Assembly (NCBI RefSeq): GCF_000832305.1
Contig: NZ_CP010537.1
Location: 186,001-250,000, forward strand
Direction of reading: 5' to 3'
Source of the DNA: Cupriavidus basilensis
GTDB lineage: Bacteria; Pseudomonadota; Gammaproteobacteria; Burkholderiales; Burkholderiaceae
DNA: 64,000 nucleotides
The notes under the pieces are model-generated. The model did no database searches, was not told where the DNA came from, and worked only from the letters and a program-made list of their open reading frames with translations. Position numbers and translations under genes: made by a program. Position 1 is the first letter of the stretch; each line of letters begins with the position of its first letter. Positions 1 to 64,000 of this stretch are shown one piece after another.

Positions 1-92
1 TGTTCGACATGGCGCAGAAGAACGCCACGGTGATGCCGCGCGACGAAGCGCTGGCGATGCTGGCGCGGGCTACGGCCACAGCCACGGCTTAA
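1..92 (+). CDS. C-terminal end of a truncated gene (unidentified)
   Basis: Reading in the frame that begins at base 3 gives about 29 residues ending in a run of alternating Ala and Thr before a TAA stop at 90-92. The rest of the gene lies to the left of the window. The tail (FDMAQKNATVMPRDEALAML, then Ala/Thr) carries no motif that allows a family call. It is listed only because the open frame runs in from the window edge and ends 43 bases before the convergent TetR gene. The function is unknown. Confidence 0.45.
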   Translation, partial: FDMAQKNATVMPRDEALAMLARATATATA

Positions 93-135
93 GGGAAAGG
101 CATTCGGCGATGCTGATGACCGCCGGATGCGAGGC

Positions 136-873
136 TCAGGTGCGCTTGGCGCGTGCCGGCTTCTTGCGGGCGGCGGGCGCCGCCGCTTCGGCCTCGGCCG
201 GGGCGATACCAGTGCCCGGCACGCAAACCGTGCTTAGCACCGTACGCTGGATCACATCGCGCCAGTGCTCCAGCGCCGGCTTGCTCATCATGGGCTCGCC
301 CAGGAAAGCGCTGAGCGTATGATGATTCGAATTGTAGAAGTAGCCCAGCGACGCGATCACCAGGTAGATATCGCGGGCGAGCACATCGGGCTGGAACAGC
401 CCGGCAGCCTTGCCGCGCGCCAGGATGCCGTCCAGCACCGACAGGGCGTAGCTGGAGATCTCCCTGAGCCGGCTCGACTTCTTGGCGTGCTTGCCCTGGC
501 TCATGTTCTCGCTGGACAGGATGGCGACGAACTCGGGATGATCGAGGTAGTAGGCCCAGACGAAGTCGATCAGCTGGGTCAGCGCGCGCACCGGATCCTC
601 GGGGTCGAGCTTGAGCGCCTGCTCGGCCTCGTTGAGCTGGATGTAGATGGTTTCGAGCACTTCGACGAACAGCTTTTCCTTGCTGCCGAAGTAGTAATAG
701 ATCATCCGGTCGTAGGTCTTGGCCAGCGAGGAGATCTTCTCCACGCGCCCGCCTTCGTAGCCGCGCAAGGCGAAGACCTTGATGGCGGCCTTGAGGATCT
801 TGGCGCGGGTGTCCTGAGCTTGCCGGGCCCGGGTTCCGGCTGCCGCGCTTTTCTTAGCGGTCGGGGTGCTCAT
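136..873 (-). CDS. TetR/AcrR-family transcriptional regulator
   Basis: A 245-residue one-component repressor. The N-terminal helix-turn-helix spans about residues 23-70 (AKILKAAIKVFALRGYEGG, then the recognition-helix end YYYFGSKEKLF), as is typical of TetR proteins. The remainder is an all-helical ligand-binding domain, and a Lys/Arg/Ala-rich basic tail ends the protein. The frame stays open far upstream, but the ATG at 873 begins a protein of normal TetR length. It is divergent from the molybdenum hydroxylase gene, 96 bases away, so that gene and itself are its likely targets. The 8-base palindrome ATACGTAT at 881-888 in the shared spacer is a possible operator core. The ligand is unknown. 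Confidence 0.9.
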   Translation of the reverse strand: MSTPTAKKSAAAGTRARQAQDTRAKILKAAIKVFALRGYEGGRVEKISSLAKTYDRMIYYYFGSKEKLFVEVLETIYIQLNEAEQALKLDPEDPVRALTQLIDFVWAYYLDHPEFVAILSSENMSQGKHAKKSSRLREISSYALSVLDGILARGKAAGLFQPDVLARDIYLVIASLGYFYNSNHHTLSAFLGEPMMSKPALEHWRDVIQRTVLSTVCVPGTGIAPAEAEAAAPAARKKPARAKRT

Positions 874-969
874 ATGTTTGATACGTATTGCTTGTTCGAG
901 GCTGGCAGTATAACGGTCAAGGCGGGCGGCGCCGGAATCCGGCAGTCCGCCAGCGTGCCTACCTGAGAC

Positions 970-3300
970 ATGGAACGAATGGAAACGACACCCGGCTGCG
1001 GACCCCGGTCCACCTCTTTTCCCGCATCGGCGCCGATGTCCCCGGGCGCGCAGCGCGACGCCCTGCTGCAGGCGCGCGGCGTGCTGCTGGTGACGCGCGC
1101 GCCGCAAGCCGCGCCGCGGCCCGCGCCCGGCCAGCCCGGCGCGGCCTCCGACTACATCGCCGCGCAGCCCGACATCTTCGTGGCGGTGCGCGACACCGGC
1201 GAGATCCTGGCCTTCAACGGTCACGTTGACCTGGGCACCGGCATCCGCACGTCGCTCGCGCAGATCGTGGCCGAGGAGCTGGAGGTGCCGGCGGCGCGTG
1301 TGGCGATGACGCTGGGCCATACCGAGGCAACGCCCAACCAGGGCCCCACCATTGCCAGCGCCACCATCCAGATCTCGGCGCTGCCGCTGCGCCGCGCGGC
1401 GGCGCAGGCCATGGCCTGGCTGCGCGAGCGCGCGGCGCAGCGTCTTGGCGTGGCGCCCGAAGCGCTGATCGCAGAGGATGGCCGCCTGCGCTTGCGCGGA
1501 ACAGGCAATGAGAACGCCGAAGGCCTGGCCTACGGCGACCTGCTGGCCGGCGAGCATATCGAGCTGCCCCTGGCTGACGCCATTGCCACCAAGCCGGTCA
1601 GCGAATACCGCGTGGTCGGGCGCGCCGCGCCGCGTGTGGATATTCCCCCCAAAGCCACGGCGCAGCTCACCTTCGTGCACGATGTGCGCGTGCCCGGCAT
1701 GCTGCACGGCCGCGTGGTGCGCCCACCCTACGCCGGGCGCGATAGCGGCGGCTTTGTCGGCACCAGCCTGCGCGGCGTCGACCGCGCGTCGATCCGCGAC
1801 GTGCGCGGTGTCGTCGACGTGGTGGTGCAGGGCGATTTCATCGGCGTGGTGGCGCAGCGCGAGGAGCAGGCCATGCAGGCGGCGCGCCGCCTGCGCGTGG
1901 ACTGGAAGCCGGCGCCGCCGTTGCCCCCGCTCAGCGAGCCGGATGACACCGAGGCCGCGCTGCGCGCCAATCCCGCGACACGCCGCACGCTGGTGGAAGA
2001 GGGCGACGCCCAAGGCGCCTTCGACTCCGCTGACCGGATACTGTCGCGTGGCTACACGTGGCCCTACCAGATGCACGGCTCCATCGGCCCGTCGTGCGCC
2101 GTGGCGGACTACCGCGAAGATGGCCTCACGGTCTGGTCCGGCACGCAAAACCCGCATGTGTTGCGCATCGACCTGGCGCGCCTGACCGGCCTGGATGAAG
2201 GCCGCATCGAGATCGTGCGCATGGAGGCCGCCGGCTGCTATGGCCGCAACTGCGCCGACGACGTTTGCGCCGATGCGGTGCTGCTGTCGCGCGCGGTAGG
2301 CCGCCCGGTGCGGGTGCAACTCAGCCGCGAGCAGGAACATCTCTGGGAGCCCAAGGGCGCGGCACAGCTGATGGACGTGCGCGGCGCCATCGGCCCCGAT
2401 GGCGAATTGCTGGCCTACGATTTCGTCAGCCGCTATCCGTCCAACGATGCGCCCACGCTGGCGCTGCTGCTGACCGGCGTGGTCGACAACGCGCCGCGCA
2501 TGTTGCAGATGGGCGACCGCACCGCGGTGCCGCCTTACCAGTACGCCGCCACGCGCATCGGTTGCGACGACACGCCGGCCATCGTGCGCGCCTCCTGGCT
2601 GCGCGGCGTGTCCGCGCTGCCAAACGTGTTCGCGCACGAGTCCTTTATCGACGAGCTCGCGCATGAGTCCGGCGCCGATCCGCTGGCGTACCGCCTGCGC
2701 CACCTGCCCGATGCGCGCGCAACAGACCTGCTGCGCGCGCTGGCGGCGCATGCCGGCTGGCGCGAAGGCGCGCGCGGCACGCGTGGCCGGCCGGATGCGG
2801 ATGGGCTGCTGCGTGGGCGCGGCGTGGCCTATGCCCGCTATATCCACAGCAAATTCCCGGGCTTCGGCGCTGCCTGGGCCGCCTGGGTGGTGGACCTGAC
2901 GGTCGCGCCCGATACCGGCCAGATCGTGGTGGAGCGGCTGGTGGTGGCGCAAGACACCGGCATGATGGTCAACCCCGACGGCGTGCGCCACCAGGTGCAG
3001 GGCAATGTGGTGCAGGCGCTTGGCCGCGTGCTCAAGGAGCAGGTGCGCTTTGACGCCAACGGCGTGGCCAGTCGCGAATGGGGCAGCTATCCGCTGCTGA
3101 CCTTTACCGAACTGCCGCCCATCGAAGTGCTGCTGATGCCGCGCCAGGAGGAAGCGCCGATGGGCGCGGGCGAATCCGCGTCGCTGCCGGGCGCGCCGGC
3201 CATTGCCAATGCGCTGTTCGATGCCACGGGGGTGCGGCTGCGGCGCGCGCCCTTCACGCCGGAGGCGGTGCTCGCGGCGCTGGCCGGCCAGCCCGCCTGA
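970..3300 (+). CDS. Molybdenum hydroxylase large subunit (xanthine dehydrogenase / nicotinate dehydrogenase subunit B-like)
   Basis: A 776-residue molybdopterin-cytosine-dinucleotide-binding catalytic subunit of the xanthine oxidase family, closest in style to NicB/IorB-type aromatic hydroxylases. Visible signatures include DIFVAVRDTGEILAFNGHVD near residue 68, the GTGIRTSLAQIVAEEL cofactor segment, and near the C terminus GAGESASLPGAPAIANALFD, which carries the catalytic Glu that abstracts the proton during hydroxylation. The family normally hydroxylates N-heterocycles or aldehydes and needs a 2Fe-2S partner subunit. No such gene, and no cytochrome partner, is visible beside it. The start could be the ATG at 970 or at 979. 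It is divergent from a TetR regulator. The substrate is unknown; nicotinate-like heterocycles are only a family-level guess. Confidence 0.85.
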   Translation: MERMETTPGCGPRSTSFPASAPMSPGAQRDALLQARGVLLVTRAPQAAPRPAPGQPGAASDYIAAQPDIFVAVRDTGEILAFNGHVDLGTGIRTSLAQIVAEELEVPAARVAMTLGHTEATPNQGPTIASATIQISALPLRRAAAQAMAWLRERAAQRLGVAPEALIAEDGRLRLRGTGNENAEGLAYGDLLAGEHIELPLADAIATKPVSEYRVVGRAAPRVDIPPKATAQLTFVHDVRVPGMLHGRVVRPPYAGRDSGGFVGTSLRGVDRASIRDVRGVVDVVVQGDFIGVVAQREEQAMQAARRLRVDWKPAPPLPPLSEPDDTEAALRANPATRRTLVEEGDAQGAFDSADRILSRGYTWPYQMHGSIGPSCAVADYREDGLTVWSGTQNPHVLRIDLARLTGLDEGRIEIVRMEAAGCYGRNCADDVCADAVLLSRAVGRPVRVQLSREQEHLWEPKGAAQLMDVRGAIGPDGELLAYDFVSRYPSNDAPTLALLLTGVVDNAPRMLQMGDRTAVPPYQYAATRIGCDDTPAIVRASWLRGVSALPNVFAHESFIDELAHESGADPLAYRLRHLPDARATDLLRALAAHAGWREGARGTRGRPDADGLLRGRGVAYARYIHSKFPGFGAAWAAWVVDLTVAPDTGQIVVERLVVAQDTGMMVNPDGVRHQVQGNVVQALGRVLKEQVRFDANGVASREWGSYPLLTFTELPPIEVLLMPRQEEAPMGAGESASLPGAPAIANALFDATGVRLRRAPFTPEAVLAALAGQPA

Positions 3301-3307
3301 GGCGGGC

Positions 3308-3820
3308 TTACTCTGGCTCGCCGTCCGCTGCGTTGCCGCGCTCGTCGCGCTCGTCGAACTCGCTCATCTTGCGCAACAGGTAGGTGATCGCCACCCGCTC
3401 GGCGGGATTGAGGTCGCCGAAAGTCTGCTCGGAGATCTTGTGCGCGAACGGCACGGTTTGCTCGATCAGCGCATGGCCGGCCGGGGTCACCGTGACCACG
3501 ACCTTGCGGCGGTCGTTGGTATCGTGCGAGACGGCCACCAGCTCGCGCGCCTTGAGGCGCTCGATGATGCCGCGCACGGTGGCCTGGTCGATGGCGGTGG
3601 CCCGCACGATTTCGCTCAGCGAGCACGAGCCGCGCTCGTTGACCGCGCACATCACCACGAACTGCGCCGCGGTCAGCTGCGAGTCGGCAATGGTCTGCTG
3701 GAAGATCGCCACGTGGCGCTGGTAGGCGCGCCGCAGCAGGTGCCCGACTTGCTCGGTGAAATCGTAGTCGGCGGCGGCGGGTTTTTGCGCGGCGGTCTTG
3801 CGCGCGGAGGAGTTGGACAC
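3308..3820 (-). CDS. MarR-family transcriptional regulator
   Basis: A 170-residue winged-helix regulator. Visible features are the dimerisation helices, the DNA-binding helix SLSEIVRATAIDQATVRGII, and the wing with the conserved DTNDRRKVVVTVTPAG motif that marks MarR proteins. The GTG at 3820 is chosen as the start because the only upstream ATG in frame (3994) would overlap the end of dmeF by about 70 bases and adds low-complexity sequence. The gene lies downstream of dmeF on the same strand and is convergent with the molybdenum hydroxylase gene, eight bases apart. Its target is unknown; self-regulation is usual in the family. Confidence 0.85.
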   Translation of the reverse strand: MSNSSARKTAAQKPAAADYDFTEQVGHLLRRAYQRHVAIFQQTIADSQLTAAQFVVMCAVNERGSCSLSEIVRATAIDQATVRGIIERLKARELVAVSHDTNDRRKVVVTVTPAGHALIEQTVPFAHKISEQTFGDLNPAERVAITYLLRKMSEFDERDERGNAADGEPE

Positions 3821-3926
3821 GATGGGCGGTCTGCAGGCATGAGATAAACGTGCCTCGGAGTATACCGAGCGGGGCCGCGCGCGGCGGGTTTTTTGCGCGT
3901 GCACGGCCCCGCACCGTGCAATCCGC

Positions 3927-4907
3927 TCAATCCGCTCGATCCGCGCAGCGGTGGATTTCCACAGTGATATGCACGAGCTCTTCGTGAACTGCAAGGGCGC
4001 TCCTGACGCGCGCTGCCGTCAGCGCAGGGTCGTGAGTCACCAGACTGACAAGGCAGGAGAATGTCTCCTTGCCCACTCGCCAGACATGAAGGTCGGCAAC
4101 ACGGGCACCCTCGTCGCCGGTATCGAAAGCCTGCAACACTTCGCGTACTTCATCCACGACCGGATGGTCCATTTCGCGATCGAGCAGAACGACGCCGGTT
4201 TGTTTCAACAGGCCGAAGGCCCATGCGCCGACCAGCCCGGCGCCAACGATGCCCATGACCGGGTCGAGCCAGCGCCACCCGAGCAGCCAGCCTCCGGCGA
4301 GTGCCAGAATGGCAAGCACCGATGTTGCGGCATCTGCCAGTACATGGACGTATGCCGAGCGCAAATTCAGGTCATGCTGGTGATGGCCGCCATGACCATG
4401 ACCGTGTCCATGTTGGTGCCCATGCTCATGCCCATGTGCGTGGCCATGGGCATGCGCATCGCCCAGTATCAGCGCGCATCCTATATTGACAAGCAGTCCG
4501 ATGACCGTGACTGCCATGGCTTCCTTGTAGTGAATGGCCTGCGGACTGAAGATCCGTTCCACGGACCCGAAGACCATCAAGGCGGCGATGCCGAGAAGAA
4601 AGATCGCGCTGGCGAATCCCGCCAGGATCTCGATCTTCCAGGTGCCGAAGGCGAACCGATGGTCATGCGCGTAGCGCCGCGCCGCCGCATAGGCAAAGGC
4701 GCTCAATCCGATGGCAAGCGCGTGGGAACTCATATGCCACCCGTCAGCCAGCAGCGCCATCGAGTTGAACCAGAGGCCGGCGGCGATTTCCACAACCATC
4801 ATCGCGGCGGTGATCAGCATGACGAGGCGCGTTCCTCGCTCGGCAGCCTTGTTGCCTGAGTCGAATACGTGGGTATGCGTCCACGGGGTGATGTCATGTG
4901 TATGCAT
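3927..4907 (-). CDS. dmeF: DmeF-type cation diffusion facilitator (divalent metal efflux)
   Basis: A 326-residue inner-membrane CDF antiporter that exports divalent metals, chiefly cobalt and nickel in characterised DmeF proteins. It has about six membrane segments. The transport-site residues are visible in ALLADGWHMSSH (around residues 51-62) and HVLADAATS (188-196). A long His-rich cytoplasmic loop occupies residues 152-178, with His alternating with Gly or Ala. The N terminus (MHTHDITPWTHTHVFD) is also His-rich and typical of DmeF. It sits 99 bases downstream of the RcnR-like repressor gene, so the pair forms a dmeRF-type operon. Metal specificity is inferred from family and neighbour, not from the sequence alone. 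Confidence 0.93.
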   Translation of the reverse strand: MHTHDITPWTHTHVFDSGNKAAERGTRLVMLITAAMMVVEIAAGLWFNSMALLADGWHMSSHALAIGLSAFAYAAARRYAHDHRFAFGTWKIEILAGFASAIFLLGIAALMVFGSVERIFSPQAIHYKEAMAVTVIGLLVNIGCALILGDAHAHGHAHGHEHGHQHGHGHGHGGHHQHDLNLRSAYVHVLADAATSVLAILALAGGWLLGWRWLDPVMGIVGAGLVGAWAFGLLKQTGVVLLDREMDHPVVDEVREVLQAFDTGDEGARVADLHVWRVGKETFSCLVSLVTHDPALTAARVRSALAVHEELVHITVEIHRCADRAD

Positions 4908-5006
4908 GGTCGATCTGCTTGGTTGTTGCCCAAGCAGCCGCAGGCTTGAGCAGTTTCGTGACGATTCGAGCGTGAAGCGGGCAATAGGCTGAGTGAGTCA
5001 GGCTGC

Positions 5007-5285
5007 TCATTTGAAGTAGCTGTGCACCACCTCGATGAGCTGCTCCCTGGCGTCGCCTTCGGACTCGCCATGGGCTGGCTCGGCTTCGACAAGGTGCGTG
5101 CGGATGTGGTCTTCCAGTACCACCGCCAGCAGGCCGTTCATGGCTCCACGGCAACTCGTGATTTGCTGCAGCACGTCCACGCAGCCGTGCTCTTGCTCGA
5201 GTGCGCGTTCGATAGCATCAATCTGGCCCCGGATGCGGCGCACCCGGTTCAGCAACTTCTGTTTTTCGCGGATTGTATGGCTCAC
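5007..5285 (-). CDS. dmeR: RcnR/FrmR-family metal-responsive repressor (DmeR-like)
   Basis: A 92-residue all-helical repressor of the CsoR/RcnR class. His3, Cys35, His60 and His64 are all present at the positions used by RcnR to bind Ni(II)/Co(II), so a cobalt/nickel sensor is more likely than a formaldehyde (FrmR) or copper (CsoR) sensor. The start is a GTG at 5285 with an AAGG ribosome-binding site eight bases upstream. It precedes dmeF on the same strand. A G-tract operator-like site lies about 20 bases upstream, so metal binding should release repression of dmeR and dmeF together. Confidence 0.92.
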   Translation of the reverse strand: MSHTIREKQKLLNRVRRIRGQIDAIERALEQEHGCVDVLQQITSCRGAMNGLLAVVLEDHIRTHLVEAEPAHGESEGDAREQLIEVVHSYFK

Positions 5286-5302
5286 GGCATCGCCTTAAAT
5301 AT

Positions 5303-5317
5303 AGTATGGGGGAGTAT
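5303..5317 (-). promoter_or_regulatory. Putative DmeR operator in the dmeRF promoter
   Basis: AGTATGGGGGAGTAT (plus strand) is a five-G tract flanked by AGTAT on both sides, set in AT-rich sequence about 20 bases upstream of dmeR. RcnR-type repressors recognise G-tracts with short AT-rich flanks, so this is the obvious candidate operator. On the minus strand the flanks supply TATACT and TATATT, either of which could be the -10 box. Binding is inferred, not shown. Confidence 0.6.
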
Positions 5318-5614
5318 ATATTCCCTGCCGGGAAAGGGACCATGTCCTTGCAAGCCGCGGGGTCTTGCCCGCTGTCCGGTACCTGGCAAGTCTTCCTGCT
5401 CGTCCTGCCATGAGAAGCGTTGACCACCTGCATCGCCCGCGTGGACAATGGTGCCAGTCGTGCCTTCTGCCAGAACCGAGAGAACTGCCACATGCCTTCT
5501 GCCGTTGCCGTTGCCGTTGCCGTAGCGGTTGCCGCCGCCTGCAGGCTTTCACTGCCGAGGCACCGCTCTCCAGGGCGCCAACCGCGCCAACAGCGAGATT
5601 CGCGGTGACCGGCC
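5318..5614. other. Intergenic region upstream of dmeR, with a GTTGCC hexamer repeat
   Basis: About 300 bases lie between the dmeR promoter and the DUF454 gene. The only ordered structure seen is a short tandem GTTGCC repeat at about 5503-5535. Short open frames here (for example 5420-5608, +) are low-complexity Ala/Val/Arg translations of the repeat and lack a ribosome-binding site, so no gene is called. Confidence 0.5.
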
Positions 5615-6055
5615 GTGGATGACGCCGATACGGCTTCGCCGGTGCCGGGCGCCAACCCGGGCGATCCGCCGCTGCGGCTGGCGCGTACCCGCACGGCACG
5701 CGCGCTGCTGACCGCGCTGGCGTTGCTGAGCCTGGGGGTGGCCATCCTCGGGCTGTTCGTGCCCGGCCTGCCCAGCACCGAGTTCATCCTGCTGTCCGCC
5801 TGGGCCGCGGCCAAGGGGTCGCCGCGCCTGCATGCGTGGCTGCTTGGCCATCGCGTGTTCGGCCCGATGCTCTACAACTGGCACAACGGCCGCATGGTGA
5901 GCCGCCGCGCCAAGTGGAGCGCCACGGCGGCCATGAGCATCTGCGGCGCCGTGCTGCTGTTCGGCATGCATCGGCCCTGGCTGGCCTACGGGGCAATTGC
6001 CTGCATGGCCTGCGTGCTGGCATGGCTGTGGCGCCGGCCCGAGCCGGCGGCCTGA
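5615..6055 (+). CDS. DUF454 (YbaN-like) inner-membrane protein
   Basis: A 146-residue small membrane protein. After an acidic, Pro-rich N terminus there are membrane segments at about residues 30-50, 55-72 and 105-142. The conserved DUF454 core is recognisable as LGLFVPGLPSTEFILLSAW followed by SPRLHAWLLGHRVFGPMLYNW. The role of the family is unknown. The start is a GTG at 5615; no closer ATG exists in frame. It is convergent with the TetR gene that follows, 15 bases away. Confidence 0.8.
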   Translation: MDDADTASPVPGANPGDPPLRLARTRTARALLTALALLSLGVAILGLFVPGLPSTEFILLSAWAAAKGSPRLHAWLLGHRVFGPMLYNWHNGRMVSRRAKWSATAAMSICGAVLLFGMHRPWLAYGAIACMACVLAWLWRRPEPAA

Positions 6056-6070
6056 TGCCGCACCCGCCAG

Positions 6071-6757
6071 TTACGCTGCCTGGGTTTCGCGCGGCCTGGT
6101 CTTCCTTGCAGCCTTTACTGCCTTTACTGCCTTTACCACCTTTACCGGCCACGCCAGCATCGCGGTAGCAGCCAGCGCTTCGAGCGCGGCGCGCGACGCG
6201 CCATCGCGCGCCTGCATCGACATTCCCTGCATGACCGTGTTGAAGAACTTGGCCAGTGCTGGTGCATCCGTGCCGGCGGGTAGTTCGCCGCGCTGGATGC
6301 CCTGCTGGATGCAGGCCTGCAGGGCTTGCTCCTTTTCCTTGCGGCGCTGGCGCAGCGTGTCTTCGATATAGGCGCAGTCGGCCGAGCAACTGGTGCCCGT
6401 CATCAGGAAGCAACCGGCGGGGTTGCCCTTGGCGCTGAACAAGGCGGCTGCGCCGGCGAGCAGGCCGTGCACGGCGTCATGGGCGCTGCCAGCGCCTTGC
6501 AGCGGCGCGTAGAGCAGCGCGCCGTGGGTATCCGCATAGCGGTCCACGGCTTCGTAGAACAATTGCTCCTTGCTGCCGAACGCGGCGTACAGGCTGGGCG
6601 CGGTGATGGCCATGGCCTCGGTGAGCGCGGAGATCGAAGTGGAGCCATAGCCATAGCGCCAGAACAGCGACAGGGCCTGGCCCAGCGCCTCGTCGCGATC
6701 GAACTGCCTGGGCCGCCCGCGGCCCGCACCGGAAACACTCTTTTTCATAGTGGTCAT
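6071..6757 (-). CDS. TetR/AcrR-family transcriptional regulator with a repeat-encoded Lys-rich tail
   Basis: A 228-residue repressor. The helix-turn-helix lies at about residues 18-62 (DEALGQALSLFWRYGYGSTS, then SLYAAFGSKEQLFYEAV). A C-terminal domain follows with a Cys pair in TGTSCSADC, as in the YxaF/LmrA-like branch. The end of the protein reads VKVVKAVKAVKAARK and is encoded by a 9-base tandem repeat at about 6111-6148. The ATG at 6757 follows a GGAAA ribosome-binding site; an alternative is the ATG at 6748. It is divergent from the flavin oxidoreductase gene, and the 16-base palindrome between them is the likely operator. Confidence 0.9.
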   Translation of the reverse strand: MTTMKKSVSGAGRGRPRQFDRDEALGQALSLFWRYGYGSTSISALTEAMAITAPSLYAAFGSKEQLFYEAVDRYADTHGALLYAPLQGAGSAHDAVHGLLAGAAALFSAKGNPAGCFLMTGTSCSADCAYIEDTLRQRRKEKEQALQACIQQGIQRGELPAGTDAPALAKFFNTVMQGMSMQARDGASRAALEALAATAMLAWPVKVVKAVKAVKAARKTRPRETQAA

Positions 6758-6789
6758 TATATTTTTCCGTTGCCAGTGACGCCAGTGGT

Positions 6790-6805
6790 GATTACTATAG
6801 TGATC
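6790..6805. promoter_or_regulatory. Palindromic operator candidate between tetR and the LLM oxidoreductase gene
   Basis: GATTACTATAGTGATC is a near-perfect inverted repeat with only the fourth pair mismatched. It sits in the 81-base spacer between two divergent starts, where a TetR dimer would repress both genes. TAGTGGTCATTATA nearby (6749-6762) resembles a half-site. Confidence 0.55.
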
Positions 6806-6838
6806 GTTCAATAAATTGCTGCGCCGCAGTCGCTCGCC

Positions 6839-7855
6839 ATGATCCCCTATTCCCTGCTTGACCTGTCGCCCATCGTGGAAGGCGGTGACGCCGGCCAGGC
6901 CATGCGCAATTCGCTCGCGCTTGCCCAGCACGCTGAGCGCTTGGGCTACCAGCGGTTCTGGCTGGCCGAGCATCACAATATGCCTGGCATCGCCAGCGCC
7001 GCCACGGCGGTGCTGATTGGCTACGTTGCCAACGGCACGTCCACCATCCGCGTGGGTTCCGGCGGCATCATGCTGCCCAACCATTCGCCGCTGGTGGTGG
7101 CCGAGCAGTTCGGCACGCTGGCCTCGCTGTTTCCCGGCCGTATCGATCTTGGCCTGGGCCGTGCGCCCGGCACCGACCAGTCCACCGCTCGCGCGCTGCG
7201 CCGCAGCGCCACGCAAGACGCCGCCGATGCCTTCCCGCAGGATGTGGAGGAGCTGCAGGCCTACTTTGACGACCCGCGTCCCGGCCAGCGCCTGCGCGCG
7301 GTGCCCGGTGCGGGCCTGAAGGTGCCGCTGTGGCTGCTTGGTTCCAGCTTGTTCAGCGCGCAGTTGTCGGCGGCGATGGGCCTGCCCTTCGCGTTTGCCT
7401 CGCACTTCGCGCCGGGCTTCATGCGCCAGGCGGTGGACTTGTATCGCACGACCTTCCAGCCGTCGGCGCAGCTCTCCAAGCCGCATGTGATGCTGGGGCT
7501 CAACGTGTTCGCGGCGGATTCGGACGCGCAGGCGCGCCGGCTGTTCAGCTCGCTGCAGCAGCAGTTCCTGGCGCTGGTGCGCGGCAGCCCTGGCCCGATC
7601 CGGCCGCCGGTGGACAACATCGAGCTGATGTGGACGCAGACCGAGGCCACGCATATCCGGCGCTCGCTGGCGTGCTCGGTGGTGGGCGATCCGGAAGGCG
7701 TGCGCAACGGCCTGCGCGCCTTCATCGAGGACCTGCGGCCGGATGAGCTGATGCTCACCGCGCAGATCCACGATCACGAGGCCCGCCTGCGCTCCTTCGA
7801 GATCGCGGCGCAGGCCATGCGGGTGGCGGCGTCGCCAGCCAAAGTCATGATCTGA
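6839..7855 (+). CDS. LLM-class flavin-dependent oxidoreductase (luciferase-like)
   Basis: A 338-residue bacterial-luciferase-like monooxygenase of the MsnO8/YhbW branch, a TIM-barrel enzyme using reduced flavin. Family signatures are [20 protein letters not shown] (residues about 40-60), the [20 protein letters not shown] flavin-site strand and [13 protein letters not shown]. The C-terminal [19 protein letters not shown] is also typical. The substrate is unknown. It is transcribed divergently from a TetR regulator that probably controls it. Confidence 0.9.
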
Positions 7856-7882
7856 CGCGTCGGTCGCGTCGGTCGCGTCGGT
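7856..7882. repeat. Triplicated 9-base tandem repeat (CGCGTCGGT)
   Basis: Three exact copies of CGCGTCGGT follow immediately after the TGA of the flavin oxidoreductase gene, in the short spacer before the convergent GNAT gene. It appears to be a replication-slippage product. No function is evident. Confidence 0.8.
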
Positions 7883-7904
7883 CGTGCCGATGGCGCCGAT
7901 GCGC

Positions 7905-8450
7905 TCAGAGGTGCTTGTAGAAGAACGTGGTCCCGCAGAACTCGCCATCCGGCATCAGCGCGTACTTCGGCACCACGCCGGCGCGCTGCCATCCAGCGCG
8001 CGCGTACAGGCGCTCGGCATCGCCGCCGGTCACCGTGTCGAGCACCAGCACCGACTTGCCCGCCTCGCGCGCGGCATCGTCCAGGGCCGCCAGCAGCCGC
8101 TGCGCTACGCCGCGGCGGCGGGCCTTGCGGTGCACCAGCATCTTGGCCACGTCGGCGCGGTGGGGCTGGTTGTCAGGCATCGACAGGATGATCTGGACGG
8201 TGCCAAGGATCTGCCCTTCGCCGTCCTGCGCGATCAGCAGCACGCGCTCTGCGCGCGCGACGCCATCGGCCACGCCGCGCCAGAACTGCAGGGCCTTCTC
8301 GCGTGGCAGCGGCAGCATGAAACTCACCGACGCGCCCCCTGCCACGCAATCGATCAGCACATCGGCCAGCGCCTCGATGCACGCGGCCGCCTCATCGGCG
8401 CCGACGCGCCGCACGGTGATAGGTTCGGTCATCCCGGGCATCTCGGTCAT
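7905..8450 (-). CDS. GNAT-family N-acetyltransferase
   Basis: A 181-residue acetyltransferase. The acetyl-CoA-binding motif A is visible as VAKMLVHRKARRRGVAQRLL (around residues 98-118), preceded by the beta strands ILGTVQIILSMPDN. The C terminus (RAGWQRAGVVPKYALMPDGE) fits the fold of small-molecule acetyltransferases. Its ATG overlaps the TGA of the XRE-cupin regulator gene by four bases (ATGA), so the two are translationally coupled. That suggests the regulator controls an inducible detoxification or metabolite-modifying enzyme. The substrate is unknown. Confidence 0.9.
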   Translation of the reverse strand: MTEMPGMTEPITVRRVGADEAAACIEALADVLIDCVAGGASVSFMLPLPREKALQFWRGVADGVARAERVLLIAQDGEGQILGTVQIILSMPDNQPHRADVAKMLVHRKARRRGVAQRLLAALDDAAREAGKSVLVLDTVTGGDAERLYARAGWQRAGVVPKYALMPDGEFCGTTFFYKHL

Positions 8451-9034
8451 GCGTTTCTCCTGGTCGGCGTGAATGGCATCGTGGCCAGCGCCACGACGTA
8501 GCGCGCGGGCTTGCGGGTGGGATTCTTGTAGACGATGGGGCGGTCCAGCCGCATGGACAGGCAGTCGCCGGTTTCCAGGCGCCAGTGCTGGTCGCCCACC
8601 GTCATTTCCATGACGCCGTCGATCATCCAGACCTGCTGATGGATATCGGCTTCGCGCGCGGCGGTTTCGTACGCCACGCGCTTGCCTGCCGGGAAGACCA
8701 CGTCAACCAGCTGGATCGGCGAGGGTGCCGCCGGGGAGAGGTTGCGGCGGATATAGCCGGAGGCGGGGTCGGTCCACACCGGCTGCTCCGCCGCACGAGC
8801 CATGGGCGACGGCTCGGCCTGCGGCGTGCTGTCCTCGAACAGCGACGCCACGGTGACGCCCAGCGCGGCGGACAGCTTGTCGAGCACCGTGGCCGTGGCG
8901 CTGCTCTGGCCACGCTCGATCAAGGAGATGTTGGAGCGGCTCACGCCGCTGCGCTCAGCCAGGGCGGCCAGCGAGAAGCCCTGGGCGTCGCGCAGTGTTC
9001 GCACGCGCCGGGCGATGAGGTCGTTGATGTCCAT
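8447..9034 (-). CDS. XRE-family regulator with C-terminal cupin domain
   Basis: A 195-residue transcription factor with a Cro/CI-type helix-turn-helix at about residues 8-62 (FSLAALAERSGVSRSNISLI) and a cupin effector domain at about 115-190 (DIHQQVWMIDGVMEMTVGD and the second cupin motif around GDCLSMRLDRP). Such proteins usually sense a small metabolite and repress a neighbouring gene. The ATG at 9034 begins right at the helix-turn-helix region; the upstream extension to 9148 has no domain content. It is the first gene of a two-gene operon with the GNAT acetyltransferase. Confidence 0.9.
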   Translation of the reverse strand: MDINDLIARRVRTLRDAQGFSLAALAERSGVSRSNISLIERGQSSATATVLDKLSAALGVTVASLFEDSTPQAEPSPMARAAEQPVWTDPASGYIRRNLSPAAPSPIQLVDVVFPAGKRVAYETAAREADIHQQVWMIDGVMEMTVGDQHWRLETGDCLSMRLDRPIVYKNPTRKPARYVVALATMPFTPTRRNA

Positions 9035-9039
9035 GGTTG

Positions 9040-9053
9040 TCCAGTATGCTGGA
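9040..9053. promoter_or_regulatory. Inverted repeat upstream of the XRE-cupin gene
   Basis: TCCAGTATGCTGGA has perfect five-base arms and a four-base centre. It lies six bases upstream of the start codon, where autoregulatory binding by the XRE protein would block transcription or translation initiation. This is a candidate only. Confidence 0.4.
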
Positions 9054-9563
9054 TGTTCGTGTCCTGTAAACTGACATACATCGCGATTCAAAGCAACTGG
9101 AACCTGCCAATGCAATAGCGCGTTCCGGGCCGGGGCGGTGCCGCTCAAGGCTGCCTCGGAGCGACTTGGCTTTCAAGGGGCCGGCGCACAACGGGCTGCC
9201 TTGTCGGCAGGATGCGGCCCTTGTTCATGCCGACGGCCGGCACACACCACGAAGGCGAAGATCTCGCGCACCTTGGACAGACGGTGCGCTTATATGGACG
9301 TTGGTCGGGAAATGAAAAAGAGCCCGCCGGTGTGGCGCGGGCTCAGGCTGCTGACAAACCTGAAGCACCAGCCGAAGCCGCTGAACGGGCCAGATCCGCG
9401 CGCCATGACGACGGCTGTCTCTCCCTCGCCCCTCAGGGGGAGAGGGCCGGGGAGAGTGCCGGAGAGCGGGGTGGCTTAACCAGGAGCCACTTGAAGCGAA
9501 GCCCGTGGTTTGTTTCAGCACGCAGGCGCAACGAGCGCCCGCTCTCTCCCCCAGTCCCGCTCC
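9054..9563. other. Gene-free spacer with a terminator and a REP-like inverted repeat
   Basis: About 510 bases without a convincing gene. It contains the minus-strand terminator at 9315-9344 and, at about 9418-9470, a GC-rich element made of CCCTC and GAGGG arms that resembles the repeat elements near 20,095 and 23,403. Open frames here on either strand give Pro/Arg-rich translations without ribosome-binding sites. Confidence 0.5.
9315..9344 (-). terminator. Rho-independent terminator downstream of the chemoreceptor gene
   Basis: On the minus strand the perfect 8-bp stem GAGCCCGC/GCGGGCTC with a nine-base loop is followed by five U residues. It lies about 220 bases past the stop codon of the methyl-accepting chemotaxis gene and would end that transcript. 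Confidence 0.75.
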
Positions 9564-11141
9564 CTAAGCCGCCAGCCGGAACGATGCCACCGAGCGCATC
9601 ATCGATTGCGCCTGCTCGGCCAGCGCTTGGGCCGCGGCGGCGGCCTGTTCCACCAGTGCCGCGTTCTGCTGGGTCACGGTGTCCATCTGGTTCACCGCTT
9701 GCCCGACCTGCTCGATGCCGGTGCTCTGCTCGTTCGATGCCGCGCTGATCTCGCCCATGATGTCGGTCACGCGCTTGACCGCGCCAACGATGTCCTCCAT
9801 GGTCTGGCCCGCCTTGGCGACCAGCGCCGAGCCGTTGTCCACCTGGGCCACCGAGTTGTCGATCAGGCCCTTGATCTCCTTGGCGGCGGTGGCCGAGCGC
9901 TGGGCCAGGCTGCGCACCTCGCCCGCCACCACGGCAAAGCCGCGGCCTTGCTCGCCGGCGCGCGCCGCTTCCACGGCGGCGTTCAGCGCCAGGATATTGG
10001 TCTGGAAGGCGATACCTTCGATCACGCCGATGATGTCGACGATCTGGCGCGAGGCGCCGTTGATCTCGCCCATGGTGCTCACCACCTGGTTGACTACCTG
10101 CCCGCCGCGTTGCGCGATATCGGAAGCGTTGACCGCCAGCGAGCTGGCCTGGCGCGCATTGTCCGCGTTCTGGCGCACGATGCCCGTCAGCTGTTCCATG
10201 CTTGAAGCGGTTTGCTCCAGTGCCGAGGCTTGTTCCTCGGTGCGTTGCGACAGGTCGGTATTGCCCGCGGAAATCTGCTGCGTGGCCGAGGCGATCGAAT
10301 CCGCCGCGCCACGGATCTCGCCGAGCGTGCCGGACAGGCGCTGCTGCATGCGCTGCATGGCCGCCAGCAGGCTGTGCTCGTCGCCGGCGCGAATGCGCAC
10401 CGGCACCGTGAAGTCGCCGTCGGCAATGCGCGTGACCACTTCGGTGGCGTAGGCCGGCTCGCCGCCCAGGCTCTTGCGCACGGTGCGCATGATGGCCAGC
10501 ATGAATGCCGATACCAGCGCGCCGATCAGCAAGGTGCTGATCGCGGCGGAGATCAGGTCGTCGCGGAAGCTGCCTTCGATGTCCTTGAGGAACACGCCGG
10601 TGGCCACGTGCCAGTCCCATGCCGGCACATAGCGCACATAGGTCAGCTTGCGCGCGGGCGTTTCGGTGCCGGGGAGGCGGCCACGGTAGGTGACGAAGCC
10701 GTCATCAGGGCCGGCGCCGGCGCGCGCGCTCGCCTTGCCCGCATCGACGATGCTCTGGTAGACCAGCTTGCCGTCGGGGTCCTTGAAGTCACCCAGGATC
10801 TTGCCTTCCGTATCCGGCAGGCCGGGGTTGAGCACCACCTGCGGCTTGGAGTTGAGCAGGAACAGGTAGCCCTTGTCGCCGAAGCGCATCACACGCAGTG
10901 CATCCTTGGCCGCGACCTGGGCATCCTCGATGCTCATGGTGCCCTTGGCGGCGCGGTCCACGTAGAGCTTGATGATGCCTTCGGCGGTCGCCACCAGGGA
11001 CTGCAGGCTCTCGCGGCGCTCGGCCATCATGGTGGCGCGGGTGTGCACGGCGCTCCAGGTGCTCAGCGCCAGCAGGGCCAGCCACATCGCCACCAGCGCG
11101 GCCCAGAGTTTGGCGTTCAACGAGATTCGATTCATGATCAT
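9564..11141 (-). CDS. Methyl-accepting chemotaxis protein with Cache sensor domain
   Basis: A 525-residue chemoreceptor. A first membrane helix (residues about 10-32) is followed by a periplasmic single-Cache domain with [10 protein letters not shown] and [16 protein letters not shown] second membrane helix at about 190-210, a HAMP linker, and the highly conserved signalling hairpin come next ([37 protein letters not shown]). It should relay ligand binding to CheA/CheW. No C-terminal CheR/CheB docking pentapeptide is seen. Two ATGs, 11141 and 11135, are possible starts and neither has a strong ribosome-binding site. The ligand is unknown; Cache domains of this type often bind small carboxylates. 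Confidence 0.93.
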
Positions 11142-11419
11142 GCTTGACCGGTATGGGCAGCCGGTTTGCGCCGGCGGCGCGGCATCGGCCTGACCCTGAT
11201 GTTGACAGTGCGGCACAGGCGAGGCGAATGCGCTCGCTGCGCATCGCCTGGCCACAGCCGGTTAACGGCCCATCAGCGTCGGGACTTGAATGGGGGAAAT
11301 AGAAGTGGTTAAAGAGATGCTTCTGCCCGGGCCGGCAAGCTTTCCGATCCCTGCCTACAATGTGACTTTCGCCGCGCCTGGATGACGGGCGGCTCGACGC
11401 AACCCGCGGAGCAAAACGC

Positions 11420-12385
11420 ATGACCTCAAGCATCACCACACGCAAACTGGGCAGGTCCGGGCTGGAAGTCTCGCCCCTGGCATTTGGTGGCAACGTGTTC
11501 GGCTGGAGCGCCGACGAGGCCACCTCCTTCCGGCTGCTCGATGCCTTTGTCGGCGCCGGGCTCAACTTCATCGATACCGCCGACGTGTACTCGCGCTGGG
11601 TGCCGGGCAACCAGGGCGGCGAGTCCGAGGCCATCATCGGCAAGTGGTTCAAGCGCAGCGGCAAGCGTGCCGAGGTGGTGCTGGCCACCAAGGTGGGCAA
11701 GGACATGGGCGAGGGCCGCAAGGGTTTGTCGCGCGCCTATATTGAACGCGCCGTCGACGCGTCGTTGCAGCGCCTGCAGACTGACTACATCGATCTCTAC
11801 CAGTCGCATGACGACGAAGACCGGGACACGCCGCTCGAGGAAACCCTGGACGCCTACGCCCGCCTGATCAAGGCCGGCAAGGTGCGCGCCATCGGCGCCT
11901 CCAACTACAGCGCCGCGCGCCTGGCCGAGGCGCTGGAAACCAGCCGCCGCCACAACCTGCCGCGCTACGAGAGCCTGCAGCCGCACTACAACCTCTATAC
12001 CCGCAGCGAGTATGAGGCCGAGCTTGAGCCGCTGGTGCTGCGCGAAGGCCTGGGCGTGTTCAACTACTATGCACTGGCCAGCGGTTTTCTCAGCGGCAAG
12101 TACCGCTCCGAGGCCGACCTTGCCAAGAGCGGCGCGCGCGGCCAGCGCGTCAAGGCCTATCTCGATGCGCGCGGCCTGCGCATCCTGGCGGCGCTGGACG
12201 AGGTCGCGGCGCGCACCGCCACCAACCCGACGCAGGTAGCGCTGGCCTGGCAGATCGCGCGCCCCAGCATTACCGCGCCGATTGCCAGCGCCACCTCGCT
12301 GGCGCAGCTGGACGACCTGATTGCCGCCACGCGCCTGCCACTGAGCGCCGGCGATATCGCGCTGCTGGACCAGGCCAGCGCCTGA
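11420..12385 (+). CDS. Aldo/keto reductase
   Basis: A 321-residue NADPH-dependent TIM-barrel reductase. The catalytic tetrad is visible as Asp52 and Tyr57 (FIDTADVYS), Lys91 (LATKVG) and His130 (YQSHDDED). GASNYSAARLAEAL and the C-terminal SATSLAQLDDLIAATR match the NADPH-site segments. It resembles the YdjG/YhdN-like AKR11/12 groups that reduce aldehydes and methylglyoxal-type carbonyls. The physiological substrate is unknown. A dehalogenase-like gene follows 27 bases downstream, so the two are probably cotranscribed. Confidence 0.92.
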   Translation: MTSSITTRKLGRSGLEVSPLAFGGNVFGWSADEATSFRLLDAFVGAGLNFIDTADVYSRWVPGNQGGESEAIIGKWFKRSGKRAEVVLATKVGKDMGEGRKGLSRAYIERAVDASLQRLQTDYIDLYQSHDDEDRDTPLEETLDAYARLIKAGKVRAIGASNYSAARLAEALETSRRHNLPRYESLQPHYNLYTRSEYEAELEPLVLREGLGVFNYYALASGFLSGKYRSEADLAKSGARGQRVKAYLDARGLRILAALDEVAARTATNPTQVALAWQIARPSITAPIASATSLAQLDDLIAATRLPLSAGDIALLDQASA

Positions 12386-12412
12386 ACTGGCCTGCCCCGG
12401 AGGAGATAAGGG

Positions 12413-13174
12413 ATGCATGAGAACAGATTGAGCCACGGCAACAGCGCCGGTAGCAAGGCGGCGGACCTGAGCGCGGTCAAGGCGCTGGTGTTCGACGTCT
12501 TCGGTACCGTGGTGGACTGGCGTACCAGCGTGATCGCGGACCTGTCCGCGTTCGGGCGGAACAAGGGCATCGAGGCCGACTGGACGGCCTTTGCCGACGC
12601 CTGGCGCGCCGGCTACGTGCCCGGCATGGAGCGCGTGCGCAAGGGCGAGCGGCTGTGGGCCAATATCGACGTGCTGCACCGCGAACGGCTCGACGCACTG
12701 CTCGACCAGTTCGGCATCGAAGACCTGAGCGAAGTGGAGAAGGACTACCTCAACCGTGCCTGGCACCGCCTGCGGGGCTGGCCGGATAGCGTGCCCGGCC
12801 TCACGCGGCTAAAGCAGCGCTACATCATTTCCACCTTCTCCAACGGCAGCGTGCAGTGCCTGGTCGACACGGCCAAGTATGCCGGCCTGCCGTGGGACGC
12901 GGTGTTCAGCGCGGACATCGTGCGCCACTTCAAGCCGCAGGCGGAGATCTATCAAGGCGTGATTGCCTTCTTCGACCTGCAGCCGTCGGAGGTGATGCTG
13001 GTTGCGGCGCACAACAATGACCTGCGGCATGGCCGCTCGCATGGCATGCGGACTGCCTATGTCAACCGGCCTACGGAGTACGGGCCGAACCAGGCGAAGG
13101 ATCTGGCGGCCGAGTCGGACTGGGATGTGGTGGTGGATAGCTTGACGGAACTGGCGCAGCGGCTCGGCGCTTGA
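12413..13174 (+). CDS. Haloacid dehalogenase type II-like HAD hydrolase
   Basis: A 253-residue HAD-superfamily hydrolase of the L-2-haloacid dehalogenase type. The nucleophile Asp28 lies in VFDVFGTVVDW. Motif II is ISTFSNGS, motif III Lys is in HFKPQAEIY, and motif IV is MLVAAHNNDLRHGRSHGM. These match (S)-2-haloacid dehalogenases, which hydrolyse short 2-haloalkanoates through an Asp ester. Many relatives act on phosphates or have no known substrate, so halogen removal is likely but unproven. It is the second gene of a probable operon with the aldo/keto reductase. Confidence 0.88.
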   Translation: MHENRLSHGNSAGSKAADLSAVKALVFDVFGTVVDWRTSVIADLSAFGRNKGIEADWTAFADAWRAGYVPGMERVRKGERLWANIDVLHRERLDALLDQFGIEDLSEVEKDYLNRAWHRLRGWPDSVPGLTRLKQRYIISTFSNGSVQCLVDTAKYAGLPWDAVFSADIVRHFKPQAEIYQGVIAFFDLQPSEVMLVAAHNNDLRHGRSHGMRTAYVNRPTEYGPNQAKDLAAESDWDVVVDSLTELAQRLGA

Positions 13175-13447
13175 GCGCGCGCGTGCGCCAACCAGCGCAC
13201 ACCGGCTTGGGAAAGCCTGCCATAGCGGCCTCCCGCCGTGAAGCGCTGGCTGCACTTGGCGCGCGTTGACGCTCGTCCTGCGCGCCCGGCCAGCGCGATC
13301 GGGTTTGCCCAAGCCGCTCCCTGTCGGATACATTAGGACTCCCGGCCGCCCACGCTGCAACCCTGCGGCGCAGCAGAGGCCACGCGAGAGCCGGGAGTTG
13401 GCACGCGCCAGCACGGCAGCGCGCCAGGAGACGACAAGGAGACCACG

Positions 13448-15484
<2,037 letters not shown>

Positions 15485-15551
15485 CCAGCCAGCGAGCATG
15501 GCGGCGCGGCTCGCCCGCGCCGCCTTCCCTGCCCGGCGCAAGATCCCCGCT

Positions 15552-15596
15552 ACACCTGTTCACCCCCTGTACACGTGATGCTGTGACACCTGTCAC
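15552..15596. promoter_or_regulatory. Putative AcoR upstream activating sequence
   Basis: A perfect inverted repeat GTGACA-CC-TGTCAC lies at 15583-15596, about 97 bases upstream of the sigma-54 core. A second, weaker copy of the same letters (CTGTTCACCCCCTGTACA) is at 15556-15573. Position and pairing fit an enhancer for the Fis-type domain of AcoR. Binding has not been shown here. Confidence 0.55.
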
Positions 15597-15692
15597 GCCG
15601 CGGCGTGCGCATGGCCCGTAAAGTCCCCGCGCGCCCCGCGTTTACCTGGGGTAATCCCGGGTTTTTGCCGTCCCCGGCGCGCTGATGCGGGC

Positions 15693-15708
15693 TGGCACGG
15701 CCGTTGCG
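15693..15708 (+). promoter_or_regulatory. Sigma-54 (-24/-12) promoter of acoXABC
   Basis: TGGCACGGCCGTTGCG matches the -24/-12 consensus TGGCAC-N5-TTGC exactly, with GG at 15694-15695 and GC at 15706-15707. Transcription should start about 12 bases beyond the -12 element, some 25 bases before the acoX ATG. AcoR upstream is the cognate activator. Confidence 0.9.
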
Positions 15709-15744
15709 ATATGCCTGTCATAACCAGAAAGACAGGAGACAGGC

Positions 15745-16869
15745 ATGGGTGAGCAAGCGCTGGCCAGCCGGCCACTGGTCGGCATCATCGCCAACCCGAT
15801 TTCCGCGCGCGATATCCGCCGCGTGATCGCCAACGCCAACACGCTGCAACTGGCCGACCGCGTCAATATCGTGCTGCGCCTGCTGGCCGCGCTGGCTGCC
15901 TGCGGGGTTGGCCGCGTGCTGATGATGCCGGACCGCGAGGGCATGCGCGTGCTGCTGTCGCGCCACCTGTCGCGCCGCCAGGGGCCGGACGCCGCGCTGC
16001 CGGAGGTGGAATACCTTGACATGCCGGTCACCGCGCGCGTCGACGACACCTTCCTGGCCGCACGCATGCTGCGCGAGGCGGGCGTTGCCGCCATCATCGT
16101 GCTCGGCGGCGATGGCACCCACCGCGCGGTGGTGCGCGAATGCGGCAACGTGCCGATTGCCGGCATCTCCACCGGCACCAACAACGCCTACCCCGAAATG
16201 CGCGAGCCCACCATCACCGGGCTGGCCACGGGGTTGTTTGCCAGCGGCCGCGTTCCCGCCGCGCATGCGCTGGCCGCCAACAAGCGGCTCGACATCACGA
16301 TTGCGGGTGAAGGCGAGGTGCGCCACGACATCGCGCTGGTCGACGCCGTGATTTCCCACGAGCATTTCATCGGCGCGCGCGCCTTGTGGAAGACCGAGAC
16401 GCTGGGCGCGGTCTACGTGTCCTTCGCCGATCCGCAGGCGATTGGCTTGTCCGCCATCGGCGGCTTGCTGGAGCCCGTGGGCAGGCATGAGCCCGGCGGC
16501 CTGGCGATCGAGCTGGCCGCGCCCGGCGAAGGCCGCTTCGCGCTGCACGCGCCGATTGCGCCCGGCCTGCTGCGCGCGGTGCCCATCGCGGGCTGGGAAC
16601 GCCTGACCGACGGCGTTGCGCACCGCGTGCGCCAGCGCGCCGGCATCGTCGCGCTGGACGGCGAGCGCGAGCTGGTGTTCGGCCCGCAGGACGAAGTCAC
16701 CGTGACGCTGCGCGAGCGCGCCTTCCTGAGCATCGACGTGGCGGCCTGCATGCGCTACGCCGCCGCCGCCGGATTGATGCGCAGCGGGCGCGCGCCGCCG
16801 CCCCGGCAACCACAGCATTCCCCACCCCAGCCACTCACCGAGCTTTCTACCGCCACCACAAAACCATGA
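15745..16869 (+). CDS. acoX: AcoX: acetoin catabolism protein with NAD-kinase-like fold
   Basis: A 374-residue protein. GGDGT at residues 121-125 and the downstream GISTGTNNAYP are the nucleotide-binding signatures of the ATP-NAD kinase/diacylglycerol kinase superfamily. AcoX is encoded with acetoin dehydrogenase in Cupriavidus and related bacteria, but its biochemical role is unsettled; the sequence suggests a cofactor-related kinase. A good ribosome-binding site (AGGAGAC) precedes the ATG. It is the first gene behind the sigma-54 promoter, and its stop overlaps the sequence used as the acoA ribosome-binding site. The last 30 residues are Pro/Gln/Thr-rich and probably disordered. Confidence 0.92.
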   Translation: MGEQALASRPLVGIIANPISARDIRRVIANANTLQLADRVNIVLRLLAALAACGVGRVLMMPDREGMRVLLSRHLSRRQGPDAALPEVEYLDMPVTARVDDTFLAARMLREAGVAAIIVLGGDGTHRAVVRECGNVPIAGISTGTNNAYPEMREPTITGLATGLFASGRVPAAHALAANKRLDITIAGEGEVRHDIALVDAVISHEHFIGARALWKTETLGAVYVSFADPQAIGLSAIGGLLEPVGRHEPGGLAIELAAPGEGRFALHAPIAPGLLRAVPIAGWERLTDGVAHRVRQRAGIVALDGERELVFGPQDEVTVTLRERAFLSIDVAACMRYAAAAGLMRSGRAPPPRQPQHSPPQPLTELSTATTKP

Positions 16870-16880
16870 AGGAGACAGAC

Positions 16881-17885
16881 ATGACAGCCAACGCATCCGG
16901 TACCGCCGGGAACACGCTGCCCCTCGACAAGCAGGAACTGCTCGCCGTTTATCGCAGGATGCGCACCATCCGCGATTTCGAAGAGCGCCTGCACGTGGAC
17001 TTCGGGCGCGGCGACATCCCGGGCTTCGTCCACCTCTACGCCGGCGAGGAAGCCGCCGGGGTCGGCATCCTGCACCACCTGGGCGACGGCGACCGCATCG
17101 CCAGCACCCACCGCGGCCACGGCCACTGCATTGCCAAGGGCGTCGACCCGGTGGCGATGATGAAGGAGATCTACGGGCGCAAGGGCGGCTCCTGCAACGG
17201 CAAGGGCGGCTCCATGCATATCGCCGATCTGTCCAAGGGCATGATGGGCGCCAACGGTATCCTGGGCGCGGGCGCGCCGCTGGTGTGCGGCGCCGCGCTG
17301 GCCGCCAAGTTCCGCGGCAAGGGCGAGATCGGCATCACCTTTGCCGGTGATGGCGCGTCCAACCAGGGCACCTTCCTGGAGAGCCTGAACCTGGCCGCGG
17401 TGTGGAACCTGCCGGTGATCTTCGTGATCGAGAACAACGGCTATGCCGAATCCACCGCGCGCGACTACGGCACGGCAGTGGACAGCTACGTCGACCGCGC
17501 CGCCGGCTTCGGCATTCCCGGCGTGACGGTGGATGGCACGGATTTCTTCGCGGTGCACGAGGCGGCGGGCGAAGTCATCAAGCGGGCCCGCGAAGGCGGT
17601 GGCCCGGCCCTGCTGGAATGCAAGATGGTCCGCTTCTATGGCCACTTCGAAGGTGACGCGCAAACCTATCGCGCCTCCGGCGAGCTCGATGACATTCGCG
17701 CCAACAAGGACTGCCTGAAGAAGTTCACCGCCACCGTGACCCAGGCCGGCGTGATCGCGCTGGATGAGCTCAAGGCCATCGACGAGCAGGTTGCCGCGCT
17801 GATCGAGGACGCCGTGCAGCAGGCCAAGGCGGCGCCGTTCCCCACGCCCGCCGACCTGCTGACCGATGTGTACGTCAGCTACTAA
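16881..17885 (+). CDS. acoA: AcoA: acetoin dehydrogenase E1 alpha subunit (TPP-dependent)
   Basis: A 334-residue alpha subunit of the thiamine-diphosphate-dependent acetoin:DCPIP oxidoreductase, which cleaves acetoin to acetaldehyde and an enzyme-bound acetyl group. The TPP-binding motif runs from FAGDGASNQGTF to VIENNGY. GKGGSMHIADLSKGMMGANG is the characteristic acetoin E1 alpha segment. The ATG at 16881 is chosen because an AAGGAG ribosome-binding site sits seven bases upstream; the earlier ATG at 16866 lies within that site. It works with AcoB and AcoC. Confidence 0.95.
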   Translation: MTANASGTAGNTLPLDKQELLAVYRRMRTIRDFEERLHVDFGRGDIPGFVHLYAGEEAAGVGILHHLGDGDRIASTHRGHGHCIAKGVDPVAMMKEIYGRKGGSCNGKGGSMHIADLSKGMMGANGILGAGAPLVCGAALAAKFRGKGEIGITFAGDGASNQGTFLESLNLAAVWNLPVIFVIENNGYAESTARDYGTAVDSYVDRAAGFGIPGVTVDGTDFFAVHEAAGEVIKRAREGGGPALLECKMVRFYGHFEGDAQTYRASGELDDIRANKDCLKKFTATVTQAGVIALDELKAIDEQVAALIEDAVQQAKAAPFPTPADLLTDVYVSY

Positions 17886-17952
17886 GCACTAAGCGCGCGA
17901 CCTCAGCCATTCCGAGACATAACGACAGCAAGCAAGATCAGGAGACCACACC

Positions 17953-18969
17953 ATGTCCCGCAAATTAAGCATGAAGCTGGCGATCAACGAAGCGATCGAC
18001 CAGGAAATGACCCGTGACCCGAGCGTGATCATGCTCGGCGAAGACATCGTCGGCGGCGCCGGCGCGGACGGCGAGAAAGACGCCTGGGGCGGCGTGCTCG
18101 GCGTGACCAAGGGCCTGTACGCCAAGCACGGCGACCGCCTGCTGGACACGCCGCTGTCCGAATCCGCCTATGTGGGCGCGGCCATCGGCGCCGCGGCTTG
18201 CGGCATGCGCCCGATTGCCGAGCTGATGTTCATCGACTTCATGGGCGTGTGCTTCGACCAGATCTTCAACCAGGCGGCCAAGTTCCGCTACATGTTCGGC
18301 GGCAAGGCGGAGACGCCGGTGGTGATCCGCGCCATGGTGGGCGCGGGCTTTCGCGCAGCCGCCCAGCACAGCCAGATGCTCACGCCGCTGTTTACGCATA
18401 TCCCCGGCCTCAAGGTGGTGTGCCCCAGCACGCCATATGACACCAAAGGCCTGCTGATCCAGGCGATCCGCGACAACGACCCCGTCATCTTCTGCGAGCA
18501 CAAGAATCTCTATGGCTTCGAAGGCGAGGTGCCGGAGAACTCATATGCGATCCCCTTCGGCGAGGCCAACATCGTGCGCGACGGCAAGGATGTTTCCATC
18601 GTCACCTATGGCCTGATGGTGCACCGTGCGCTGGAGGCGGCGGCGACACTGGCCAAGGAAGGCATCGAAGCGGAGATCGTCGACCTGCGCACGCTCTCGC
18701 CGCTGGATATCGACACCGTGCTGGAGTCGGTGGAACACACCGGCCGCCTGGTGGTGGTGGATGAAGCCAGCCCGCGCTGCAACATCGCCACCGACATCTC
18801 GGCACAGGTGGCGCAGCGCGCGTTCGGCGCGCTCAAGGCCGGCATCGAGATGGTCTGCCCGCCGCATACGCCGGTGCCGTTCTCGCCCGCGCTGGAAGAC
18901 CTCTACATCCCCAGCGCGGCGCACATCGCCGATGCCGCGCGCAAGACCGTGAAAGGAGGGAAACACTGA
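17953..18969 (+). CDS. acoB: AcoB: acetoin dehydrogenase E1 beta subunit
   Basis: A 338-residue transketolase-like beta subunit that completes the E1 heterotetramer with AcoA. Conserved segments are VIMLGEDIVGGAGADGEKDA, DTPLSESAYVGAAIGAA, PIAELMFIDFMGVCFDQI and the C-terminal domain signature RLVVVDEASPRCNIATDI. Length and order match acetoin dehydrogenase and pyruvate dehydrogenase beta subunits. Its TGA shares one base with the ATG of acoC (TGATG), so the two are translationally coupled. Confidence 0.95.
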   Translation: MSRKLSMKLAINEAIDQEMTRDPSVIMLGEDIVGGAGADGEKDAWGGVLGVTKGLYAKHGDRLLDTPLSESAYVGAAIGAAACGMRPIAELMFIDFMGVCFDQIFNQAAKFRYMFGGKAETPVVIRAMVGAGFRAAAQHSQMLTPLFTHIPGLKVVCPSTPYDTKGLLIQAIRDNDPVIFCEHKNLYGFEGEVPENSYAIPFGEANIVRDGKDVSIVTYGLMVHRALEAAATLAKEGIEAEIVDLRTLSPLDIDTVLESVEHTGRLVVVDEASPRCNIATDISAQVAQRAFGALKAGIEMVCPPHTPVPFSPALEDLYIPSAAHIADAARKTVKGGKH

Positions 18970-20081
18970 TGGCCGCGATCACCCCGATCGTCATGCCCAA
19001 ATGGGGCCTGTCGATGAAAGAAGGCACGATCAACGACTGGCTGGTCGAGCAAGGCGCGCAGATCACGGTCGGCATGCCGATCCTCGACGTGGAGACCGAC
19101 AAGATCGCCAACGCGGTGGAAGCGCCGGACGCCGGCACCCTGCGCCGCAAGGTGGCGGCCGTGGGCGACATCCTGCCGGTCAAGGCGCTGCTGGGTGTGC
19201 TGGCGCCGCCCGAGGTCAGCGACGCGGACATCGACGCTTTTGTCGCCGCCTATGAAACGCCGGCGGCTGATGAAGAAGAGGAGGGCGCCGCCGCCTCGGC
19301 CTATCAGTTCATCGAAGTCGACGGCATTCGCACGCGCTACGCAAAGCGCGGCGAGGGCGCGGACACCGTGCTGTTCATCCATGGCTTCGGCGGGGACCTG
19401 GACAACTGGCTGTTCAACCTCGACGCACTGGCCGATGCGCACACCGTCATCGCGCTGGACCTGCCGGCGCACGGACACGCCACGCCCAGGCTGCCCGGCA
19501 CTACGCTCGCATCGCTGGCAGGGTTCGTCGCGCATTTCATGGATGCGCTCGACATCGGCCAGGCCCACCTGGTGGGCCATTCGATGGGCGGCGGCGTCGC
19601 CGCGCAGCTGGCGGTGGACGCGCCGCAACGCGTGCGCTCGGTCGCGCTGGTATCGCCAGCGGGCCTTGGCGAGGAGGTCAACAGCCAGTACACCGAAGGC
19701 TTCGTCAACGCGCAATCCCGCCGCGACCTCAAGCCGGTGGTGGAACTGCTGTTCGCCGATGCCGGGCTGGTCAGCCGCCAGATGCTGGACGACCTGCTCA
19801 AGTACAAGCGGCTGGACGGCATTACGCAAGCGCTCGGCACGCTAGGCGCCAGCCTGTTCGGTGGTGGCCGGCAAACCGAGCTGCCCGGTCACAGGCTGGG
19901 CGATACCGGCAAGCCTGTGCTGGTGATCTGGGGCGCGCAGGACCAGATCATTCCCGCGTCGCATGCGGCCAACGCGCCGGCCGGCGCGACGGTGAAGGTG
20001 TTCGACGATGCCGGCCATATGAGCCAGATGGAGAAGGCCAACGAAGTCAACGCGCTGCTCAAGCGGCATATCGGCGGCTGA
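18969..20081 (+). CDS. acoC: AcoC: acetoin dehydrogenase E2 (lipoyl domain plus alpha/beta-hydrolase-fold acyltransferase)
   Basis: A 370-residue dihydrolipoamide acetyltransferase. The N-terminal lipoyl domain carries the lipoylated Lys45 in DVETDKIAN. An acidic linker (EEEE, 102-105) leads into an alpha/beta-hydrolase catalytic domain instead of the usual chloramphenicol-acetyltransferase-like fold. Ser205 in GHSMGGG is the nucleophile, and the charge-relay His is in DDAGHMSQME. This architecture is diagnostic for AcoC. It transfers the acetyl group from E1 to CoA. No E3 gene is next to it, so a lipoamide dehydrogenase from elsewhere (perhaps the one at 26,765) must serve. Confidence 0.95.
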   Translation: MAAITPIVMPKWGLSMKEGTINDWLVEQGAQITVGMPILDVETDKIANAVEAPDAGTLRRKVAAVGDILPVKALLGVLAPPEVSDADIDAFVAAYETPAADEEEEGAAASAYQFIEVDGIRTRYAKRGEGADTVLFIHGFGGDLDNWLFNLDALADAHTVIALDLPAHGHATPRLPGTTLASLAGFVAHFMDALDIGQAHLVGHSMGGGVAAQLAVDAPQRVRSVALVSPAGLGEEVNSQYTEGFVNAQSRRDLKPVVELLFADAGLVSRQMLDDLLKYKRLDGITQALGTLGASLFGGGRQTELPGHRLGDTGKPVLVIWGAQDQIIPASHAANAPAGATVKVFDDAGHMSQMEKANEVNALLKRHIGG

Positions 20082-20094
20082 CGAAGCGCAGTCC

Positions 20095-20145
20095 CGCTGG
20101 TTTGCTCCCCTCTCCCACGAAGCGGGAGAGGGGAGCAAACCAGCG
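20095..20145. repeat. Perfect 22-bp inverted repeat (REP-like) between acoC and the SDR gene
   Basis: Bases 20095-20116 and 20124-20145 are exact reverse complements with a seven-base loop, centred on CTCCCCTCTCCC and its complement. The same core recurs near 23,403-23,450 and, degenerated, near 9,420. It has the form of a dispersed intergenic palindrome. In the acoXABC transcript it would fold into a very stable hairpin without a following U-tract. Confidence 0.9.
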
Positions 20146-20212
20146 CATCGCGCGACGTATTTCGTGGCTGTATGCACAAGAAAATCAACAAGACAAGGCT
20201 AGGAGACCACCC

Positions 20213-20989
20213 ATGAACGAACCCCTGAAGCGACAAGTCGCCGTCATCACCGGCGGTGCGCGCGGCATTGGCCGCGGCATCGCCCTGACACTCGCCAAGG
20301 CCGGCGCTGATATCCTGATCGCCGACCTGCTCGAAGACGCCATGCGCGAAACCGCGCAAGACGTGCGCGCGCTCGGCCGCCGGGTGAGCACCCTCAAGGT
20401 CGACGTGACAAAAGCCGAGATGCACCGCGCCATGGTCAGGCAGGCACTCGACCAGCTCGGCGGCCTGGATATCCTGGTCAACTGCGCAGGCGTCATCAGC
20501 ATCCACCCTGTCGATGCACTCAGCGAGCGCGACTGGGACTTTGTCATGGACGTCAACGCCAAAGGCACCTTCCTCGGCTGCCAGGCCGCGCTGGAACACA
20601 TGAAAGCCCAGCACAAGGGCCGCATCATCAACGTCGCCTCGATCGCCGGCAAGGAAGGCTTCCCCAACCTTGCCCACTACAGCGCCTCGAAGTTCGCGGT
20701 GGTTGGCTTCACCAACGCCCTGGCCAAGGAAGTGGCACGCGACGGCATCACCGTCAACGCGATCTGCCCCGGCATCGTGCGCACCTATATGTGGGATCGC
20801 CTCTCCGACGAATGGAAGGCAGAAGGCGAATCGGTGGAGGATTCCTGGGCCCGCCACCAGCTCACGCTGATCCCGCAGGGGCGGGCGCAGACGCCCGAAG
20901 ACATGGGCCGGATGGCGCTGTTCTTCGCGACCATGGACAATGTGACCGGGCAGTCGGTCAACGTCGACGGTGGCTTCACCTTCCATTGA
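20213..20989 (+). CDS. Short-chain dehydrogenase/reductase (acetoin/2,3-butanediol dehydrogenase-like)
   Basis: A 258-residue classical SDR. The nucleotide-binding motif is TGGARGIGRGIA near the N terminus, with Asp at the end of beta-2 (IADL) favouring NAD. NCAG, the catalytic Ser (NVASIAG) and YSASK follow. It lies between acoC and a lipoate-ligase-like gene with its own AGGAG ribosome-binding site. By position it could interconvert acetoin and 2,3-butanediol or diacetyl, but SDR substrates cannot be read from sequence and this is inference. Confidence 0.85.
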   Translation: MNEPLKRQVAVITGGARGIGRGIALTLAKAGADILIADLLEDAMRETAQDVRALGRRVSTLKVDVTKAEMHRAMVRQALDQLGGLDILVNCAGVISIHPVDALSERDWDFVMDVNAKGTFLGCQAALEHMKAQHKGRIINVASIAGKEGFPNLAHYSASKFAVVGFTNALAKEVARDGITVNAICPGIVRTYMWDRLSDEWKAEGESVEDSWARHQLTLIPQGRAQTPEDMGRMALFFATMDNVTGQSVNVDGGFTFH

Positions 20990-21054
20990 CCGGCACCGGG
21001 CCGCGGTGCGGCCCGGCATGTGCGCGTTCCGTCCCGGCGCTTACCGGTCATGCC

Positions 21055-21810
21055 ATGCGATTTGAATTCCTCGATCCCGATCCCACCGACCCCGATCCCT
21101 TGCACGCCGAGCAGGCGCTGCTGGAGCGGGCATCCGCCGGCCGCTGGCTGGCGCACCTGTGGCAGGCGCCGGTTTCGCTGGTGGTGCCGCGCAGCTACCT
21201 GCGGCATGCGCAACTGGAGGCCGCGCGCGCCGACTTTGCCGCGCGTGGCTGCCCGGTCTGGCTGCGCCTGTCAGGCGGCGGGCTGGTGCCGCAGGGCCCG
21301 GGCATCGTCAACCTGAGCCTGGCCTATCCGGTGCGCGGCGGCGCCGGGACCTATGCCGAGCTGGCCTATCTGCATCTGTGCGAGGTGCTGGCCGCCGCGT
21401 TGAGCCGCCTGGGCTTGCAGACGCACTGGCAAGCGGTGGATGGGTCGTTTTGCGACGGCCGCTTCAACCTGGCCTGGGGCCCGCCGGAGCAGGCCCGCAA
21501 GATTGCCGGCACGGCGCAATATTGGCGCCGCGTGGCGGGCGCGGGCGACGCCAGCCTGCACGTGGTGCTGGCGCACGCCGTGCTGCTGGTCAGCGCCGAT
21601 CCGCGGGAGATCAATGGCCGCGCCAACGATTTCGAGGCCGCCATAGGCAGCGGGCGCCACTACCGTGCCGACAAGGTGGTCAGCGTGGCCCAGGCACTGG
21701 CCGACAGCGGGCAGCCGGTGCCCGGCGACCTCGGCGAGCGCATGTCCCAAGCGCTCGCCGAGGCGCTTGCCGCGACACCGCCGGCTTTCGCGGCGGCGGG
21801 CCTGGCCTAG
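21055..21810 (+). CDS. Lipoate-protein ligase A-like protein
   Basis: A 251-residue protein of the biotin/lipoate protein ligase fold. RLSGGGLVPQGPGIVNLS at residues 71-88 matches the lipoate-binding loop of LplA (R-x-S-G-G-G…G-x-x-N-x-S), and Lys149 in ARKIAGTAQ is at the catalytic lysine position. It could attach lipoyl or octanoyl groups to the E2 proteins encoded nearby (AcoC Lys45, or Lys43 of the E2 at 28,176). Some relatives are octanoyl transferases or non-catalytic. The ATG at 21055 gives the normal length. It is encoded downstream of acoXABC and the SDR in the same direction. Confidence 0.82.
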   Translation: MRFEFLDPDPTDPDPLHAEQALLERASAGRWLAHLWQAPVSLVVPRSYLRHAQLEAARADFAARGCPVWLRLSGGGLVPQGPGIVNLSLAYPVRGGAGTYAELAYLHLCEVLAAALSRLGLQTHWQAVDGSFCDGRFNLAWGPPEQARKIAGTAQYWRRVAGAGDASLHVVLAHAVLLVSADPREINGRANDFEAAIGSGRHYRADKVVSVAQALADSGQPVPGDLGERMSQALAEALAATPPAFAAAGLA

Positions 21811-21951
21811 GCCCGGGCCGTTGTTGCGCGCGTGTTCGCATGTTCGTCTATTCGCGTATTCGTCGTTATTGACGATTCCACAGCCCGGCGAGCGTGGCAA
21901 ACTGACCGGCACGACGCTTCCCCTGCGGGAGCACACAACCGGAGACAGGAC

Positions 21952-23109
21952 ATGGCGGGACCGTTGGCTGGACTGAAAGTGGTGGAAATGGTTGGAATCG
22001 GCCCGGCGCCGTTCTGCGCGATGATGCTGGCCGACCAGGGCGCCGAGGTGATTCGCATCGACCGCCCTCGCCCGGCCAATCCCGGCGAGGCGCCGGCCAC
22101 CGGCGCCGGCCGCGCGCGCTGCGACGTGACCGCGCGCGGCAGGCGCTCCCTGGCCATCGACCTGCGCAAGCCCGGCGCGGCCGAGGTCGTGCTGGACCTG
22201 ATCGCCAAGGCCGACGTGCTGATCGAAGGCTTTCGCCCCGGCGTGATGGAACGCCTGGGCCTGGGGCCGCAGCCTTGCCTGGCGCGCAATCCGGCGCTGG
22301 TGTACGGCCGTATGACCGGCTGGGGCCAGCACGGCCCGCTGGCCCAGGCCGCCGGCCACGATATCAACTACATCGCCATCGGCGGCGCCCTGCACGCCAT
22401 CGGCCGGGCGGGGGAACCACCGGTGGTGCCGCTCAACTACGTTGGCGACTTTGGCGGCGGCGGCATGCTGCTGGCGTTTGGCGTGATGTGCGCCATCAAC
22501 GAAGCCCGCAACTCCGGCAAGGGGCAGGTGGTGGACGCTGCCATGACCGACGGCACGGCCTTGCTGTCCGCCATGATGTACGGCTTCAAGGCCGCCGGGC
22601 GCTGGACCAACCAGCGCGGCGACAACCTGCTGGATGGGGCGGCGCATTTCTACGACACCTATGCCTGCGCGGATGGCAAGTACGTTGCGGTGGGCGCCAT
22701 CGAGCCGCAGTTCTACGCGCTGCTGCGCGAGCGCTGCGGCCTGGACGATCCGCTCTTCGACAAGCAGCTCGACAAACGCCACTGGCCCGAGCTCAAGGCC
22801 CGCATGACCACGCTGTTCCTCACCCGCACGCGCGCGCAGTGGTGCGAGCTGCTGGAAGGCAGCGACGCCTGCTTTGCCCCGATCCTGGACTGGGACGAGG
22901 CGCCGCAACATCCGCATAACCGGGCGCGCGAGACGTTTCTTGAGATCGACGGGGTGATGCAGCCGGCGCCGGCCCCGCGTTTCAGCCGCACGCCGGCGGG
23001 GGTGCCTCAGGCGCCTGCGGAGCCGGGTGCGGATAGTGAGGCGGTGTTGCGGGATTGGGGGGTGACGGGGGAGGTGATTGAGGGGTTGCGGCGGGATGGG
23101 GTGATTTGA
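21952..23109 (+). CDS. CoA-transferase family III / alpha-methylacyl-CoA racemase
   Basis: A 385-residue CaiB/BaiF-family protein. His136 ([13 protein letters not shown]), Asp166 ([11 protein letters not shown]) and Glu251 (VGAIEPQFY) match the catalytic His126/Asp156/Glu241 of mycobacterial alpha-methylacyl-CoA racemase, each offset by ten, so a racemase is more likely than a CoA-transferase. The reaction would interconvert 2R- and 2S-methylacyl-CoA, needed when branched or isoprenoid acids are degraded. A strong ribosome-binding site (GGAGACAGG) precedes the ATG. Its link to acetoin catabolism is unclear; it may be an independent unit. Confidence 0.88.
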
Positions 23110-23169
23110 TATTGCTTGCCGTTCAAAGTCAAAGTCAACTGCAGTTTCACCGCCCCTGCGGGGCGGCGA

Positions 23170-23199
23170 CCTACTTTCTTGTCTTGCCAAGAAAGTAGG
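23170..23199. repeat. Inverted repeat CCTACTTTCTTG
   Basis: Perfect 12-base arms CCTACTTTCTTG (23170-23181) and CAAGAAAGTAGG (23188-23199) are separated by six bases. A palindrome of this kind followed by CAAAGAAGGCG is, from memory, a common dispersed element in Burkholderiales genomes; copy number here cannot be checked from one window. Confidence 0.75.
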
Positions 23200-23402
23200 C
23201 AAAGAAGGCGCCCCATACGGCCTGTACACCTTGACGGCTCGCTTCGCATCGCGGGTTGGTGTGGCCCGCCCCTTGGGCGCTCCGCACGGCTACACCGAAT
23301 CGGCGTCTGGCGGCAGCGCTCTTGCTTTCGTCCTCGGATATCGCGCGTTTGGGCTTTCGCGCGGGGCGGTATCTGCCGGCGCGCCACCGTTTGCTATCCA
23401 CC

Positions 23403-23450
23403 GGCTTGCTCCCCTCTCCCGCTTGCGGGAGAGGGGCGGGGGGAGAGGGC
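23403..23450. repeat. REP-like CT/AG-rich hairpin
   Basis: CCCCTCTCCCGC and GCGGGAGAGGGG form perfect 12-base arms around a two-base loop, preceded by GGCTTGCT. It shares its core with the 22-bp palindrome downstream of acoC. It lies just beyond the 3' end of the minus-strand operon, where it may act as a transcript end or mRNA-stabilising structure. Confidence 0.75.
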
Positions 23451-23479
23451 GGGCGTTCGTTATGCCGCCGTGCTCGTGC

Positions 23480-24316
23480 TCAGTCCGCCGGCCCCAGGAT
23501 CCGTTCGACAAACTCCGGTGCCAGCGCAACGCCAAGGAAGCGCGCGATCTCCACGATCTGCCCATACAGCATCCATTGACCGTGATGCACCGCGCAGCCG
23601 CGTTCGCGCGCGGCCTTCAGCAGCGGGGTATCGCCATCGCGGATCACCGCCTCGCAGACCAGCGTGCCTGCGCCTAGTTGCTCGGCGGGGAGCGGTGTGG
23701 CGTCGGTATCGCGCAAGCCGAGCGCGGTGGCGTTGACGACCACGTCGAAGCCGGCGGGGTTGTTATCGCCGGCGCGGATCGAGACGGTCGGCAGCACGGC
23801 TTTCAGGCTCGCGGCCAGTTCTTCGGCCTTGTCGGCGGAGCGGTTGTAGATGACCAGTTCGGCCGGCTGCTCGCGCGCCATGGCGTAGGCCATCGACTTG
23901 CCGGCGCCGCCGGCGCCAAGCTGCAGCACGCGCTTGCCAGACAGGCTGTGGCCGCGTTCACGCAGGCCGGCGACGAAGCCGTCGCCATCAAAGTTGCCGC
24001 CGACCCAAAAGCCTTTCTGGCGGTCGAAGCGCATCGCATTGACGGAGCCGAGCAGGCGCGCGGCATCGGTCAGTTCGCCACAGATGGCCACCACCGCCTC
24101 CTTGTGCGGCATGGTGACGACGAGGCCTTGCAGGTTTTGCGCGGCCGGCGCGCCGGCGAGGAATGTCTGCAATTGCGCCGCATCCACATGAAAGGGCACG
24201 CACACGGCGTTCAGGCCCTGGCGGGCGACCGAGGCATTGAAGAGTTGCGGCGTGCGCACGTGCGCGATGGGGGCGGCGATGATGCCGACAAGCTGGGTAT
24301 TGCCATCGATCTGCAT
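23480..24316 (-). CDS. aroE: Shikimate dehydrogenase-like protein (AroE family, altered substrate motif)
   Basis: A 278-residue AroE/quinate dehydrogenase-family oxidoreductase. The catalytic Lys is in VTMPHKEA, the active-site Asp in NFDGDGFV, and the dinucleotide loop is LGAGGAGKS. The N-terminal motif that normally reads PIxHSxSP and supplies two serines for the shikimate carboxylate is PIAHVRTP here, so both serines are lost (Val and Thr). The enzyme therefore probably acts on another alicyclic or hydroxy substrate rather than in aromatic biosynthesis. It is the last gene of the 13-gene minus-strand block, 105 bases after gabD. Confidence 0.85.
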   Translation of the reverse strand: MQIDGNTQLVGIIAAPIAHVRTPQLFNASVARQGLNAVCVPFHVDAAQLQTFLAGAPAAQNLQGLVVTMPHKEAVVAICGELTDAARLLGSVNAMRFDRQKGFWVGGNFDGDGFVAGLRERGHSLSGKRVLQLGAGGAGKSMAYAMAREQPAELVIYNRSADKAEELAASLKAVLPTVSIRAGDNNPAGFDVVVNATALGLRDTDATPLPAEQLGAGTLVCEAVIRDGDTPLLKAARERGCAVHHGQWMLYGQIVEIARFLGVALAPEFVERILGPAD

Positions 24317-24421
24317 TGCGGGATTCCGGGTGACGTGGAAGTGGGCGAGGGAGAGGCGAGAGGGAGAAAAGGAAGCGGGAGGCGGGACGGATGCGCGCCG
24401 TCCCGCGGGCATGGCGATGGC

Positions 24422-25870
24422 TCAGATGCCGGCCATGCAGGTGTATTTGATGACCAGATAGTCCTCGATGCCGTAGTGCGAGCCTTCGCGGCCCACGCCC
24501 GATTGCTTGACGCCGCCGAAGGGCGCCACCTCGTTCGAGATCAGGCCGGTGTTGACGCCGACCATGCCGTACTCCAGCCGCTCGGAAACGCGCCACACGC
24601 GGCCGAGATCGCGGGCGTAGAAATAGCTCGCCAGGCCGAATTCCGTGTCGTTGGCCATGGCGACGACTTCGTCCTCGGTCTCGAAGCGGAACAGCGGCGC
24701 GAGCGGGCCGAAGGTTTCTTCACGCGCGACCAGCATGCCGGGCGTCACGTCGGCCAGCACGGTAGGCTCGAAGAACGATTGCCCGAGCGCGTGACGCTTG
24801 CCGCCTTGCAGCACGCGCGCGCCCTTGGAGATCGCGTCGGTGATATGTTCCTCGACCTTGGTCACGGCCTTGCCGTCGATCAGCGGTCCGATGCGCACGC
24901 CGTCTTCCATGCCGTTGCCCACCTTCAGCGCGCGTACCGCCGCGACCAGCTTTTCGGCGAAGGCGTCATAGACCTTGCTGTGCACGTAGAGGCGGTTGGC
25001 GCAGACGCAGGTCTGTCCCGCGTTGCGGTACTTGGACACGATGGCGCCTTCGACGGCGGCATCCAGGTCGGCATCCTCGAACACGATGAAGGGCGCGTTG
25101 CCGCCCAGCTCCATCGAGACCTTCTTGATGGTGGACGCCGTCTGCGCCATCAGGGTACGGCCGACTTCCGTCGAGCCGGTAAAGGTGAGCTTGCGCACCA
25201 GCGGGTTGCTGCTGAGCTCGCCGCCGATGGCGGCGGCCGAGCCGGTGACGACCGACAGCACGCCTGCGGGAATGCCGGCGCGTTCCGCCAGCGCCACCAT
25301 CGCCAGCGCGGTCAGCGGGGTTTGCGAGGCGGGCTTGACCACCATCGTGCAACCTGCCGCCAGCGCCGGGCCGGCCTTGCGCGTGATCATGGCCGCGGGA
25401 AAATTCCACGGCGTGATGGCCGCGCACACGCCCACCGGTTCCTTGGTGACGACGATGCGCTGGTTGCTGACCGGTGCGGGGATGGTCTCGCCGTAGACGC
25501 GTTTGCCTTCTTCGGCGAACCACTCGATGAACGAGGCCGCGTAGCCGATCTCGCCGCGGGCTTCGGCAAAGGGCTTGCCTTGCTCGGCGGTCATGATGCG
25601 GGCGAGGTCGTCCTGGTTCGCCAGCAGCAGTTCGAACCACTTGCGCAGCAGCGCGGAGCGTTCCTTGGCGGTACGCGCGCGCCAGGCCGGCAGGGCGCGG
25701 TTGGCGGCCTCGATGGCCTGGCGCGTTTCGTCGGCGCCCAGCAGCGGCACCTGGCCGACGCGCTCACCGGTGGCGGGATTGGTCACGTCGATATGACGCT
25801 GCGCATCGGTCCAGCGGCCATCGATATAGCACTGCTGGCGCAGCAAGGAGGGGTCTTGGAGTTGCAACAT
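24422..25870 (-). CDS. gabD: NAD(P)-dependent succinate-semialdehyde dehydrogenase (GabD-like)
   Basis: A 482-residue aldehyde dehydrogenase. The catalytic Cys lies in AGQTCVCANR, the general base Glu in VSMELGGNAP, and the cofactor segment is ITPWNFPAAMITRK. The length and the C-terminal PFGGVKQSGVGREGSHYGIE match GabD, which oxidises succinate semialdehyde to succinate. In this operon it may oxidise a different semialdehyde made from the imported substrate. It follows the SDR gene by 139 bases, a gap partly filled by a 12-base tandem repeat. Confidence 0.88.
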   Translation of the reverse strand: MLQLQDPSLLRQQCYIDGRWTDAQRHIDVTNPATGERVGQVPLLGADETRQAIEAANRALPAWRARTAKERSALLRKWFELLLANQDDLARIMTAEQGKPFAEARGEIGYAASFIEWFAEEGKRVYGETIPAPVSNQRIVVTKEPVGVCAAITPWNFPAAMITRKAGPALAAGCTMVVKPASQTPLTALAMVALAERAGIPAGVLSVVTGSAAAIGGELSSNPLVRKLTFTGSTEVGRTLMAQTASTIKKVSMELGGNAPFIVFEDADLDAAVEGAIVSKYRNAGQTCVCANRLYVHSKVYDAFAEKLVAAVRALKVGNGMEDGVRIGPLIDGKAVTKVEEHITDAISKGARVLQGGKRHALGQSFFEPTVLADVTPGMLVAREETFGPLAPLFRFETEDEVVAMANDTEFGLASYFYARDLGRVWRVSERLEYGMVGVNTGLISNEVAPFGGVKQSGVGREGSHYGIEDYLVIKYTCMAGI

Positions 25871-25973
25871 GGTCTGGTTCCGGTTCCGTAGCGATGTTGG
25901 GGGGATTCGGCGCAGCGCCGCTGACGGCAGGTTAGCAGGATCCGGCGATCTCGTTTGGCCGCCGGAGGGATGA

Positions 25974-26021
25974 TCAAGCCGCGATTCAAGCCGCGATTCA
26001 ACCTGCGATTCAACCCGCGAT
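25974..26021 (-). repeat. Four 12-base tandem repeats covering the SDR stop codon
   Basis: On the minus strand the unit ATCGCGGGTTGA (Ile-Ala-Gly-stop) occurs four times in a row with one or two changes. The first copy is the true C terminus of the SDR gene and the other three follow it. This is a tandem duplication of the last three codons plus stop. Confidence 0.85.
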
Positions 26022-26750
26022 ATACAGCCCGCCATTGACGTGCAGCACCTCGCCGGTGACAAAGCTGGCCGCATCGCTGCACAGGAAGCCGATGGCGGTG
26101 GCGATCTCGCGGGGGTGGCCGAGGCGCTTGAGCGGTGTCTGCTCGACGGAGTCGGCGCCGCGTTTCTGGATCAGCTCGGTGGTCATCGGTGTCTCGATCA
26201 CGCCCGGCGATACAGCATTGACGCGGGTGCGCGGCCCGAGTTCCCGCGCCAGGCTGCGGGTGAGGCTGAGCAGGCCACCCTTGGAGGCCGAATAGTGCGC
26301 ATTGTAGTAAGCGCCCCGGTGCGCCGCCACCGACGTCAGGTTGACGATGGCGCTGTTCTCGCGCAGCGCGGGAATGGCGCGGCGCACAAGATAGAACACG
26401 CCATCGAGATTGATCGACAGCGTCTGCCGCCATTGCGCGTCGCTCATCTCGGCCACTGGCTGGGCCTGGTACAAGCCTGCCGACGGCACCAGGAAATCGA
26501 TGCCGCCGAAGCGCGCCTGCGCGAGCGCCACGGCGCGCTCGCAATCGTCGGGGCTGGCGGCGTCCATGCGCATCGTGGCGATGCGCTCACCGCTCGGGTC
26601 CAGCTCGCGGGCAAATCCGGCGACGCCGGCTTCGTCCAGATCCGTCAGTACCAGGTTGGCGCCTTGCGCCAGGAACAGTTTGGCCGTCTCACGGCCGATG
26701 CCGCCGTTGGCCCCGGTCAGCAGCAGCGTGCGTTGATCGAAGTTGTACAT
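26010..26750 (-). CDS. Short-chain dehydrogenase/reductase
   Basis: A 246-residue classical SDR with the TGANGGIGRETA cofactor loop, Asp at the end of beta-2 (LTDLDE), SAG in place of the usual NAG, catalytic Ser in LTSVAAHRG, and YSASK. The C terminus VTGEVLHVNGGLYIAG is typical. It has a GGGAGACAAC ribosome-binding site and lies 14 bases after the E3 gene. It presumably oxidises or reduces a hydroxyl or keto group of the pathway intermediate. The substrate is unknown. Confidence 0.87.
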   Translation of the reverse strand: MYNFDQRTLLLTGANGGIGRETAKLFLAQGANLVLTDLDEAGVAGFARELDPSGERIATMRMDAASPDDCERAVALAQARFGGIDFLVPSAGLYQAQPVAEMSDAQWRQTLSINLDGVFYLVRRAIPALRENSAIVNLTSVAAHRGAYYNAHYSASKGGLLSLTRSLARELGPRTRVNAVSPGVIETPMTTELIQKRGADSVEQTPLKRLGHPREIATAIGFLCSDAASFVTGEVLHVNGGLYIAG

Positions 26751-26764
26751 GTTGTCTCCCGTGT

Positions 26765-28165
26765 TCAGATATGCAGTGCGCGCCCGTAGGCCGCGAGCAC
26801 GGCTTCGTGCATGGCCTCGGACATGGTCGGGTGCGGCAGGACAGCGGCCATCAGGTCGGCCTCGGTGGTCTCCAGCGTCTGCGCGATGGCGTAGCCCTGG
26901 ATCATCTCGGTGACCTCGTCGCCCACCATATGGGCGCCGAGCAGTTCGCCGCTGCCTGCGTCGAACACCACCTTCACCAGGCCGGCAGTGCTGCCCATGG
27001 CAATGGCCTTGCCGTTGCCGGCGAAAGGGAACTTGCCGACCTTGACGGGATGGCCGCGCTCCCTGGCCTGTGCCTCGGTGAGTCCCACGCTCGCCACTTG
27101 TGGATGGCTGTAGGTGCAGGCCGGAATTCGTGTGGCATCGAGCGCATGCGGATGCAGCCCGGCAATCCGCTCCACGCAGATCACGCCTTCGTGGCTGGCC
27201 TTGTGCGCCAGCCACGGCGGGCCCGCCACGTCGCCGATGGCATACACGCCGGGCTCATCGGTGCGGCCGAAGCCGTCGGTGACGATATGCGTCTTCTCGA
27301 CCTTGACGGCGGTCCGCTCCAGGCCGAGGTCTTCCACGTTGCCGACAATGCCTGCGGCCACCAGCACGACGTCGACGTCGACTCTCGCGCCGCCGGACTT
27401 GCCGCCTTGCAGCTCGATGGACCAGCCCTGCCCCTTGCGCTCAGCGCTCTGGATGCCGGTGCCCGTATGCAGCACGATGCCTTCCCGGGTCAGGCTGCTT
27501 GCCACCTGCGCGCAGATGTCGGCATCTTCCACCGGCAGGATGCGCTGCGCCATCTCCACCACCGTCACCTCGGCACCCACCGCGCGATAGAAGCTGGCGA
27601 ACTCGATGCCGATGGCACCGGCGCCAACGATCAGCATGCGCTTTGGCACCACGGGCGGCGCCAGCGCGTCGCGATAGGTCCAGACCGTCTTGCCGTCCGC
27701 CGGCAGCGCGGGCAGCTGGCGGGCGCGTGCGCCGGTGGCGAGCAGGATGTGGGCGGACGACACGATGCGCGTCTTGCCATCCGTCGCGGTGACTTCTAGC
27801 TTGCCCTTGCCCGCCAGCCGTCCGTGGCCGTTGAGCACGGTCACGCCGTTCTTCTTCATCAGGTGGGCCACGCCCTTGTTGAGCTGCGCGGCCACCGCGC
27901 GGGAGCGGGCCACCATGGCCGGCAGGTCGGCGGTGGGCGGCGCGGCATGCACACCGTAGGCCGCTGCGTCCTTGACCAGCCGCAGCACATCGGCGCTGCG
28001 CAACAGCGCTTTGGTGGGAATGCAGCCCCAGTTCAGGCAGATCCCGCCCAGGTGCGCTTTCTCGACCAGCGCGGTTTTCATGCCTAGCTGCGTGGCGCGG
28101 ATGGCGGCCACGTAGCCGCCCGGGCCGCCGCCCACGACGATCAGGTCAAATGAGGAGTTCGCCAC
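26765..28165 (-). CDS. lpdA: Dihydrolipoyl dehydrogenase (E3)
   Basis: A 466-residue FAD-dependent lipoamide dehydrogenase that reoxidises the lipoyl groups of the E2 and reduces NAD. Visible features are the FAD motif VVGGGPGGYVAAIRA, the redox disulfide GGICLNWGCIPTKALL, the NAD motif VGAGAIGIEFASFYRAVGAE, and the C-terminal His-Glu motif HPTMSEAMHEAVL. The start is a GTG at 28165 with AAGGA upstream; an ATG five bases further upstream is out of frame. Ten bases separate it from the E2 gene. It may also serve AcoC, as no E3 lies in the aco cluster. Confidence 0.94.
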   Translation of the reverse strand: MANSSFDLIVVGGGPGGYVAAIRATQLGMKTALVEKAHLGGICLNWGCIPTKALLRSADVLRLVKDAAAYGVHAAPPTADLPAMVARSRAVAAQLNKGVAHLMKKNGVTVLNGHGRLAGKGKLEVTATDGKTRIVSSAHILLATGARARQLPALPADGKTVWTYRDALAPPVVPKRMLIVGAGAIGIEFASFYRAVGAEVTVVEMAQRILPVEDADICAQVASSLTREGIVLHTGTGIQSAERKGQGWSIELQGGKSGGARVDVDVVLVAAGIVGNVEDLGLERTAVKVEKTHIVTDGFGRTDEPGVYAIGDVAGPPWLAHKASHEGVICVERIAGLHPHALDATRIPACTYSHPQVASVGLTEAQARERGHPVKVGKFPFAGNGKAIAMGSTAGLVKVVFDAGSGELLGAHMVGDEVTEMIQGYAIAQTLETTEADLMAAVLPHPTMSEAMHEAVLAAYGRALHI

Positions 28166-28175
28166 GTCATGGTCC

Positions 28176-29408
28176 TTAGATCAGCATCGACAAGGGGTTT
28201 TCAAGCAGGCGCTTGAACGCGGCCAGCCATTGGGCGGCCAGCGCGCCGTCGATGGCGCGGTGGTCCACCGAGAGCGTGCAGCGCATGACCTGCCCGGCCT
28301 TCAGCGCGCCGCCTTCCACCACCGGCACTGCTTGCGTGGCGCCCACGGCAAGGATGGCGGCCTGCGGCGGATTGATGATGGCGGAGAACTCGGACACGCC
28401 GAACATGCCCAGGTTGCTCACGCTGAAGCTGCCCCCCTGGTACTCCTCGGGGCGCAGCTGCGAAGCGCGCGCACGCGTGGCCAGGTCGGCGATTTCGGCG
28501 CTGATGACGGACAGCGGCTTCGTATCGGCAGCGCGCACGATGGGGGTGATCAAGCCGGCGTCCGTGGCTACCGCTACCGCGATATCGGCCTGCGGATACT
28601 GGCGCATCGCCGTATCGGTCCAGCCCACGTTGGCCGCCGGCACCTCACGCAAGGCGACCGCGACGGCGCGCACGATGAAGTCGTTGACCGAGATCTTGCG
28701 CGGCGCATTCGCGTTTATCTGCGCGCGCAGCGCCAGCAAGGGCTCCATGCGGCAATCCGCCGTGAGGTAGAAATGCGGGATGGTGGCCTTGCTCTCGCTC
28801 AGCCGGCGCGCGATGGTGCGGCGCATATTACTGTGCGGGATTTCGGTGAATGCATCGCTGGCCTTGGCTTGCGGCGCGGCGGGGCGCGCAACGGCAGGTG
28901 CGCTGGCAGCGGCCGCAGCGGTGGCGGCCTGCTCGATATCGCGCTTGACGATGCGGCCATTGGGCCCGCTGCCGCGCAATGCCGCCAGGTCCAGTCCGCG
29001 CTGCGCCGCCAGGCGGCGGGCCAGCGGGCTGGCGAAGATGCGTGTGGCTTGCGCCGAGGCGGCTTTGGCAGCCACCATGGCCTGGCCAGCGGATTCCGCC
29101 TTGGCCGGCGGCACTTGCGCGCCGCCACCCGCCGCCGCGATCAGCGCATCGATATCCGCGCTGGTTTCGCCATTGACCAGCAGCACGCCGATGGGCGCGC
29201 CCACTTCCACGTCCTGGCCGGCCGCCACCAGGCGGCGGGCGAGCACGCCGGCCGAATCGGCATTGAGCTCGACCACGGCCTTGTCGGTTTCGATTTCGGC
29301 GATGCACTCGCCCACGGCAATCGTATCGCCTTCGTTCTTGGTCCACGCTTGCAGCGTGGCCTGGGTGGCATTGGCCGCCACCTCGGGCATGCGTAGCAGG
29401 GTGGCCAT
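28176..29408 (-). CDS. 2-oxoacid/acetoin-type dehydrogenase E2 (dihydrolipoamide acyltransferase)
   Basis: A 410-residue E2. One N-terminal lipoyl domain carries Lys43 in EIETDKAVVE. An Ala/Pro-rich linker, a peripheral-subunit-binding domain (ASPLARRLAAQRGLDLAAL, about 126-160) and a CAT-like catalytic domain ending in SVDHRAIDG (His383) follow. Unlike AcoC, it has the classical acyltransferase domain. It belongs with the fused E1 at 29,941 and the E3 at 26,765. The acyl group transferred is unknown. Confidence 0.93.
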   Translation of the reverse strand: MATLLRMPEVAANATQATLQAWTKNEGDTIAVGECIAEIETDKAVVELNADSAGVLARRLVAAGQDVEVGAPIGVLLVNGETSADIDALIAAAGGGAQVPPAKAESAGQAMVAAKAASAQATRIFASPLARRLAAQRGLDLAALRGSGPNGRIVKRDIEQAATAAAAASAPAVARPAAPQAKASDAFTEIPHSNMRRTIARRLSESKATIPHFYLTADCRMEPLLALRAQINANAPRKISVNDFIVRAVAVALREVPAANVGWTDTAMRQYPQADIAVAVATDAGLITPIVRAADTKPLSVISAEIADLATRARASQLRPEEYQGGSFSVSNLGMFGVSEFSAIINPPQAAILAVGATQAVPVVEGGALKAGQVMRCTLSVDHRAIDGALAAQWLAAFKRLLENPLSMLI

Positions 29409-29409
29409 G

Positions 29410-29895
29410 TCAGGCGGTCCTCAGTTGCAGGTCGGGGCGGTAGGCGGCGATATCCGCGTACTGCACGATCTCCAGCACATTGCCTTCGGGATCGCGGCAG
29501 AATGCCAGGTAGGTGCCGGGGCGCACTTCGATGCGCTGCGGGCCGGTCAGGAACTCCACGTCGGCAGCGAGCAGCTTGTCGACGGTGGCCTGGATGTCGT
29601 CCACGATAAACGTGAGGTAGGTGGAGTTGGCCTTGTCGAGGATGTACTCGGGCGCTGCCGCAGGTGCGGGCGCTTGCACCGGGGCCAGCAGCTTGATGCG
29701 CTCGCCATGGTTCGTCTGCAGGCGCACGGCGGTATAGCCGCCGGCGTGCATGGCGGCCTGCATGGCGCTTGCCGCAGGCACGGCGACTTCGCTGACGAAG
29801 GCGAAGCCAAGCACTTGCTCGTAGAAGCGGCGCATGCGCGGCAGGTCGCGCACGGCGATGCCGACCTCCAGGGGAACAATCATGTTCAGGGTCAT
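29410..29895 (-). CDS. VOC (glyoxalase/dioxygenase) superfamily protein
   Basis: A 161-residue protein with paired beta-alpha-beta-beta-beta modules. The first starts at VPLEVGIAVRDLPRMRRFYE and the second at TYLTFIVDDIQATVDKLLAA, ending in RDPEGNVLEIVQY with the metal-ligand Glu. VOC proteins include glyoxalases, methylmalonyl-CoA epimerases and ring-cleaving dioxygenases. This one sits between E1 and E2 genes, one base from the E2 start, so it likely handles an intermediate of the same pathway, for example as an epimerase or C-C lyase. The exact role is unknown. Confidence 0.85.
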   Translation of the reverse strand: MTLNMIVPLEVGIAVRDLPRMRRFYEQVLGFAFVSEVAVPAASAMQAAMHAGGYTAVRLQTNHGERIKLLAPVQAPAPAAAPEYILDKANSTYLTFIVDDIQATVDKLLAADVEFLTGPQRIEVRPGTYLAFCRDPEGNVLEIVQYADIAAYRPDLQLRTA

Positions 29896-29940
29896 CGGTA
29901 TTCCTTGGGTTCGTTCAGTTGGCCGGGCGGGCTTCCGGAC

Positions 29941-32130
29941 TCACGCCGCGCCCTTGTCGCGCATCACCTGGCGCAGGCCCTCGGCCACTTCCTCGGTGCG
30001 GGCGGCGGCGGCGCGCTCCAGCACCTTGGAGATGCTCGGCGCGGCCTCCGCGCCGGTCACACGCTGCACGGGCTGGTCCAGCCAGTCGAAGTAGCGGCGC
30101 TGGATCTCGTCGGCCAGCCATCCGCCGTAGGAGGTGCCCCGCGCGCCTTGTTCCACGATCAGTACGTTGTTGGTCTTCCTTACGCTCTGCGCGATGGTGT
30201 CCCAGTCAATGCTGGCGCGGTCCAGCCAGCGCAGGTCGATCACCTCGGCATCGATGCCGGTCTGCTCCACCGCTTCGAGCGAGTGGCCGACCATCGACAG
30301 ATACGTGATAACCGTGACGTCGCTGCCGCCGCGGCGTACCGCCGCCTTGCCCACAGGCAGGTGATAGTCGAAGTCATCCACGGGGCCCACGCCCGAGGCG
30401 TTGTACAGGTCCACATGCTCGATCACCAGCACCGGGTCCTTGCACGCCAGCGCGGTGTTCATCAGGCCCACGTAGTCGAACGGCGTGGAAGGCGCCACGA
30501 TGCGCCAGCCCGGGTTGGTGGCGAAGATGCCGGCCGGGTCCATCGAGTGCTGCGAGCCATAGCCCGTGCCCATCGCCACCTTGGTGCGCAGCACCAGCGG
30601 CACGTCGCTCTCGCCGCCGAACATGTGGCGTGCCTTGCCGATCTGGTTGAAGACCTGGTCGGCCGCCACCCACATGAAGTCCGGGTACATGAATTCCACA
30701 ACCGGCTTGTAGCGGCCATCCAGCGCCAGCCCGCCACCCAGGCCCACGAACGCGTTCTCGCTGATCGGCGTGCCCAGCACACGGTCGGGGAAGTTGTCGC
30801 GCAGGCCGCGCGTGGCGCCGTTGGTGCCACCCTTGAGGCGGTGCACGTCCTCGCCCATCACCACCACCGACGGATCGGTCTCCATGCGCCGTTGCATGAC
30901 GTCCGCCACCACGTCGATGAACTTGCGCTGGTCCAGCTTGCCGCAGAAGCCGGCCTCCTCCTCGCAGCGCAGGCCTGCCAGCTCGCCCAGGTCGCCACGG
31001 ATGCCCACGTCGCGGAAGTCCGGGCTCGGCCACAGCTCAGGCCGGATGCGGCGCTTGCCCGGCTTGCCGGAAGGATCGGCTTCGGTCAGTGCGGCCATCG
31101 CGTCGCGCATGGCTTGCTTGATGCGCTCACGCAGCGCGGCGACGTCGTCGGCGCTGATCAGGCCGCGCGCCTGCATGCGGCGCGCCATCAGTTCGAGCGG
31201 GTCGCGCGCGCGCCATTGCTGCTCTTCGTCCTTGCTGCGGTAACCGAAGGCGCTCCCCGGGAAGGGGCCGTTCTGGTGGAAGAAGCGGTAGAGATCGGCT
31301 TCGATGATCGTGGGGCCCTTGCCGGCGCGCATGTGCGCGAGCGCTTCGCGCGTGGCCAGGTACACCGCCAGCGGGTCCATGCCGTCGACCTTCCAGCTCG
31401 GGATATTGAAGCCCATGCCGCGCGCGGACAGGCGCGGCTCGGCGGTGGACTCTTCCACTGTGGTGGAGACGGCGTAGCGGTTGTTCTCGATAAAGAAGCA
31501 CAGCGGCAGCTTCCATGCGGCGGCCAGGTTCATGGTCTCCAGCACCGAGCCGATATTGACCGCGCCGTCGCCGAAGTAGGTGATGGCGACCGCATCCGTG
31601 CCCGCATGCCGGTGCGACCACGCCGCGCCCGCGGCCATGGGCACGCCGCCGCCCACGATGGCATTGGTGCCCAGCGCGCCGGCTTCGGCCCATTGCAGGT
31701 GCATGGAGCCGCCACGGCCTTTGCAATAGCCCTGCGCCAACCCCAGGATTTCCGCCAGCGTGCGTTGCAGCAGCGTTTGCACGTCCGCCGGCAGCGGCGC
31801 GCGCGGGTCGATGCCGTTGGGCGCGAGGTAGCCCAGCGCCTTGGAGATGAACTGGTGATGCCCGCGATGCGAGCCATTGATCTGGTCCGCGCCGGTCAGC
31901 GGCACGATGGAGCCGGCGGCGCCGCCTTCCTGCCCGATGCTGGAGTGCGCCGGGCCGTGGACCAGGCCTTCGGCGGCGAGTTCGAGCACGGCTTCCTCGA
32001 AGCCGCGGATCAGGTGCAGGTGGCTCAGCAGGGTGCCGAGCAGGGCCGGGTCGGCCTTGGCCCAGTCTTCATCGGTGGTGCGCAGTTCCACCCATTCGGC
32101 GGCGGGGCGCAGGGCGCTACGTTCAGACAT
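29941..32130 (-). CDS. Fused E1 alpha-beta thiamine-diphosphate dehydrogenase
   Basis: A 729-residue protein that joins an acetoin/2-oxoacid dehydrogenase alpha subunit (residues about 30-345) to a beta subunit (about 395-715). The alpha half has GRGGSMHLQWAEAGALGTNA and the TPP motif from FGDGAVNIGS (GDG at 187-189) to IENNRYA (NN at 216-217). The beta half has VVVMGEDVHRLKGGTNGATR, GTPISENAFVGLGGGLAL and VEFMYPDFMWVAADQVFNQI. Fusion of the two chains is seen in some E1 enzymes, but the acetoin E1 encoded in this window (AcoA/AcoB) is split. It should decarboxylate a 2-oxoacid or cleave a diketone/acyloin and pass the acyl group to the E2 at 28,176. Confidence 0.92.
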   Translation of the reverse strand: MSERSALRPAAEWVELRTTDEDWAKADPALLGTLLSHLHLIRGFEEAVLELAAEGLVHGPAHSSIGQEGGAAGSIVPLTGADQINGSHRGHHQFISKALGYLAPNGIDPRAPLPADVQTLLQRTLAEILGLAQGYCKGRGGSMHLQWAEAGALGTNAIVGGGVPMAAGAAWSHRHAGTDAVAITYFGDGAVNIGSVLETMNLAAAWKLPLCFFIENNRYAVSTTVEESTAEPRLSARGMGFNIPSWKVDGMDPLAVYLATREALAHMRAGKGPTIIEADLYRFFHQNGPFPGSAFGYRSKDEEQQWRARDPLELMARRMQARGLISADDVAALRERIKQAMRDAMAALTEADPSGKPGKRRIRPELWPSPDFRDVGIRGDLGELAGLRCEEEAGFCGKLDQRKFIDVVADVMQRRMETDPSVVVMGEDVHRLKGGTNGATRGLRDNFPDRVLGTPISENAFVGLGGGLALDGRYKPVVEFMYPDFMWVAADQVFNQIGKARHMFGGESDVPLVLRTKVAMGTGYGSQHSMDPAGIFATNPGWRIVAPSTPFDYVGLMNTALACKDPVLVIEHVDLYNASGVGPVDDFDYHLPVGKAAVRRGGSDVTVITYLSMVGHSLEAVEQTGIDAEVIDLRWLDRASIDWDTIAQSVRKTNNVLIVEQGARGTSYGGWLADEIQRRYFDWLDQPVQRVTGAEAAPSISKVLERAAAARTEEVAEGLRQVMRDKGAA

Positions 32131-32188
32131 TTGAGAATCCTTGATTACCGTTCGATGGTGCTTTCAATCGTGTTGGGGGACTGCGTGC

Positions 32189-33013
32189 TCAGAAGCCGTC
32201 GGCGGTCCAGCCGCCATCGGAGACCAGCGCATGGCCGGTGATGAACGCGGCCGAGTCCGAGGCCAGGAAGAGGGCGACTTCCGCCATCTCCTCAGGTGCG
32301 CCAAAGCGGCGCAGCGGCGTGCGTGCCAGCAGCGCCTCGCCGTCGATGGCCTTGCTGGCCAGCAGCGTTTCCATCAGCGCGGTGCTGGTGTAGCCCGGGC
32401 AGACCGCGTTTACGCGGATGTTGTACTCGGCCCATTCCGCCGCCAGCGACTTGGTCAGCGACACCACGCCAGCCTTGGCGGCGCAGTACGCCAGGCGCCG
32501 TGCGGACGAGGCCAGGCCCCACATCGACGCGGTGCTCAGGATGGAGCCGCCGCCCTGGCGCACCATGCGGCGCGCCGCCGCCTGCGTGCAGAAGAACACG
32601 CCGGAGAGGTCGATATCGATGGCGCGGCGCCAGTCGTCGGGGGTCAGTTCCAGCGACGGCTTGTTCATCGAGATGCCGGCGTTGTTGAGCAGGATGTCGA
32701 TGCGGCCGAAGCGGGCCTCGGTGGCGGCGCAGGCTTGCTCCACGGCATCGGGGTCGGTGATCGAAGCCTTCACGATTTCGACCTGCACTTCCGGGTAAGC
32801 CGCTTCCAGCTCCGCCTTGGCGCTGGCGAGTCCTTGCGCATCCAGGTCCAGCAGCATCAGGCGCGCGCCATGCCGGGCAAAGCCATGCGCCATCGCGCGG
32901 CCGATGCCGCTGGCGCCGCCGGTGTTGAGCACGACCTTGCCGGCCAGGCCGGGGTAGCTGGCGCGCGCAAAGGGCTGCGCATTCGGGTATCCAATAGGCA
33001 AAGAGGTGCTCAT
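32189..33013 (-). CDS. Short-chain dehydrogenase/reductase
   Basis: A 274-residue classical SDR. The cofactor loop reads NTGGASGIGRAMA, with Asp after beta-2 (LLDLDAQG) pointing to NAD(H). NNAG, catalytic Ser in STASMWG and YCAAK (Tyr and Lys) are present. An N-terminal extension of about 20 residues precedes the fold. Its ATG overlaps the livF stop by four bases, so it is coupled to the transporter genes, linking uptake directly to the first oxidation or reduction step. Confidence 0.88.
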   Translation of the reverse strand: MSTSLPIGYPNAQPFARASYPGLAGKVVLNTGGASGIGRAMAHGFARHGARLMLLDLDAQGLASAKAELEAAYPEVQVEIVKASITDPDAVEQACAATEARFGRIDILLNNAGISMNKPSLELTPDDWRRAIDIDLSGVFFCTQAAARRMVRQGGGSILSTASMWGLASSARRLAYCAAKAGVVSLTKSLAAEWAEYNIRVNAVCPGYTSTALMETLLASKAIDGEALLARTPLRRFGAPEEMAEVALFLASDSAAFITGHALVSDGGWTADGF

Positions 33014-33744
33014 ACGGCTAACCAGTCCTTCAGAAGTTGGGTATTGGAGGTGAGTTGTTCGGGCGTGCCTTCAAAGACGATGCGGCCGTGGCCCATCACG
33101 CAGACGCGGCTCGATACCTTCAGCGCGATGGCGAGCTTTTGCTCCACCAGCACCACCGAGACGCCCCGGCGGTGAATGTCCTGGATGGCCTCGCCGACGA
33201 CCGTCACGATCTTTGGCGCGAGGCCTTCGGTGGGCTCGTCGATCAGGATCACCAAGGGGTTGCCCAGCAGCGAGCGGCACATGGTCAGCATCTGCTGCTC
33301 GCCGCCGGAAAGACTGCCGGCCTTGGTGTTGCGGCGCTCCTTGAGGCGCGGGAAGTAATCGAACATCTGCTCGAAGGTCCATTGCGGCGCGCCTTCGGTG
33401 GCGCGCTGCTCGCCCATGCGCAGGTTTTCGTCCACGGTCAGGTTGGCGAAGACCTCGCGCTCTTCCGGCACATAGGCAATGCCGCGCCGGCAGATCGCAT
33501 ACGATTGCGCGCCGGCCAGATCGCGCCCGCGTAGCCTGATGTGGCCAGCGCTTGGCGGCACCAGGCCCATGATGGCCTTGAGCGTGGTGGAGCGGCCCGA
33601 GCCGTTGCGGCCCAGCAGGCTTACCACTTCGGCCCGCCCGACGTGGAAATCCACGCCGTGCAGGATGTGGCTCTTGCCGTAGTGCGCGTGCAGTCCTTGC
33701 ACGCTCAGCAGCGCATCGGCGCCTTGTATGGACTGCGCGCTCAT
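33010..33744 (-). CDS. livF: HAAT-family ABC transporter ATPase, LivF-type (Walker A Lys to Arg)
   Basis: A 244-residue nucleotide-binding subunit. The Walker A loop is GRNGSGRS at residues 45-52, with Arg51 where Lys is normally invariant (codon CGC). The signature LSGGEQQ and Walker B VILIDEP are intact. As is usual for LivF, the switch position is Gln (VLVEQK) rather than His. It pairs with LivG to power import through LivHM. Start and stop overlap the neighbouring genes by four bases each. The consequences of the Walker A change are covered under findings. Confidence 0.92.
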   Translation of the reverse strand: MSAQSIQGADALLSVQGLHAHYGKSHILHGVDFHVGRAEVVSLLGRNGSGRSTTLKAIMGLVPPSAGHIRLRGRDLAGAQSYAICRRGIAYVPEEREVFANLTVDENLRMGEQRATEGAPQWTFEQMFDYFPRLKERRNTKAGSLSGGEQQMLTMCRSLLGNPLVILIDEPTEGLAPKIVTVVGEAIQDIHRRGVSVVLVEQKLAIALKVSSRVCVMGHGRIVFEGTPEQLTSNTQLLKDWLAV

Positions 33745-34499
33745 ACGGTGACCTCCTCGCCCAGATAGGCTTCCTTGACGCGTGCGTTGTTGCGGATCTC
33801 GTCGGGCGTGCCGGTGGCGACGATCTCGCCGTAGACCAGCACGCTGATGCGGTCGCTGAGCGAGAACACCACGTCCATGTCGTGCTCCACGATCAGCAGC
33901 GTGCGGCCCTGCGCGATCTCGCGGATCAGGCCGGCGGTGTAGTCGGTTTCCTCCTGCGACATGCCCGCCATCGGCTCGTCGAGCATGATGACCTTCGGGT
34001 CCGAGGCCAGCGTCATGGCGATCTCCAGCGAGCGCTGCTCCGAATACGACAGCTCGCCGGCGATGGTTTGCGCGCGCCCGGCCAGCCGCACCTGTTCGAG
34101 CAGGTGCTGGGTCTCGTCGCGCACGGCACGCACCTTGTGGGCGAACTTCCACAGCGTGTATTGCAGGCCGTGGCGCCGCATCACGGCCAGGCGCAGGTTC
34201 TCGAAAACCGTGAGGCCCGCGAAGATATTGGTGATCTGGAACGAGCGCGCCAGGCCGCGATGGTTGATGCTCTGCGGCGACAGGCCATGGATCGGCTCGC
34301 CGTTGAGCAGGATCTCGCCCTTGCTCAGGGGCAGGCGCCCGGAGATCAGGTGGAACAGGGTGGACTTGCCGGCGCCGTTCGGGCCGATCAGCGCGTGGCG
34401 TTCGCCGCTGACGAGATCGAGGTCCACGCCGCGGATGATGTCGACGTCACCGAAGGATTTGCGCAGTCCGCGCAGGGAGAGCATCGCTTGCGTGTTCAT
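33741..34499 (-). CDS. livG: HAAT-family ABC transporter ATPase, LivG-type
   Basis: A 252-residue nucleotide-binding subunit. Walker A GPNGAGKST (39-47), the LivG-type RSFQITNIFAGLTVFEN segment, Walker B VIMLDEP and the switch His in IVEHDMD are intact. The signature reads LSYSEQ where LSYGEQ or LSGGQ is usual, replacing the critical Gly by Ser. It overlaps livM and livF by four bases on each side, showing tight translational coupling. Confidence 0.93.
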   Translation of the reverse strand: MNTQAMLSLRGLRKSFGDVDIIRGVDLDLVSGERHALIGPNGAGKSTLFHLISGRLPLSKGEILLNGEPIHGLSPQSINHRGLARSFQITNIFAGLTVFENLRLAVMRRHGLQYTLWKFAHKVRAVRDETQHLLEQVRLAGRAQTIAGELSYSEQRSLEIAMTLASDPKVIMLDEPMAGMSQEETDYTAGLIREIAQGRTLLIVEHDMDVVFSLSDRISVLVYGEIVATGTPDEIRNNARVKEAYLGEEVTV

Positions 34500-35791
34500 G
34501 CCGGTTTCCTCCGGACGTTGGTGGCCGTGGTGGCGGGGGCGTCGATGGCGGCGGTGGTGTCCTTCAGGTGCAGCCAGCGGCCGTTGGCCAGGCGGGCCGT
34601 GGCGATGCCGGCCACCAGCAGCGCCGCGGGCGCCAGCCAGGTCAGCGGCGAGATGGGATCCCACTCGCGCCCAAACAGCGCAATCGCGGGCCAGCCTCCA
34701 CCATTCAGGGCAGCCATGGAGCGGTAGTCTTGCGAGAAGAAGCGCTGCAGCATCTCCACCGTGAATACCGTGCCGCCTGCGAGCAGCAACGTGCCGATGA
34801 CGAACGCCAGCGCTATCGGCAGCAGCGCACGCAGGCCATAGGTCTTGCTGTGCGTGGCGAAGGACTTGATCAGCCCGGCGAGGCCCGTCGGCAAGAACAT
34901 CATCACCAGCACGAACACGATGCCCTGGTACAGCAGCCACGAGCGCGTCAGGTCCGATACCGCATAGCCGAAGAAGGTCATCACCGCCGCGCCCAGTGCC
35001 GGGCCGAGGAAGATCTTCACGCCGCCGATATAGCTGTTGAGCACCACCGCGGCGGAGGCGGATGACTCGAACACGACGTAGTTGGCCGCCTCCATGTTGA
35101 GTGCCTGCAGCGCGCCGGCGATGCCAGCGAACATGGCCGAGACGGCAAACACCAGCACGCCGAGGCGGTGCGTGTCATAGCCGAGAAAGCGCAGGCGGTT
35201 GGCGTTCTCCCGCAGGCCCAGCGTCAGGCGGCCCACCGGAGTCAGCGTGAACAGGTACAGCAGCGCCAGCGACAGCAGCACCCAGAACAGGGTCAGGTAG
35301 TAGACCTGGTTGCTGTCGCCGAAGGCGAGGCCCCATGCCGGCATGCGCATGGTGGACAGGCCTGCTTCGCCGCCGAACCAGCCCTTCAGGTGCGGCGCCA
35401 GCGAGTGCAGCAGTTCGGCCAGCGCCAGCGTGATCATGGCGAAGTAGACGCCGGTACGCTTGGTGGCGAACCAGCCGGCGGCCAGGCCGGCAACCAGGCC
35501 CATGGCGCCGCCGGCCAGCGGCAACAGCGGCGTGGGCAGCAGGCCGTTGCCGCCGAAGGCGTTCATGGCGTGCACGGTGGCAAAGCTGCCGATGCCGAAG
35601 TACGCCGCATGGCCAAACGACAGCATGCCGCCCTGGCCGCTGAGCAGGTTGAACGAAGCCGCGAACAGCACCGCGATCAGCATCTGGATGGATGCGTTGA
35701 CCAGCGATTGCGACAGCACCATCGGCAGCGCCAGCAGTGCGCCTGTGCCGAGCAGCAGCAAGGTCTTCCGCGTGTTGGAGAGGTGGGTCAT
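34496..35791 (-). CDS. livM: HAAT-family ABC transporter permease, LivM-type
   Basis: A 431-residue inner-membrane permease with about ten membrane segments. The family core is recognisable as FNLLSGQGGMLSFGHAAYFG near the N terminus, followed by GRLTLGLRENANRLRFLGYD (the cytoplasmic loop that contacts the ATPases) and the later SYIGGVKIFLGPALGAA. The C-terminal part is longer than in E. coli LivM core segments and ends in a hydrophilic tail. It forms the translocation pore with LivH. Confidence 0.92.
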   Translation of the reverse strand: MTHLSNTRKTLLLLGTGALLALPMVLSQSLVNASIQMLIAVLFAASFNLLSGQGGMLSFGHAAYFGIGSFATVHAMNAFGGNGLLPTPLLPLAGGAMGLVAGLAAGWFATKRTGVYFAMITLALAELLHSLAPHLKGWFGGEAGLSTMRMPAWGLAFGDSNQVYYLTLFWVLLSLALLYLFTLTPVGRLTLGLRENANRLRFLGYDTHRLGVLVFAVSAMFAGIAGALQALNMEAANYVVFESSASAAVVLNSYIGGVKIFLGPALGAAVMTFFGYAVSDLTRSWLLYQGIVFVLVMMFLPTGLAGLIKSFATHSKTYGLRALLPIALAFVIGTLLLAGGTVFTVEMLQRFFSQDYRSMAALNGGGWPAIALFGREWDPISPLTWLAPAALLVAGIATARLANGRWLHLKDTTAAIDAPATTATNVRRKPA

Positions 35792-35793
35792 GG

Positions 35794-36735
35794 TTACTCC
35801 TTCTCGCCCATCAAGCCCGACGGACGGACCAGCAAGATCAGCAGCATCAGCGCGAACGGGATCGTCCCGGCCAGGCTGGAGAGTTTCAGGGTCATCAGCC
35901 CCGCGGCTTCCTCGGCCCAGGCGCCCGCCCCGGCCAGGGCCAGCAGGTCGGCCAGGCTGCGATCGATGCCGACCGAGAACGACGTGATCAGCCCGATCAG
36001 CAGCGAGGCGAGCATGGCGCCCTCCAGCGAGCCCAGGCCGCCCACTACCACCACGACGAAGACCATCACGCCGAGTTCCAGCGCCATGTTCGGGTTGGTG
36101 GTGTAGAACGCGCCCGCCACCGCGCCGGCCAGGCCCGCCAGCGCCGCGCCGATGCCGAACACGCCCATGAAGACCAGCGGCACGTTGTGGCCCAGCGCCT
36201 CGGCCATGCGCGGCTTGTAGATCGCCGAGCGCACCACGATGCCGACCCGGGTGCGCGTGAGCAGGAGGTAGATCACGGCGAACATGGCCACGGCGATGCC
36301 GCCCATGAACACGCGATAGAAGGGGTAGGAGGACACGCCCAGGCGGAAGGCCGCGAAGTCCAGCGACGCCGGGATGCGGTAATCCACCGGGAAGTTGCCG
36401 AAGAACAGCTTGATCAGCTCGGCAATGATGAAGGACAGGCCGAAGGTCAGCAGCAGTTCGTGCGCGTGGCCGTGGTGATGGACGCGGCGCAGGAAGAACC
36501 GCTCCACCGCCACCCCGACCAGTCCGACCAGGATCGGCGAAACCACGATGGCCGGCCAGAAGCCGATCGTGCCTTGCAGCGCATAGGCAAAGTAGGCGCC
36601 CAGCATGTAGAACGACGCATGGGCGAAGTTGAGCACGCCCATCATGCCGAAGATGAGGGTCAGGCCAGCGGAGACCATGAACAGCAGCAGGCCGTAGATG
36701 GTGCCGTTGAGCAATGAGACGACGAGGTATTCCAT
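35794..36735 (-). CDS. livH: HAAT-family ABC transporter permease, LivH-type
   Basis: A 313-residue permease with about eight membrane segments, starting LLNGTIYGLLLFMVSAGLTL and MMGVLNFAHASFYMLGAYFA, both hallmark LivH segments. GLGSLEGAMLASLLIGLITS is the conserved late segment. It has an AAGGAAG ribosome-binding site and ends two bases before livM begins. With LivM it would import a branched-chain-amino-acid-like or aromatic/alicyclic carboxylate. Confidence 0.93.
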   Translation of the reverse strand: MEYLVVSLLNGTIYGLLLFMVSAGLTLIFGMMGVLNFAHASFYMLGAYFAYALQGTIGFWPAIVVSPILVGLVGVAVERFFLRRVHHHGHAHELLLTFGLSFIIAELIKLFFGNFPVDYRIPASLDFAAFRLGVSSYPFYRVFMGGIAVAMFAVIYLLLTRTRVGIVVRSAIYKPRMAEALGHNVPLVFMGVFGIGAALAGLAGAVAGAFYTTNPNMALELGVMVFVVVVVGGLGSLEGAMLASLLIGLITSFSVGIDRSLADLLALAGAGAWAEEAAGLMTLKLSSLAGTIPFALMLLILLVRPSGLMGEKE

Positions 36736-36851
36736 GAGGCTTCCTTGGAACGAGCCTGTGCGGCCAACTGGCGCATGGCCGTACTTGCCGGCGCCCGCGC
36801 CGCGGCGGCGCGAGCGTGGCTGATGTTGCTAGGGTGGCTTGGACAGGGGAA

Positions 36852-38099
36852 TCAGCTGGGGCGCTGCATCTTGCAGCTGGCCTGAGCCGGCGTGGCGGCC
36901 TCGGCGGCGGAGAAGGTCTTGACCGGCTTGAAGCCCATGTCGGTGCCGTCGACCTTGAACCTGGCGTCCTTGGCGACCACGGATACCACCATCGGCAGCA
37001 GCACCTGGTGATCGGCGGCGCGCATGCTCATCTCGCCCAGCGGCGATCCGACCTTGGCGGCTTCGAGCGCCTTGGCCAGTGCGCTGGTGTTGAGCTTGCC
37101 GCCTTCCGGCTTCACGGTCTTGAGCGCCTCGCCCAGCATCTGCACGGCGAACACCGTCTGTGGCTCGATGTAGGCGGGCATATGGCCCTGCCTGGCCTTG
37201 AAGTCGCTGGCAAAGCGCTCACTGTCGGCGCCACCCGCCTCGGCATTGAAGGGGTGGGCAACATAGTGGCCCAGGGCCACGTCGGCGGCGTTGCCGATAT
37301 TGCCCGGCTGGTCGAGGAACACGGTGGCGAAGCGCGTCTTCAGGCCGGCCGCCTTGCTGGCCTTCATCAACAGCAGCAGGTCGTTGGACCAGTTGCCGGT
37401 GATCACGCTGTCTGCTTTGGCAGCAGCGATCTTGGCGACGTAAGGCGAGAAGTCCTGCACCTTGTTGACGTCATGCAGCGTCTTTTCCACCACCGTGTAG
37501 CCGCCGGCGGCGGCGTAGTCGCCGATGGCCTTTTCCATGTCGATGCCCCAGGAGTAATTCTGGTTGATCGAGTACACGCGGGTGCCCAGCGCGTGGAGCG
37601 GCTTCATCGCACCGACCAGCGCCTTGACGCGGATCTGCGCATTGGTGGCGAACTTGAAATGGTAGAAGTGGCACTTCTCGCCAGTCAACTCCATCGCCTC
37701 GCCGCCGACGTTCATGAACAGGATTTCCTTGCCCGGATTGCGCAGGTTGAACTTGCGCACGTCCTCGGTGATCTGGCCGGACACGGCCGACGACGAGCCT
37801 TGCATGACGATCTGGGCGCCATCGGCAACGGCCGCCTTCAGCTTGTCCGCCGCGCCTGCGGGGCCGCCCTGGTTGTCGTACTCCACCAGTTGGAGCGGCT
37901 CGCCGTTCCAGCCGCCGGTGGCGTTGATCTTGTCGATCGCATAGCGCGCCGCTGCGCGGAACATCAGGCCGGTGGATGCCTGCGGGCCGGACAGCGTCTC
38001 GACCAGCGCAATCTTCACCGGCGCCGCCGATGCCGTGCCCGCCAGCACGGAGAGTGCCGCGGCTGCGAACAAAGGACGGGTAATGCGGCTACCGCTCAT
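36852..38099 (-). CDS. livK: HAAT-family ABC transporter substrate-binding protein
   Basis: A 415-residue periplasmic type-I binding protein. A signal peptide (LFAAALSVLAGTASA, cleavage near residue 26) is followed by VKIALVETLSGPQASTGLMF and DNQGGPAGAADKLKAAVADG, typical of LivK-like receptors for aromatic and branched-chain carboxylates. The ATG at 38099 is preferred over 38129 because AGGAGA lies seven bases upstream. It is the first gene of the minus-strand block and faces the GntR gene across a 426-base control region, so it and the downstream genes are probably induced by the imported compound. Confidence 0.92.
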   Translation of the reverse strand: MSGSRITRPLFAAAALSVLAGTASAAPVKIALVETLSGPQASTGLMFRAAARYAIDKINATGGWNGEPLQLVEYDNQGGPAGAADKLKAAVADGAQIVMQGSSSAVSGQITEDVRKFNLRNPGKEILFMNVGGEAMELTGEKCHFYHFKFATNAQIRVKALVGAMKPLHALGTRVYSINQNYSWGIDMEKAIGDYAAAGGYTVVEKTLHDVNKVQDFSPYVAKIAAAKADSVITGNWSNDLLLLMKASKAAGLKTRFATVFLDQPGNIGNAADVALGHYVAHPFNAEAGGADSERFASDFKARQGHMPAYIEPQTVFAVQMLGEALKTVKPEGGKLNTSALAKALEAAKVGSPLGEMSMRAADHQVLLPMVVSVVAKDARFKVDGTDMGFKPVKTFSAAEAATPAQASCKMQRPS

Positions 38100-38159
38100 G
38101 GGTGTCTCCTGGCTATTGTTTGGATTCATCTGGCGGGCGCCGAAACTGGCCCGTCATAG

Positions 38160-38193
38160 TGGTCTGACCTGTGTTTAAAGTGGTCTGACAGGT
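38160..38193 (-). promoter_or_regulatory. Paired GntR operator-like sites upstream of the liv operon
   Basis: TGGTCTGACCTGT (38160-38172) and TGGTCTGACAGGT (38181-38193) are direct repeats 21 bases apart, two turns of the helix. The first contains the perfect palindrome GGTCTGACC, which resembles the TGGT…ACCA operators of FadR/PdhR-class GntR regulators. They lie 60-95 bases before the livK start, well placed for repression. Confidence 0.65.
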
Positions 38194-38402
38194 TTACTAT
38201 AGGGAGATGGGCGGCGGTCGTCAACGGCGACTTGCGCGCCATGCGGGTTTCTACTGAGCGTCCGATCGGACGTGTATCCGCGTAGCGGAACGAGGGGCTT
38301 ATACCGTTGTGGAGCTTGGCTTACGGACGAATAACGGATGCCGGCGCCGCTTCGTGCTGGTACATTCCACACGTTTCATGCGCGCTAAGACGTGCTACAT
38401 TG

Positions 38403-38415
38403 ACCTGTAAGACCA
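38403..38415 (+). promoter_or_regulatory. Third GntR operator-like site upstream of gntR
   Basis: ACCTGTAAGACCA is, on the opposite strand, TGGTCTTACAGGT, differing by one base from the second liv site. It lies 110 bases upstream of the gntR start and in the same orientation relative to gntR as the liv sites are to livK. Autoregulation is the simplest reading. Confidence 0.6.
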
Positions 38416-38525
38416 ATTTAAGATCGAGCGCCAGCCAGAGGCTGGCTGGCGCCAGGGAGCCCGTATTGAACAAGACCGTGCCCGGTGCCGCGGCGCCGCC
38501 GCCCACCCAGCGCCCGGAGGGAACC

Positions 38526-39230
38526 ATGTTCCACCCCGAGCCCAGACACCTGCCGGACGAAATCGCCAGGCGCCTGATCCAGGCGATCCAGGCGGGCGAG
38601 TTCGCCGTGGGCGACCGCCTGCCCAGCGAGCGCTTGCTGTGCGAGCAGTTCTCGGTCAGCCGCGCGGTGGTGCGCGAGGCCCTGTCGCAGCTCAAGTCCG
38701 AGGGGCTGGTTGCGCCCAAGGTGGGCAGCGGTGTGTTCGTGACCGAGCGCAGCCAGCGCCAGGCGTTTCGCATGCAGGATGTGGCCATCGACGAGAAAGA
38801 CTCGCTGGCCATGGTGATGGAACTGCTGGTGACAATCGAAGTGGCGGCCACCAGGTTCGCGGCCATGCGCCGCACACCGGAAGACCTCAAGCGGATCCGG
38901 CGCGCGCTGATTGGCATGGAGTACGAGATCGCCAACGACAGGTTGGGCGATGAAGAGGACTTCGCCTTTCACCAGGCCATTGTCGAGGCGACGCACAACC
39001 CGCACTTCCAGGCCTTGAGCGAACACCTGGAGCACGGCGCGCGGCGCGTGATCCGGCAGGCGAGGAGCAATACCAAGAGCCATCACGCGGACATGGTCGA
39101 GGCCGTGCAGGAAGAGCACAAGACCATCTACGACGCGATCGCGGCGGGCGATCCCGAGCGCGCGGCGCAGGCGGCGGAAACCCACCTTCGCAACGCTGCC
39201 AAGCGGCTGAACATGTACCTCAAGGGGTGA
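38526..39230 (+). CDS. GntR-family regulator, FadR/FCD subfamily
   Basis: A 234-residue regulator. The winged helix spans about residues 8-72 (EIARRLIQAIQAGEFAVGDR, LPSERLLCEQFSVSRAVVRE, then GLVAPKVGSGVFV). The FCD effector domain follows, with metal/ligand residues in EDFAFHQAIVEATHNP and the C-terminal HLRNAAKRL. FCD proteins often bind organic acids and repress catabolic operons. A GGAGGGAACC ribosome-binding site fixes the ATG at 38526. It is divergent from the 13-gene liv/dehydrogenase block and is its most likely controller. Confidence 0.92.
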   Translation: MFHPEPRHLPDEIARRLIQAIQAGEFAVGDRLPSERLLCEQFSVSRAVVREALSQLKSEGLVAPKVGSGVFVTERSQRQAFRMQDVAIDEKDSLAMVMELLVTIEVAATRFAAMRRTPEDLKRIRRALIGMEYEIANDRLGDEEDFAFHQAIVEATHNPHFQALSEHLEHGARRVIRQARSNTKSHHADMVEAVQEEHKTIYDAIAAGDPERAAQAAETHLRNAAKRLNMYLKG

Positions 39231-39319
39231 CAGGCGGGATGACGGGCGGGATGACGGCCGGATGACCGGCAAGCGCCGATGGGCAGTCCGCGTTCTAGTC
39301 CCGCCTGGGCTTGCCTGAC

Positions 39320-39877
39320 TTATTCCAGCCCGGCCGGGCCCAACTGGAAGCGCTGGCTCAACCGCTCGCCGCTGGCTAGCAAAACGCTCACTTCCACCCC
39401 CGATGCCATCGTCTGGCAGGCCGCGCGGCTGGTGCCGGAGACCGACACGCTGGCACCCTGCGGGCAAACGCACACGGCATGCCCCTGGCCCTCGGTATCG
39501 ACCGTGACCGCACCGTAGCCGGCCCGCATCGACAGGCCGGACGCCTGGCGCCAGGTCCATGCGCACGGGGGCACAGAGGCGGTAATGTCGGTGCCGTCGC
39601 CCCGCAGCACCGCGGCGGTGGCGGTGACCCGGGGCACACCGGGCGTCAGCGGCGTGTCGGCGTAGGTGAGTTGCAGGCGCAAGGCGCAGTCCGGCGCCAG
39701 GGCGGAGGTAGCGTTGCGCGTCGTGGGCGGTTGGAGCAAGGTGAGTGCTACCTCACCTTGCTCGCCGCGCCAGACCTTGCGCAGCGTGTCCCCGCACGCT
39801 TTTAGCAGCGCAATGAGCAGGCCGCCTGGCCGTGGCGCGGCGCGGCCCGATAGTGACCCTGAGTGCATCGATGGCAC
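39320..39877 (-). CDS. Hypothetical protein, convergent with gntR
   Basis: A 185-residue open frame with codon bias like its neighbours. The central part alternates hydrophobic and polar residues (CALRLQLTYADTPLTPGVPR, then GTDITASVPPCAWTWRQASG), suggesting an all-beta domain, and it has five Cys. No signal peptide or known motif is recognised. It could be genuine or a chance frame in GC-rich DNA. The lack of an alternative gene in this 730-base interval favours it modestly. Confidence 0.45.
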   Translation of the reverse strand: MPSMHSGSLSGRAAPRPGGLLIALLKACGDTLRKVWRGEQGEVALTLLQPPTTRNATSALAPDCALRLQLTYADTPLTPGVPRVTATAAVLRGDGTDITASVPPCAWTWRQASGLSMRAGYGAVTVDTEGQGHAVCVCPQGASVSVSGTSRAACQTMASGVEVSVLLASGERLSQRFQLGPAGLE

Positions 39878-39964
39878 GATTTCCCCGTATCCTTTTTATA
39901 AAGGCACTCTACAAACCGAGCGGCCTTCGCGCATCACCCATTCATGGGATGCCACCGGGTTTTC

Positions 39965-40879
39965 TCATGGCCGGCGCGGGATTTCGGCCGATGGCGGTGT
40001 CCCGGCCAGTTCGCCGACGCGCCTGACCACCTCGGCCAGTAATGCCGAGCTGTCGTCGCTGCGATAGCTCATCATCACCGGCGAGGTAAAGCCGGGTGCA
40101 TCAATCGGCACGTAGGCCACATCGTCGCGGTGCAGGCGCTGCACCGATGCCGGCACCAGGCAGATCCCAAGCCCCGCAGCCACGAGGCCGATGGCGGTCT
40201 GCAGCTCATTGGCCTCCTGCGCCACGCGCAACTGCAGGCCCTGCGTGCGGAACAGCGCCAGCACGTGGTCGGCGTAGCTGGGGCGGGGCCGCGCCGGGTA
40301 GAGCACGAAGGGGTGGGCCGCCAGTTGCGCCGGCGTCATGGGCGGGCCCGCAAGCGCCGGGTGGCCGCTGGGCACGGCGGCCACCAGCGTTTCGGCCATG
40401 ACCACCGTGCGGGTGATGGCCGGGTCGTCCAGCACGATGCGGCCGAAGCCGATATCGATGCGCCCGGCTTTCAGCGCTTCCAGCTGCTGTACGGTGGTCA
40501 GCTCCGACAAGCCCACCTCCAGCGCCGCATCGGAGCCCCGCACCAGCCGGATCAGTTCCGGCAGGAAGCCATAGAGCACCGATGGCACGAAGCCGATGCC
40601 GAACCAGCGCTTTTCATTGCGGCCGATGCGCCGCGTGCCTTCCACCATCTCGTCGATGCGCTGGTTGAGCTGCAGCGATTGCTCCAGCAGGAAGCGGCCG
40701 GCCTCGGTCAGCCGCACCGCGCGCGAGGAACGGTCCAGCAGCACGGTGCCGATTTCGTCCTCCAGCTGGCGGATCTGGCGCGACAGCGGCGGCTGGGCGA
40801 TATGCAGGCGCTCAGCCGCGCGGGTGAAGTTGAGTTCGGCCGCAACGGCCTGGAAATAACGCAGGTGACGTAGCTCCAT
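39965..40879 (-). CDS. catR: LysR-family regulator, CatR/BenM-like
   Basis: A 304-residue LysR regulator with the N-terminal helix-turn-helix (residues 1-60, LNFTRAAERLHIAQPPLSRQ) and a two-lobed inducer domain. The subfamily signature RLHIAQPPLSRQIRQLEDEIG and the divergent position next to catB are typical of CatR/CatM/BenM, which use cis,cis-muconate as inducer. A perfect BenM/CatM-type site, ATAC-N7-GTAT, lies 15 bases from its start. It should activate catB-catC and regulate itself. Confidence 0.88.
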   Translation of the reverse strand: MELRHLRYFQAVAAELNFTRAAERLHIAQPPLSRQIRQLEDEIGTVLLDRSSRAVRLTEAGRFLLEQSLQLNQRIDEMVEGTRRIGRNEKRWFGIGFVPSVLYGFLPELIRLVRGSDAALEVGLSELTTVQQLEALKAGRIDIGFGRIVLDDPAITRTVVMAETLVAAVPSGHPALAGPPMTPAQLAAHPFVLYPARPRPSYADHVLALFRTQGLQLRVAQEANELQTAIGLVAAGLGICLVPASVQRLHRDDVAYVPIDAPGFTSPVMMSYRSDDSSALLAEVVRRVGELAGTPPSAEIPRRP

Positions 40880-40893
40880 GACCTCGTCCTTTC

Positions 40894-40908
40894 ATACTTT
40901 AAAGGTAT
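40894..40908. promoter_or_regulatory. LysR (CatR/BenM-type) operator ATAC-N7-GTAT
   Basis: ATACTTTAAAGGTAT is an exact ATAC-N7-GTAT site, the consensus recognised by BenM and CatM, and also a T-N11-A LysR box. It lies in the 116-base spacer between the divergent catR and catB genes. Confidence 0.75.
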
Positions 40909-40995
40909 TGATCGGGACATACTCGGTCTTGGACACCCTGGATGTCAAGCCACATACTGCTTCTCAACGTATTCCATACTTGGCAGACCCCCAGC

Positions 40996-42117
40996 ATGAA
41001 AGCAACCGTCACCTCCGTCGAAGCCATCCTGGTCGACTTGCCCACCATCCGGGCGCACCAGCTTGCCATGACCACCATGCAGCGCCAGACCCTGGTGATC
41101 GTGCGGCTGCGTTGCAGCGACGGCATCGAGGGGATTGGCGAAGCCACCACCATCGGCGGCCTGAGCTACGGCGACGAAAGCCCCGAGGGCATCAAGCTGA
41201 CCATCGATACCTACCTGGCGCCTGCACTGGCCGGCATCGACGCGTGCAATATCCACGCCGCCATGCAGCGCCTGGCTTCGGTGGCGCGGGGAAATCGCTT
41301 CGCCAAGTCGGCGCTGGAGTCCGCGCTGCTCGATGCGCAAGGCAAGCGCCTGGGCCTGCCCCTGTCCGAGTTGCTGGGCGGCGCGGTGCGGCCGAACCTG
41401 GCCTGCCTGTGGACGCTCGCCAGCGGAGACACCGGCCGCGATATCGAAGAAGCCGAAACCCTGCTGGCCGAGCGCCGCCACAACACCTTCAAGCTCAAGA
41501 TCGGCCGTCGCAGCGTGCGCGATGACGTGGCCCATGTGTCCGCCATCAAGCGCGCGCTGGGCGACCGTGCCCGCGTGACCGTGGACGTCAACCAGGCCTG
41601 GAACGAAGCCGATGCCGCCACCGGCATCGCCATGCTGGAAGCCGCCGGCATCGATCTCGTCGAGCAGCCCGTGCCGCGCGAGCAGCGTGGCGCGCTGGCC
41701 CGGCTGGCGGCACGCTTCGTGGTGCCGGTGATGGCCGATGAGGCCGTGTGCGGCCCCGAGGATGCGATGGAACTGGCGCGCATCGCGGGCGCGGACGTGT
41801 TCGCGCTGAAGATCTCCAAGTCCGGCGGCATCTTCGAGATGCTGCGCACAGCGGCGGTAGGCGACGCGGCCGGCATCGCGTTGTACGGCGGCACCATGCT
41901 GGAAGGCAGCGTGGGCACCATCGCCGCTGCCCACGGCTTTGCCACGCTGCCGCGGCTGGCCTGGGGCACCGAGCTGTTCGGCCCGCTGCTTCTCAAGGAT
42001 GATGTGGTGACGGCTCGCCCCGAGTACCGTGACTTTGCCTTGCACCTGCCGGTTGGCCCGGGGCTTGGCCTGACGCTGGACGAAGACAAGCTGGCCCACT
42101 ACCGCCGCGCCGCCTGA
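40996..42117 (+). CDS. catB: CatB: muconate cycloisomerase
   Basis: A 373-residue enolase-superfamily enzyme that lactonises cis,cis-muconate to muconolactone. Visible catalytic features are the KxK motif in NTFKLKIGR, metal ligands in VTVDVNQAW, LVEQPVPRE and VMADEAVCG, the second-sphere Lys in FALKISKSGG, and the C-terminal GTELFGP. The ATG at 40996 begins the conserved N terminus (TSVEAILVDLPTIRAHQLAM). The upstream ATG at 40942 overlaps the promoter. It leads the catBC-Bug-pcaD unit. Chloromuconate use cannot be excluded from sequence. Confidence 0.94.
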   Translation: MKATVTSVEAILVDLPTIRAHQLAMTTMQRQTLVIVRLRCSDGIEGIGEATTIGGLSYGDESPEGIKLTIDTYLAPALAGIDACNIHAAMQRLASVARGNRFAKSALESALLDAQGKRLGLPLSELLGGAVRPNLACLWTLASGDTGRDIEEAETLLAERRHNTFKLKIGRRSVRDDVAHVSAIKRALGDRARVTVDVNQAWNEADAATGIAMLEAAGIDLVEQPVPREQRGALARLAARFVVPVMADEAVCGPEDAMELARIAGADVFALKISKSGGIFEMLRTAAVGDAAGIALYGGTMLEGSVGTIAAAHGFATLPRLAWGTELFGPLLLKDDVVTARPEYRDFALHLPVGPGLGLTLDEDKLAHYRRAA

Positions 42118-42154
42118 GGCGCTGCCCAAGCAAACCTAGACCGAGGATTCAAGC

Positions 42155-42433
42155 ATGTTGTTTCTGGTGAGAATGGACGTAAAGATGCCGGCAGACATGC
42201 CGCCCGCGCAGGCCGACGAGATCAAGGCGCGCGAGAAGGCGTACTCGCAGGACCTGCAGCGCCAGGGCAAGTGGCCGCATCTGTGGCGCGTGGTGGGCGA
42301 GTACGCCAACTACAGCGTGTTCGATGCCGAGTCCAACGACGAACTGCACACCATGCTCTCCAGCCTGCCGCTGTTCCCGTACATGGAAATCCATGTCACG
42401 CCGCTGGCCAAGCACCCGTCGTCGATCAAGTAA
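42155..42433 (+). CDS. catC: CatC: muconolactone delta-isomerase
   Basis: A 92-residue ferredoxin-like enzyme converting muconolactone to 3-oxoadipate enol-lactone, the step after CatB. The family start MLFLVRMDVKMPADMP, then REKAYSQDLQRQGKWPHLWR and the C-terminal LPLFPYMEIHVTPLAKHPSS, match CatC closely in sequence and length. A GAGGA ribosome-binding site precedes the ATG. It lies 37 bases after catB. Confidence 0.96.
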   Translation: MLFLVRMDVKMPADMPPAQADEIKAREKAYSQDLQRQGKWPHLWRVVGEYANYSVFDAESNDELHTMLSSLPLFPYMEIHVTPLAKHPSSIK

Positions 42434-42487
42434 GCGGGCCGGCTCGCCGTTACCCTGAATACCGCCGCGGCCCCCGATGGCCGCGTT

Positions 42488-42517
42488 CCAACACCAACAC
42501 CAACACCAACACCAACT
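42488..42517. repeat. CCAACA hexanucleotide microsatellite
   Basis: Almost five copies of CCAACA stand in tandem 12 bases upstream of the GGAGGAG ribosome-binding site of the Bug receptor gene. Slippage here would change the 5' leader length without disrupting a reading frame. Confidence 0.85.
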
Positions 42518-42542
42518 CCGAATCCATTTGGAGGAGACTCTG

Positions 42543-43529
42543 ATGCGCTTGCTATTCCTGCGCGCCTGGGCCGCCTGCGCCTGTGCGCTGGCCACCCTGG
42601 CCGTGCTGCCATCCGGCGCCCACGCCGACACCTATCCCGATCACCCGATCCGCTGGGTCGTGCCATTCCCCGCGGGCGGCGCGATGGACAATATCGCCCG
42701 CACGCTGGGCGAGGAAATGTCGAGGAGCCTGGGCCAGTCCATCGTGGTGGAAAACCGCCCCGGCGCCGGTGGCAATATCGGCGCCGAGATGGTGGCGCGC
42801 TCGCCCGCGGATGGCTACACGCTGATCATTGTCGCCAACGGCATGGCGGTGAACCCCTCGCTGTACGGCCGCCTCAGCTACGACCCGGTGAAGGATTTCG
42901 CGCCGGTCTCGCTCCTGGCTGTGGTGCCTAACGTGCTGGTCACCAGCAAGGCCAAGAAGCTGCCCGCCACGGTGCCCGACCTGATCGCCGCGGCGCGCGC
43001 CACGCCGGACAAGTACACCTATGCCTCTGCCGGAAACGGCACTTCGATCCACCTGGCCGGCGAACTGTTCACTTCGCTCACCGGCGTCAAGATGCTCCAC
43101 GTGCCCTACAAGGGCAGCGGCCCGGCCATGACGGACCTGCTGGGCGGCCAGGTTGACTATATGTTCGACAGCATCACCTCGGCCAAGCCGCATATCGACT
43201 CCGGCAAGCTCACGCCCATCGCGGTGACCACCGCCAAGCGCTTGTCGACGCTGCCGAACGTGCCGACCCTGGCCGAAGCCGGCGTCAAGGGCTATGACCT
43301 GTCGCCATGGTTCGCCGCCTTCGTCCCGGCCAAGACGCCGCCCGCCGTGGTCGCACGCCTGAACCAGGCCATGGTGGACGCGCTGGCCAAGCCGTCGGTG
43401 CGTACCCGCCTGGCCGCCATCGGCGCCGAGCCGATCGGCAGCACGCCCGCGCAATTGGGCAAGCACCTCGCTGCCGAAACCGATAAATGGGGCAAGCTGA
43501 TCCGCGAACGCGGCATCCGCGCGGACTGA
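42543..43529 (+). CDS. Bug/TctC-family periplasmic solute-binding protein
   Basis: A 328-residue exported receptor. A signal peptide (AWAACACALATLAVLPSGAHA, cleavage near residue 28) precedes PDHPIRWVVPFPAGGAMDNI and ENRPGAGGNIGAEMVARSPA, the two loops that bind carboxylates in Bug proteins. The C-terminal PAAVVARLNQAM-like segment is also present. The matching TctA/TctB membrane subunits are absent, as is common for Bug genes in Burkholderiales. It sits inside the catechol operon between catC and pcaD, so an aromatic acid or muconate-type ligand is likely. Confidence 0.92.
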   Translation: MRLLFLRAWAACACALATLAVLPSGAHADTYPDHPIRWVVPFPAGGAMDNIARTLGEEMSRSLGQSIVVENRPGAGGNIGAEMVARSPADGYTLIIVANGMAVNPSLYGRLSYDPVKDFAPVSLLAVVPNVLVTSKAKKLPATVPDLIAAARATPDKYTYASAGNGTSIHLAGELFTSLTGVKMLHVPYKGSGPAMTDLLGGQVDYMFDSITSAKPHIDSGKLTPIAVTTAKRLSTLPNVPTLAEAGVKGYDLSPWFAAFVPAKTPPAVVARLNQAMVDALAKPSVRTRLAAIGAEPIGSTPAQLGKHLAAETDKWGKLIRERGIRAD

Positions 43530-43536
43530 GAACGCC

Positions 43537-44325
43537 ATGACCACTGCATTGCACCAAGGCATCGCGCTGCATTACGAGATCGAGGGGGCGCCCAACGCGC
43601 CCGTGCTGGTCATGTCCAACTCGCTGGGCACGGACATGCAGATGTGGGCGCCGCAGATGGATAGCCTGCTGCCGCGCTTTCGCGTGCTGCGCTACGACAC
43701 CCGTGGCCACGGGGGCTCCGGCCTGCCGTCCCCGGCCGCGGCGCCGTTCGGGTTTGCCGAACTCGGCCAGGACGTGCTGGCCATCATGGATCACGCCGGC
43801 ATCCAGCGCGCGCATTTTTGCGGGCTGTCGATGGGCGGCATGACCGGCATGTGGCTGGCGGCCAATCACCCCGAGCGTTTCGACCGCTTCGTGCTGGCCA
43901 ATACCGCCGCCCTCATCGGCCCGGCCAGCGGCTGGGACACGCGCATCCAGACGGTACGCAGCCAGGGCATGGCCGCCATCGTCGATGCGGTGCTGGCGCG
44001 CTGGTTCAGCGCTGCCTGGCTGGCCGGCAACGCCGCGCGCATCGCGCCGGTGCGCCAGATGCTGCTGGACGCATCGCCCGAAGGCTACACCGCCAACTGC
44101 GCCGCGGTGCGCGACGCCGACCTGCGCGCGCAACTGCAGCGTATCGCCAGCCCGGTGCTGGTGATTGCCGGCACGCATGACCTGGCCACCACGCCGGCGC
44201 AAGGCCGCGAAGTGGCGCAAGGAATCGCCGGGGCGCGCTACGTGGAGCTGGACGGCGCCCACTTGTCGAACTGGGAGCAGCCGGAGGGGTTTGCGCAGGC
44301 GGTTTGCGGGTTCCTGGCAGGTTGA
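43537..44325 (+). CDS. pcaD: PcaD: 3-oxoadipate enol-lactonase
   Basis: A 262-residue alpha/beta hydrolase that opens 3-oxoadipate enol-lactone, the step after CatC. The nucleophile Ser98 lies in FCGLSMGGM, with the oxyanion segment near SNSLGTDMQMW, the acid residue near GTHDLATTP, and His in ELDGAHLSNWEQ. The length and the conserved RYDTRGHGGS match PcaD/CatD. It begins seven bases after the Bug gene stop. Confidence 0.94.
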   Translation: MTTALHQGIALHYEIEGAPNAPVLVMSNSLGTDMQMWAPQMDSLLPRFRVLRYDTRGHGGSGLPSPAAAPFGFAELGQDVLAIMDHAGIQRAHFCGLSMGGMTGMWLAANHPERFDRFVLANTAALIGPASGWDTRIQTVRSQGMAAIVDAVLARWFSAAWLAGNAARIAPVRQMLLDASPEGYTANCAAVRDADLRAQLQRIASPVLVIAGTHDLATTPAQGREVAQGIAGARYVELDGAHLSNWEQPEGFAQAVCGFLAG

Positions 44326-44391
44326 GGCGGATGGCTCACTCGTACTGCAGAGGTGTCATTGCGATGCGATCCATGATTGCATCGTAACGAC

Positions 44392-44409
44392 ATCAATGCT
44401 ATCAATGCT
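44392..44409. repeat. Duplicated nonamer upstream of the antitoxin gene
   Basis: ATCAATGCT occurs twice in direct tandem, flanked by two GCATCGT copies (about 44379-44385 and 44424-44430), within the promoter of the antitoxin gene. Repeats here may be the binding site for the ribbon-helix-helix antitoxin. Confidence 0.5.
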
Positions 44410-44442
44410 ATCGTTTTTGGATGGCATCGTAGGAGGGCGATC

Positions 44443-44709
44443 ATGGCAAATCTGCTGGTTCGAGGGATTGATGAAGCGCTGGTACAGCGGCTGCGTGAGC
44501 AGGCTGCCACACACGGTCGCAGCGCTGAGGCCGAGCACCGTGAAATTCTTGCGCGGGCGTTGCACACGACCAGGCGCAAGCGCTTTGCCGAGGTGTTGGC
44601 AAGCATGCCGGATGTCGGCGAGGACAGCGATTTCGAGCGCGTCGATCAGCCGGGCGGGGCCGCGCATGTATTTGATCGGACAATGACACCAATGTCATCA
44701 GTGAGATGA
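44443..44709 (+). CDS. FitA/VapB-type ribbon-helix-helix antitoxin
   Basis: An 88-residue antitoxin. The DNA-binding ribbon-helix-helix (MANLLVRGIDEALVQRLREQ) is followed by THGRSAEAEHREILARAL, the FitA-type signature. A strong AGGAGG ribosome-binding site fixes the ATG at 44443. The last residues (FDRTMTPMSSVR) are read out of a stretch that once began the toxin gene, and a short insertion there has probably altered this tail. Its toxin partner is broken, so it is an orphan that may still repress its own promoter. Confidence 0.85.
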   Translation: MANLLVRGIDEALVQRLREQAATHGRSAEAEHREILARALHTTRRKRFAEVLASMPDVGEDSDFERVDQPGGAAHVFDRTMTPMSSVR

Positions 44710-44838
44710 GGAAGCGCGGAGCATGCCTTGGACAAACTGATCGCGGCGACGGCGCTGATTCACGACCTCACCGTGGTGACGCGCAACGTTAGCGATTTTG
44801 CCGATACCGGGGTGCGTGTTCTGAACCCCTTTGAATGA
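44666..44838 (+). pseudogene. Remnant of a VapC/FitB PIN-domain toxin gene
   Basis: The toxin start MYLI is visible at 44666-44677, and after a probable 7-base insertion the typical TNVISEMRK continues in another frame. An internal deletion then joins this to the toxin C terminus (DKLIAATALIHDLTVVTRN, then VSDFADTGVRVLNPFE) and a TGA at 44838. Only about 170 of the expected 410 bases remain, and at least two frameshifts are needed to read it. The PIN-domain acidic residues in the middle are gone, so no active nuclease can be made. Confidence 0.85.
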
Positions 44839-44851
44839 CTGGCAGGCGACG

Positions 44852-45661
44852 CTACTTCGCCGCCCCGAACCGTATATCCCCATACCAGGCACGCGCGTTC
44901 CCGCCCGTGTTGTCGGTATCGGTGAGCAGGCCGTAGGCGGTCAGCTTGCCGGGCTTCTCCTTGAAGGCATGCTCGAAATCCTGCTCCACGTTGCGGCTCA
45001 GCGTGAGCCACTTGCCGGCGGCGTCGGCTCCGCCTGACACCACGATCATCTTGACCCGCGAGGTGTGGGGGTTGTCGATGACCGTGCCGACCGGCGCGGT
45101 GTTGGACCAGATGTACATCAGCGTGGCATAGGGCAGTTCCTCGCCCGCCAGCGCCTTGGCCAGCTTGATGGCCGTGCGCTCGCCCAGCGATAGCTTGTCC
45201 GTATCTCCATCGAACATGAACACCAGGCGCGCCGGCGCGTCTTCCATGGCGGCGACGCTGTTGTCGGCCGCATCGATCGCGTGTTCCACCTTCCAGCGCC
45301 AGCTGACCTGCGGGGTGGCCTCCAGGTCCAGGTTGTTGCCCTTGTGCATCAGCGCGGAGGCGGAGGCGGCCGCGTCGGCTTCGAGCACCGTGGCGTGGTC
45401 CTGCGCCACCAGGCTGTAGTGGGTCGACGCCTTGCCGTGCGCCACCGGCAGGTTCTTCCACCCGGCCGGCAACGGGCCGCCGGGCGTGCCGGCGGAGAAG
45501 GCGGCGCCGGGGGCGGCCGCCGGCGCCGATGCTGCCGATGCCTGCGCTTGGGCCGGCGCAGCGTGCGCGAGCAGCAGGCCGCAGGCTAGCAGGGTGGCCA
45601 GCACGTGCGCGCGAGGCGCCAGCGAGCGGGGGGAATGCGTCAAAGCCGGATGGGGGATCAT
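44852..45661 (-). CDS. DUF3047 domain exported protein
   Basis: A 269-residue protein. A signal peptide (HVLATLLACGLLLAHAAPAQ) leads to an Ala-rich linker and the DUF3047 domain, with VSWRWKVEHAIDAADNSVAA, RLVFMFDGDTDKLSLGERTA and TLMYIWSNTAPVGTVIDNPH as its conserved blocks. The family is periplasmic and of unknown function. Of several possible starts, 45661 puts the signal peptide at a normal distance; no strong ribosome-binding site is seen. Its 3' end lies 13 bases from the toxin remnant. Confidence 0.82.
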   Translation of the reverse strand: MIPHPALTHSPRSLAPRAHVLATLLACGLLLAHAAPAQAQASAASAPAAAPGAAFSAGTPGGPLPAGWKNLPVAHGKASTHYSLVAQDHATVLEADAAASASALMHKGNNLDLEATPQVSWRWKVEHAIDAADNSVAAMEDAPARLVFMFDGDTDKLSLGERTAIKLAKALAGEELPYATLMYIWSNTAPVGTVIDNPHTSRVKMIVVSGGADAAGKWLTLSRNVEQDFEHAFKEKPGKLTAYGLLTDTDNTGGNARAWYGDIRFGAAK

Positions 45662-45816
45662 GATCGATTGCCCGATGGTCGCGATGGTCGCCGTCATTGT
45701 TCTTATTGTCTCCATTGTAGGAAGCGGCCCGGGCCTTTGAGCGCGCGACATGTTGCCGTTCGCGGCAGCGGCCGCCCCTGCCGGCCAGGGCGCTGCCCGC
45801 CGGCTTCAGCCAGCGC

Positions 45817-46560
45817 TCAGGCCATGCCACCGTTGGCGCGCAGGATCTGGCCGTTGACCCAGCCGGCATCGGCGCCGGCGAGCAAGGCGACGACGCAGGC
45901 GATGTCTTCCGGCTGGCCCAGGCGTTGCAGCGGGGGCATCTTGGCGAAGGCCTGGATCTGCGCTTCGGTCTTGCCGTCGAGGAACAGCGAGGTAGCGATC
46001 GGGCCGGGAGCCACGGCATTGACCGTGATGTTGCGGCCGCGCAGTTCCTTGGCGAACACGTGCGTGAACGCCTCCACCGCTGCCTTGGTGGCGTTGTAGA
46101 CGGCATAGCCGGGCATGTTCAGCGCCAGCGTGGTGCTGGAGACATTGACGATGCGCCCGCCGTCGGCAAGCCGCGCGGCGGCTTCGCGCAGGGTGTTGAA
46201 GGCGCCGCGCACGTTGATGTCGAAGGCCTGGTCATAGAGCGCGTCGCTGGTGTCGGCCAGCGGCACCGTCTTGAGCACGCCAGCGTTGTTGACCAGCACG
46301 TTCACCTTGCCCAGTTGCTGCTCGGTGATCTCGAACAGGCGGCGCACATCGTCGGCCTTGGACACATCGGCCTGCACTGCGATGGCCGACCCGCCAGCGG
46401 CCTTCAGCTCGGCCACGAGAGCATCGGCCTGGGCCGCGCCGGCCGCGTAGTTGATGGCGACGGCGAAACCATCCTGCGCCAGGCGCCTGGCAACGGCGGC
46501 ACCGATGCCGCGGGATGCGCCCGTGACGATGGCGACTTGGGTGGGGTTGGCGTTGTTCAT
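45817..46560 (-). CDS. Short-chain dehydrogenase/reductase
   Basis: A 247-residue classical SDR with TGASRGIGAAVA, NNAG, catalytic Ser in NVSSTTLALN and Tyr-Lys in YNATK. The segment GQPEDIACVVALLAGADAGW and the end VNGQILRANGGMA are typical of 3-oxoacyl-reductase-like SDRs. Asn after beta-2 (INYAAGAAQ) hints at NADPH. It is divergent from a LysR regulator, 165 bases away, which probably controls it. The substrate is unknown. Confidence 0.88.
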   Translation of the reverse strand: MNNANPTQVAIVTGASRGIGAAVARRLAQDGFAVAINYAAGAAQADALVAELKAAGGSAIAVQADVSKADDVRRLFEITEQQLGKVNVLVNNAGVLKTVPLADTSDALYDQAFDINVRGAFNTLREAAARLADGGRIVNVSSTTLALNMPGYAVYNATKAAVEAFTHVFAKELRGRNITVNAVAPGPIATSLFLDGKTEAQIQAFAKMPPLQRLGQPEDIACVVALLAGADAGWVNGQILRANGGMA

Positions 46561-46725
46561 GATCCGTTTCTTTTCAGGTAATGGGTTGGTAGGTTGGTGA
46601 AACGGATCATGGATCATTCCCATGCAAAGATAATTAGTGGTATTTTGATAACATTGCTCCGTTTGCATTAACAATAGGGCGCCCCAGGGTCTTTCATTGC
46701 CCACTGCGGCCCCGTTCAGCGACGC

Positions 46726-47649
46726 ATGGACCGATTCCAGGAAATGCAGGCCTTCGTGCGCATCGCCGAGCGCCAGAGCTTCACCCAGGCCGCCGAGGAT
46801 CTCCAGATCCCGCGCGCCACCATCACCAACCTGATCAAGCGCATGGAACAGCGGCTCGGCGCCAGGCTGCTGGAGCGCACCACGCGCACGGTGCGTCTCA
46901 CGCACGACGGCGAAGCGCACTACCGGCGCTGCGTGCGCCTGATAGCCGACCTGGAAGAAGCGGAGGGGTCATTCCGGGATACCGCGCCCAAGGGCCTGCT
47001 GCGCGTGAACCTGCAGGGGACACTGGCCCGGCATTTCGTGGTGCCGGCGCTGCCGGATTTTCTGGCGCGCTATCCCGAGCTGGAAATCCATATTGGCGAG
47101 GACGACCGGCTGGTCGACCTGGTGCGCGAGGGAATCGATTGCGTGCTGCGCGCGGGCAACCTGCAGGATTCGTCGATGGTGGGTCGCCGGGTTGCGCTGC
47201 TGGAGCAGGTGACCGTGGCCAGCCCCGCGTACCTGGCCCGCCATGGCGAACCGGCGGATCTTGATGCACTGTCGGCGCACCGCGCGGTCAACTACATCTC
47301 CAGCAGCACCGGCAAGCCGGTGCCGCTGGAGTTCACGGTTGCTGGCCGCGTGACGGCCGTGCAACTGGCGGCTGCCATTTCGGTCACCGGCGCCGATCTC
47401 TACACCGGCGCCGCGGTGGCCGGGCTGGGGCTGGTCCAGGTGCCGCGCTATCGGGTGGCGGGAGCGTTGCGCCAGGGCCGCTTGCAGGTCGTGCTGGCGG
47501 ACCTGCCGCCGCCGCCGATGCCGGTGTCGGTGCTGTATTCGCAGAACCGCCAGCTATCGTCGCGGGTGCGTGTGTTCGTGCAGTGGTTGCGCGATGTGTT
47601 CGAGGCAGGCGCCGATGGGAACCAAGGCTTGATTCCTATCGGCGCCTGA
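46726..47649 (+). CDS. LysR-family transcriptional regulator
   Basis: A 307-residue regulator with the N-terminal helix-turn-helix (AFVRIAERQSFTQAAEDLQI, then PRATITNLIKRMEQRLGARL) and an inducer-binding domain that begins at GLLRVNLQGTLARHFVVPAL. It belongs to the large AaeR/PgrR-like group that regulates a divergently transcribed oxidoreductase. The AT-rich stretch at about 46622-46675 in the spacer is the likely promoter/operator of both genes. Confidence 0.92.
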   Translation: MDRFQEMQAFVRIAERQSFTQAAEDLQIPRATITNLIKRMEQRLGARLLERTTRTVRLTHDGEAHYRRCVRLIADLEEAEGSFRDTAPKGLLRVNLQGTLARHFVVPALPDFLARYPELEIHIGEDDRLVDLVREGIDCVLRAGNLQDSSMVGRRVALLEQVTVASPAYLARHGEPADLDALSAHRAVNYISSSTGKPVPLEFTVAGRVTAVQLAAAISVTGADLYTGAAVAGLGLVQVPRYRVAGALRQGRLQVVLADLPPPPMPVSVLYSQNRQLSSRVRVFVQWLRDVFEAGADGNQGLIPIGA

Positions 47650-47663
47650 GGCGTGCCGGCCGG

Positions 47664-47855
47664 TTATTTCCGCACGTTGGACGGCAGCACCGAGTTCCGG
47701 CTGGACTGCTTGGCGGATTGCCCTGACTGCGCCGACTGCCCCGACTGCCGCTTGCTGCTGGCCGACGACTTCGGCGCCGCGGCGCCGGCAACCCCGACGC
47801 CGGCGCAAAGCAGGATGGCGAGCAGTGCCGCCGGTGCATTCTTTCGCATGTTCAT
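47664..47855 (-). CDS. Small exported Ser/Gln-rich protein
   Basis: A 63-residue protein. A clear signal peptide (APAALLAILLCAGVGVAGAA, cleavage near residue 26) is followed by a low-complexity tail built from Ser, Gln, Gly and Lys with the repeat SGQSA. A GGGAG ribosome-binding site lies seven bases before the ATG at 47855. It starts 73 bases after the RND pump gene on the same strand, so it may be the last gene of that operon. No family is recognised. Confidence 0.65.
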   Translation of the reverse strand: MNMRKNAPAALLAILLCAGVGVAGAAAPKSSASSKRQSGQSAQSGQSAKQSSRNSVLPSNVRK

Positions 47856-47928
47856 GATGGACTCCCGTTGCGTGGCCGGTCCGCCTGGGGCGTGCCGGCC
47901 ACTGGTTGGTTCAGGTTCAATTTCCGGC

Positions 47929-50900
47929 TCAGATGCCTTCGGGCGGCGTCAGCGAGGCCGCGTCCGGGCCGCCCTTGCGCCCGCGATGGCGGTTGACCCA
48001 GGAGAACACCACCGGCAGCACCAGCAGCGTCAGCAGCGTGGTGGTCACCATGCCGCCCACGATCACCAGCGCCAGCGGCCGTTGCGCCTCCGAGCCGATG
48101 CCGTGCGACAGCGCCGCCGGCAACAGCCCCAGGCCAGCCAGCATGGCCGTCATCACCACCGGGCGCAGGCGCAGCGCCGCGCCCTCGACCACGGCTGCAT
48201 GCAGATCGTCGGACTGCGCCAGCCGGTTGACGTAGGAGATCAGGATCACCCCGTCCTGGATCGCGATGCCGAACAGCGACAGGAAGCCGATGCCCGCCGA
48301 GATCGACAGGGTCTCTCCCGCGATATGCAGCGCCAGCAAGCCGCCGATGGCCGCGAACGGCACGTTCAGCACCACCATCAGCGCATCCTTGAAGTTGCCG
48401 AAGGTGCTGTACAGCAGCAGGAAGATCACCAGGATGGTCAGCGGCACGATCACCGCCAGCTTCTTCTGCGCGATCTTCATCTGGTTGAACTGGCCATCCC
48501 AGAAGATGCTGTAGCCTGCCGGCAGCGTCACCGCCTTGCCCACCTTGTCCTGCGCCTCGGCCACCGCGCTGCCAAGATCTCGTCCGCGCACGCCGAACTT
48601 GATGGCGATATAGCGCTTTCCGGTCTCGCGGTAGACAAAGAACGGCCCGTCGGTGGCTTCCACCTTGGCCACCATCGACAGCGGAATGCGTTGGCCGTCC
48701 GGTGTATCCACCAGCAAGCGGTTGATGACATCCGGGTTGTTGCGCGCCTGGTCGTTGAGCCGCACCGACAGGCCGAAGGTCTTCTCGCCTTCCAGGATGT
48801 TGGTGACCGCATCGCCGCCGATTGCAAACTGCACGGCGGACTGGATGTCGCTCACATTCATGCCGAAGCGCGCGCTCTTCTCGCGGTCCACCGTGATGTT
48901 CAGCGTGGGCTGGCCGAGTTCCTTGAAGATGCCGACGTCAGCCAGGCCCGGCACCTTCTTCAGGATGGACTCGACCTCCTTGGCCTTGTCCTGCAGCGTC
49001 ACCAGGTCGGAGCCGTAGATCTTCACCGAGTTCTCGCCCTTGACCCCGGACAGCGCCTCGTTCACGTTGTCCTGGATGTACTGCGAGAAGTTGTACTCGA
49101 TGCCCGGGATACGATCCAGGTGCCTGGACAGGCGTTCCACCACCTGCTGCTTGGTCGCGCCTTTGGGCCAGTCGGCCGGGGGCTTGAAGTACAGCGCGTA
49201 TTCCTGGTTGAACACGCCGGTGGAGTCGGTGCCGTCGTCCGGTCGGCCAATCTGCACCGACACGGTTTTCACCTCGGGCTGCTGGCGGAAGAAGCCGCGC
49301 AGGTCGCGTGCGACGGAGGCCGAGTAGTCGAGATCCACGGTGTTGGGCAGCGTGATGCGCAGCCACAGGTTGTTCTCTTCCAGCGTGGGCAGGAACTCGG
49401 TGCCGAGGTAGCGCGAGCTGTACAGCGTGCCGGCCAGGCCGATGAATGCGGCCAGGAACACCAGGCCGGGCTTTTTCAGCAGCTTGCGCAGCAGCGGCTT
49501 GTAGGCGCTCAGGATGATGGCAATGAATTTCGGCGAGTGCGGCCGCAGCGAGCCGCGGAACACAAAGGATGTCACCGCCGGCACGAAGGTCAGCGCCAGC
49601 ACGATCGAGGCCAGCAGCGCGAAGCCCATGGTGAAGGCCATCGGCTTGAAGATGATGCCTTCCACCCCGCCCATGAAGAACAGCGGCGAGTAGGCCACGA
49701 TGATGATGCCGGTGGAGAAGATCATGGCGCGCTGGACCTCGCTGGTGGCCCTGACGATGCCATCCTCCACGTTGGTCTCGCCCTCCTCCAGGTGGCGCAT
49801 GATGTTCTCCATCACGATCACCGCCGCATCCACGATCAGCCCGAAGTCGATCGCCCCTAGCGAGATCAGGTTGGCCGGCACCTTGAAGTGGGCCATGTTG
49901 ATGAACGACACGCACAGCGCCAGCGGGATCACCGCCGCCACCACCGCCGCGGCGCGGAAGCTGCCGAGGAAGATGAACAGCACGATCAGCACCAGCGAGA
50001 TGCCGACGAACAGCGCATGCTCGACGGTACCCATGGTGATGTCGAGCAGGTTCTGCCGGTCATAGAAGGTCTTGACCTCGATGCCTTTCGGCAGCACGTT
50101 CTGGTTGATGTCGGCGATCTTGTCGCGCACCCGCGCCAGGACCTCGGTGGCGTTCTCGTCGCGCTTCATCAGCACGATGCCTTCGACGATATCGTCGTGC
50201 TGGTCGAACTGCACCATGCCCAGGCGCGGCGTGTTGCCCACCCGCACCTCGGCGATATCGCGCACCCGCACCGGCACGCCGTTGGACACCGACACGGTGA
50301 CGTTGCGGATGTCGTCGAGCGTTTGCAGCAGGCCCACGCCGCGCACCACGAACTGCTGCTCGCCGGCCTTCATCAGGCCGCCGCCAGTGTTGGCGTTGGC
50401 ATTCGACACCGCATCCACCACCTGCTTGAGCGAGAGCCCATAGGCCTGCAGCTTCTCCGGCGTCGGTACGATCTGGTATTGCTTGACCTTGCCGCCAAAG
50501 GCGGTGATGTCGGCCACGCCCGGGACGTGCTTGATCTCCTTGTAGACGTTGTAGTCCTGGTAGGTCTTCAGCGTGGTCACGTCGATGCCGTCGGCCTCGA
50601 TCCGGTAGCGCAGGATTTCGCCGGTGGCGTCGCCGTCCGGCGACAGGTTGGGCTGCACGCCCGGCGGCAGGTTGGCTTGTGACAGGTAGGTGACGAAGTT
50701 CTGGCGGGCCTTGAAGTTATCCACGCCCTCCTTGAACTTGACGGTCACAACAGACAGCCCGAACAGCGAGACCGAGCGGAAGGACTGCACGTCGGGCACG
50801 CTGGCCAGCGCGTTCTCCACCGGAATCGTGATCTGCTGCTCGACCTCCACCGTGCTGCGGCCAGGCCACTGCGTAATGGCCTGCACCGTGACCGGCGCCA

Positions 50901-51024
50901 CGCCCGGGTACGCCTGCAGCGGCAGCTGCAGGAAGCTCAGCACGCCGGCCGCCAGCAGGCCAACGGCCAGGAAGACGATCACCAGGCGCCGCTTGAGGAT
51001 GCTCTTGATTGGCGAGAAGACCAT
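47929..51024 (-). CDS. Heavy-metal-efflux RND transporter (CzcA/CusA family)
   Basis: A 1031-residue inner-membrane proton antiporter of the HME-RND family. Twelve membrane helices and two large periplasmic loops are inferable from the sequence. The fourth-helix motif DFGLIVDAAVIVMEN carries the acidic residues of the proton relay and resembles divalent-cation (Czc-type) pumps more than the CusA copper motif. FLPTLEENNLWLRITLPNTV and GIGFLSLFGIAIQDGVILIS are also family hallmarks. It assembles with the adaptor and outer-membrane genes upstream. The metal is not certain. Confidence 0.93.
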   Translation of the reverse strand: MVFSPIKSILKRRLVIVFLAVGLLAAGVLSFLQLPLQAYPGVAPVTVQAITQWPGRSTVEVEQQITIPVENALASVPDVQSFRSVSLFGLSVVTVKFKEGVDNFKARQNFVTYLSQANLPPGVQPNLSPDGDATGEILRYRIEADGIDVTTLKTYQDYNVYKEIKHVPGVADITAFGGKVKQYQIVPTPEKLQAYGLSLKQVVDAVSNANANTGGGLMKAGEQQFVVRGVGLLQTLDDIRNVTVSVSNGVPVRVRDIAEVRVGNTPRLGMVQFDQHDDIVEGIVLMKRDENATEVLARVRDKIADINQNVLPKGIEVKTFYDRQNLLDITMGTVEHALFVGISLVLIVLFIFLGSFRAAAVVAAVIPLALCVSFINMAHFKVPANLISLGAIDFGLIVDAAVIVMENIMRHLEEGETNVEDGIVRATSEVQRAMIFSTGIIIVAYSPLFFMGGVEGIIFKPMAFTMGFALLASIVLALTFVPAVTSFVFRGSLRPHSPKFIAIILSAYKPLLRKLLKKPGLVFLAAFIGLAGTLYSSRYLGTEFLPTLEENNLWLRITLPNTVDLDYSASVARDLRGFFRQQPEVKTVSVQIGRPDDGTDSTGVFNQEYALYFKPPADWPKGATKQQVVERLSRHLDRIPGIEYNFSQYIQDNVNEALSGVKGENSVKIYGSDLVTLQDKAKEVESILKKVPGLADVGIFKELGQPTLNITVDREKSARFGMNVSDIQSAVQFAIGGDAVTNILEGEKTFGLSVRLNDQARNNPDVINRLLVDTPDGQRIPLSMVAKVEATDGPFFVYRETGKRYIAIKFGVRGRDLGSAVAEAQDKVGKAVTLPAGYSIFWDGQFNQMKIAQKKLAVIVPLTILVIFLLLYSTFGNFKDALMVVLNVPFAAIGGLLALHIAGETLSISAGIGFLSLFGIAIQDGVILISYVNRLAQSDDLHAAVVEGAALRLRPVVMTAMLAGLGLLPAALSHGIGSEAQRPLALVIVGGMVTTTLLTLLVLPVVFSWVNRHRGRKGGPDAASLTPPEGI

Positions 51025-51025
51025 C

Positions 51026-52207
51026 TCAGGCCTCCTGCTTGAGCAGCATTTCGTTGAGCAGCATGCCGCCTTGCGTCACCACCCGCACCGACGCGCCGGC
51101 CGGCACGCCTTCGGTCACCTGGAAGGTGCCGTCGCTGCGCGGCGTGCCCTGCACAGCCACGCGCTCGATGTGCTTGTCGTCCGGCTGCGTCATCAGGTAG
51201 AGCTTGCCCTGGTCCTTGACGATGGCCGATTGCGGCACCACCAGCGCCTGCGCGCTGCCGGTGACGATGCGCGCGGTGGCGTACATCTCCGGCTTGAGCG
51301 TGCCGTCCGGGTTGGGCACATCGCAGCGTACCTGCAGCGTGTGCGTATCGGCGTCGACATTGGGCGCGATAAAGCTGACCCGCCCGCGGTAGTGCCGGCC
51401 CGGGTAGGCCGGGGTCTCGATCTCGATCACCTGGCCCAGGCGCACGTTCTTGATGTCGTTCTCGTACAGGTTGCCGGTGAACCAGATCGAGCGGGTGTCG
51501 ATGATGCTCATCAGCGAGTCGCCGACATTGAGGTAAGAGCCGGGGTCCATGTCGCGCTTGACGATGGTGCCGCCGATCGGCGCGCGGATGGTCAGCGTGT
51601 CGGAGGCCACGCCGCGCTCGCGGATGCGGGCGATGTCCTCGGTGGTCGCGCCCAGCACGCGCAGCTTGTTCTCGGACGATTGCATGGTCAGGCGGGCATC
51701 GTCCACCAGTTCCTTCAGGTCGCTGTTGCTGAGCGTCTTGAAAGCATTGTGCGAGAGCAGGAATTCGTTCTGCGCGGAGATGTACTCGGGCGAGTACAGC
51801 TCGGCCAGCGGCTGGCCGGCATGCACCACGGCCCCCTCGAACACCAGGATGCGCTCGACGCGGCCGGCCACGCGGGCCGAGGCCAGCTTGGCCTGCTGCA
51901 CGTTGTAGGCCAGCTTGCCGGGCGTGGGCGTATCGACCGTCACCGCTTGCGTGCTGAACACCGCGGACTTGACCGCGTTCGGGTCGAAGCCGCCTTCAGG
52001 CAGCGTCAGCAGCGACGGCACGCGGCGCGGCTTCGCCGCCTCGGGCTTGGCGTAGGGCGCGGCCATGCCGGCCTTGCCGGCTTGTTCCGCCTGTTGTGCC
52101 TGTTGTGCGTGTTCAGCCTGTTGGGACTGGGCCCAGTACTTCCCGCCCCAGATACCGCCGGCCAGGACCACCACAAAGCCAGCGCCGATCATCAGATTCT
52201 TGTTCAT
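51026..52207 (-). CDS. RND efflux periplasmic adaptor (CzcB/CusB-like)
   Basis: A 393-residue membrane-fusion protein. An N-terminal anchor (LMIGAGFVVVLAGGIWGGKY) leads to a Gln/Ala-rich stretch, then the barrel-sandwich hybrid half (LASARVAGRVERILVFEGAV), an alpha-hairpin (about 165-215), the second half (TLTIRAPIGGTIVKRDMDPG), a beta-barrel and a membrane-proximal domain. It lacks a His-rich metal-binding insert. The stop is separated from the pump start by one base (TGAGATG), so the two are coupled. Confidence 0.92.
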   Translation of the reverse strand: MNKNLMIGAGFVVVLAGGIWGGKYWAQSQQAEHAQQAQQAEQAGKAGMAAPYAKPEAAKPRRVPSLLTLPEGGFDPNAVKSAVFSTQAVTVDTPTPGKLAYNVQQAKLASARVAGRVERILVFEGAVVHAGQPLAELYSPEYISAQNEFLLSHNAFKTLSNSDLKELVDDARLTMQSSENKLRVLGATTEDIARIRERGVASDTLTIRAPIGGTIVKRDMDPGSYLNVGDSLMSIIDTRSIWFTGNLYENDIKNVRLGQVIEIETPAYPGRHYRGRVSFIAPNVDADTHTLQVRCDVPNPDGTLKPEMYATARIVTGSAQALVVPQSAIVKDQGKLYLMTQPDDKHIERVAVQGTPRSDGTFQVTEGVPAGASVRVVTQGGMLLNEMLLKQEA

Positions 52208-52228
52208 AGGTTCAAGGCCTTGCGGCCA

Positions 52229-53671
52229 TCAGAATTTGTCCCGGCCCACCGCGGCGGCGAGCGTGTAGTAAGCCTGGCGCGCCTCGGACTCGGCCTGCGT
52301 CACCGCCAGTTCCGCGTTCTTGAGCGCGGAGCTGGCGGTCAGCAGGTCGGTGAAGGCGGCATTGTTGTTGGCATAGTTGGTGAAGGCCATCTTGTAAGCG
52401 GTCATGGCCTCCGGCAGTTGCCGCTGGCGCAGGAACTCGGCCTGGTTCACCGACTGGCGCAGGTTGTTGTGCGCGGTATCCACCGCCAGCAGCGTCTGCT
52501 GGCGCACCGACTGGTCATTGGCGTCGGACGCCACCTTGTTGGCCACGGCTTCATCCACGCCGTACTTCTCCTTGGTGAAGAAGAACAGCGGGATGATCAC
52601 GTCGAACTCGATGCCGTAGCTGGCCGGCTTGAAGCCCAGCGGCGGGTTGTTGCCATTGAATGTGCCGATGATCTGGAAGTCAGGCAGGTAGGCCTTGCGG
52701 GCCAGGCGCACGCCCTTCTCGGCCGCTTCCACCAGGAAGCGCGAGGCCCGCACATTGGGATGCTCGCGCAGGGCCATGTCTTCCAGCTCGGGCAGCGGTG
52801 TGGGCGGCAGGCGCACCGCGCTGGCATCGGGGCGCAGCTCCAGCGGGAACTCGGGATTCTTGCCGATCAGCGTGTTGATGGTCTTGAGCGCGTTGTCATA
52901 CTGGCGCTCCAGGCCAAACGTGTCGTTCTGCGCGCTGCTCTGCGCCACCTGGGCATTGAGGTAGTCCACATAGCCCGCCGCGTTGTTGGCGTAGCGGATG
53001 CGCGCCACCTGCTTGACCTGCTCCAGCCGCTTGAGATTGAGGCGCAGCACATCGAGCTGCGCCTTCTGCGCCAGCGCCTGGAAGTAGGTCGTGCTCAACT
53101 GCGCGTAGAGCTGCAAGTACAGCGCGTCGCGTTGCGCGTCGATCGATTCGGCTTGCGTGTTGGCGATATCGGCGGCCAGCGCCTTCTTGCCGGGGAACGG
53201 GATCGACTGCGTGAGCGTGTAGCTGAAGCTCTCGGCGCGCGCCAGCGCCAGCGGGCTGTTCTTGGGCAGGTTGCCCCAGATAAAGCCCACCTGCGGGTTG
53301 TTCGGCGCGGCGATCTGCGGCACGGTGGCCTTGGCCGCCATATAGAGCGAGCGGGCCTGGATCAGTTGCGGGTTGCTGGCGCGCAACTCCTCCGACAGCT
53401 CCCACAATGAGAACCCGGGGCCAACGAGGCCCTTTGTCTTCTCTTCGGCACTCAGCGTGGCCGCTGGCGTGGCGCTCACCCCAGCGCCGCGCGGCGCTGC
53501 CTGATCCCACCCGCTGGCCGGCGCTTTGCCCGCAGCAGGCGCTTTCTGCACAGGCGGAACAAGCGGGACCGGATCGGTATCTCCGCTCAGTTGAACACCC
53601 CATGCGACCCGAGCCGAAAAGACCAGGATGACGGCTGCTCCAACTTTTCTGTTAGTTGGTTTTTTAATCAT
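52229..53671 (-). CDS. RND efflux outer-membrane factor (TolC/CzcC-like)
   Basis: A 480-residue outer-membrane channel protein. A signal peptide is followed by a Pro/Ala-rich linker and two TolC-type repeats of coiled helices and beta strands (SLWELSEELRASNPQLIQAR, then PELEDMALREHPNVRASRFL). The ATG at 53671 has a GGAG ribosome-binding site six bases upstream; the ATG at 53683 has none. It is the first gene of the three-gene efflux operon. Its sequence is close to the CzcC/CusC outer-membrane group. Confidence 0.92.
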   Translation of the reverse strand: MIKKPTNRKVGAAVILVFSARVAWGVQLSGDTDPVPLVPPVQKAPAAGKAPASGWDQAAPRGAGVSATPAATLSAEEKTKGLVGPGFSLWELSEELRASNPQLIQARSLYMAAKATVPQIAAPNNPQVGFIWGNLPKNSPLALARAESFSYTLTQSIPFPGKKALAADIANTQAESIDAQRDALYLQLYAQLSTTYFQALAQKAQLDVLRLNLKRLEQVKQVARIRYANNAAGYVDYLNAQVAQSSAQNDTFGLERQYDNALKTINTLIGKNPEFPLELRPDASAVRLPPTPLPELEDMALREHPNVRASRFLVEAAEKGVRLARKAYLPDFQIIGTFNGNNPPLGFKPASYGIEFDVIIPLFFFTKEKYGVDEAVANKVASDANDQSVRQQTLLAVDTAHNNLRQSVNQAEFLRQRQLPEAMTAYKMAFTNYANNNAAFTDLLTASSALKNAELAVTQAESEARQAYYTLAAAVGRDKF

Positions 53672-54103
53672 AAACACTCCCATCGCTACTTGTAGCAGTT
53701 ATGACAGGACAAACTTTCAATTGCCCTTCCAGAACATTGCAAATGGCTTTCGGAAATTTAGGGGATTACCCGCGTGGGGAATTGGAGATTGGAGCCCAGC
53801 GTCGACAATTCCACAGGGCGATAGCAGAATCGCTATCTTAACCATCAGGATCGCCATGTCACGCCGCAAGCCGGTCGGCGCGCGCTGCCCCATAAAATGG
53901 GCGAAATGCAGGAAGTGGCCGGGACTATCTATTCCATGGGACGCTTTGTGTTCGGCGTGAGAAATAAATAGATGGCCGTATTTAAATGAAATAGGATAAC
54001 CACATCGAAATCAATATGGATTGATCGATGTTATTGCTGGTTAAATCAGGTCCAGGGCCGTGAAAAAAAGATCCTGCCTTTCCCTTGTCTGGTCTATTCC
54101 GCG
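53672..54103. other. AT-rich control region upstream of the RND operon
   Basis: The 432-base spacer is markedly poorer in GC than its surroundings, especially 53960-54060. It contains the palindrome ATCAAT-N4-ATTGAT at 54010-54025 and probably the efflux operon promoter. Short open frames in it have neither a start signal nor protein-like composition. Confidence 0.55.
54010..54025. promoter_or_regulatory. Inverted repeat ATCAAT-N4-ATTGAT
   Basis: A perfect six-base inverted repeat with a four-base spacer in AT-rich DNA between the DUF746 gene and the RND operon. It is a plausible operator, but no regulator gene of known binding motif is adjacent. Confidence 0.4.
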
Positions 54104-54790
54104 CTAGTGCGCCGTCTGTTCGCATAGCGGGCACACCCGGATCAACAAGGGTGCGTTTTCCATTTCGGCGAGCGCATCGCTATCGTCGGAGGCGACGGTG
54201 CACTTGCATTTGCGCGCCGCGCTTGCGGGCTCGCCGCGGGCGTTCGCCGGCAGTACGGCGTAACGAACGCCGAGCTGCACGCGCCGCTCCCAGTCGCCTT
54301 GCGGATCCAGCGTCAGCAGCCACAAGCGGGTCTGGATCGACCAATGCCTGACGGTTTCACTTTTGATCCCCAGGCGCCGCGCCGCTTCGGCGACCGACAT
54401 CTGCTGGGAGGCCAGGTTGAAGAAGGCTTCCGCCTTGTCCTCCAGCCTGAGCCGCGCCATGGGCGTGCCGGTGAGCCGGCTGAAGCGCTGGCGGCAACCG
54501 GCGCAATGAAAGAGCGGCAGGCTGCTGCCATCGGTACCGTCATAGGTCGACTTGCCGGCCCGGCAGCGCGGGCATTGCGGCGGCCGCTGGCTGGCGCTGT
54601 GCAGCCTGCGCCATGCGGACAGCAGGAACGCTGTCAGGTCGGCATCGCAGACGCCCGCCGCGCCGCTCGCCCGCACATGGATCAGCGTCGTGGCACGGCG
54701 CAGGTCGTCCGCATGGGGATACACGTTCGCGCGGCTGGCGGTGGGGTCTACCTCGGCTCGAGTGGGTCGTGGCTGCTGAAATCTGCTCAT
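54104..54790 (-). CDS. DUF746-domain zinc-ribbon/helix-turn-helix protein
   Basis: A 228-residue protein. A zinc ribbon of transposase type (CPRC at about 73-76 and CAGC at about 96-99, followed by FSRLTGTPM) leads to a helix-turn-helix (SVAEAARRLGIKSETVRHWS) and a C-terminal Cys cluster (CKC and CPLC). The layout is that of DUF746, frequent in Cupriavidus and Ralstonia and probably derived from a transposase DNA-binding module. No catalytic domain is present. It lies 158 bases from the response regulator gene on the same strand. The function is unknown. Confidence 0.82.
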   Translation of the reverse strand: MSRFQQPRPTRAEVDPTASRANVYPHADDLRRATTLIHVRASGAAGVCDADLTAFLLSAWRRLHSASQRPPQCPRCRAGKSTYDGTDGSSLPLFHCAGCRQRFSRLTGTPMARLRLEDKAEAFFNLASQQMSVAEAARRLGIKSETVRHWSIQTRLWLLTLDPQGDWERRVQLGVRYAVLPANARGEPASAARKCKCTVASDDSDALAEMENAPLLIRVCPLCEQTAH

Positions 54791-54948
54791 ATCGTCGGCG
54801 CGGGTAGATCCGGCCGTGACGCCGTGGACCCCGGGGCTTGCGCCCTGGTCGTAAAATCCCGCTAACCCGTGCTCCGGGAGCGATGAAATTGCGCCGATTC
54901 TATGTGGATTGGCCGCCGCCGAGTACTGTGATTGATCACAGTAGGACT

Positions 54949-55554
54949 CTAGGGCTTGATGATGCCGGCGGACGCGGCCTTGACGACCGCTTCGATGCGG
55001 GTGGCGACGCCAAGTTTCTGGCGGGCGTTGTCAATGTGGAAGTCGACCGTGCGCTTGGACAGGCCCAGGATGGTCGCGATCTCGCCCGAGGTCTTGCCGC
55101 GCGCCGACCAAGCCAGCGCTTCCACCTCGCGCTCGCTGAGCTGCACGGCCGGCAGGCCCGGGCGTGTGCGCGCAACCCGCGCGAGGCGAGCCTCGACAAT
55201 GCTGGACAGTATGTCGAAATCGACCGGTTTGGTCACATAGTCGTCGGCCCCGAGCCTGCGCCCCCTGAGTTCGGCCTCGCGCTGCGCCAGCGCCGTGAGG
55301 AACACGAAGGGCATGTCGGCAAAGCGTGGCGCCAGCGAGGTGATCTTCTCCAGCAGTTCGAAGCCGGTCATCACTGGCATACTCACGTCGCAAAGGACGA
55401 GGTCCGGTGTGTCGCGCAGAATGGCGGCAAAACCTTGCTGGCCGTCGTGTGCGATGCTCACGGCAAAGCCCCGCTCGATCAACTCTTCGGCGATCAGCGC
55501 GGCCGTTTCGGCATCGTCCTCGATGCAGAGGATCTTCCGGCGGGCATCGGTCAT
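54949..55554 (-). CDS. Response regulator with REC and LuxR-type DNA-binding domains
   Basis: A 201-residue two-component regulator. The receiver domain has Asp13/Asp14 (IEDD), the phospho-acceptor Asp56 (LVLCDVSMP), the Thr switch (FLTAL) and Lys near 109 (VTKPVD). The LuxR/GerE helix-turn-helix occupies about 137-198 (LSEREVEALAWSARGKTSGE, then IATILGLSKRTVDFHI). It is divergent from the histidine kinase gene, 80 bases away, which is its natural partner. The genes it controls are not evident. Confidence 0.93.
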   Translation of the reverse strand: MTDARRKILCIEDDAETAALIAEELIERGFAVSIAHDGQQGFAAILRDTPDLVLCDVSMPVMTGFELLEKITSLAPRFADMPFVFLTALAQREAELRGRRLGADDYVTKPVDFDILSSIVEARLARVARTRPGLPAVQLSEREVEALAWSARGKTSGEIATILGLSKRTVDFHIDNARQKLGVATRIEAVVKAASAGIIKP

Positions 55555-55634
55555 GGTGGTCCTTGGTGGCGGCGGCGAGCCGCGTCTTGCGGCCCGCCGA
55601 GGTACAGCGTAGCGAAATTCAGGATAAAAGTCTT

Positions 55635-57272
55635 ATGAATCACTCGATTCGTCCGGCGCCCGCCAGCCGGCGAGTGCGTCGCGGCCTGGGGCGGCGCCTG
55701 GTCGGGCTGCCGGATTCAGTGCCCATGCTCAGGCCGATTCGCGTCCGGCTGTCGCTTGTGTTCGTGCTGTTCCTGCTGCTGGTGGTGGGGGTGGGCCTGT
55801 TCGGCATCAACCGGCTCAGCAACTTTCACAGCGTGTCGGCGCAGATCAGCGGCCGCTGGCTGCTGAGCAACCGCATCCTGGGCGACCTCAACAATTATAT
55901 TTCGGACTACCGCGCGTTCGAGGGCGACGCGCTGATCGCGACGACGCGCGCCGACCTGCGCGCGGCCGAGGGGCAGATCAGCAGGCTGGACGATGTGATC
56001 AAGGAGGTCGAGGCCCGCTATGGCAAGATCGAGCACGATCCGGCCGAGCTGGCGCTCTACGAACAGTTCATGGCGCAGTGGTCGGCTTACCGGCAACTGG
56101 TCGATCGCGTGGTCTCGCTGGCCCACCAGAAGGACACGACGCAGGCCGTGGCGCTTTATCGCGGCGAGTCGCGCCGCGCCTTCGAGCAGGCCAACGGCAC
56201 GCTGGGCGTGCTGACCGAGCGCAACGTCGTCGGCGCCGCGCAGGCAACCGAGCGCGAGGCGGATGCCTATCACGAGGCCCGGCAACTGATTGCCGGCGCC
56301 ATCCTGGTGTCGGGCTTCCTCGTGATCGCGGCGGTGATCTATCTGGTCAGGGCCGTGTCGAATCCCATCGCGGGGCTGGTCGAGCGCATGCACCGCATCA
56401 TGGACAACGATCCTCACGTGGAGATCCCCGGCGCCGGGCGCAAGGATGAGATCGGTGAAATCGCCCGCGCCGTGGTGCGCTTTCGCGACAACACGATCGA
56501 ACTGGAGCGCAGCAAGGCGGCGCTGGCCGCCCAGACCACGATGCTGCTGGACACGCTGGAAAACGAGCGGCGACTGGCGGTGCTCCAGCGCAATTTCGTC
56601 TCGATGGCCTCGCACGAGTTTCGCACGCCGCTCAATGTGATCGACGGCCATGCGCAGCGGCTCATGCGCATGAAGGAGGCGCCCACCGCCGAAGTCCTCG
56701 GTGAGCGCTGCGGGCGGATCCGCGTTGCCGTGCGGCGCATGACCAACCTGATCGACCACCTGCTCGATACCTCGCAACTGCTGGACGGCGGGCGCCTTGC
56801 CACGCTGCAAGGCGTCGACTTTTCACTGACCCTGCTGATGCACGAAGTCTGCGAGATGCACCGCGAGAGTTCCCCCACGGCCGTCATCGAGGAGATCGTC
56901 GAGCCTGGCGTGAATGAGATCTTCCATGGCGACGCCAAGCTGCTGTTCCAGGCCTTCAGCAACCTGGTTGGCAACGCGATCAAGTATTCGCCCGCAGGCA
57001 CCCCGGTCACCGTGCATGTTTCCGGCGGCGCCGACATGATCCGCGTGTCCGTGTCCGATCGTGGCCTGGGCATCCCGGACAAGGACCGCGAGCACATCTT
57101 CGAGCGCTTTGTGCGCGGCGGCAATGTCGCCGGCACGGCAGGCGCGGGCGTTGGCCTGTACCTGGTCAAGCTGGCAGTCGATCTGCACCAGGGCGAGGTC
57201 CTGGTTACCAGCAAGGAAGGGCAGGGGTCGAGCTTCGTGGTCCGGCTGCCGCGCGTGGCGGCAGCGGGCTGA
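55635..57272 (+). CDS. Membrane-bound sensor histidine kinase
   Basis: A 545-residue kinase. The first membrane helix (about 38-58) is followed by a helical periplasmic sensor resembling the 4HB/chemoreceptor type (63-215), a second helix (219-239) and a HAMP domain. The dimerisation domain has His327 in SMASHEFRTPLNV, and the ATPase domain has the N box (LVGNAIKYSP), G1 (SDRGLGIPD) and G2 (GAGVGLYLVK). It should phosphorylate the response regulator encoded divergently. The signal is unknown. The ATG at 55635 has only a weak ribosome-binding site. Confidence 0.93.
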   Translation: MNHSIRPAPASRRVRRGLGRRLVGLPDSVPMLRPIRVRLSLVFVLFLLLVVGVGLFGINRLSNFHSVSAQISGRWLLSNRILGDLNNYISDYRAFEGDALIATTRADLRAAEGQISRLDDVIKEVEARYGKIEHDPAELALYEQFMAQWSAYRQLVDRVVSLAHQKDTTQAVALYRGESRRAFEQANGTLGVLTERNVVGAAQATEREADAYHEARQLIAGAILVSGFLVIAAVIYLVRAVSNPIAGLVERMHRIMDNDPHVEIPGAGRKDEIGEIARAVVRFRDNTIELERSKAALAAQTTMLLDTLENERRLAVLQRNFVSMASHEFRTPLNVIDGHAQRLMRMKEAPTAEVLGERCGRIRVAVRRMTNLIDHLLDTSQLLDGGRLATLQGVDFSLTLLMHEVCEMHRESSPTAVIEEIVEPGVNEIFHGDAKLLFQAFSNLVGNAIKYSPAGTPVTVHVSGGADMIRVSVSDRGLGIPDKDREHIFERFVRGGNVAGTAGAGVGLYLVKLAVDLHQGEVLVTSKEGQGSSFVVRLPRVAAAG

Positions 57273-57413
57273 AGGCTTGGGCTGGCGTGGAGTGAGTCGC
57301 TTAGCCTGTTTCGCCGGCACAGGCGCTATCGCTGCGCGCAGGCGCCGGGCGGCGCATTCAATCGCAACTCGCGCCGGGTGCCGCATCAAGGGCAGGTATT
57401 CCAGGCCTGGAAT

Positions 57414-57450
57414 AAAAAAAGGCTTGCTGCTATTTCGATAGCAGCAAGCC
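57414..57450 (-). terminator. Rho-independent terminator of the tRNA operon
   Basis: On the minus strand a perfect 13-bp stem (GGCTTGCTGCTAT and its complement) closed by a CGAA tetraloop is followed by seven U residues. It lies 15 bases beyond the 3' end of tRNA-Asp and should end the tRNA transcript efficiently. Confidence 0.92.
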
Positions 57451-57465
57451 CTTACATATACTGAC

Positions 57466-57542
57466 TGGCGGAGTGGACGGGACTCGAACCCGCGACCCCC
57501 GGCGTGACAGGCCGGTATTCTAACCAACTGAACTACCACTCC
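57466..57542 (-). tRNA. tRNA-Asp (anticodon GTC)
   Basis: A 77-base tRNA with acceptor stem GGAGTGG/CCACTCC, discriminator G and encoded CCA. The D arm reads GTTCAGTTGGTTAGAAT, the anticodon loop CTGTCAC gives GTC (Asp), and the T arm contains GGTTCGAGTCC. It lies 78 bases downstream of tRNA-Glu in the same transcript. Confidence 0.97.
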
Positions 57543-57620
57543 GCAGTGGCTGTGGAACCCGCTTGTCGCGGTTTCCGACGCTCGTGTTGAGGCTGCGCTT
57601 GGTGGCGTTGCTCTCGAAAC

Positions 57621-57696
57621 TGGCGTCCCCAAGGGGATTCGAACCCCTGTACTCACCGTGAAAGGGTGATGTCCTAGGCCTCTAGACGATGGGGAC
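57621..57696 (-). tRNA. tRNA-Glu (anticodon TTC)
   Basis: A 76-base tRNA with acceptor stem GTCCCCA paired to TGGGGAC, discriminator G and encoded CCA. The anticodon loop CTTTCAC gives TTC (Glu) and the T arm contains GGTTCGAATCC. It is the first tRNA of a Glu-Asp pair that ends at the terminator at 57,414. Confidence 0.97.
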
Positions 57697-57905
57697 TTAG
57701 ACTTGCTCGCTACGTCATTTGCATTTCGTGTCGCGAGGGGCGCGATTATAGCGCCCTTTTTTTGCGATGGGAAGCCCCTGTTTATTCTCCCTCGCAAATC
57801 GTCAAACGGCGCGCATCGCCTAGCCATATTTGCCAGGACAGGGACAGGGGCAGGGCCGCGATGCTGTCCATGCGGGATCGCCTGCGTTTCGCGTTGACTC
57901 TCACG

Positions 57906-58307
57906 TCATTGGCGCCGCCGCTCGCGCATGGGGCCGTCGGCGTCGATGCTGCCGCCCGCGCTAAGCGGCCCATCGACGTTGACCGGCCCGTTGACCAGCA
58001 TGTTGCCTTCCACCACCAAGGGTCCGTGCACGGTGAGCGGGCCGTGAAACACCTTTTGCCGCCCTGCGCCAGGCGGCTGTCCATAAACCGGTGGGCGATT
58101 GGCAAACCAGGCTGCGGTCAGCGGGCCGTGCGCAAGGACACTGCCGTCCACGGTCAGCGTGCCATGAACGGTGAGGGGGCCTTCCACCACCAGCGAGCCG
58201 CCGATGGTGAGCGGCCCGGATTCCACCGGCTGGCCATGTGCCGCCGCGGCTAGCCACAGGGATGCCGCCAGGATTGCGCGGGCCTGCCGGGCAGTTTGCG
58301 ATCTCAT
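57906..58307 (-). CDS. Exported bactofilin-like repeat protein
   Basis: A 133-residue protein. A signal peptide (ARAILAASLWLAAAAHGQ) is followed by short repeats of about six residues such as GPLTVHGPLVVEGNMLVNGP and GSLVVEGPLTVHGTLTVDGS. The Gly-x-hydrophobic rhythm is that of a beta-helix like the bactofilin domain. A Pro-rich insertion (about 77-92) breaks the repeats in the middle. Bactofilins are normally cytoplasmic, so the signal peptide is unusual. A GGGAG ribosome-binding site fixes the ATG at 58307. The function is unknown. Confidence 0.8.
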   Translation of the reverse strand: MRSQTARQARAILAASLWLAAAAHGQPVESGPLTIGGSLVVEGPLTVHGTLTVDGSVLAHGPLTAAWFANRPPVYGQPPGAGRQKVFHGPLTVHGPLVVEGNMLVNGPVNVDGPLSAGGSIDADGPMRERRRQ

Positions 58308-58475
58308 GACCCGCTCCCAAGGTGCGCGGCGCGTTTGCCGCAAGCAGCTTCCAACTTAGTGCGCGCGGTGGATACGTGCAAGCCGAACCCGGGCTCCGAG
58401 CGCTGTTCTTTTGCGGTGCGATCTGCCACCATTGCGCCCCTTCATTTCATGGCCCCGGATGGGCGCATCAACGTA

Positions 58476-59003
58476 ATGGCTTCCAGCAAAGCACACCATG
58501 CCACCGGATGGGCGGCAGGCCTCGCCGCCGCCGCGGTAGTCGCCAAGTCCGGTGCCGGCGGCCCGTATCACATGGCCGCGGTGCTTGCCTTTTTTGCGGG
58601 CGTGGCCGGCGGCGGCGCGCCTGACTGGCTGGAGGTCGCCTGGTGGTCCGGATCCCGCCGGCTGTGGATCACACACCGTACCTGGACGCACTGGGGCATC
58701 GCCTGGCTGGCGCTGCTGGTGTTCGCGCACCGCGCCCTGGGCGCGCATGCGCTGGCCGCGCCGGCGTTCGGGTTTGCCTGTGGCGGGCTGATGCACTTGC
58801 TGGCCGATTGGCCCAACCCACTCGGCGTGCCCTGGATTCTCGGGCGGCATTCGCTGAACTGGTGGAAGAGCGGACGCTGCGACCTGCTGGTGGTCGCGGC
58901 TTCGTGGATGGGTGCACTGGCGTTGTCGCGGCACGTGTGGTTCCACGGCACGCATGGGCTGGACTTGTTGCAGTACCTGCGGGCCTGGCACCTGCGGGTC
59001 TGA
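58476..59003 (+). CDS. YdjM/DUF457-like membrane metal-dependent hydrolase
   Basis: A 175-residue inner-membrane protein. His/Asp motifs typical of the family are HHATGWAAG, GGGAPDWLE, HRTWTHWG and HLLADWPNPLGVPW, set between about four membrane helices. The YdjM group is annotated as metal-dependent hydrolases, but no reaction is established. The start could be 58476 or the ATG at 58449; neither has a clear ribosome-binding site, and 58476 begins just before the conserved core. Confidence 0.83.
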   Translation: MASSKAHHATGWAAGLAAAAVVAKSGAGGPYHMAAVLAFFAGVAGGGAPDWLEVAWWSGSRRLWITHRTWTHWGIAWLALLVFAHRALGAHALAAPAFGFACGGLMHLLADWPNPLGVPWILGRHSLNWWKSGRCDLLVVAASWMGALALSRHVWFHGTHGLDLLQYLRAWHLRV

Positions 59004-59021
59004 GCGCCTGAGCGAGCGCAC

Positions 59022-59050
59022 AAAAAAAGAGGCGGCCACAAGGGGCCGCC
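59022..59050 (-). terminator. Rho-independent terminator downstream of the 277-residue gene
   Basis: On the minus strand GGCGGCC/GGCCGCC forms a 7-bp GC stem with a six-base loop followed by TCTTTTTTT. It lies about 120 bases beyond the stop codon at 59174. Confidence 0.8.
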
Positions 59051-59173
59051 GATCGGGAATGTCGAGGGAGGCAATTCCCTCGCAGATGGCTAACGGCGCG
59101 CCAAAGTGCAACATGAACCCCACCGACGTGGGGTGATGACTTCGGCATATCGAGAGGTGGCTGGCGGCCGGCT

Positions 59174-60007
59174 TCAAGCCTCCAGGCAGGTCGCCGCCGT
59201 GCCCGGCTGGCTCGCGCCCGCGTCATGCCGGCTTTGCCGGCGCACTGCCGCCACCAGTTCGTCATGCGCGGCGTCGAGCCATGCGGTGCGATGGCGCACG
59301 GGGTCACGCGGGGAGAGTGCATCGACGCTGACCTCGCGCAGGAAGTACTTCACCATGCTGCCCGCGCGCGCGGGCACTGGCATCATGCCCAGCAGTTGCC
59401 GGCGCTGCAGCAGGCCACGGTCAGCGGCATGGCCCAGCGCGGACCACGCGGTACGCCCCAGCGCCAGGTAGAGCGCCTGGTCATCCATCTGCCCGAGCGC
59501 GCCGAGGAACAGGTTCTCGAACACCCTGCGCAGCATCGGCACCGCCATCAGTTCTTTCAGGTCGCCATCGAAGGCCAGGCCGCGCCGCGTGGTGGCATAG
59601 GGCAGCAAGGCCAGCGGCTGCAGCCGCTCGAAGCCTTCGTCCCACAGCGCCGCGGCGCCGGGCAGGCCGACCAGTTGCGCGATGCCGAAGTGATCCAGCA
59701 TGCGAATCAGGTTGGGCCGCACGAGTGGGCCGCCGAGTTCCACGCGCCGTTTGTTCTCGCGCTGGATGGTGCGCCCGGGCGCATGCCGCTGCAGCAGGCT
59801 CTCGGTCAGCTCCGCCGCCAGCTGCACGTGGATGTGCCCGGGCGTCGTACTCACCAATACCAGCCGCGCGCGCTCATGGCTGTGCTCGAACGGCACGTAG
59901 CACATCGCGTAGATGCCATCGCGATCCACCAGCACCGGTTTGTCGATCACGGCTGTCGCCGCTGCGCGCCGGATGCGCGCGCAGTACTCTTCCAGGTAAT
60001 TCGCCAA
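59174..60007 (-). CDS. Conserved-looking hypothetical protein, 277 residues
   Basis: The family is not recognised. The protein is soluble, with no signal peptide or membrane helix. Visible features are a strand ending in a Gly loop (LVLVSTTPGHIHVQLAAELT, about 50-68), a central PLVRPNLIRMLDHFGIAQLV segment and a C-terminal helix with PVRHRTAWLDAAHDELVAAV. The Thr-Pro-Gly loop after a beta strand faintly recalls the uracil-DNA-glycosylase fold, but no catalytic motif supports this. The coding bias and the downstream terminator support a real gene. It is transcribed alone. Confidence 0.7.
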   Translation of the reverse strand: MANYLEEYCARIRRAAATAVIDKPVLVDRDGIYAMCYVPFEHSHERARLVLVSTTPGHIHVQLAAELTESLLQRHAPGRTIQRENKRRVELGGPLVRPNLIRMLDHFGIAQLVGLPGAAALWDEGFERLQPLALLPYATTRRGLAFDGDLKELMAVPMLRRVFENLFLGALGQMDDQALYLALGRTAWSALGHAADRGLLQRRQLLGMMPVPARAGSMVKYFLREVSVDALSPRDPVRHRTAWLDAAHDELVAAVRRQSRHDAGASQPGTAATCLEA

Positions 60008-60260
60008 AATGTCCCCGCCTCACCACGATTTCTCTCTGGTACATCCGCCCTGTAGCCGGGCTTACCTTTGCTAGCATGGTAGACGCAGGCCGCACGGCAG
60101 GCAAAGCGGGCGGTGCCGCTTCCTGCCTGTAGCAACACAGGGTGTGTGGGCCAGCGAACCAATCGCGCCGGTACACCATCCCAATGAAGGATGGACGCAA
60201 CCGGGTTACCCAGGCACTCATGGCGACGCTGGATCAATGGTTTGAGGGGTGGCGCGGCGA

Positions 60261-61667
60261 TCAGTGCGCGGCATCGTGCTGGCCAACGGCAGGCCGCACA
60301 GCGGCGCGTGGCCGTGCCGAGGCGATCAGCAGCGCGGCAGTCGCAACAAAGGCGGGCAGCGAGAGCAGGCCGAATATCTTGCCAAAGCTCCATCCCAATC
60401 CCAGGATCTGCGCGCCCAGCAGCGCGCCGGCGATGCCGCCAAAGCGTCCAATGCCCAGCATCCAGGCCACGCCCGTGGCCCGGCATTGCGTGGGATAGAA
60501 GCCGGCGGCCAGCGTAGGCATGGAGGATTGCGCGCCGTTCATGCAGGTGCCGGCGGCAAACACCAGCACGCCGAGCAGGAACACATCCCCGGCGCCGTGG
60601 CCCACCGCATAGACCAGCGCGCCAGTCAGCGCGTAGGTGCCGGCCACGATGCGCCACGGATGGCCGCGGTCCATCAGCCAGCCCACGGTCAGCGTACCGA
60701 TGCCACCGCCCAGCGGGAACAGGGCGGTGATGAGCGCGGCCTTCTCGATCGGGTAGCCCGCGTCGGCGAACAGCGTCGGCAGCCAGCTTGTCAGCAGGTA
60801 GAAGATCAGCAGTCCCATGAAGTACGTGGTCCACAGCAACACGGTGCCGCTGCGGAACTGCGGCATCAGGATGGTGCGCAGCGAGGAAGCGCCGGTGGGC
60901 GCGGCCTCTTGCACATGAAAGCGCTCGTCTGCGCGCAGTACGCCCGGGTGGACCTTGGACAACGCGGCGGCGATGCGCGCGTCCGGGGCCTTGCGCGCCA
61001 CCAGGAAACGCACGGACTCCGGCAGGAAAAGGATCAGCAGCACGGCCAGCAGCAGCGGCGCCACGCCGCCCACCAGCAGCACCGAATGCCAGCCATAGTG
61101 CGGAATCAGCCAGGCTGCGGCAAAGCCGCCGGCCGAGGAGCCCAGCGTAAAGCCGCAGAACATGGCGTTGACCGCCAGCGAGCGGCGCCGCGTGGGCGCG
61201 TACTCCGACATCAGCGTGACCGCGTTCGGCATGGCTGCGCCCAGGCCGAGGCCAGTCAGGAAACGCAGCACCGTGAGCGCTTCGAGCGAGCTCGCGAAGG
61301 CCGAGGCCACGCTCCAGCCGCCGAAGCACAGCACCGAGCCGACCAGCACGCCCTTGCGGCCAAAGCGGTCGGCCAGCGGCCCTGCCACCAGCGCGCCGGC
61401 AGCCAGGCCGAACAAGGCCGCGCTCATCACCGGCCCGAGATGGGCGCGGCTGACGCCCCATTCCTTGGCCAGCATTGGCGCGATAAAGCCGATCGCCGCG
61501 GTGTCGAAGCCATCGGCCGCGACAATCAGGAAGCAAAGGATCAGGATGATCCACTGGAAGCGCGAGAACGGCTGGCTGTCGATGAACTGCTGGACGTCGA
61601 TGCTGGTGCCGGGACGGCGCGCACGGTCAGGGGATGCGGCCGGCTGGCCGCTGTTTGGGGGCGTCAT
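60261..61667 (-). CDS. pcaK: PcaK-like aromatic acid:H+ symporter (MFS, AAHS family)
   Basis: A 468-residue permease with 12 membrane segments. FQWIILILCFLIVAADGFDT at helix 1 contains the conserved Asp pair of the AAHS family, and GPLADRFGRKGVLVGSVLCF and PESVRFLVARKAPD match the loop signatures. These transporters import 4-hydroxybenzoate and protocatechuate. An AGGAGAC ribosome-binding site precedes the ATG. It lies 98 bases downstream of pobA on the same strand, which supports 4-hydroxybenzoate as its substrate. Confidence 0.92.
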   Translation of the reverse strand: MTPPNSGQPAASPDRARRPGTSIDVQQFIDSQPFSRFQWIILILCFLIVAADGFDTAAIGFIAPMLAKEWGVSRAHLGPVMSAALFGLAAGALVAGPLADRFGRKGVLVGSVLCFGGWSVASAFASSLEALTVLRFLTGLGLGAAMPNAVTLMSEYAPTRRRSLAVNAMFCGFTLGSSAGGFAAAWLIPHYGWHSVLLVGGVAPLLLAVLLILFLPESVRFLVARKAPDARIAAALSKVHPGVLRADERFHVQEAAPTGASSLRTILMPQFRSGTVLLWTTYFMGLLIFYLLTSWLPTLFADAGYPIEKAALITALFPLGGGIGTLTVGWLMDRGHPWRIVAGTYALTGALVYAVGHGAGDVFLLGVLVFAAGTCMNGAQSSMPTLAAGFYPTQCRATGVAWMLGIGRFGGIAGALLGAQILGLGWSFGKIFGLLSLPAFVATAALLIASARPRAAVRPAVGQHDAAH

Positions 61668-61765
61668 GGTGCGGGTCTCCTGCTATGCCGCTCGTTGGCG
61701 GCGAATGCTCTGGTTTTCCTGGTGTTTCAAGGCTTGCCGCGTGGCCGCGCGCGTATTCAGCGCAT

Positions 61766-62965
<1,200 letters not shown>

Positions 62966-62967
62966 TT

Positions 62968-62992
62968 ATTGAACGTAACCATTGAACGTAAC
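62968..62992. promoter_or_regulatory. Tandem 12-base direct repeat upstream of pobA
   Basis: ATTGAACGTAAC occurs twice exactly, at 62968-62979 and 62981-62992, spaced by one base, 33 bases before the pobA start. This is a likely binding site for a PobR-type activator, whose gene is not in the window. Confidence 0.55.
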
Positions 62993-63225
62993 AATAGCGG
63001 CGCCAGGGACGGGAGGGAATAGACGGAACGAACCATCAACAGGACAAAACGAACATCCATATCCGGTGCGGAATGTGCAGGAATATCCCGGTGATGTTGG
63101 GGGAAACCCTAGGTTTTTGACTGGATTTTTGCTGGATTTGCGATATTTTCCAGCGTGCGCGGCGACGCGTCCGAGCGCGCCGTCCGCGCGCGACAGCCTT
63201 CACATTCCATACATGCCGAAGCGCT

Positions 63226-63516
63226 TCAACGGCCCGCGCGCTGTTCCTTGCGGCACGCCTTGCAGATGTGTTCAAGCCCGTCCTGGCGGCGCGTGTCCCG
63301 CGCGAAGAACTCGCCGTCGGCCGGCCAGTGCTCTGCGCAATGGCGGCACAGCTTGAGCGGGCCGATATCCGACATCAGTACGTCGCCAGCGGTGACGTTG
63401 GCCTGCGCGGCGCGAGCGTGGCGCGCGGGGCTTGTGCGCGGTGATGGCGTGTCTTGCATGGCGCTTGCGGTGAAGGTGCCGTGGTTCTCGCGCGGCTGGG
63501 CGGCGTGATCGTACAT
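63226..63516 (-). CDS. Small Cys-pair (zinc-ribbon-like) protein
   Basis: A 96-residue protein. The first half is polar and probably disordered. The second half contains KLCRHCAEHWPADGEFFARD and DGLEHICKACRKEQ, two CxxC pairs about 28 residues apart, as in the small zinc-ribbon/HNH-like modules found in phage and bacterial proteins. An AAGGAG ribosome-binding site 7 bases before the ATG supports translation. It probably binds zinc and perhaps nucleic acid; the role is unknown. Confidence 0.72.
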   Translation of the reverse strand: MYDHAAQPRENHGTFTASAMQDTPSPRTSPARHARAAQANVTAGDVLMSDIGPLKLCRHCAEHWPADGEFFARDTRRQDGLEHICKACRKEQRAGR

Positions 63517-63690
63517 GGTCTCTCCTTGCCTGGAAAATGGCGGAAATGGGCCAGTGATGGTCGGGGCGCGCGGCCGTATCCGGCTGCGCCGATGAAATAC
63601 CCCGTTACGAAATGGCGCGTGGTTGATGCTCCGATGGCTTGGGCAATCGATGGCCGAGCGGTGCGATGCCCGCCCGTGCGCCAGCGTGGC

Positions 63691-63792
63691 TTACTGGGAC
63701 AACATGCCCGAGCAGGCCATCAGCAGCCAACCGATGGCGGCACAGCCGCCCAGCCAGCCGAGCAGCACCAGCACGATGGTGGACCACTTCAT
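63691..63792 (-). CDS. Possible small membrane protein
   Basis: A 33-residue open frame starting at 63792 encodes one hydrophobic helix (STIVLVLLGWLGGCAAIGWL, then LMACSG). The frame extends upstream to 63879 with a Pro/Ser/Arg-rich segment that looks non-coding. No clear ribosome-binding site is seen. It is included because the hydrophobic pattern is protein-like, but it may be chance. Confidence 0.35.
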   Translation of the reverse strand: MKWSTIVLVLLGWLGGCAAIGWLLMACSGMLSQ

Positions 63793-64000
63793 CGGGGCCG
63801 CCGCGCGTGCGCGGCAGGAAGTCGGGTTGCGTGAGAAAGGGAGCGGCTCATGCGTACTTTCCTTGGAGTGGCAAGACAAGGCTTGCTCAAGGGGGGCAGC
63901 TTAGCGATCCTGTGACGTCAATGTATGTCCGGGTTGTAAGAAAATGTGCACGAGCAAATGTGCTGCGGCCCGGCATCGCCTGCGAACGCCTTTGCCGTCT

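Follow-up and report, generated by a model that had tools for sequence, protein, structure and literature searches.

A thirteen-gene operon of Cupriavidus basilensis that looks like an import and breakdown unit for a hydroxy-acid

What nutrient would a bacterium process with an operon that joins a complete ABC importer to an E1-E2-E3 complex and a row of further dehydrogenases? We address this question for a locus of Cupriavidus basilensis on the minus strand, at 23480..38099 of the window, which is the whole 64,000-nucleotide stretch that was analysed and to which all positions refer. Its thirteen genes look like a unit for the import and breakdown of a hydroxy-acid under one regulation. No described pathway had been recognised in this gene set, and searches of an open-access library likewise listed none, which is weak evidence of absence. 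If the substrate is found, a single assay would assign a function to an E1 family of thousands of sequence clusters, to an AroE-like subfamily now annotated as shikimate dehydrogenase and to a LIV-type binding protein of which a close relative has a solved structure. Database names of the E1, 2-oxoisovalerate dehydrogenase and MFS transporter among them, would be corrected as well.

Results

Layout and unity of the operon

As the original prediction claimed, thirteen open reading frames follow one another on one strand, in this order:

36852..38099, minus: HAAT periplasmic binding protein (SBP), 415 aa; Peripla_BP_6; 559 bits to PDB 4xfk/7jfn
35794..36735, minus: HAAT permease 1 (LivH type); BPD_transp_2
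34496..35791, minus: HAAT permease 2 (LivM type), 431 aa; BPD_transp_2
33741..34499, minus: HAAT ATPase 1 (LivG type); sequence, Caballeronia ortholog annotated as ABC ATPase; 4-base overlap with permease 2
33010..33744, minus: HAAT ATPase 2 (LivF type); sequence, Caballeronia ortholog annotated as ABC ATPase; 4-base overlap on each side
32189..33013, minus: short-chain dehydrogenase SDR1; adh_short_C2; in 47 of 52 full relative loci
29941..32130, minus: fused ThDP-dependent E1 alpha/beta, 729 aa; E1_dh, Transket_pyr and Transketolase_C; separate clade
29410..29895, minus: VOC-fold protein; Glyoxalase domain, alignment, VOC-fold matches; model mean pLDDT 94.6
28176..29408, minus: E2; Biotin_lipoyl, E3_binding and 2-oxoacid_dh (lipoyl, E3-binding and acyltransferase domains)
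26765..28165, minus: E3 dihydrolipoyl dehydrogenase, GTG start; TIGR01350 535.5 bits, cutoff 408.8
26010..26750, minus: short-chain dehydrogenase SDR2; adh_short_C2 (scanned as 26010-26762); 354 bits to PDB 5t5q; in 51 of 52 full loci
24422..25870, minus: GabD-type succinate-semialdehyde dehydrogenase (SSADH); NF008415 866.6 bits, cutoff 828
23480..24316, minus: AroE-like dehydrogenase with altered substrate site; Shikimate_dh_N; V-K/R-T motif

Pfam and NCBIfam scans covered ten of the thirteen proteins; permease 1 was assigned by Pfam, and the two ATPases, which had no family scan, from sequence and from orthology to annotated ABC ATPases.

The tight spacing originally described holds at seven of the twelve junctions. 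There are 4-base overlaps at permease 2/ATPase 1, ATPase 1/ATPase 2 and ATPase 2/SDR1, and gaps of 1 base (VOC/E2), 2 (permease 1/permease 2), 10 (E2/E3) and 14 (E3/SDR2, taking the ATG at 26750 as the SDR2 start). At the other five junctions it does not hold, the gaps being 116 (SBP/permease 1), 58 (SDR1/E1), 45 (E1/VOC), 139 (SDR2/GabD) and 105 bases (GabD/AroE, where both starts are our choice among in-frame candidates that include earlier ones). All five larger gaps lack a GTCnGAC box, and a terminator scan, with 8 hits against 8.1 in shuffles, placed none inside them; simple scans found no promoter-like or terminator-like site in the gap before GabD or in that before AroE.

We compared 80 relative loci and counted genes in the 52 full ones, which extend at least 9 kb to either side of E1. 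SDR2 and E2 accompany E1 in 51 of these, SDR1 in 47, and E3 and a FadR regulator in 40 each. The VOC protein is found in 33 and this importer in 30; the AroE-like gene is present in 28, and GabD in no more than 9. GabD, the AroE-like gene and VOC are therefore not universal, being missing from 43, 24 and 19 loci respectively (a different actinobacterial VOC is left out of the count). Named records place the core near E1 in Caballeronia, Pseudomonas, Phaeobacter, Rhodovulum, Paracoccus, Rhodococcus, Streptomyces and others, and its recurrence in such different bacteria points to a widespread nutrient pathway. The search for the same gene order across genomes that had been suggested found nearly that order in other genera, so the arrangement goes beyond chance; the importer, the dehydrogenases and the E1-E2-E3 complex are co-conserved, as the predicted unit implied. 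The thirteen genes almost certainly form one catabolic unit.

A divergent regulator

Three further features lie upstream of the operon:

38493..39230, plus: divergent FadR/GntR (FCD) regulator; GntR and FCD domains; in 40 of 52 full relative loci
38196..38224, minus: sigma-70-like promoter of the operon, TTGACG-17-TATAGT; sequence scan; TATAGT kept in relatives
38160..38189, minus: two GTCAGACC boxes, 21 bases apart, a candidate FadR-type operator; kept in relatives

The regulator gene is transcribed away from the SBP gene, and the promoter and the two boxes are located in the space between them; the promoter scan overall gave no excess above chance. The GTCnGACC box is found in 11 of the 14 regions of known FadR/SBP layout (it is absent from L014, L043 and L116) and in 14 of all 54 SBP upstream regions, a set with many close relatives, where single-base shuffles would give 1.3. 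A genome-wide count of TGGTCnGACC gave 25 matches on the forward and 19 on the reverse strand, with 99 on each for the reversed control, and by itself a GTCnGACC-type pattern lacks genome-wide specificity. A scan for a single inverted repeat common to all FadR-flanking regions returned only GC-rich, lineage-bound matches. The divergent FadR-type regulator probably controls the operon.

An importer of the LIV class

All five components of a LIV-type importer are present. The SBP scores 71 bits against the curated LIV binding-protein model, whose cutoff is 477, and in an alignment its residues differ from those of LIVBP at what we take to be the LIVBP ligand positions. In lineages without the HAAT importer, MHS-like and ACS-like carriers occur near the core, both scoring under the curated cutoffs for their families.

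The SBP matches the Brucella ovis LBP (PDB 4xfk, 7jfn; annotated as LIV-type) over 390 residues at 559 bits. An assignment of 4xfk to Pseudomonas PA4913 was rejected, since the structural report gives both entries as Brucella ovis LBP (PMC11376275). That report describes acetate and nitrate in the cleft and, after a threonine soak, nitrate and no threonine (PMC11376275). For PA4913, the thermal-shift ligands are reported to be small amino acids (PMC6829864).

A fused E1 with a pyruvate-type E2

With E1, a lipoyl E2 and E3 all encoded, the operon has the architecture common to pyruvate and other 2-oxo acid dehydrogenase complexes, and its E2 passes the pyruvate-type model TIGR01349 (475, cutoff 445). 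The E1 differs from those of the pyruvate complexes: its alpha and beta parts are fused, it carries the loop FHQNG..PGSAF, absent from the genome's two pyruvate-type E1 pairs, and it falls below the cutoffs of all four pyruvate E1 models that it matches (score/cutoff: TIGR03182 248/394, TIGR03181 195/411, NF006667 229/321, NF008854 229/454). No branched-chain E1 model is among its listed NCBIfam matches. Sixteen fused E1s form a clade with 100/100 support apart from the genome's own AcoAB, in a tree whose three outgroup rows are long branches that limit deeper claims. The fused E1 also lies outside the genome's three other E1 pairs, a comparison that covered the acetoin and two pyruvate-type pairs; its loop FHQNGPFPGSAFGYR is unlike the acetoin E1 loop and unlike those of both pyruvate-type E1s. 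A branched-chain label for one of these pairs was dropped because the alpha subunits of the two pass the pyruvate E1-alpha models TIGR03182 and TIGR03181. The E1 family comprises 7404 sequence clusters at E 1e-60 or better among 7999 scored candidates, distant relatives included, and its members bear the database names 2-oxoisovalerate dehydrogenase, alpha-ketoacid dehydrogenase and MFS transporter.

A classic acetoin dehydrogenase operon, acoXABC, lies in the same window (15745-20081, 3-8 kb from the operon) and shares with it a ThDP E1, a lipoyl E2 and a catabolic setting. The E1 parts of the two are 36% (AcoA) and 33% (AcoB) identical. In contrast to acoXABC, the operon has a fused E1 in a clade of its own and an E2 of pyruvate type with an E3-binding domain, which falls short of the AcoC model NF011457 (82.5 bits, cutoff 307; 489 for the nearby AcoC). 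It also has an E3 of its own and adds genes for an importer, SDRs, a VOC and an AroE-like protein. An LplA-like gene comes directly after the aco copy.

Accessory enzymes

The AroE-like protein shares with AroE/QuiB the fold family and the catalytic Lys and Asp, retained in 40 of 40 sequences, whose roles we presume to be those known in AroE, as we do for the Ser-x-Ser carboxylate site. At the position of that site the family differs: in the 38 sequences readable there (two of the 40 are not), V always comes first, K/R second in 37 and T third in 37 (S in L085). The nearest solved relative, PDB 4k28, has V-K-S-P at the same place. The scores lie under the NCBIfam shikimate/quinate dehydrogenase cutoffs, and the setting is a catabolic operon. 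Since Ser-x-Ser is missing from all 38 readable sequences, shikimate itself is unlikely to be the substrate.

GabD passes the NADP-dependent SSADH equivalog NF008415. The name SSADH is no proof of succinic semialdehyde, because the genome holds four further GabD homologues (55-72% identity) and the aldehyde dehydrogenases so named in Rhodovulum and Rhodococcus fall far below the SSADH cutoffs. The VOC protein has E10, K68, Y93 and E142 in our alignment at the positions of the H/E/H/E metal ligands that we take to mark VOC metalloenzymes; the usual metal histidines are thus absent, and five actinobacterial VOCs in the same alignment retain the pattern. Structural comparison retrieved numerous VOC proteins that differ in function, and no single match.

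Discussion

How might these parts work together? We propose that the importer would take up a hydroxylated carboxylate, not one of the usual amino acids, and that SDR1, SDR2 and the AroE-like enzyme would oxidise its hydroxyls with NAD(P) to an alpha-hydroxyketone or 1,2-diketone, or to a 2-oxo acid. The VOC protein might act on the hydroxyketone or diketone, by binding it or by epimerisation or isomerisation. By analogy with acetoin-type chemistry, the fused E1 would attack the keto group and break the adjacent C-C bond, E2 would transfer the acyl group to CoA, and the lipoamide would be reoxidised by E3. The remaining fragment could be a semialdehyde of C4 type, for instance succinic semialdehyde; GabD would convert it to an acid for the TCA cycle. 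We hold this whole scheme tentatively, as quite possible and short of probable, the cleavage chemistry as written being its uncertain part: the E1 loop, being of neither the acetoin nor the pyruvate type, favours cleavage no more than decarboxylation. Oxidation by the SDRs followed by acyl-CoA formation, as in the original prediction, agrees with the enzyme families, and the GabD step comes out weaker than it had been stated. With GabD in only 9 of 52 loci, the semialdehyde step is often carried out by enzymes encoded elsewhere, or is different. A bolder version, which we regard as doubtful, would see here an undescribed cross-phylum pathway centred on ThDP complexes of a new class that form acyl-CoA. 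In it the fused E1 would be specific for a carboxylated acyloin or 1,2-diketone supplied by a non-shikimate AroE-fold dehydrogenase, with VOC as ketol isomerase or epimerase and with release of succinic semialdehyde.

The same proteins can be read in other ways. The complex could be a 2-oxo acid dehydrogenase that decarboxylates to acyl-CoA and CO2 what the SDRs and AroE-like enzyme (or, in Ochrobactrum, an LhgO-like enzyme) have made from a 2-hydroxy acid, with GabD oxidising the terminal aldehyde of the chain. The E2 score against TIGR01349, the 2-oxoisovalerate and alpha-ketoacid dehydrogenase names of the E1 and the LhgO-like gene that adjoins E1 in Ochrobactrum (named from its start sequence) agree with this reading, but the names are transferred by homology and the E1 falls outside the two pyruvate-type pairs, in a comparison marked by long branches and covering the acetoin and pyruvate-type pairs. 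We consider it possible, if rather unlikely. In principle it could accommodate a pantoate-like substrate. For the operon in general, resorcinol-type quinone cleavage and pantoate catabolism might also serve as comparisons. Ring cleavage, which takes up the alicyclic idea of the original prediction, is distinctly less plausible, and we think it improbable: an alicyclic di- or polyhydroxy acid would become a cyclic 1,2-diketone or ketol, whose ring E1 would open, presumably as inositol IolD or cyclohexane-1,2-dione hydrolase does, to a single molecule bearing a CoA thioester and an aldehyde for GabD. In its favour, each of the two SDRs has sub-cutoff matches to hydroxycyclohexanecarboxylate dehydrogenase models, a solved cyclohexanol dehydrogenase is one of 29 similar matches of SDR2, and a Paracoccus cluster contains an acetolactate-synthase-like ThDP enzyme. 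Against this, the SDR matches are among many of equal strength, no ring-specific enzyme recurs in the regions read and the carboxylate site of shikimate dehydrogenase is missing from the AroE-like protein.

It is unlikely that GabD and AroE are separate units behind an eleven-gene operon and carry no information on the pathway. The 139- and 105-base gaps before them, the scarcity of GabD beside E1 and the order in Caballeronia, where AroE directly follows SDR2 with no GabD between, would suit such a split; separate lineages again have AroE-like genes and genes named SSADH close to E1, in other arrangements, and neither gap holds a promoter-like or terminator-like site in simple scans, which speaks against it. 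That the locus is an ordinary operon for branched-chain amino acid uptake and oxidation is very improbable: the LIV class of the importer and many database names suggest it, but the SBP stays far under the LIV cutoff, differs at the presumed ligand positions and has a Brucella relative reported to hold nitrate, and no threonine, after the threonine soak (PMC11376275), and the thirteen genes include neither a transaminase nor an acyl-CoA dehydrogenase.

Against the proposed scheme for a hydroxy-acid it counts that the surroundings of E1 in relatives point various ways, to amidase and RidA, hydantoinase, a sugar-acid dehydratase, ectoine genes and the LhgO-like gene; around alphaproteobacterial E1s (49-73% identity) the contexts are too varied to name a substrate. 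A BKACE equivalog match to a phloroglucinol-pathway enzyme was rejected as proof because no more than two or three of the 80 loci have that gene trio nearby. In two of the alphaproteobacterial contexts (L143 and L144) a VOC gene, named from its sequence only, stands beside E1. In favour of the scheme, 6 of the 13 plasmid regions read in which the E1 reaches about 61% identity or higher carry an annotated SSADH close to it, two of the six being from Rhodovulum. In Salipiger, RidA, amidase and AroE-like genes precede E1 and E2, and the AroE-like step therefore adjoins E1.

A conserved operon around a fused E1

Thirteen ORFs occupy window positions 38099 to 23480 on the minus strand and encode, in this sequence, binding protein (SBP), permease, permease, ATPase, ATPase, SDR1, fused E1, VOC, E2, E3, SDR2, GabD and AroE-like. 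In fact, the ORFs and their Pfam and NCBIfam domains bear out the original prediction of thirteen genes in this order on one strand: the two sources agree for 10 of the 13 proteins, Pfam gives the identity of permease 1, and the two ATPases are identified from their own sequence and annotated orthologs. The tight spacing that had also been claimed holds at 7 of 12 junctions and fails at five, where the gaps measure 45-139 bases. A 12-base tandem repeat (ATCGC.G.TTGA) occurs four times across the end of SDR2 (25974-26021), repeating its stop codon in frame. The genome measures 8.42 Mb in two contigs, and the window is C2:186001-250000.

The operon is an uncharacterised form of a familiar catabolic operon type, built from known enzyme types and working as acetoin or 2-oxo acid dehydrogenase operons do. 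It differs from AcoABC in both E1 grouping and E2 model membership, and its E1 falls outside the curated pyruvate E1s. In a tree, sixteen fused E1s group together (100/100), separately from three E1 pairs of this genome, although the long branches of those three call for caution. One of the three is AcoAB; in the other two, the alpha subunit scores above NCBIfam pyruvate E1-alpha cutoffs. The operon E1 scores below the cutoffs of all four pyruvate E1 models that it matches. Thirteen close fused E1s share HGPAHS, [ST]HR[GA]HHQF and FHQNG..PGSAF; the latter two motifs occur in none of the six remaining alignment rows, and HGPAHS in one of them, a more distant Agrobacterium E1. A lipoyl, an E3-binding and a catalytic domain make up the E2, whose TIGR01349 score exceeds the cutoff (475 against 445), and the E3 passes TIGR01350. 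Among the matches listed, the nearest named relatives of the E1 are mostly Cupriavidus. Public sources call several E1 orthologs MFS transporter, evidently a misannotation.

Out of 589 confirmed relatives we compared the best 80, of which 52 are full loci with at least 9 kb either side of E1, using identity cutoffs that we set. In these full loci, the genes found near E1 are SDR2 and E2 (51/52 each), SDR1 (47/52), FadR and E3 (40/52 each), VOC (33/52), each of the five importer genes (30/52), AroE-like (28/52) and GabD (9/52). Named plasmid records hold the same gene kit in differing arrangements, with a gene named SSADH in 6 of the 13 named regions and none in the other 7.

Gene arrangements in named plasmid records
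Caballeronia: operon without GabD
Phaeobacter: FadR, HAAT, SDR, SDR, E1, E2, AroE, SSADH, E3, SDR
Rhodovulum: different HAAT, FabG, AroE, GMC, SSADH, FadR, SDR, SDR, E1, E2
Pseudomonas oryzihabitans: OprD, FadR, SDR, E1, VOC, E2, E3, gabD; AroE, NIPSNAP and SDR2 beyond a sugar-type gene block
Rhodococcus: lpdA, SSADH, E1, E2
Streptomyces: SSADH, VOC, E1, E2
Salipiger: RidA, amidase, AroE-like, E1, E2

The operon core is conserved across phyla, which extends beyond the original prediction and its view of this one sequence. Its E1 is patchily distributed: it occurs in 10 of 60 same-genus genomes (own genome counted) and, with two or three candidates scored per genome, in 3 of 398 phylum-sample genomes (own counted), 1 of 369 class-sample genomes (the own genome) and 11 of 385 genomes from the class of G123 (at least 70% in three).

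Regulator and candidate operator

Features flanking the operon
15745-20081, plus strand: classic acetoin operon (AcoX-like, AcoA, AcoB, AcoC)
20791-21810, plus strand: LplA-like ligase, after the acetoin operon
21832-23109, plus strand: CaiB-type CoA-transferase, after the ligase
38224-38196: promoter-like TTGACG-17-TATAGT, then two GTCAGACC boxes 21 bases apart
38493-39230, directed away from the SBP gene: GntR/FCD regulator (FadR)

Overall, the promoter scan performed at chance level (2 found against 1.6 expected), so the weight of the promoter-like site rests on its conservation. By-eye comparison found TATAGTAAACCTGTC[A/T]GACCAC retained in the window and in related loci L009, L011, L103 and L104 (L105 yielded no sequence there), and TATATT followed by the box, a GTCnGACC-type motif, in L012, L106 and L112. 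The box lies in 14 of 54 SBP upstream regions against 1.3 expected from single-base shuffles, many of the regions being close relatives, and in 11 of the 14 regions with known FadR/SBP divergence, L014, L043 and L116 being those without it. Because the pattern is no rarity in the genome, binding of a FadR-type regulator to these boxes stays a prediction. A search of the five larger intergenic gaps of the operon found no box. In Achromobacter and many other Alcaligenaceae loci, FadR instead diverges from SDR2, and a search there found no shared operator.

A possible pathway

The AroE-like protein has Lys and Asp at the catalytic positions in 40 of 40 sequences, and V-(K/R)-T, resembling V-K-S-P in PDB 4k28, occupies the Ser-x-Ser position. 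The VOC protein has a confident VOC fold in its predicted structure (mean pLDDT 94.6) and, by alignment, no canonical metal histidines; actinobacterial VOCs near E1 have them. GabD scores above the SSADH equivalog cutoff and has four further homologues in the same genome (55-72% identity); the Rhodovulum and Rhodococcus enzymes named SSADH score far below that cutoff. In a low-identity alignment, the SBP has Ala, Glu and Phe opposite LIVBP Ser79, Thr102 and Glu226. It matches 4xfk with 559 bits; the paper on that structure describes one crystal with acetate and another, threonine-soaked, with nitrate and not threonine (PMC11376275). Loci without the operon's HAAT importer sometimes have an MHS-like or ACS-like carrier near the core (both below curated cutoffs), which suggests that the substrate is an anion.

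To the observed gene set, domains, conserved unit, regulator and candidate operator, family chemistry would add the following route. After import of a hydroxylated anion, SDR1, SDR2 and the AroE-like protein would oxidise its secondary alcohols, and ThDP would attack the resulting ketone; lipoyl E2 would take over the acyl group and hand it to CoA, with reoxidation by E3, and GabD would oxidise an aldehyde. Of two readings of the complex we favour acetoin-like cleavage, at somewhat under an even chance. If so, the assignment of GabD would point to a substrate of the form R-CO-CH(OH)-CH2-CH2-COO-, yielding acyl-CoA and succinic semialdehyde. The main weakness of this reading is that GabD occurs in only 9 of 52 full loci (best 80 of 589 relatives). 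Less probably, the complex might decarboxylate a 2-oxo acid supplied by the dehydrogenases. The pyruvate-type label of the two other E1 pairs does not tell these readings apart. The original prediction of import, oxidation, acyl-CoA formation and a final GabD step finds partial support: the core is conserved, family chemistry would allow the first three steps, and the prediction loses ground at GabD. In full-text searches of an open-access library, a pathway with this gene set was not found, itself weak evidence for none in print. We envision a widespread orphan pathway, open to direct testing.

Neighbouring and related loci

The acetoin operon, LplA-like and CaiB-type genes converge with the thirteen-gene operon, and two distinct E1/E2 systems therefore lie inside 25 kb. 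Beyond FadR (39965-44709) stand a LysR regulator, muconate cycloisomerase, muconolactone isomerase, a TctC-like binding protein, a PcaD-like hydrolase (both "-like" names from sequence only) and a FitA-like antitoxin.

A second fused-E1 branch, 46-54% identical, occurs in Alphaproteobacteria (L100, L117, L119, L143-L148) where its various neighbours include a class III aminotransferase, a DUF1537-type kinase, CaiB, 5-oxoprolinase-like proteins (named from sequence) and BKACE. In Rhizobium jaguaris pRCCGE525b (L122, 13500-14800), SDR2 and VOC homologues lie in several pieces, with no annotated genes, amid ectoine uptake and degradation genes; this record is absent from the E1 matches at 1e-100, and the fragments could be what is left of a decayed copy of the operon. 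In Paraburkholderia phenoliruptrix pSYMBR3459 (L123), an SDR2 homologue (55%) clusters with acetoin-type E1 alpha/beta, E2, lipoate ligase, a sugar ABC transporter and an aldehyde dehydrogenase, a parallel pairing of an SDR2-type SDR with another E1 complex.
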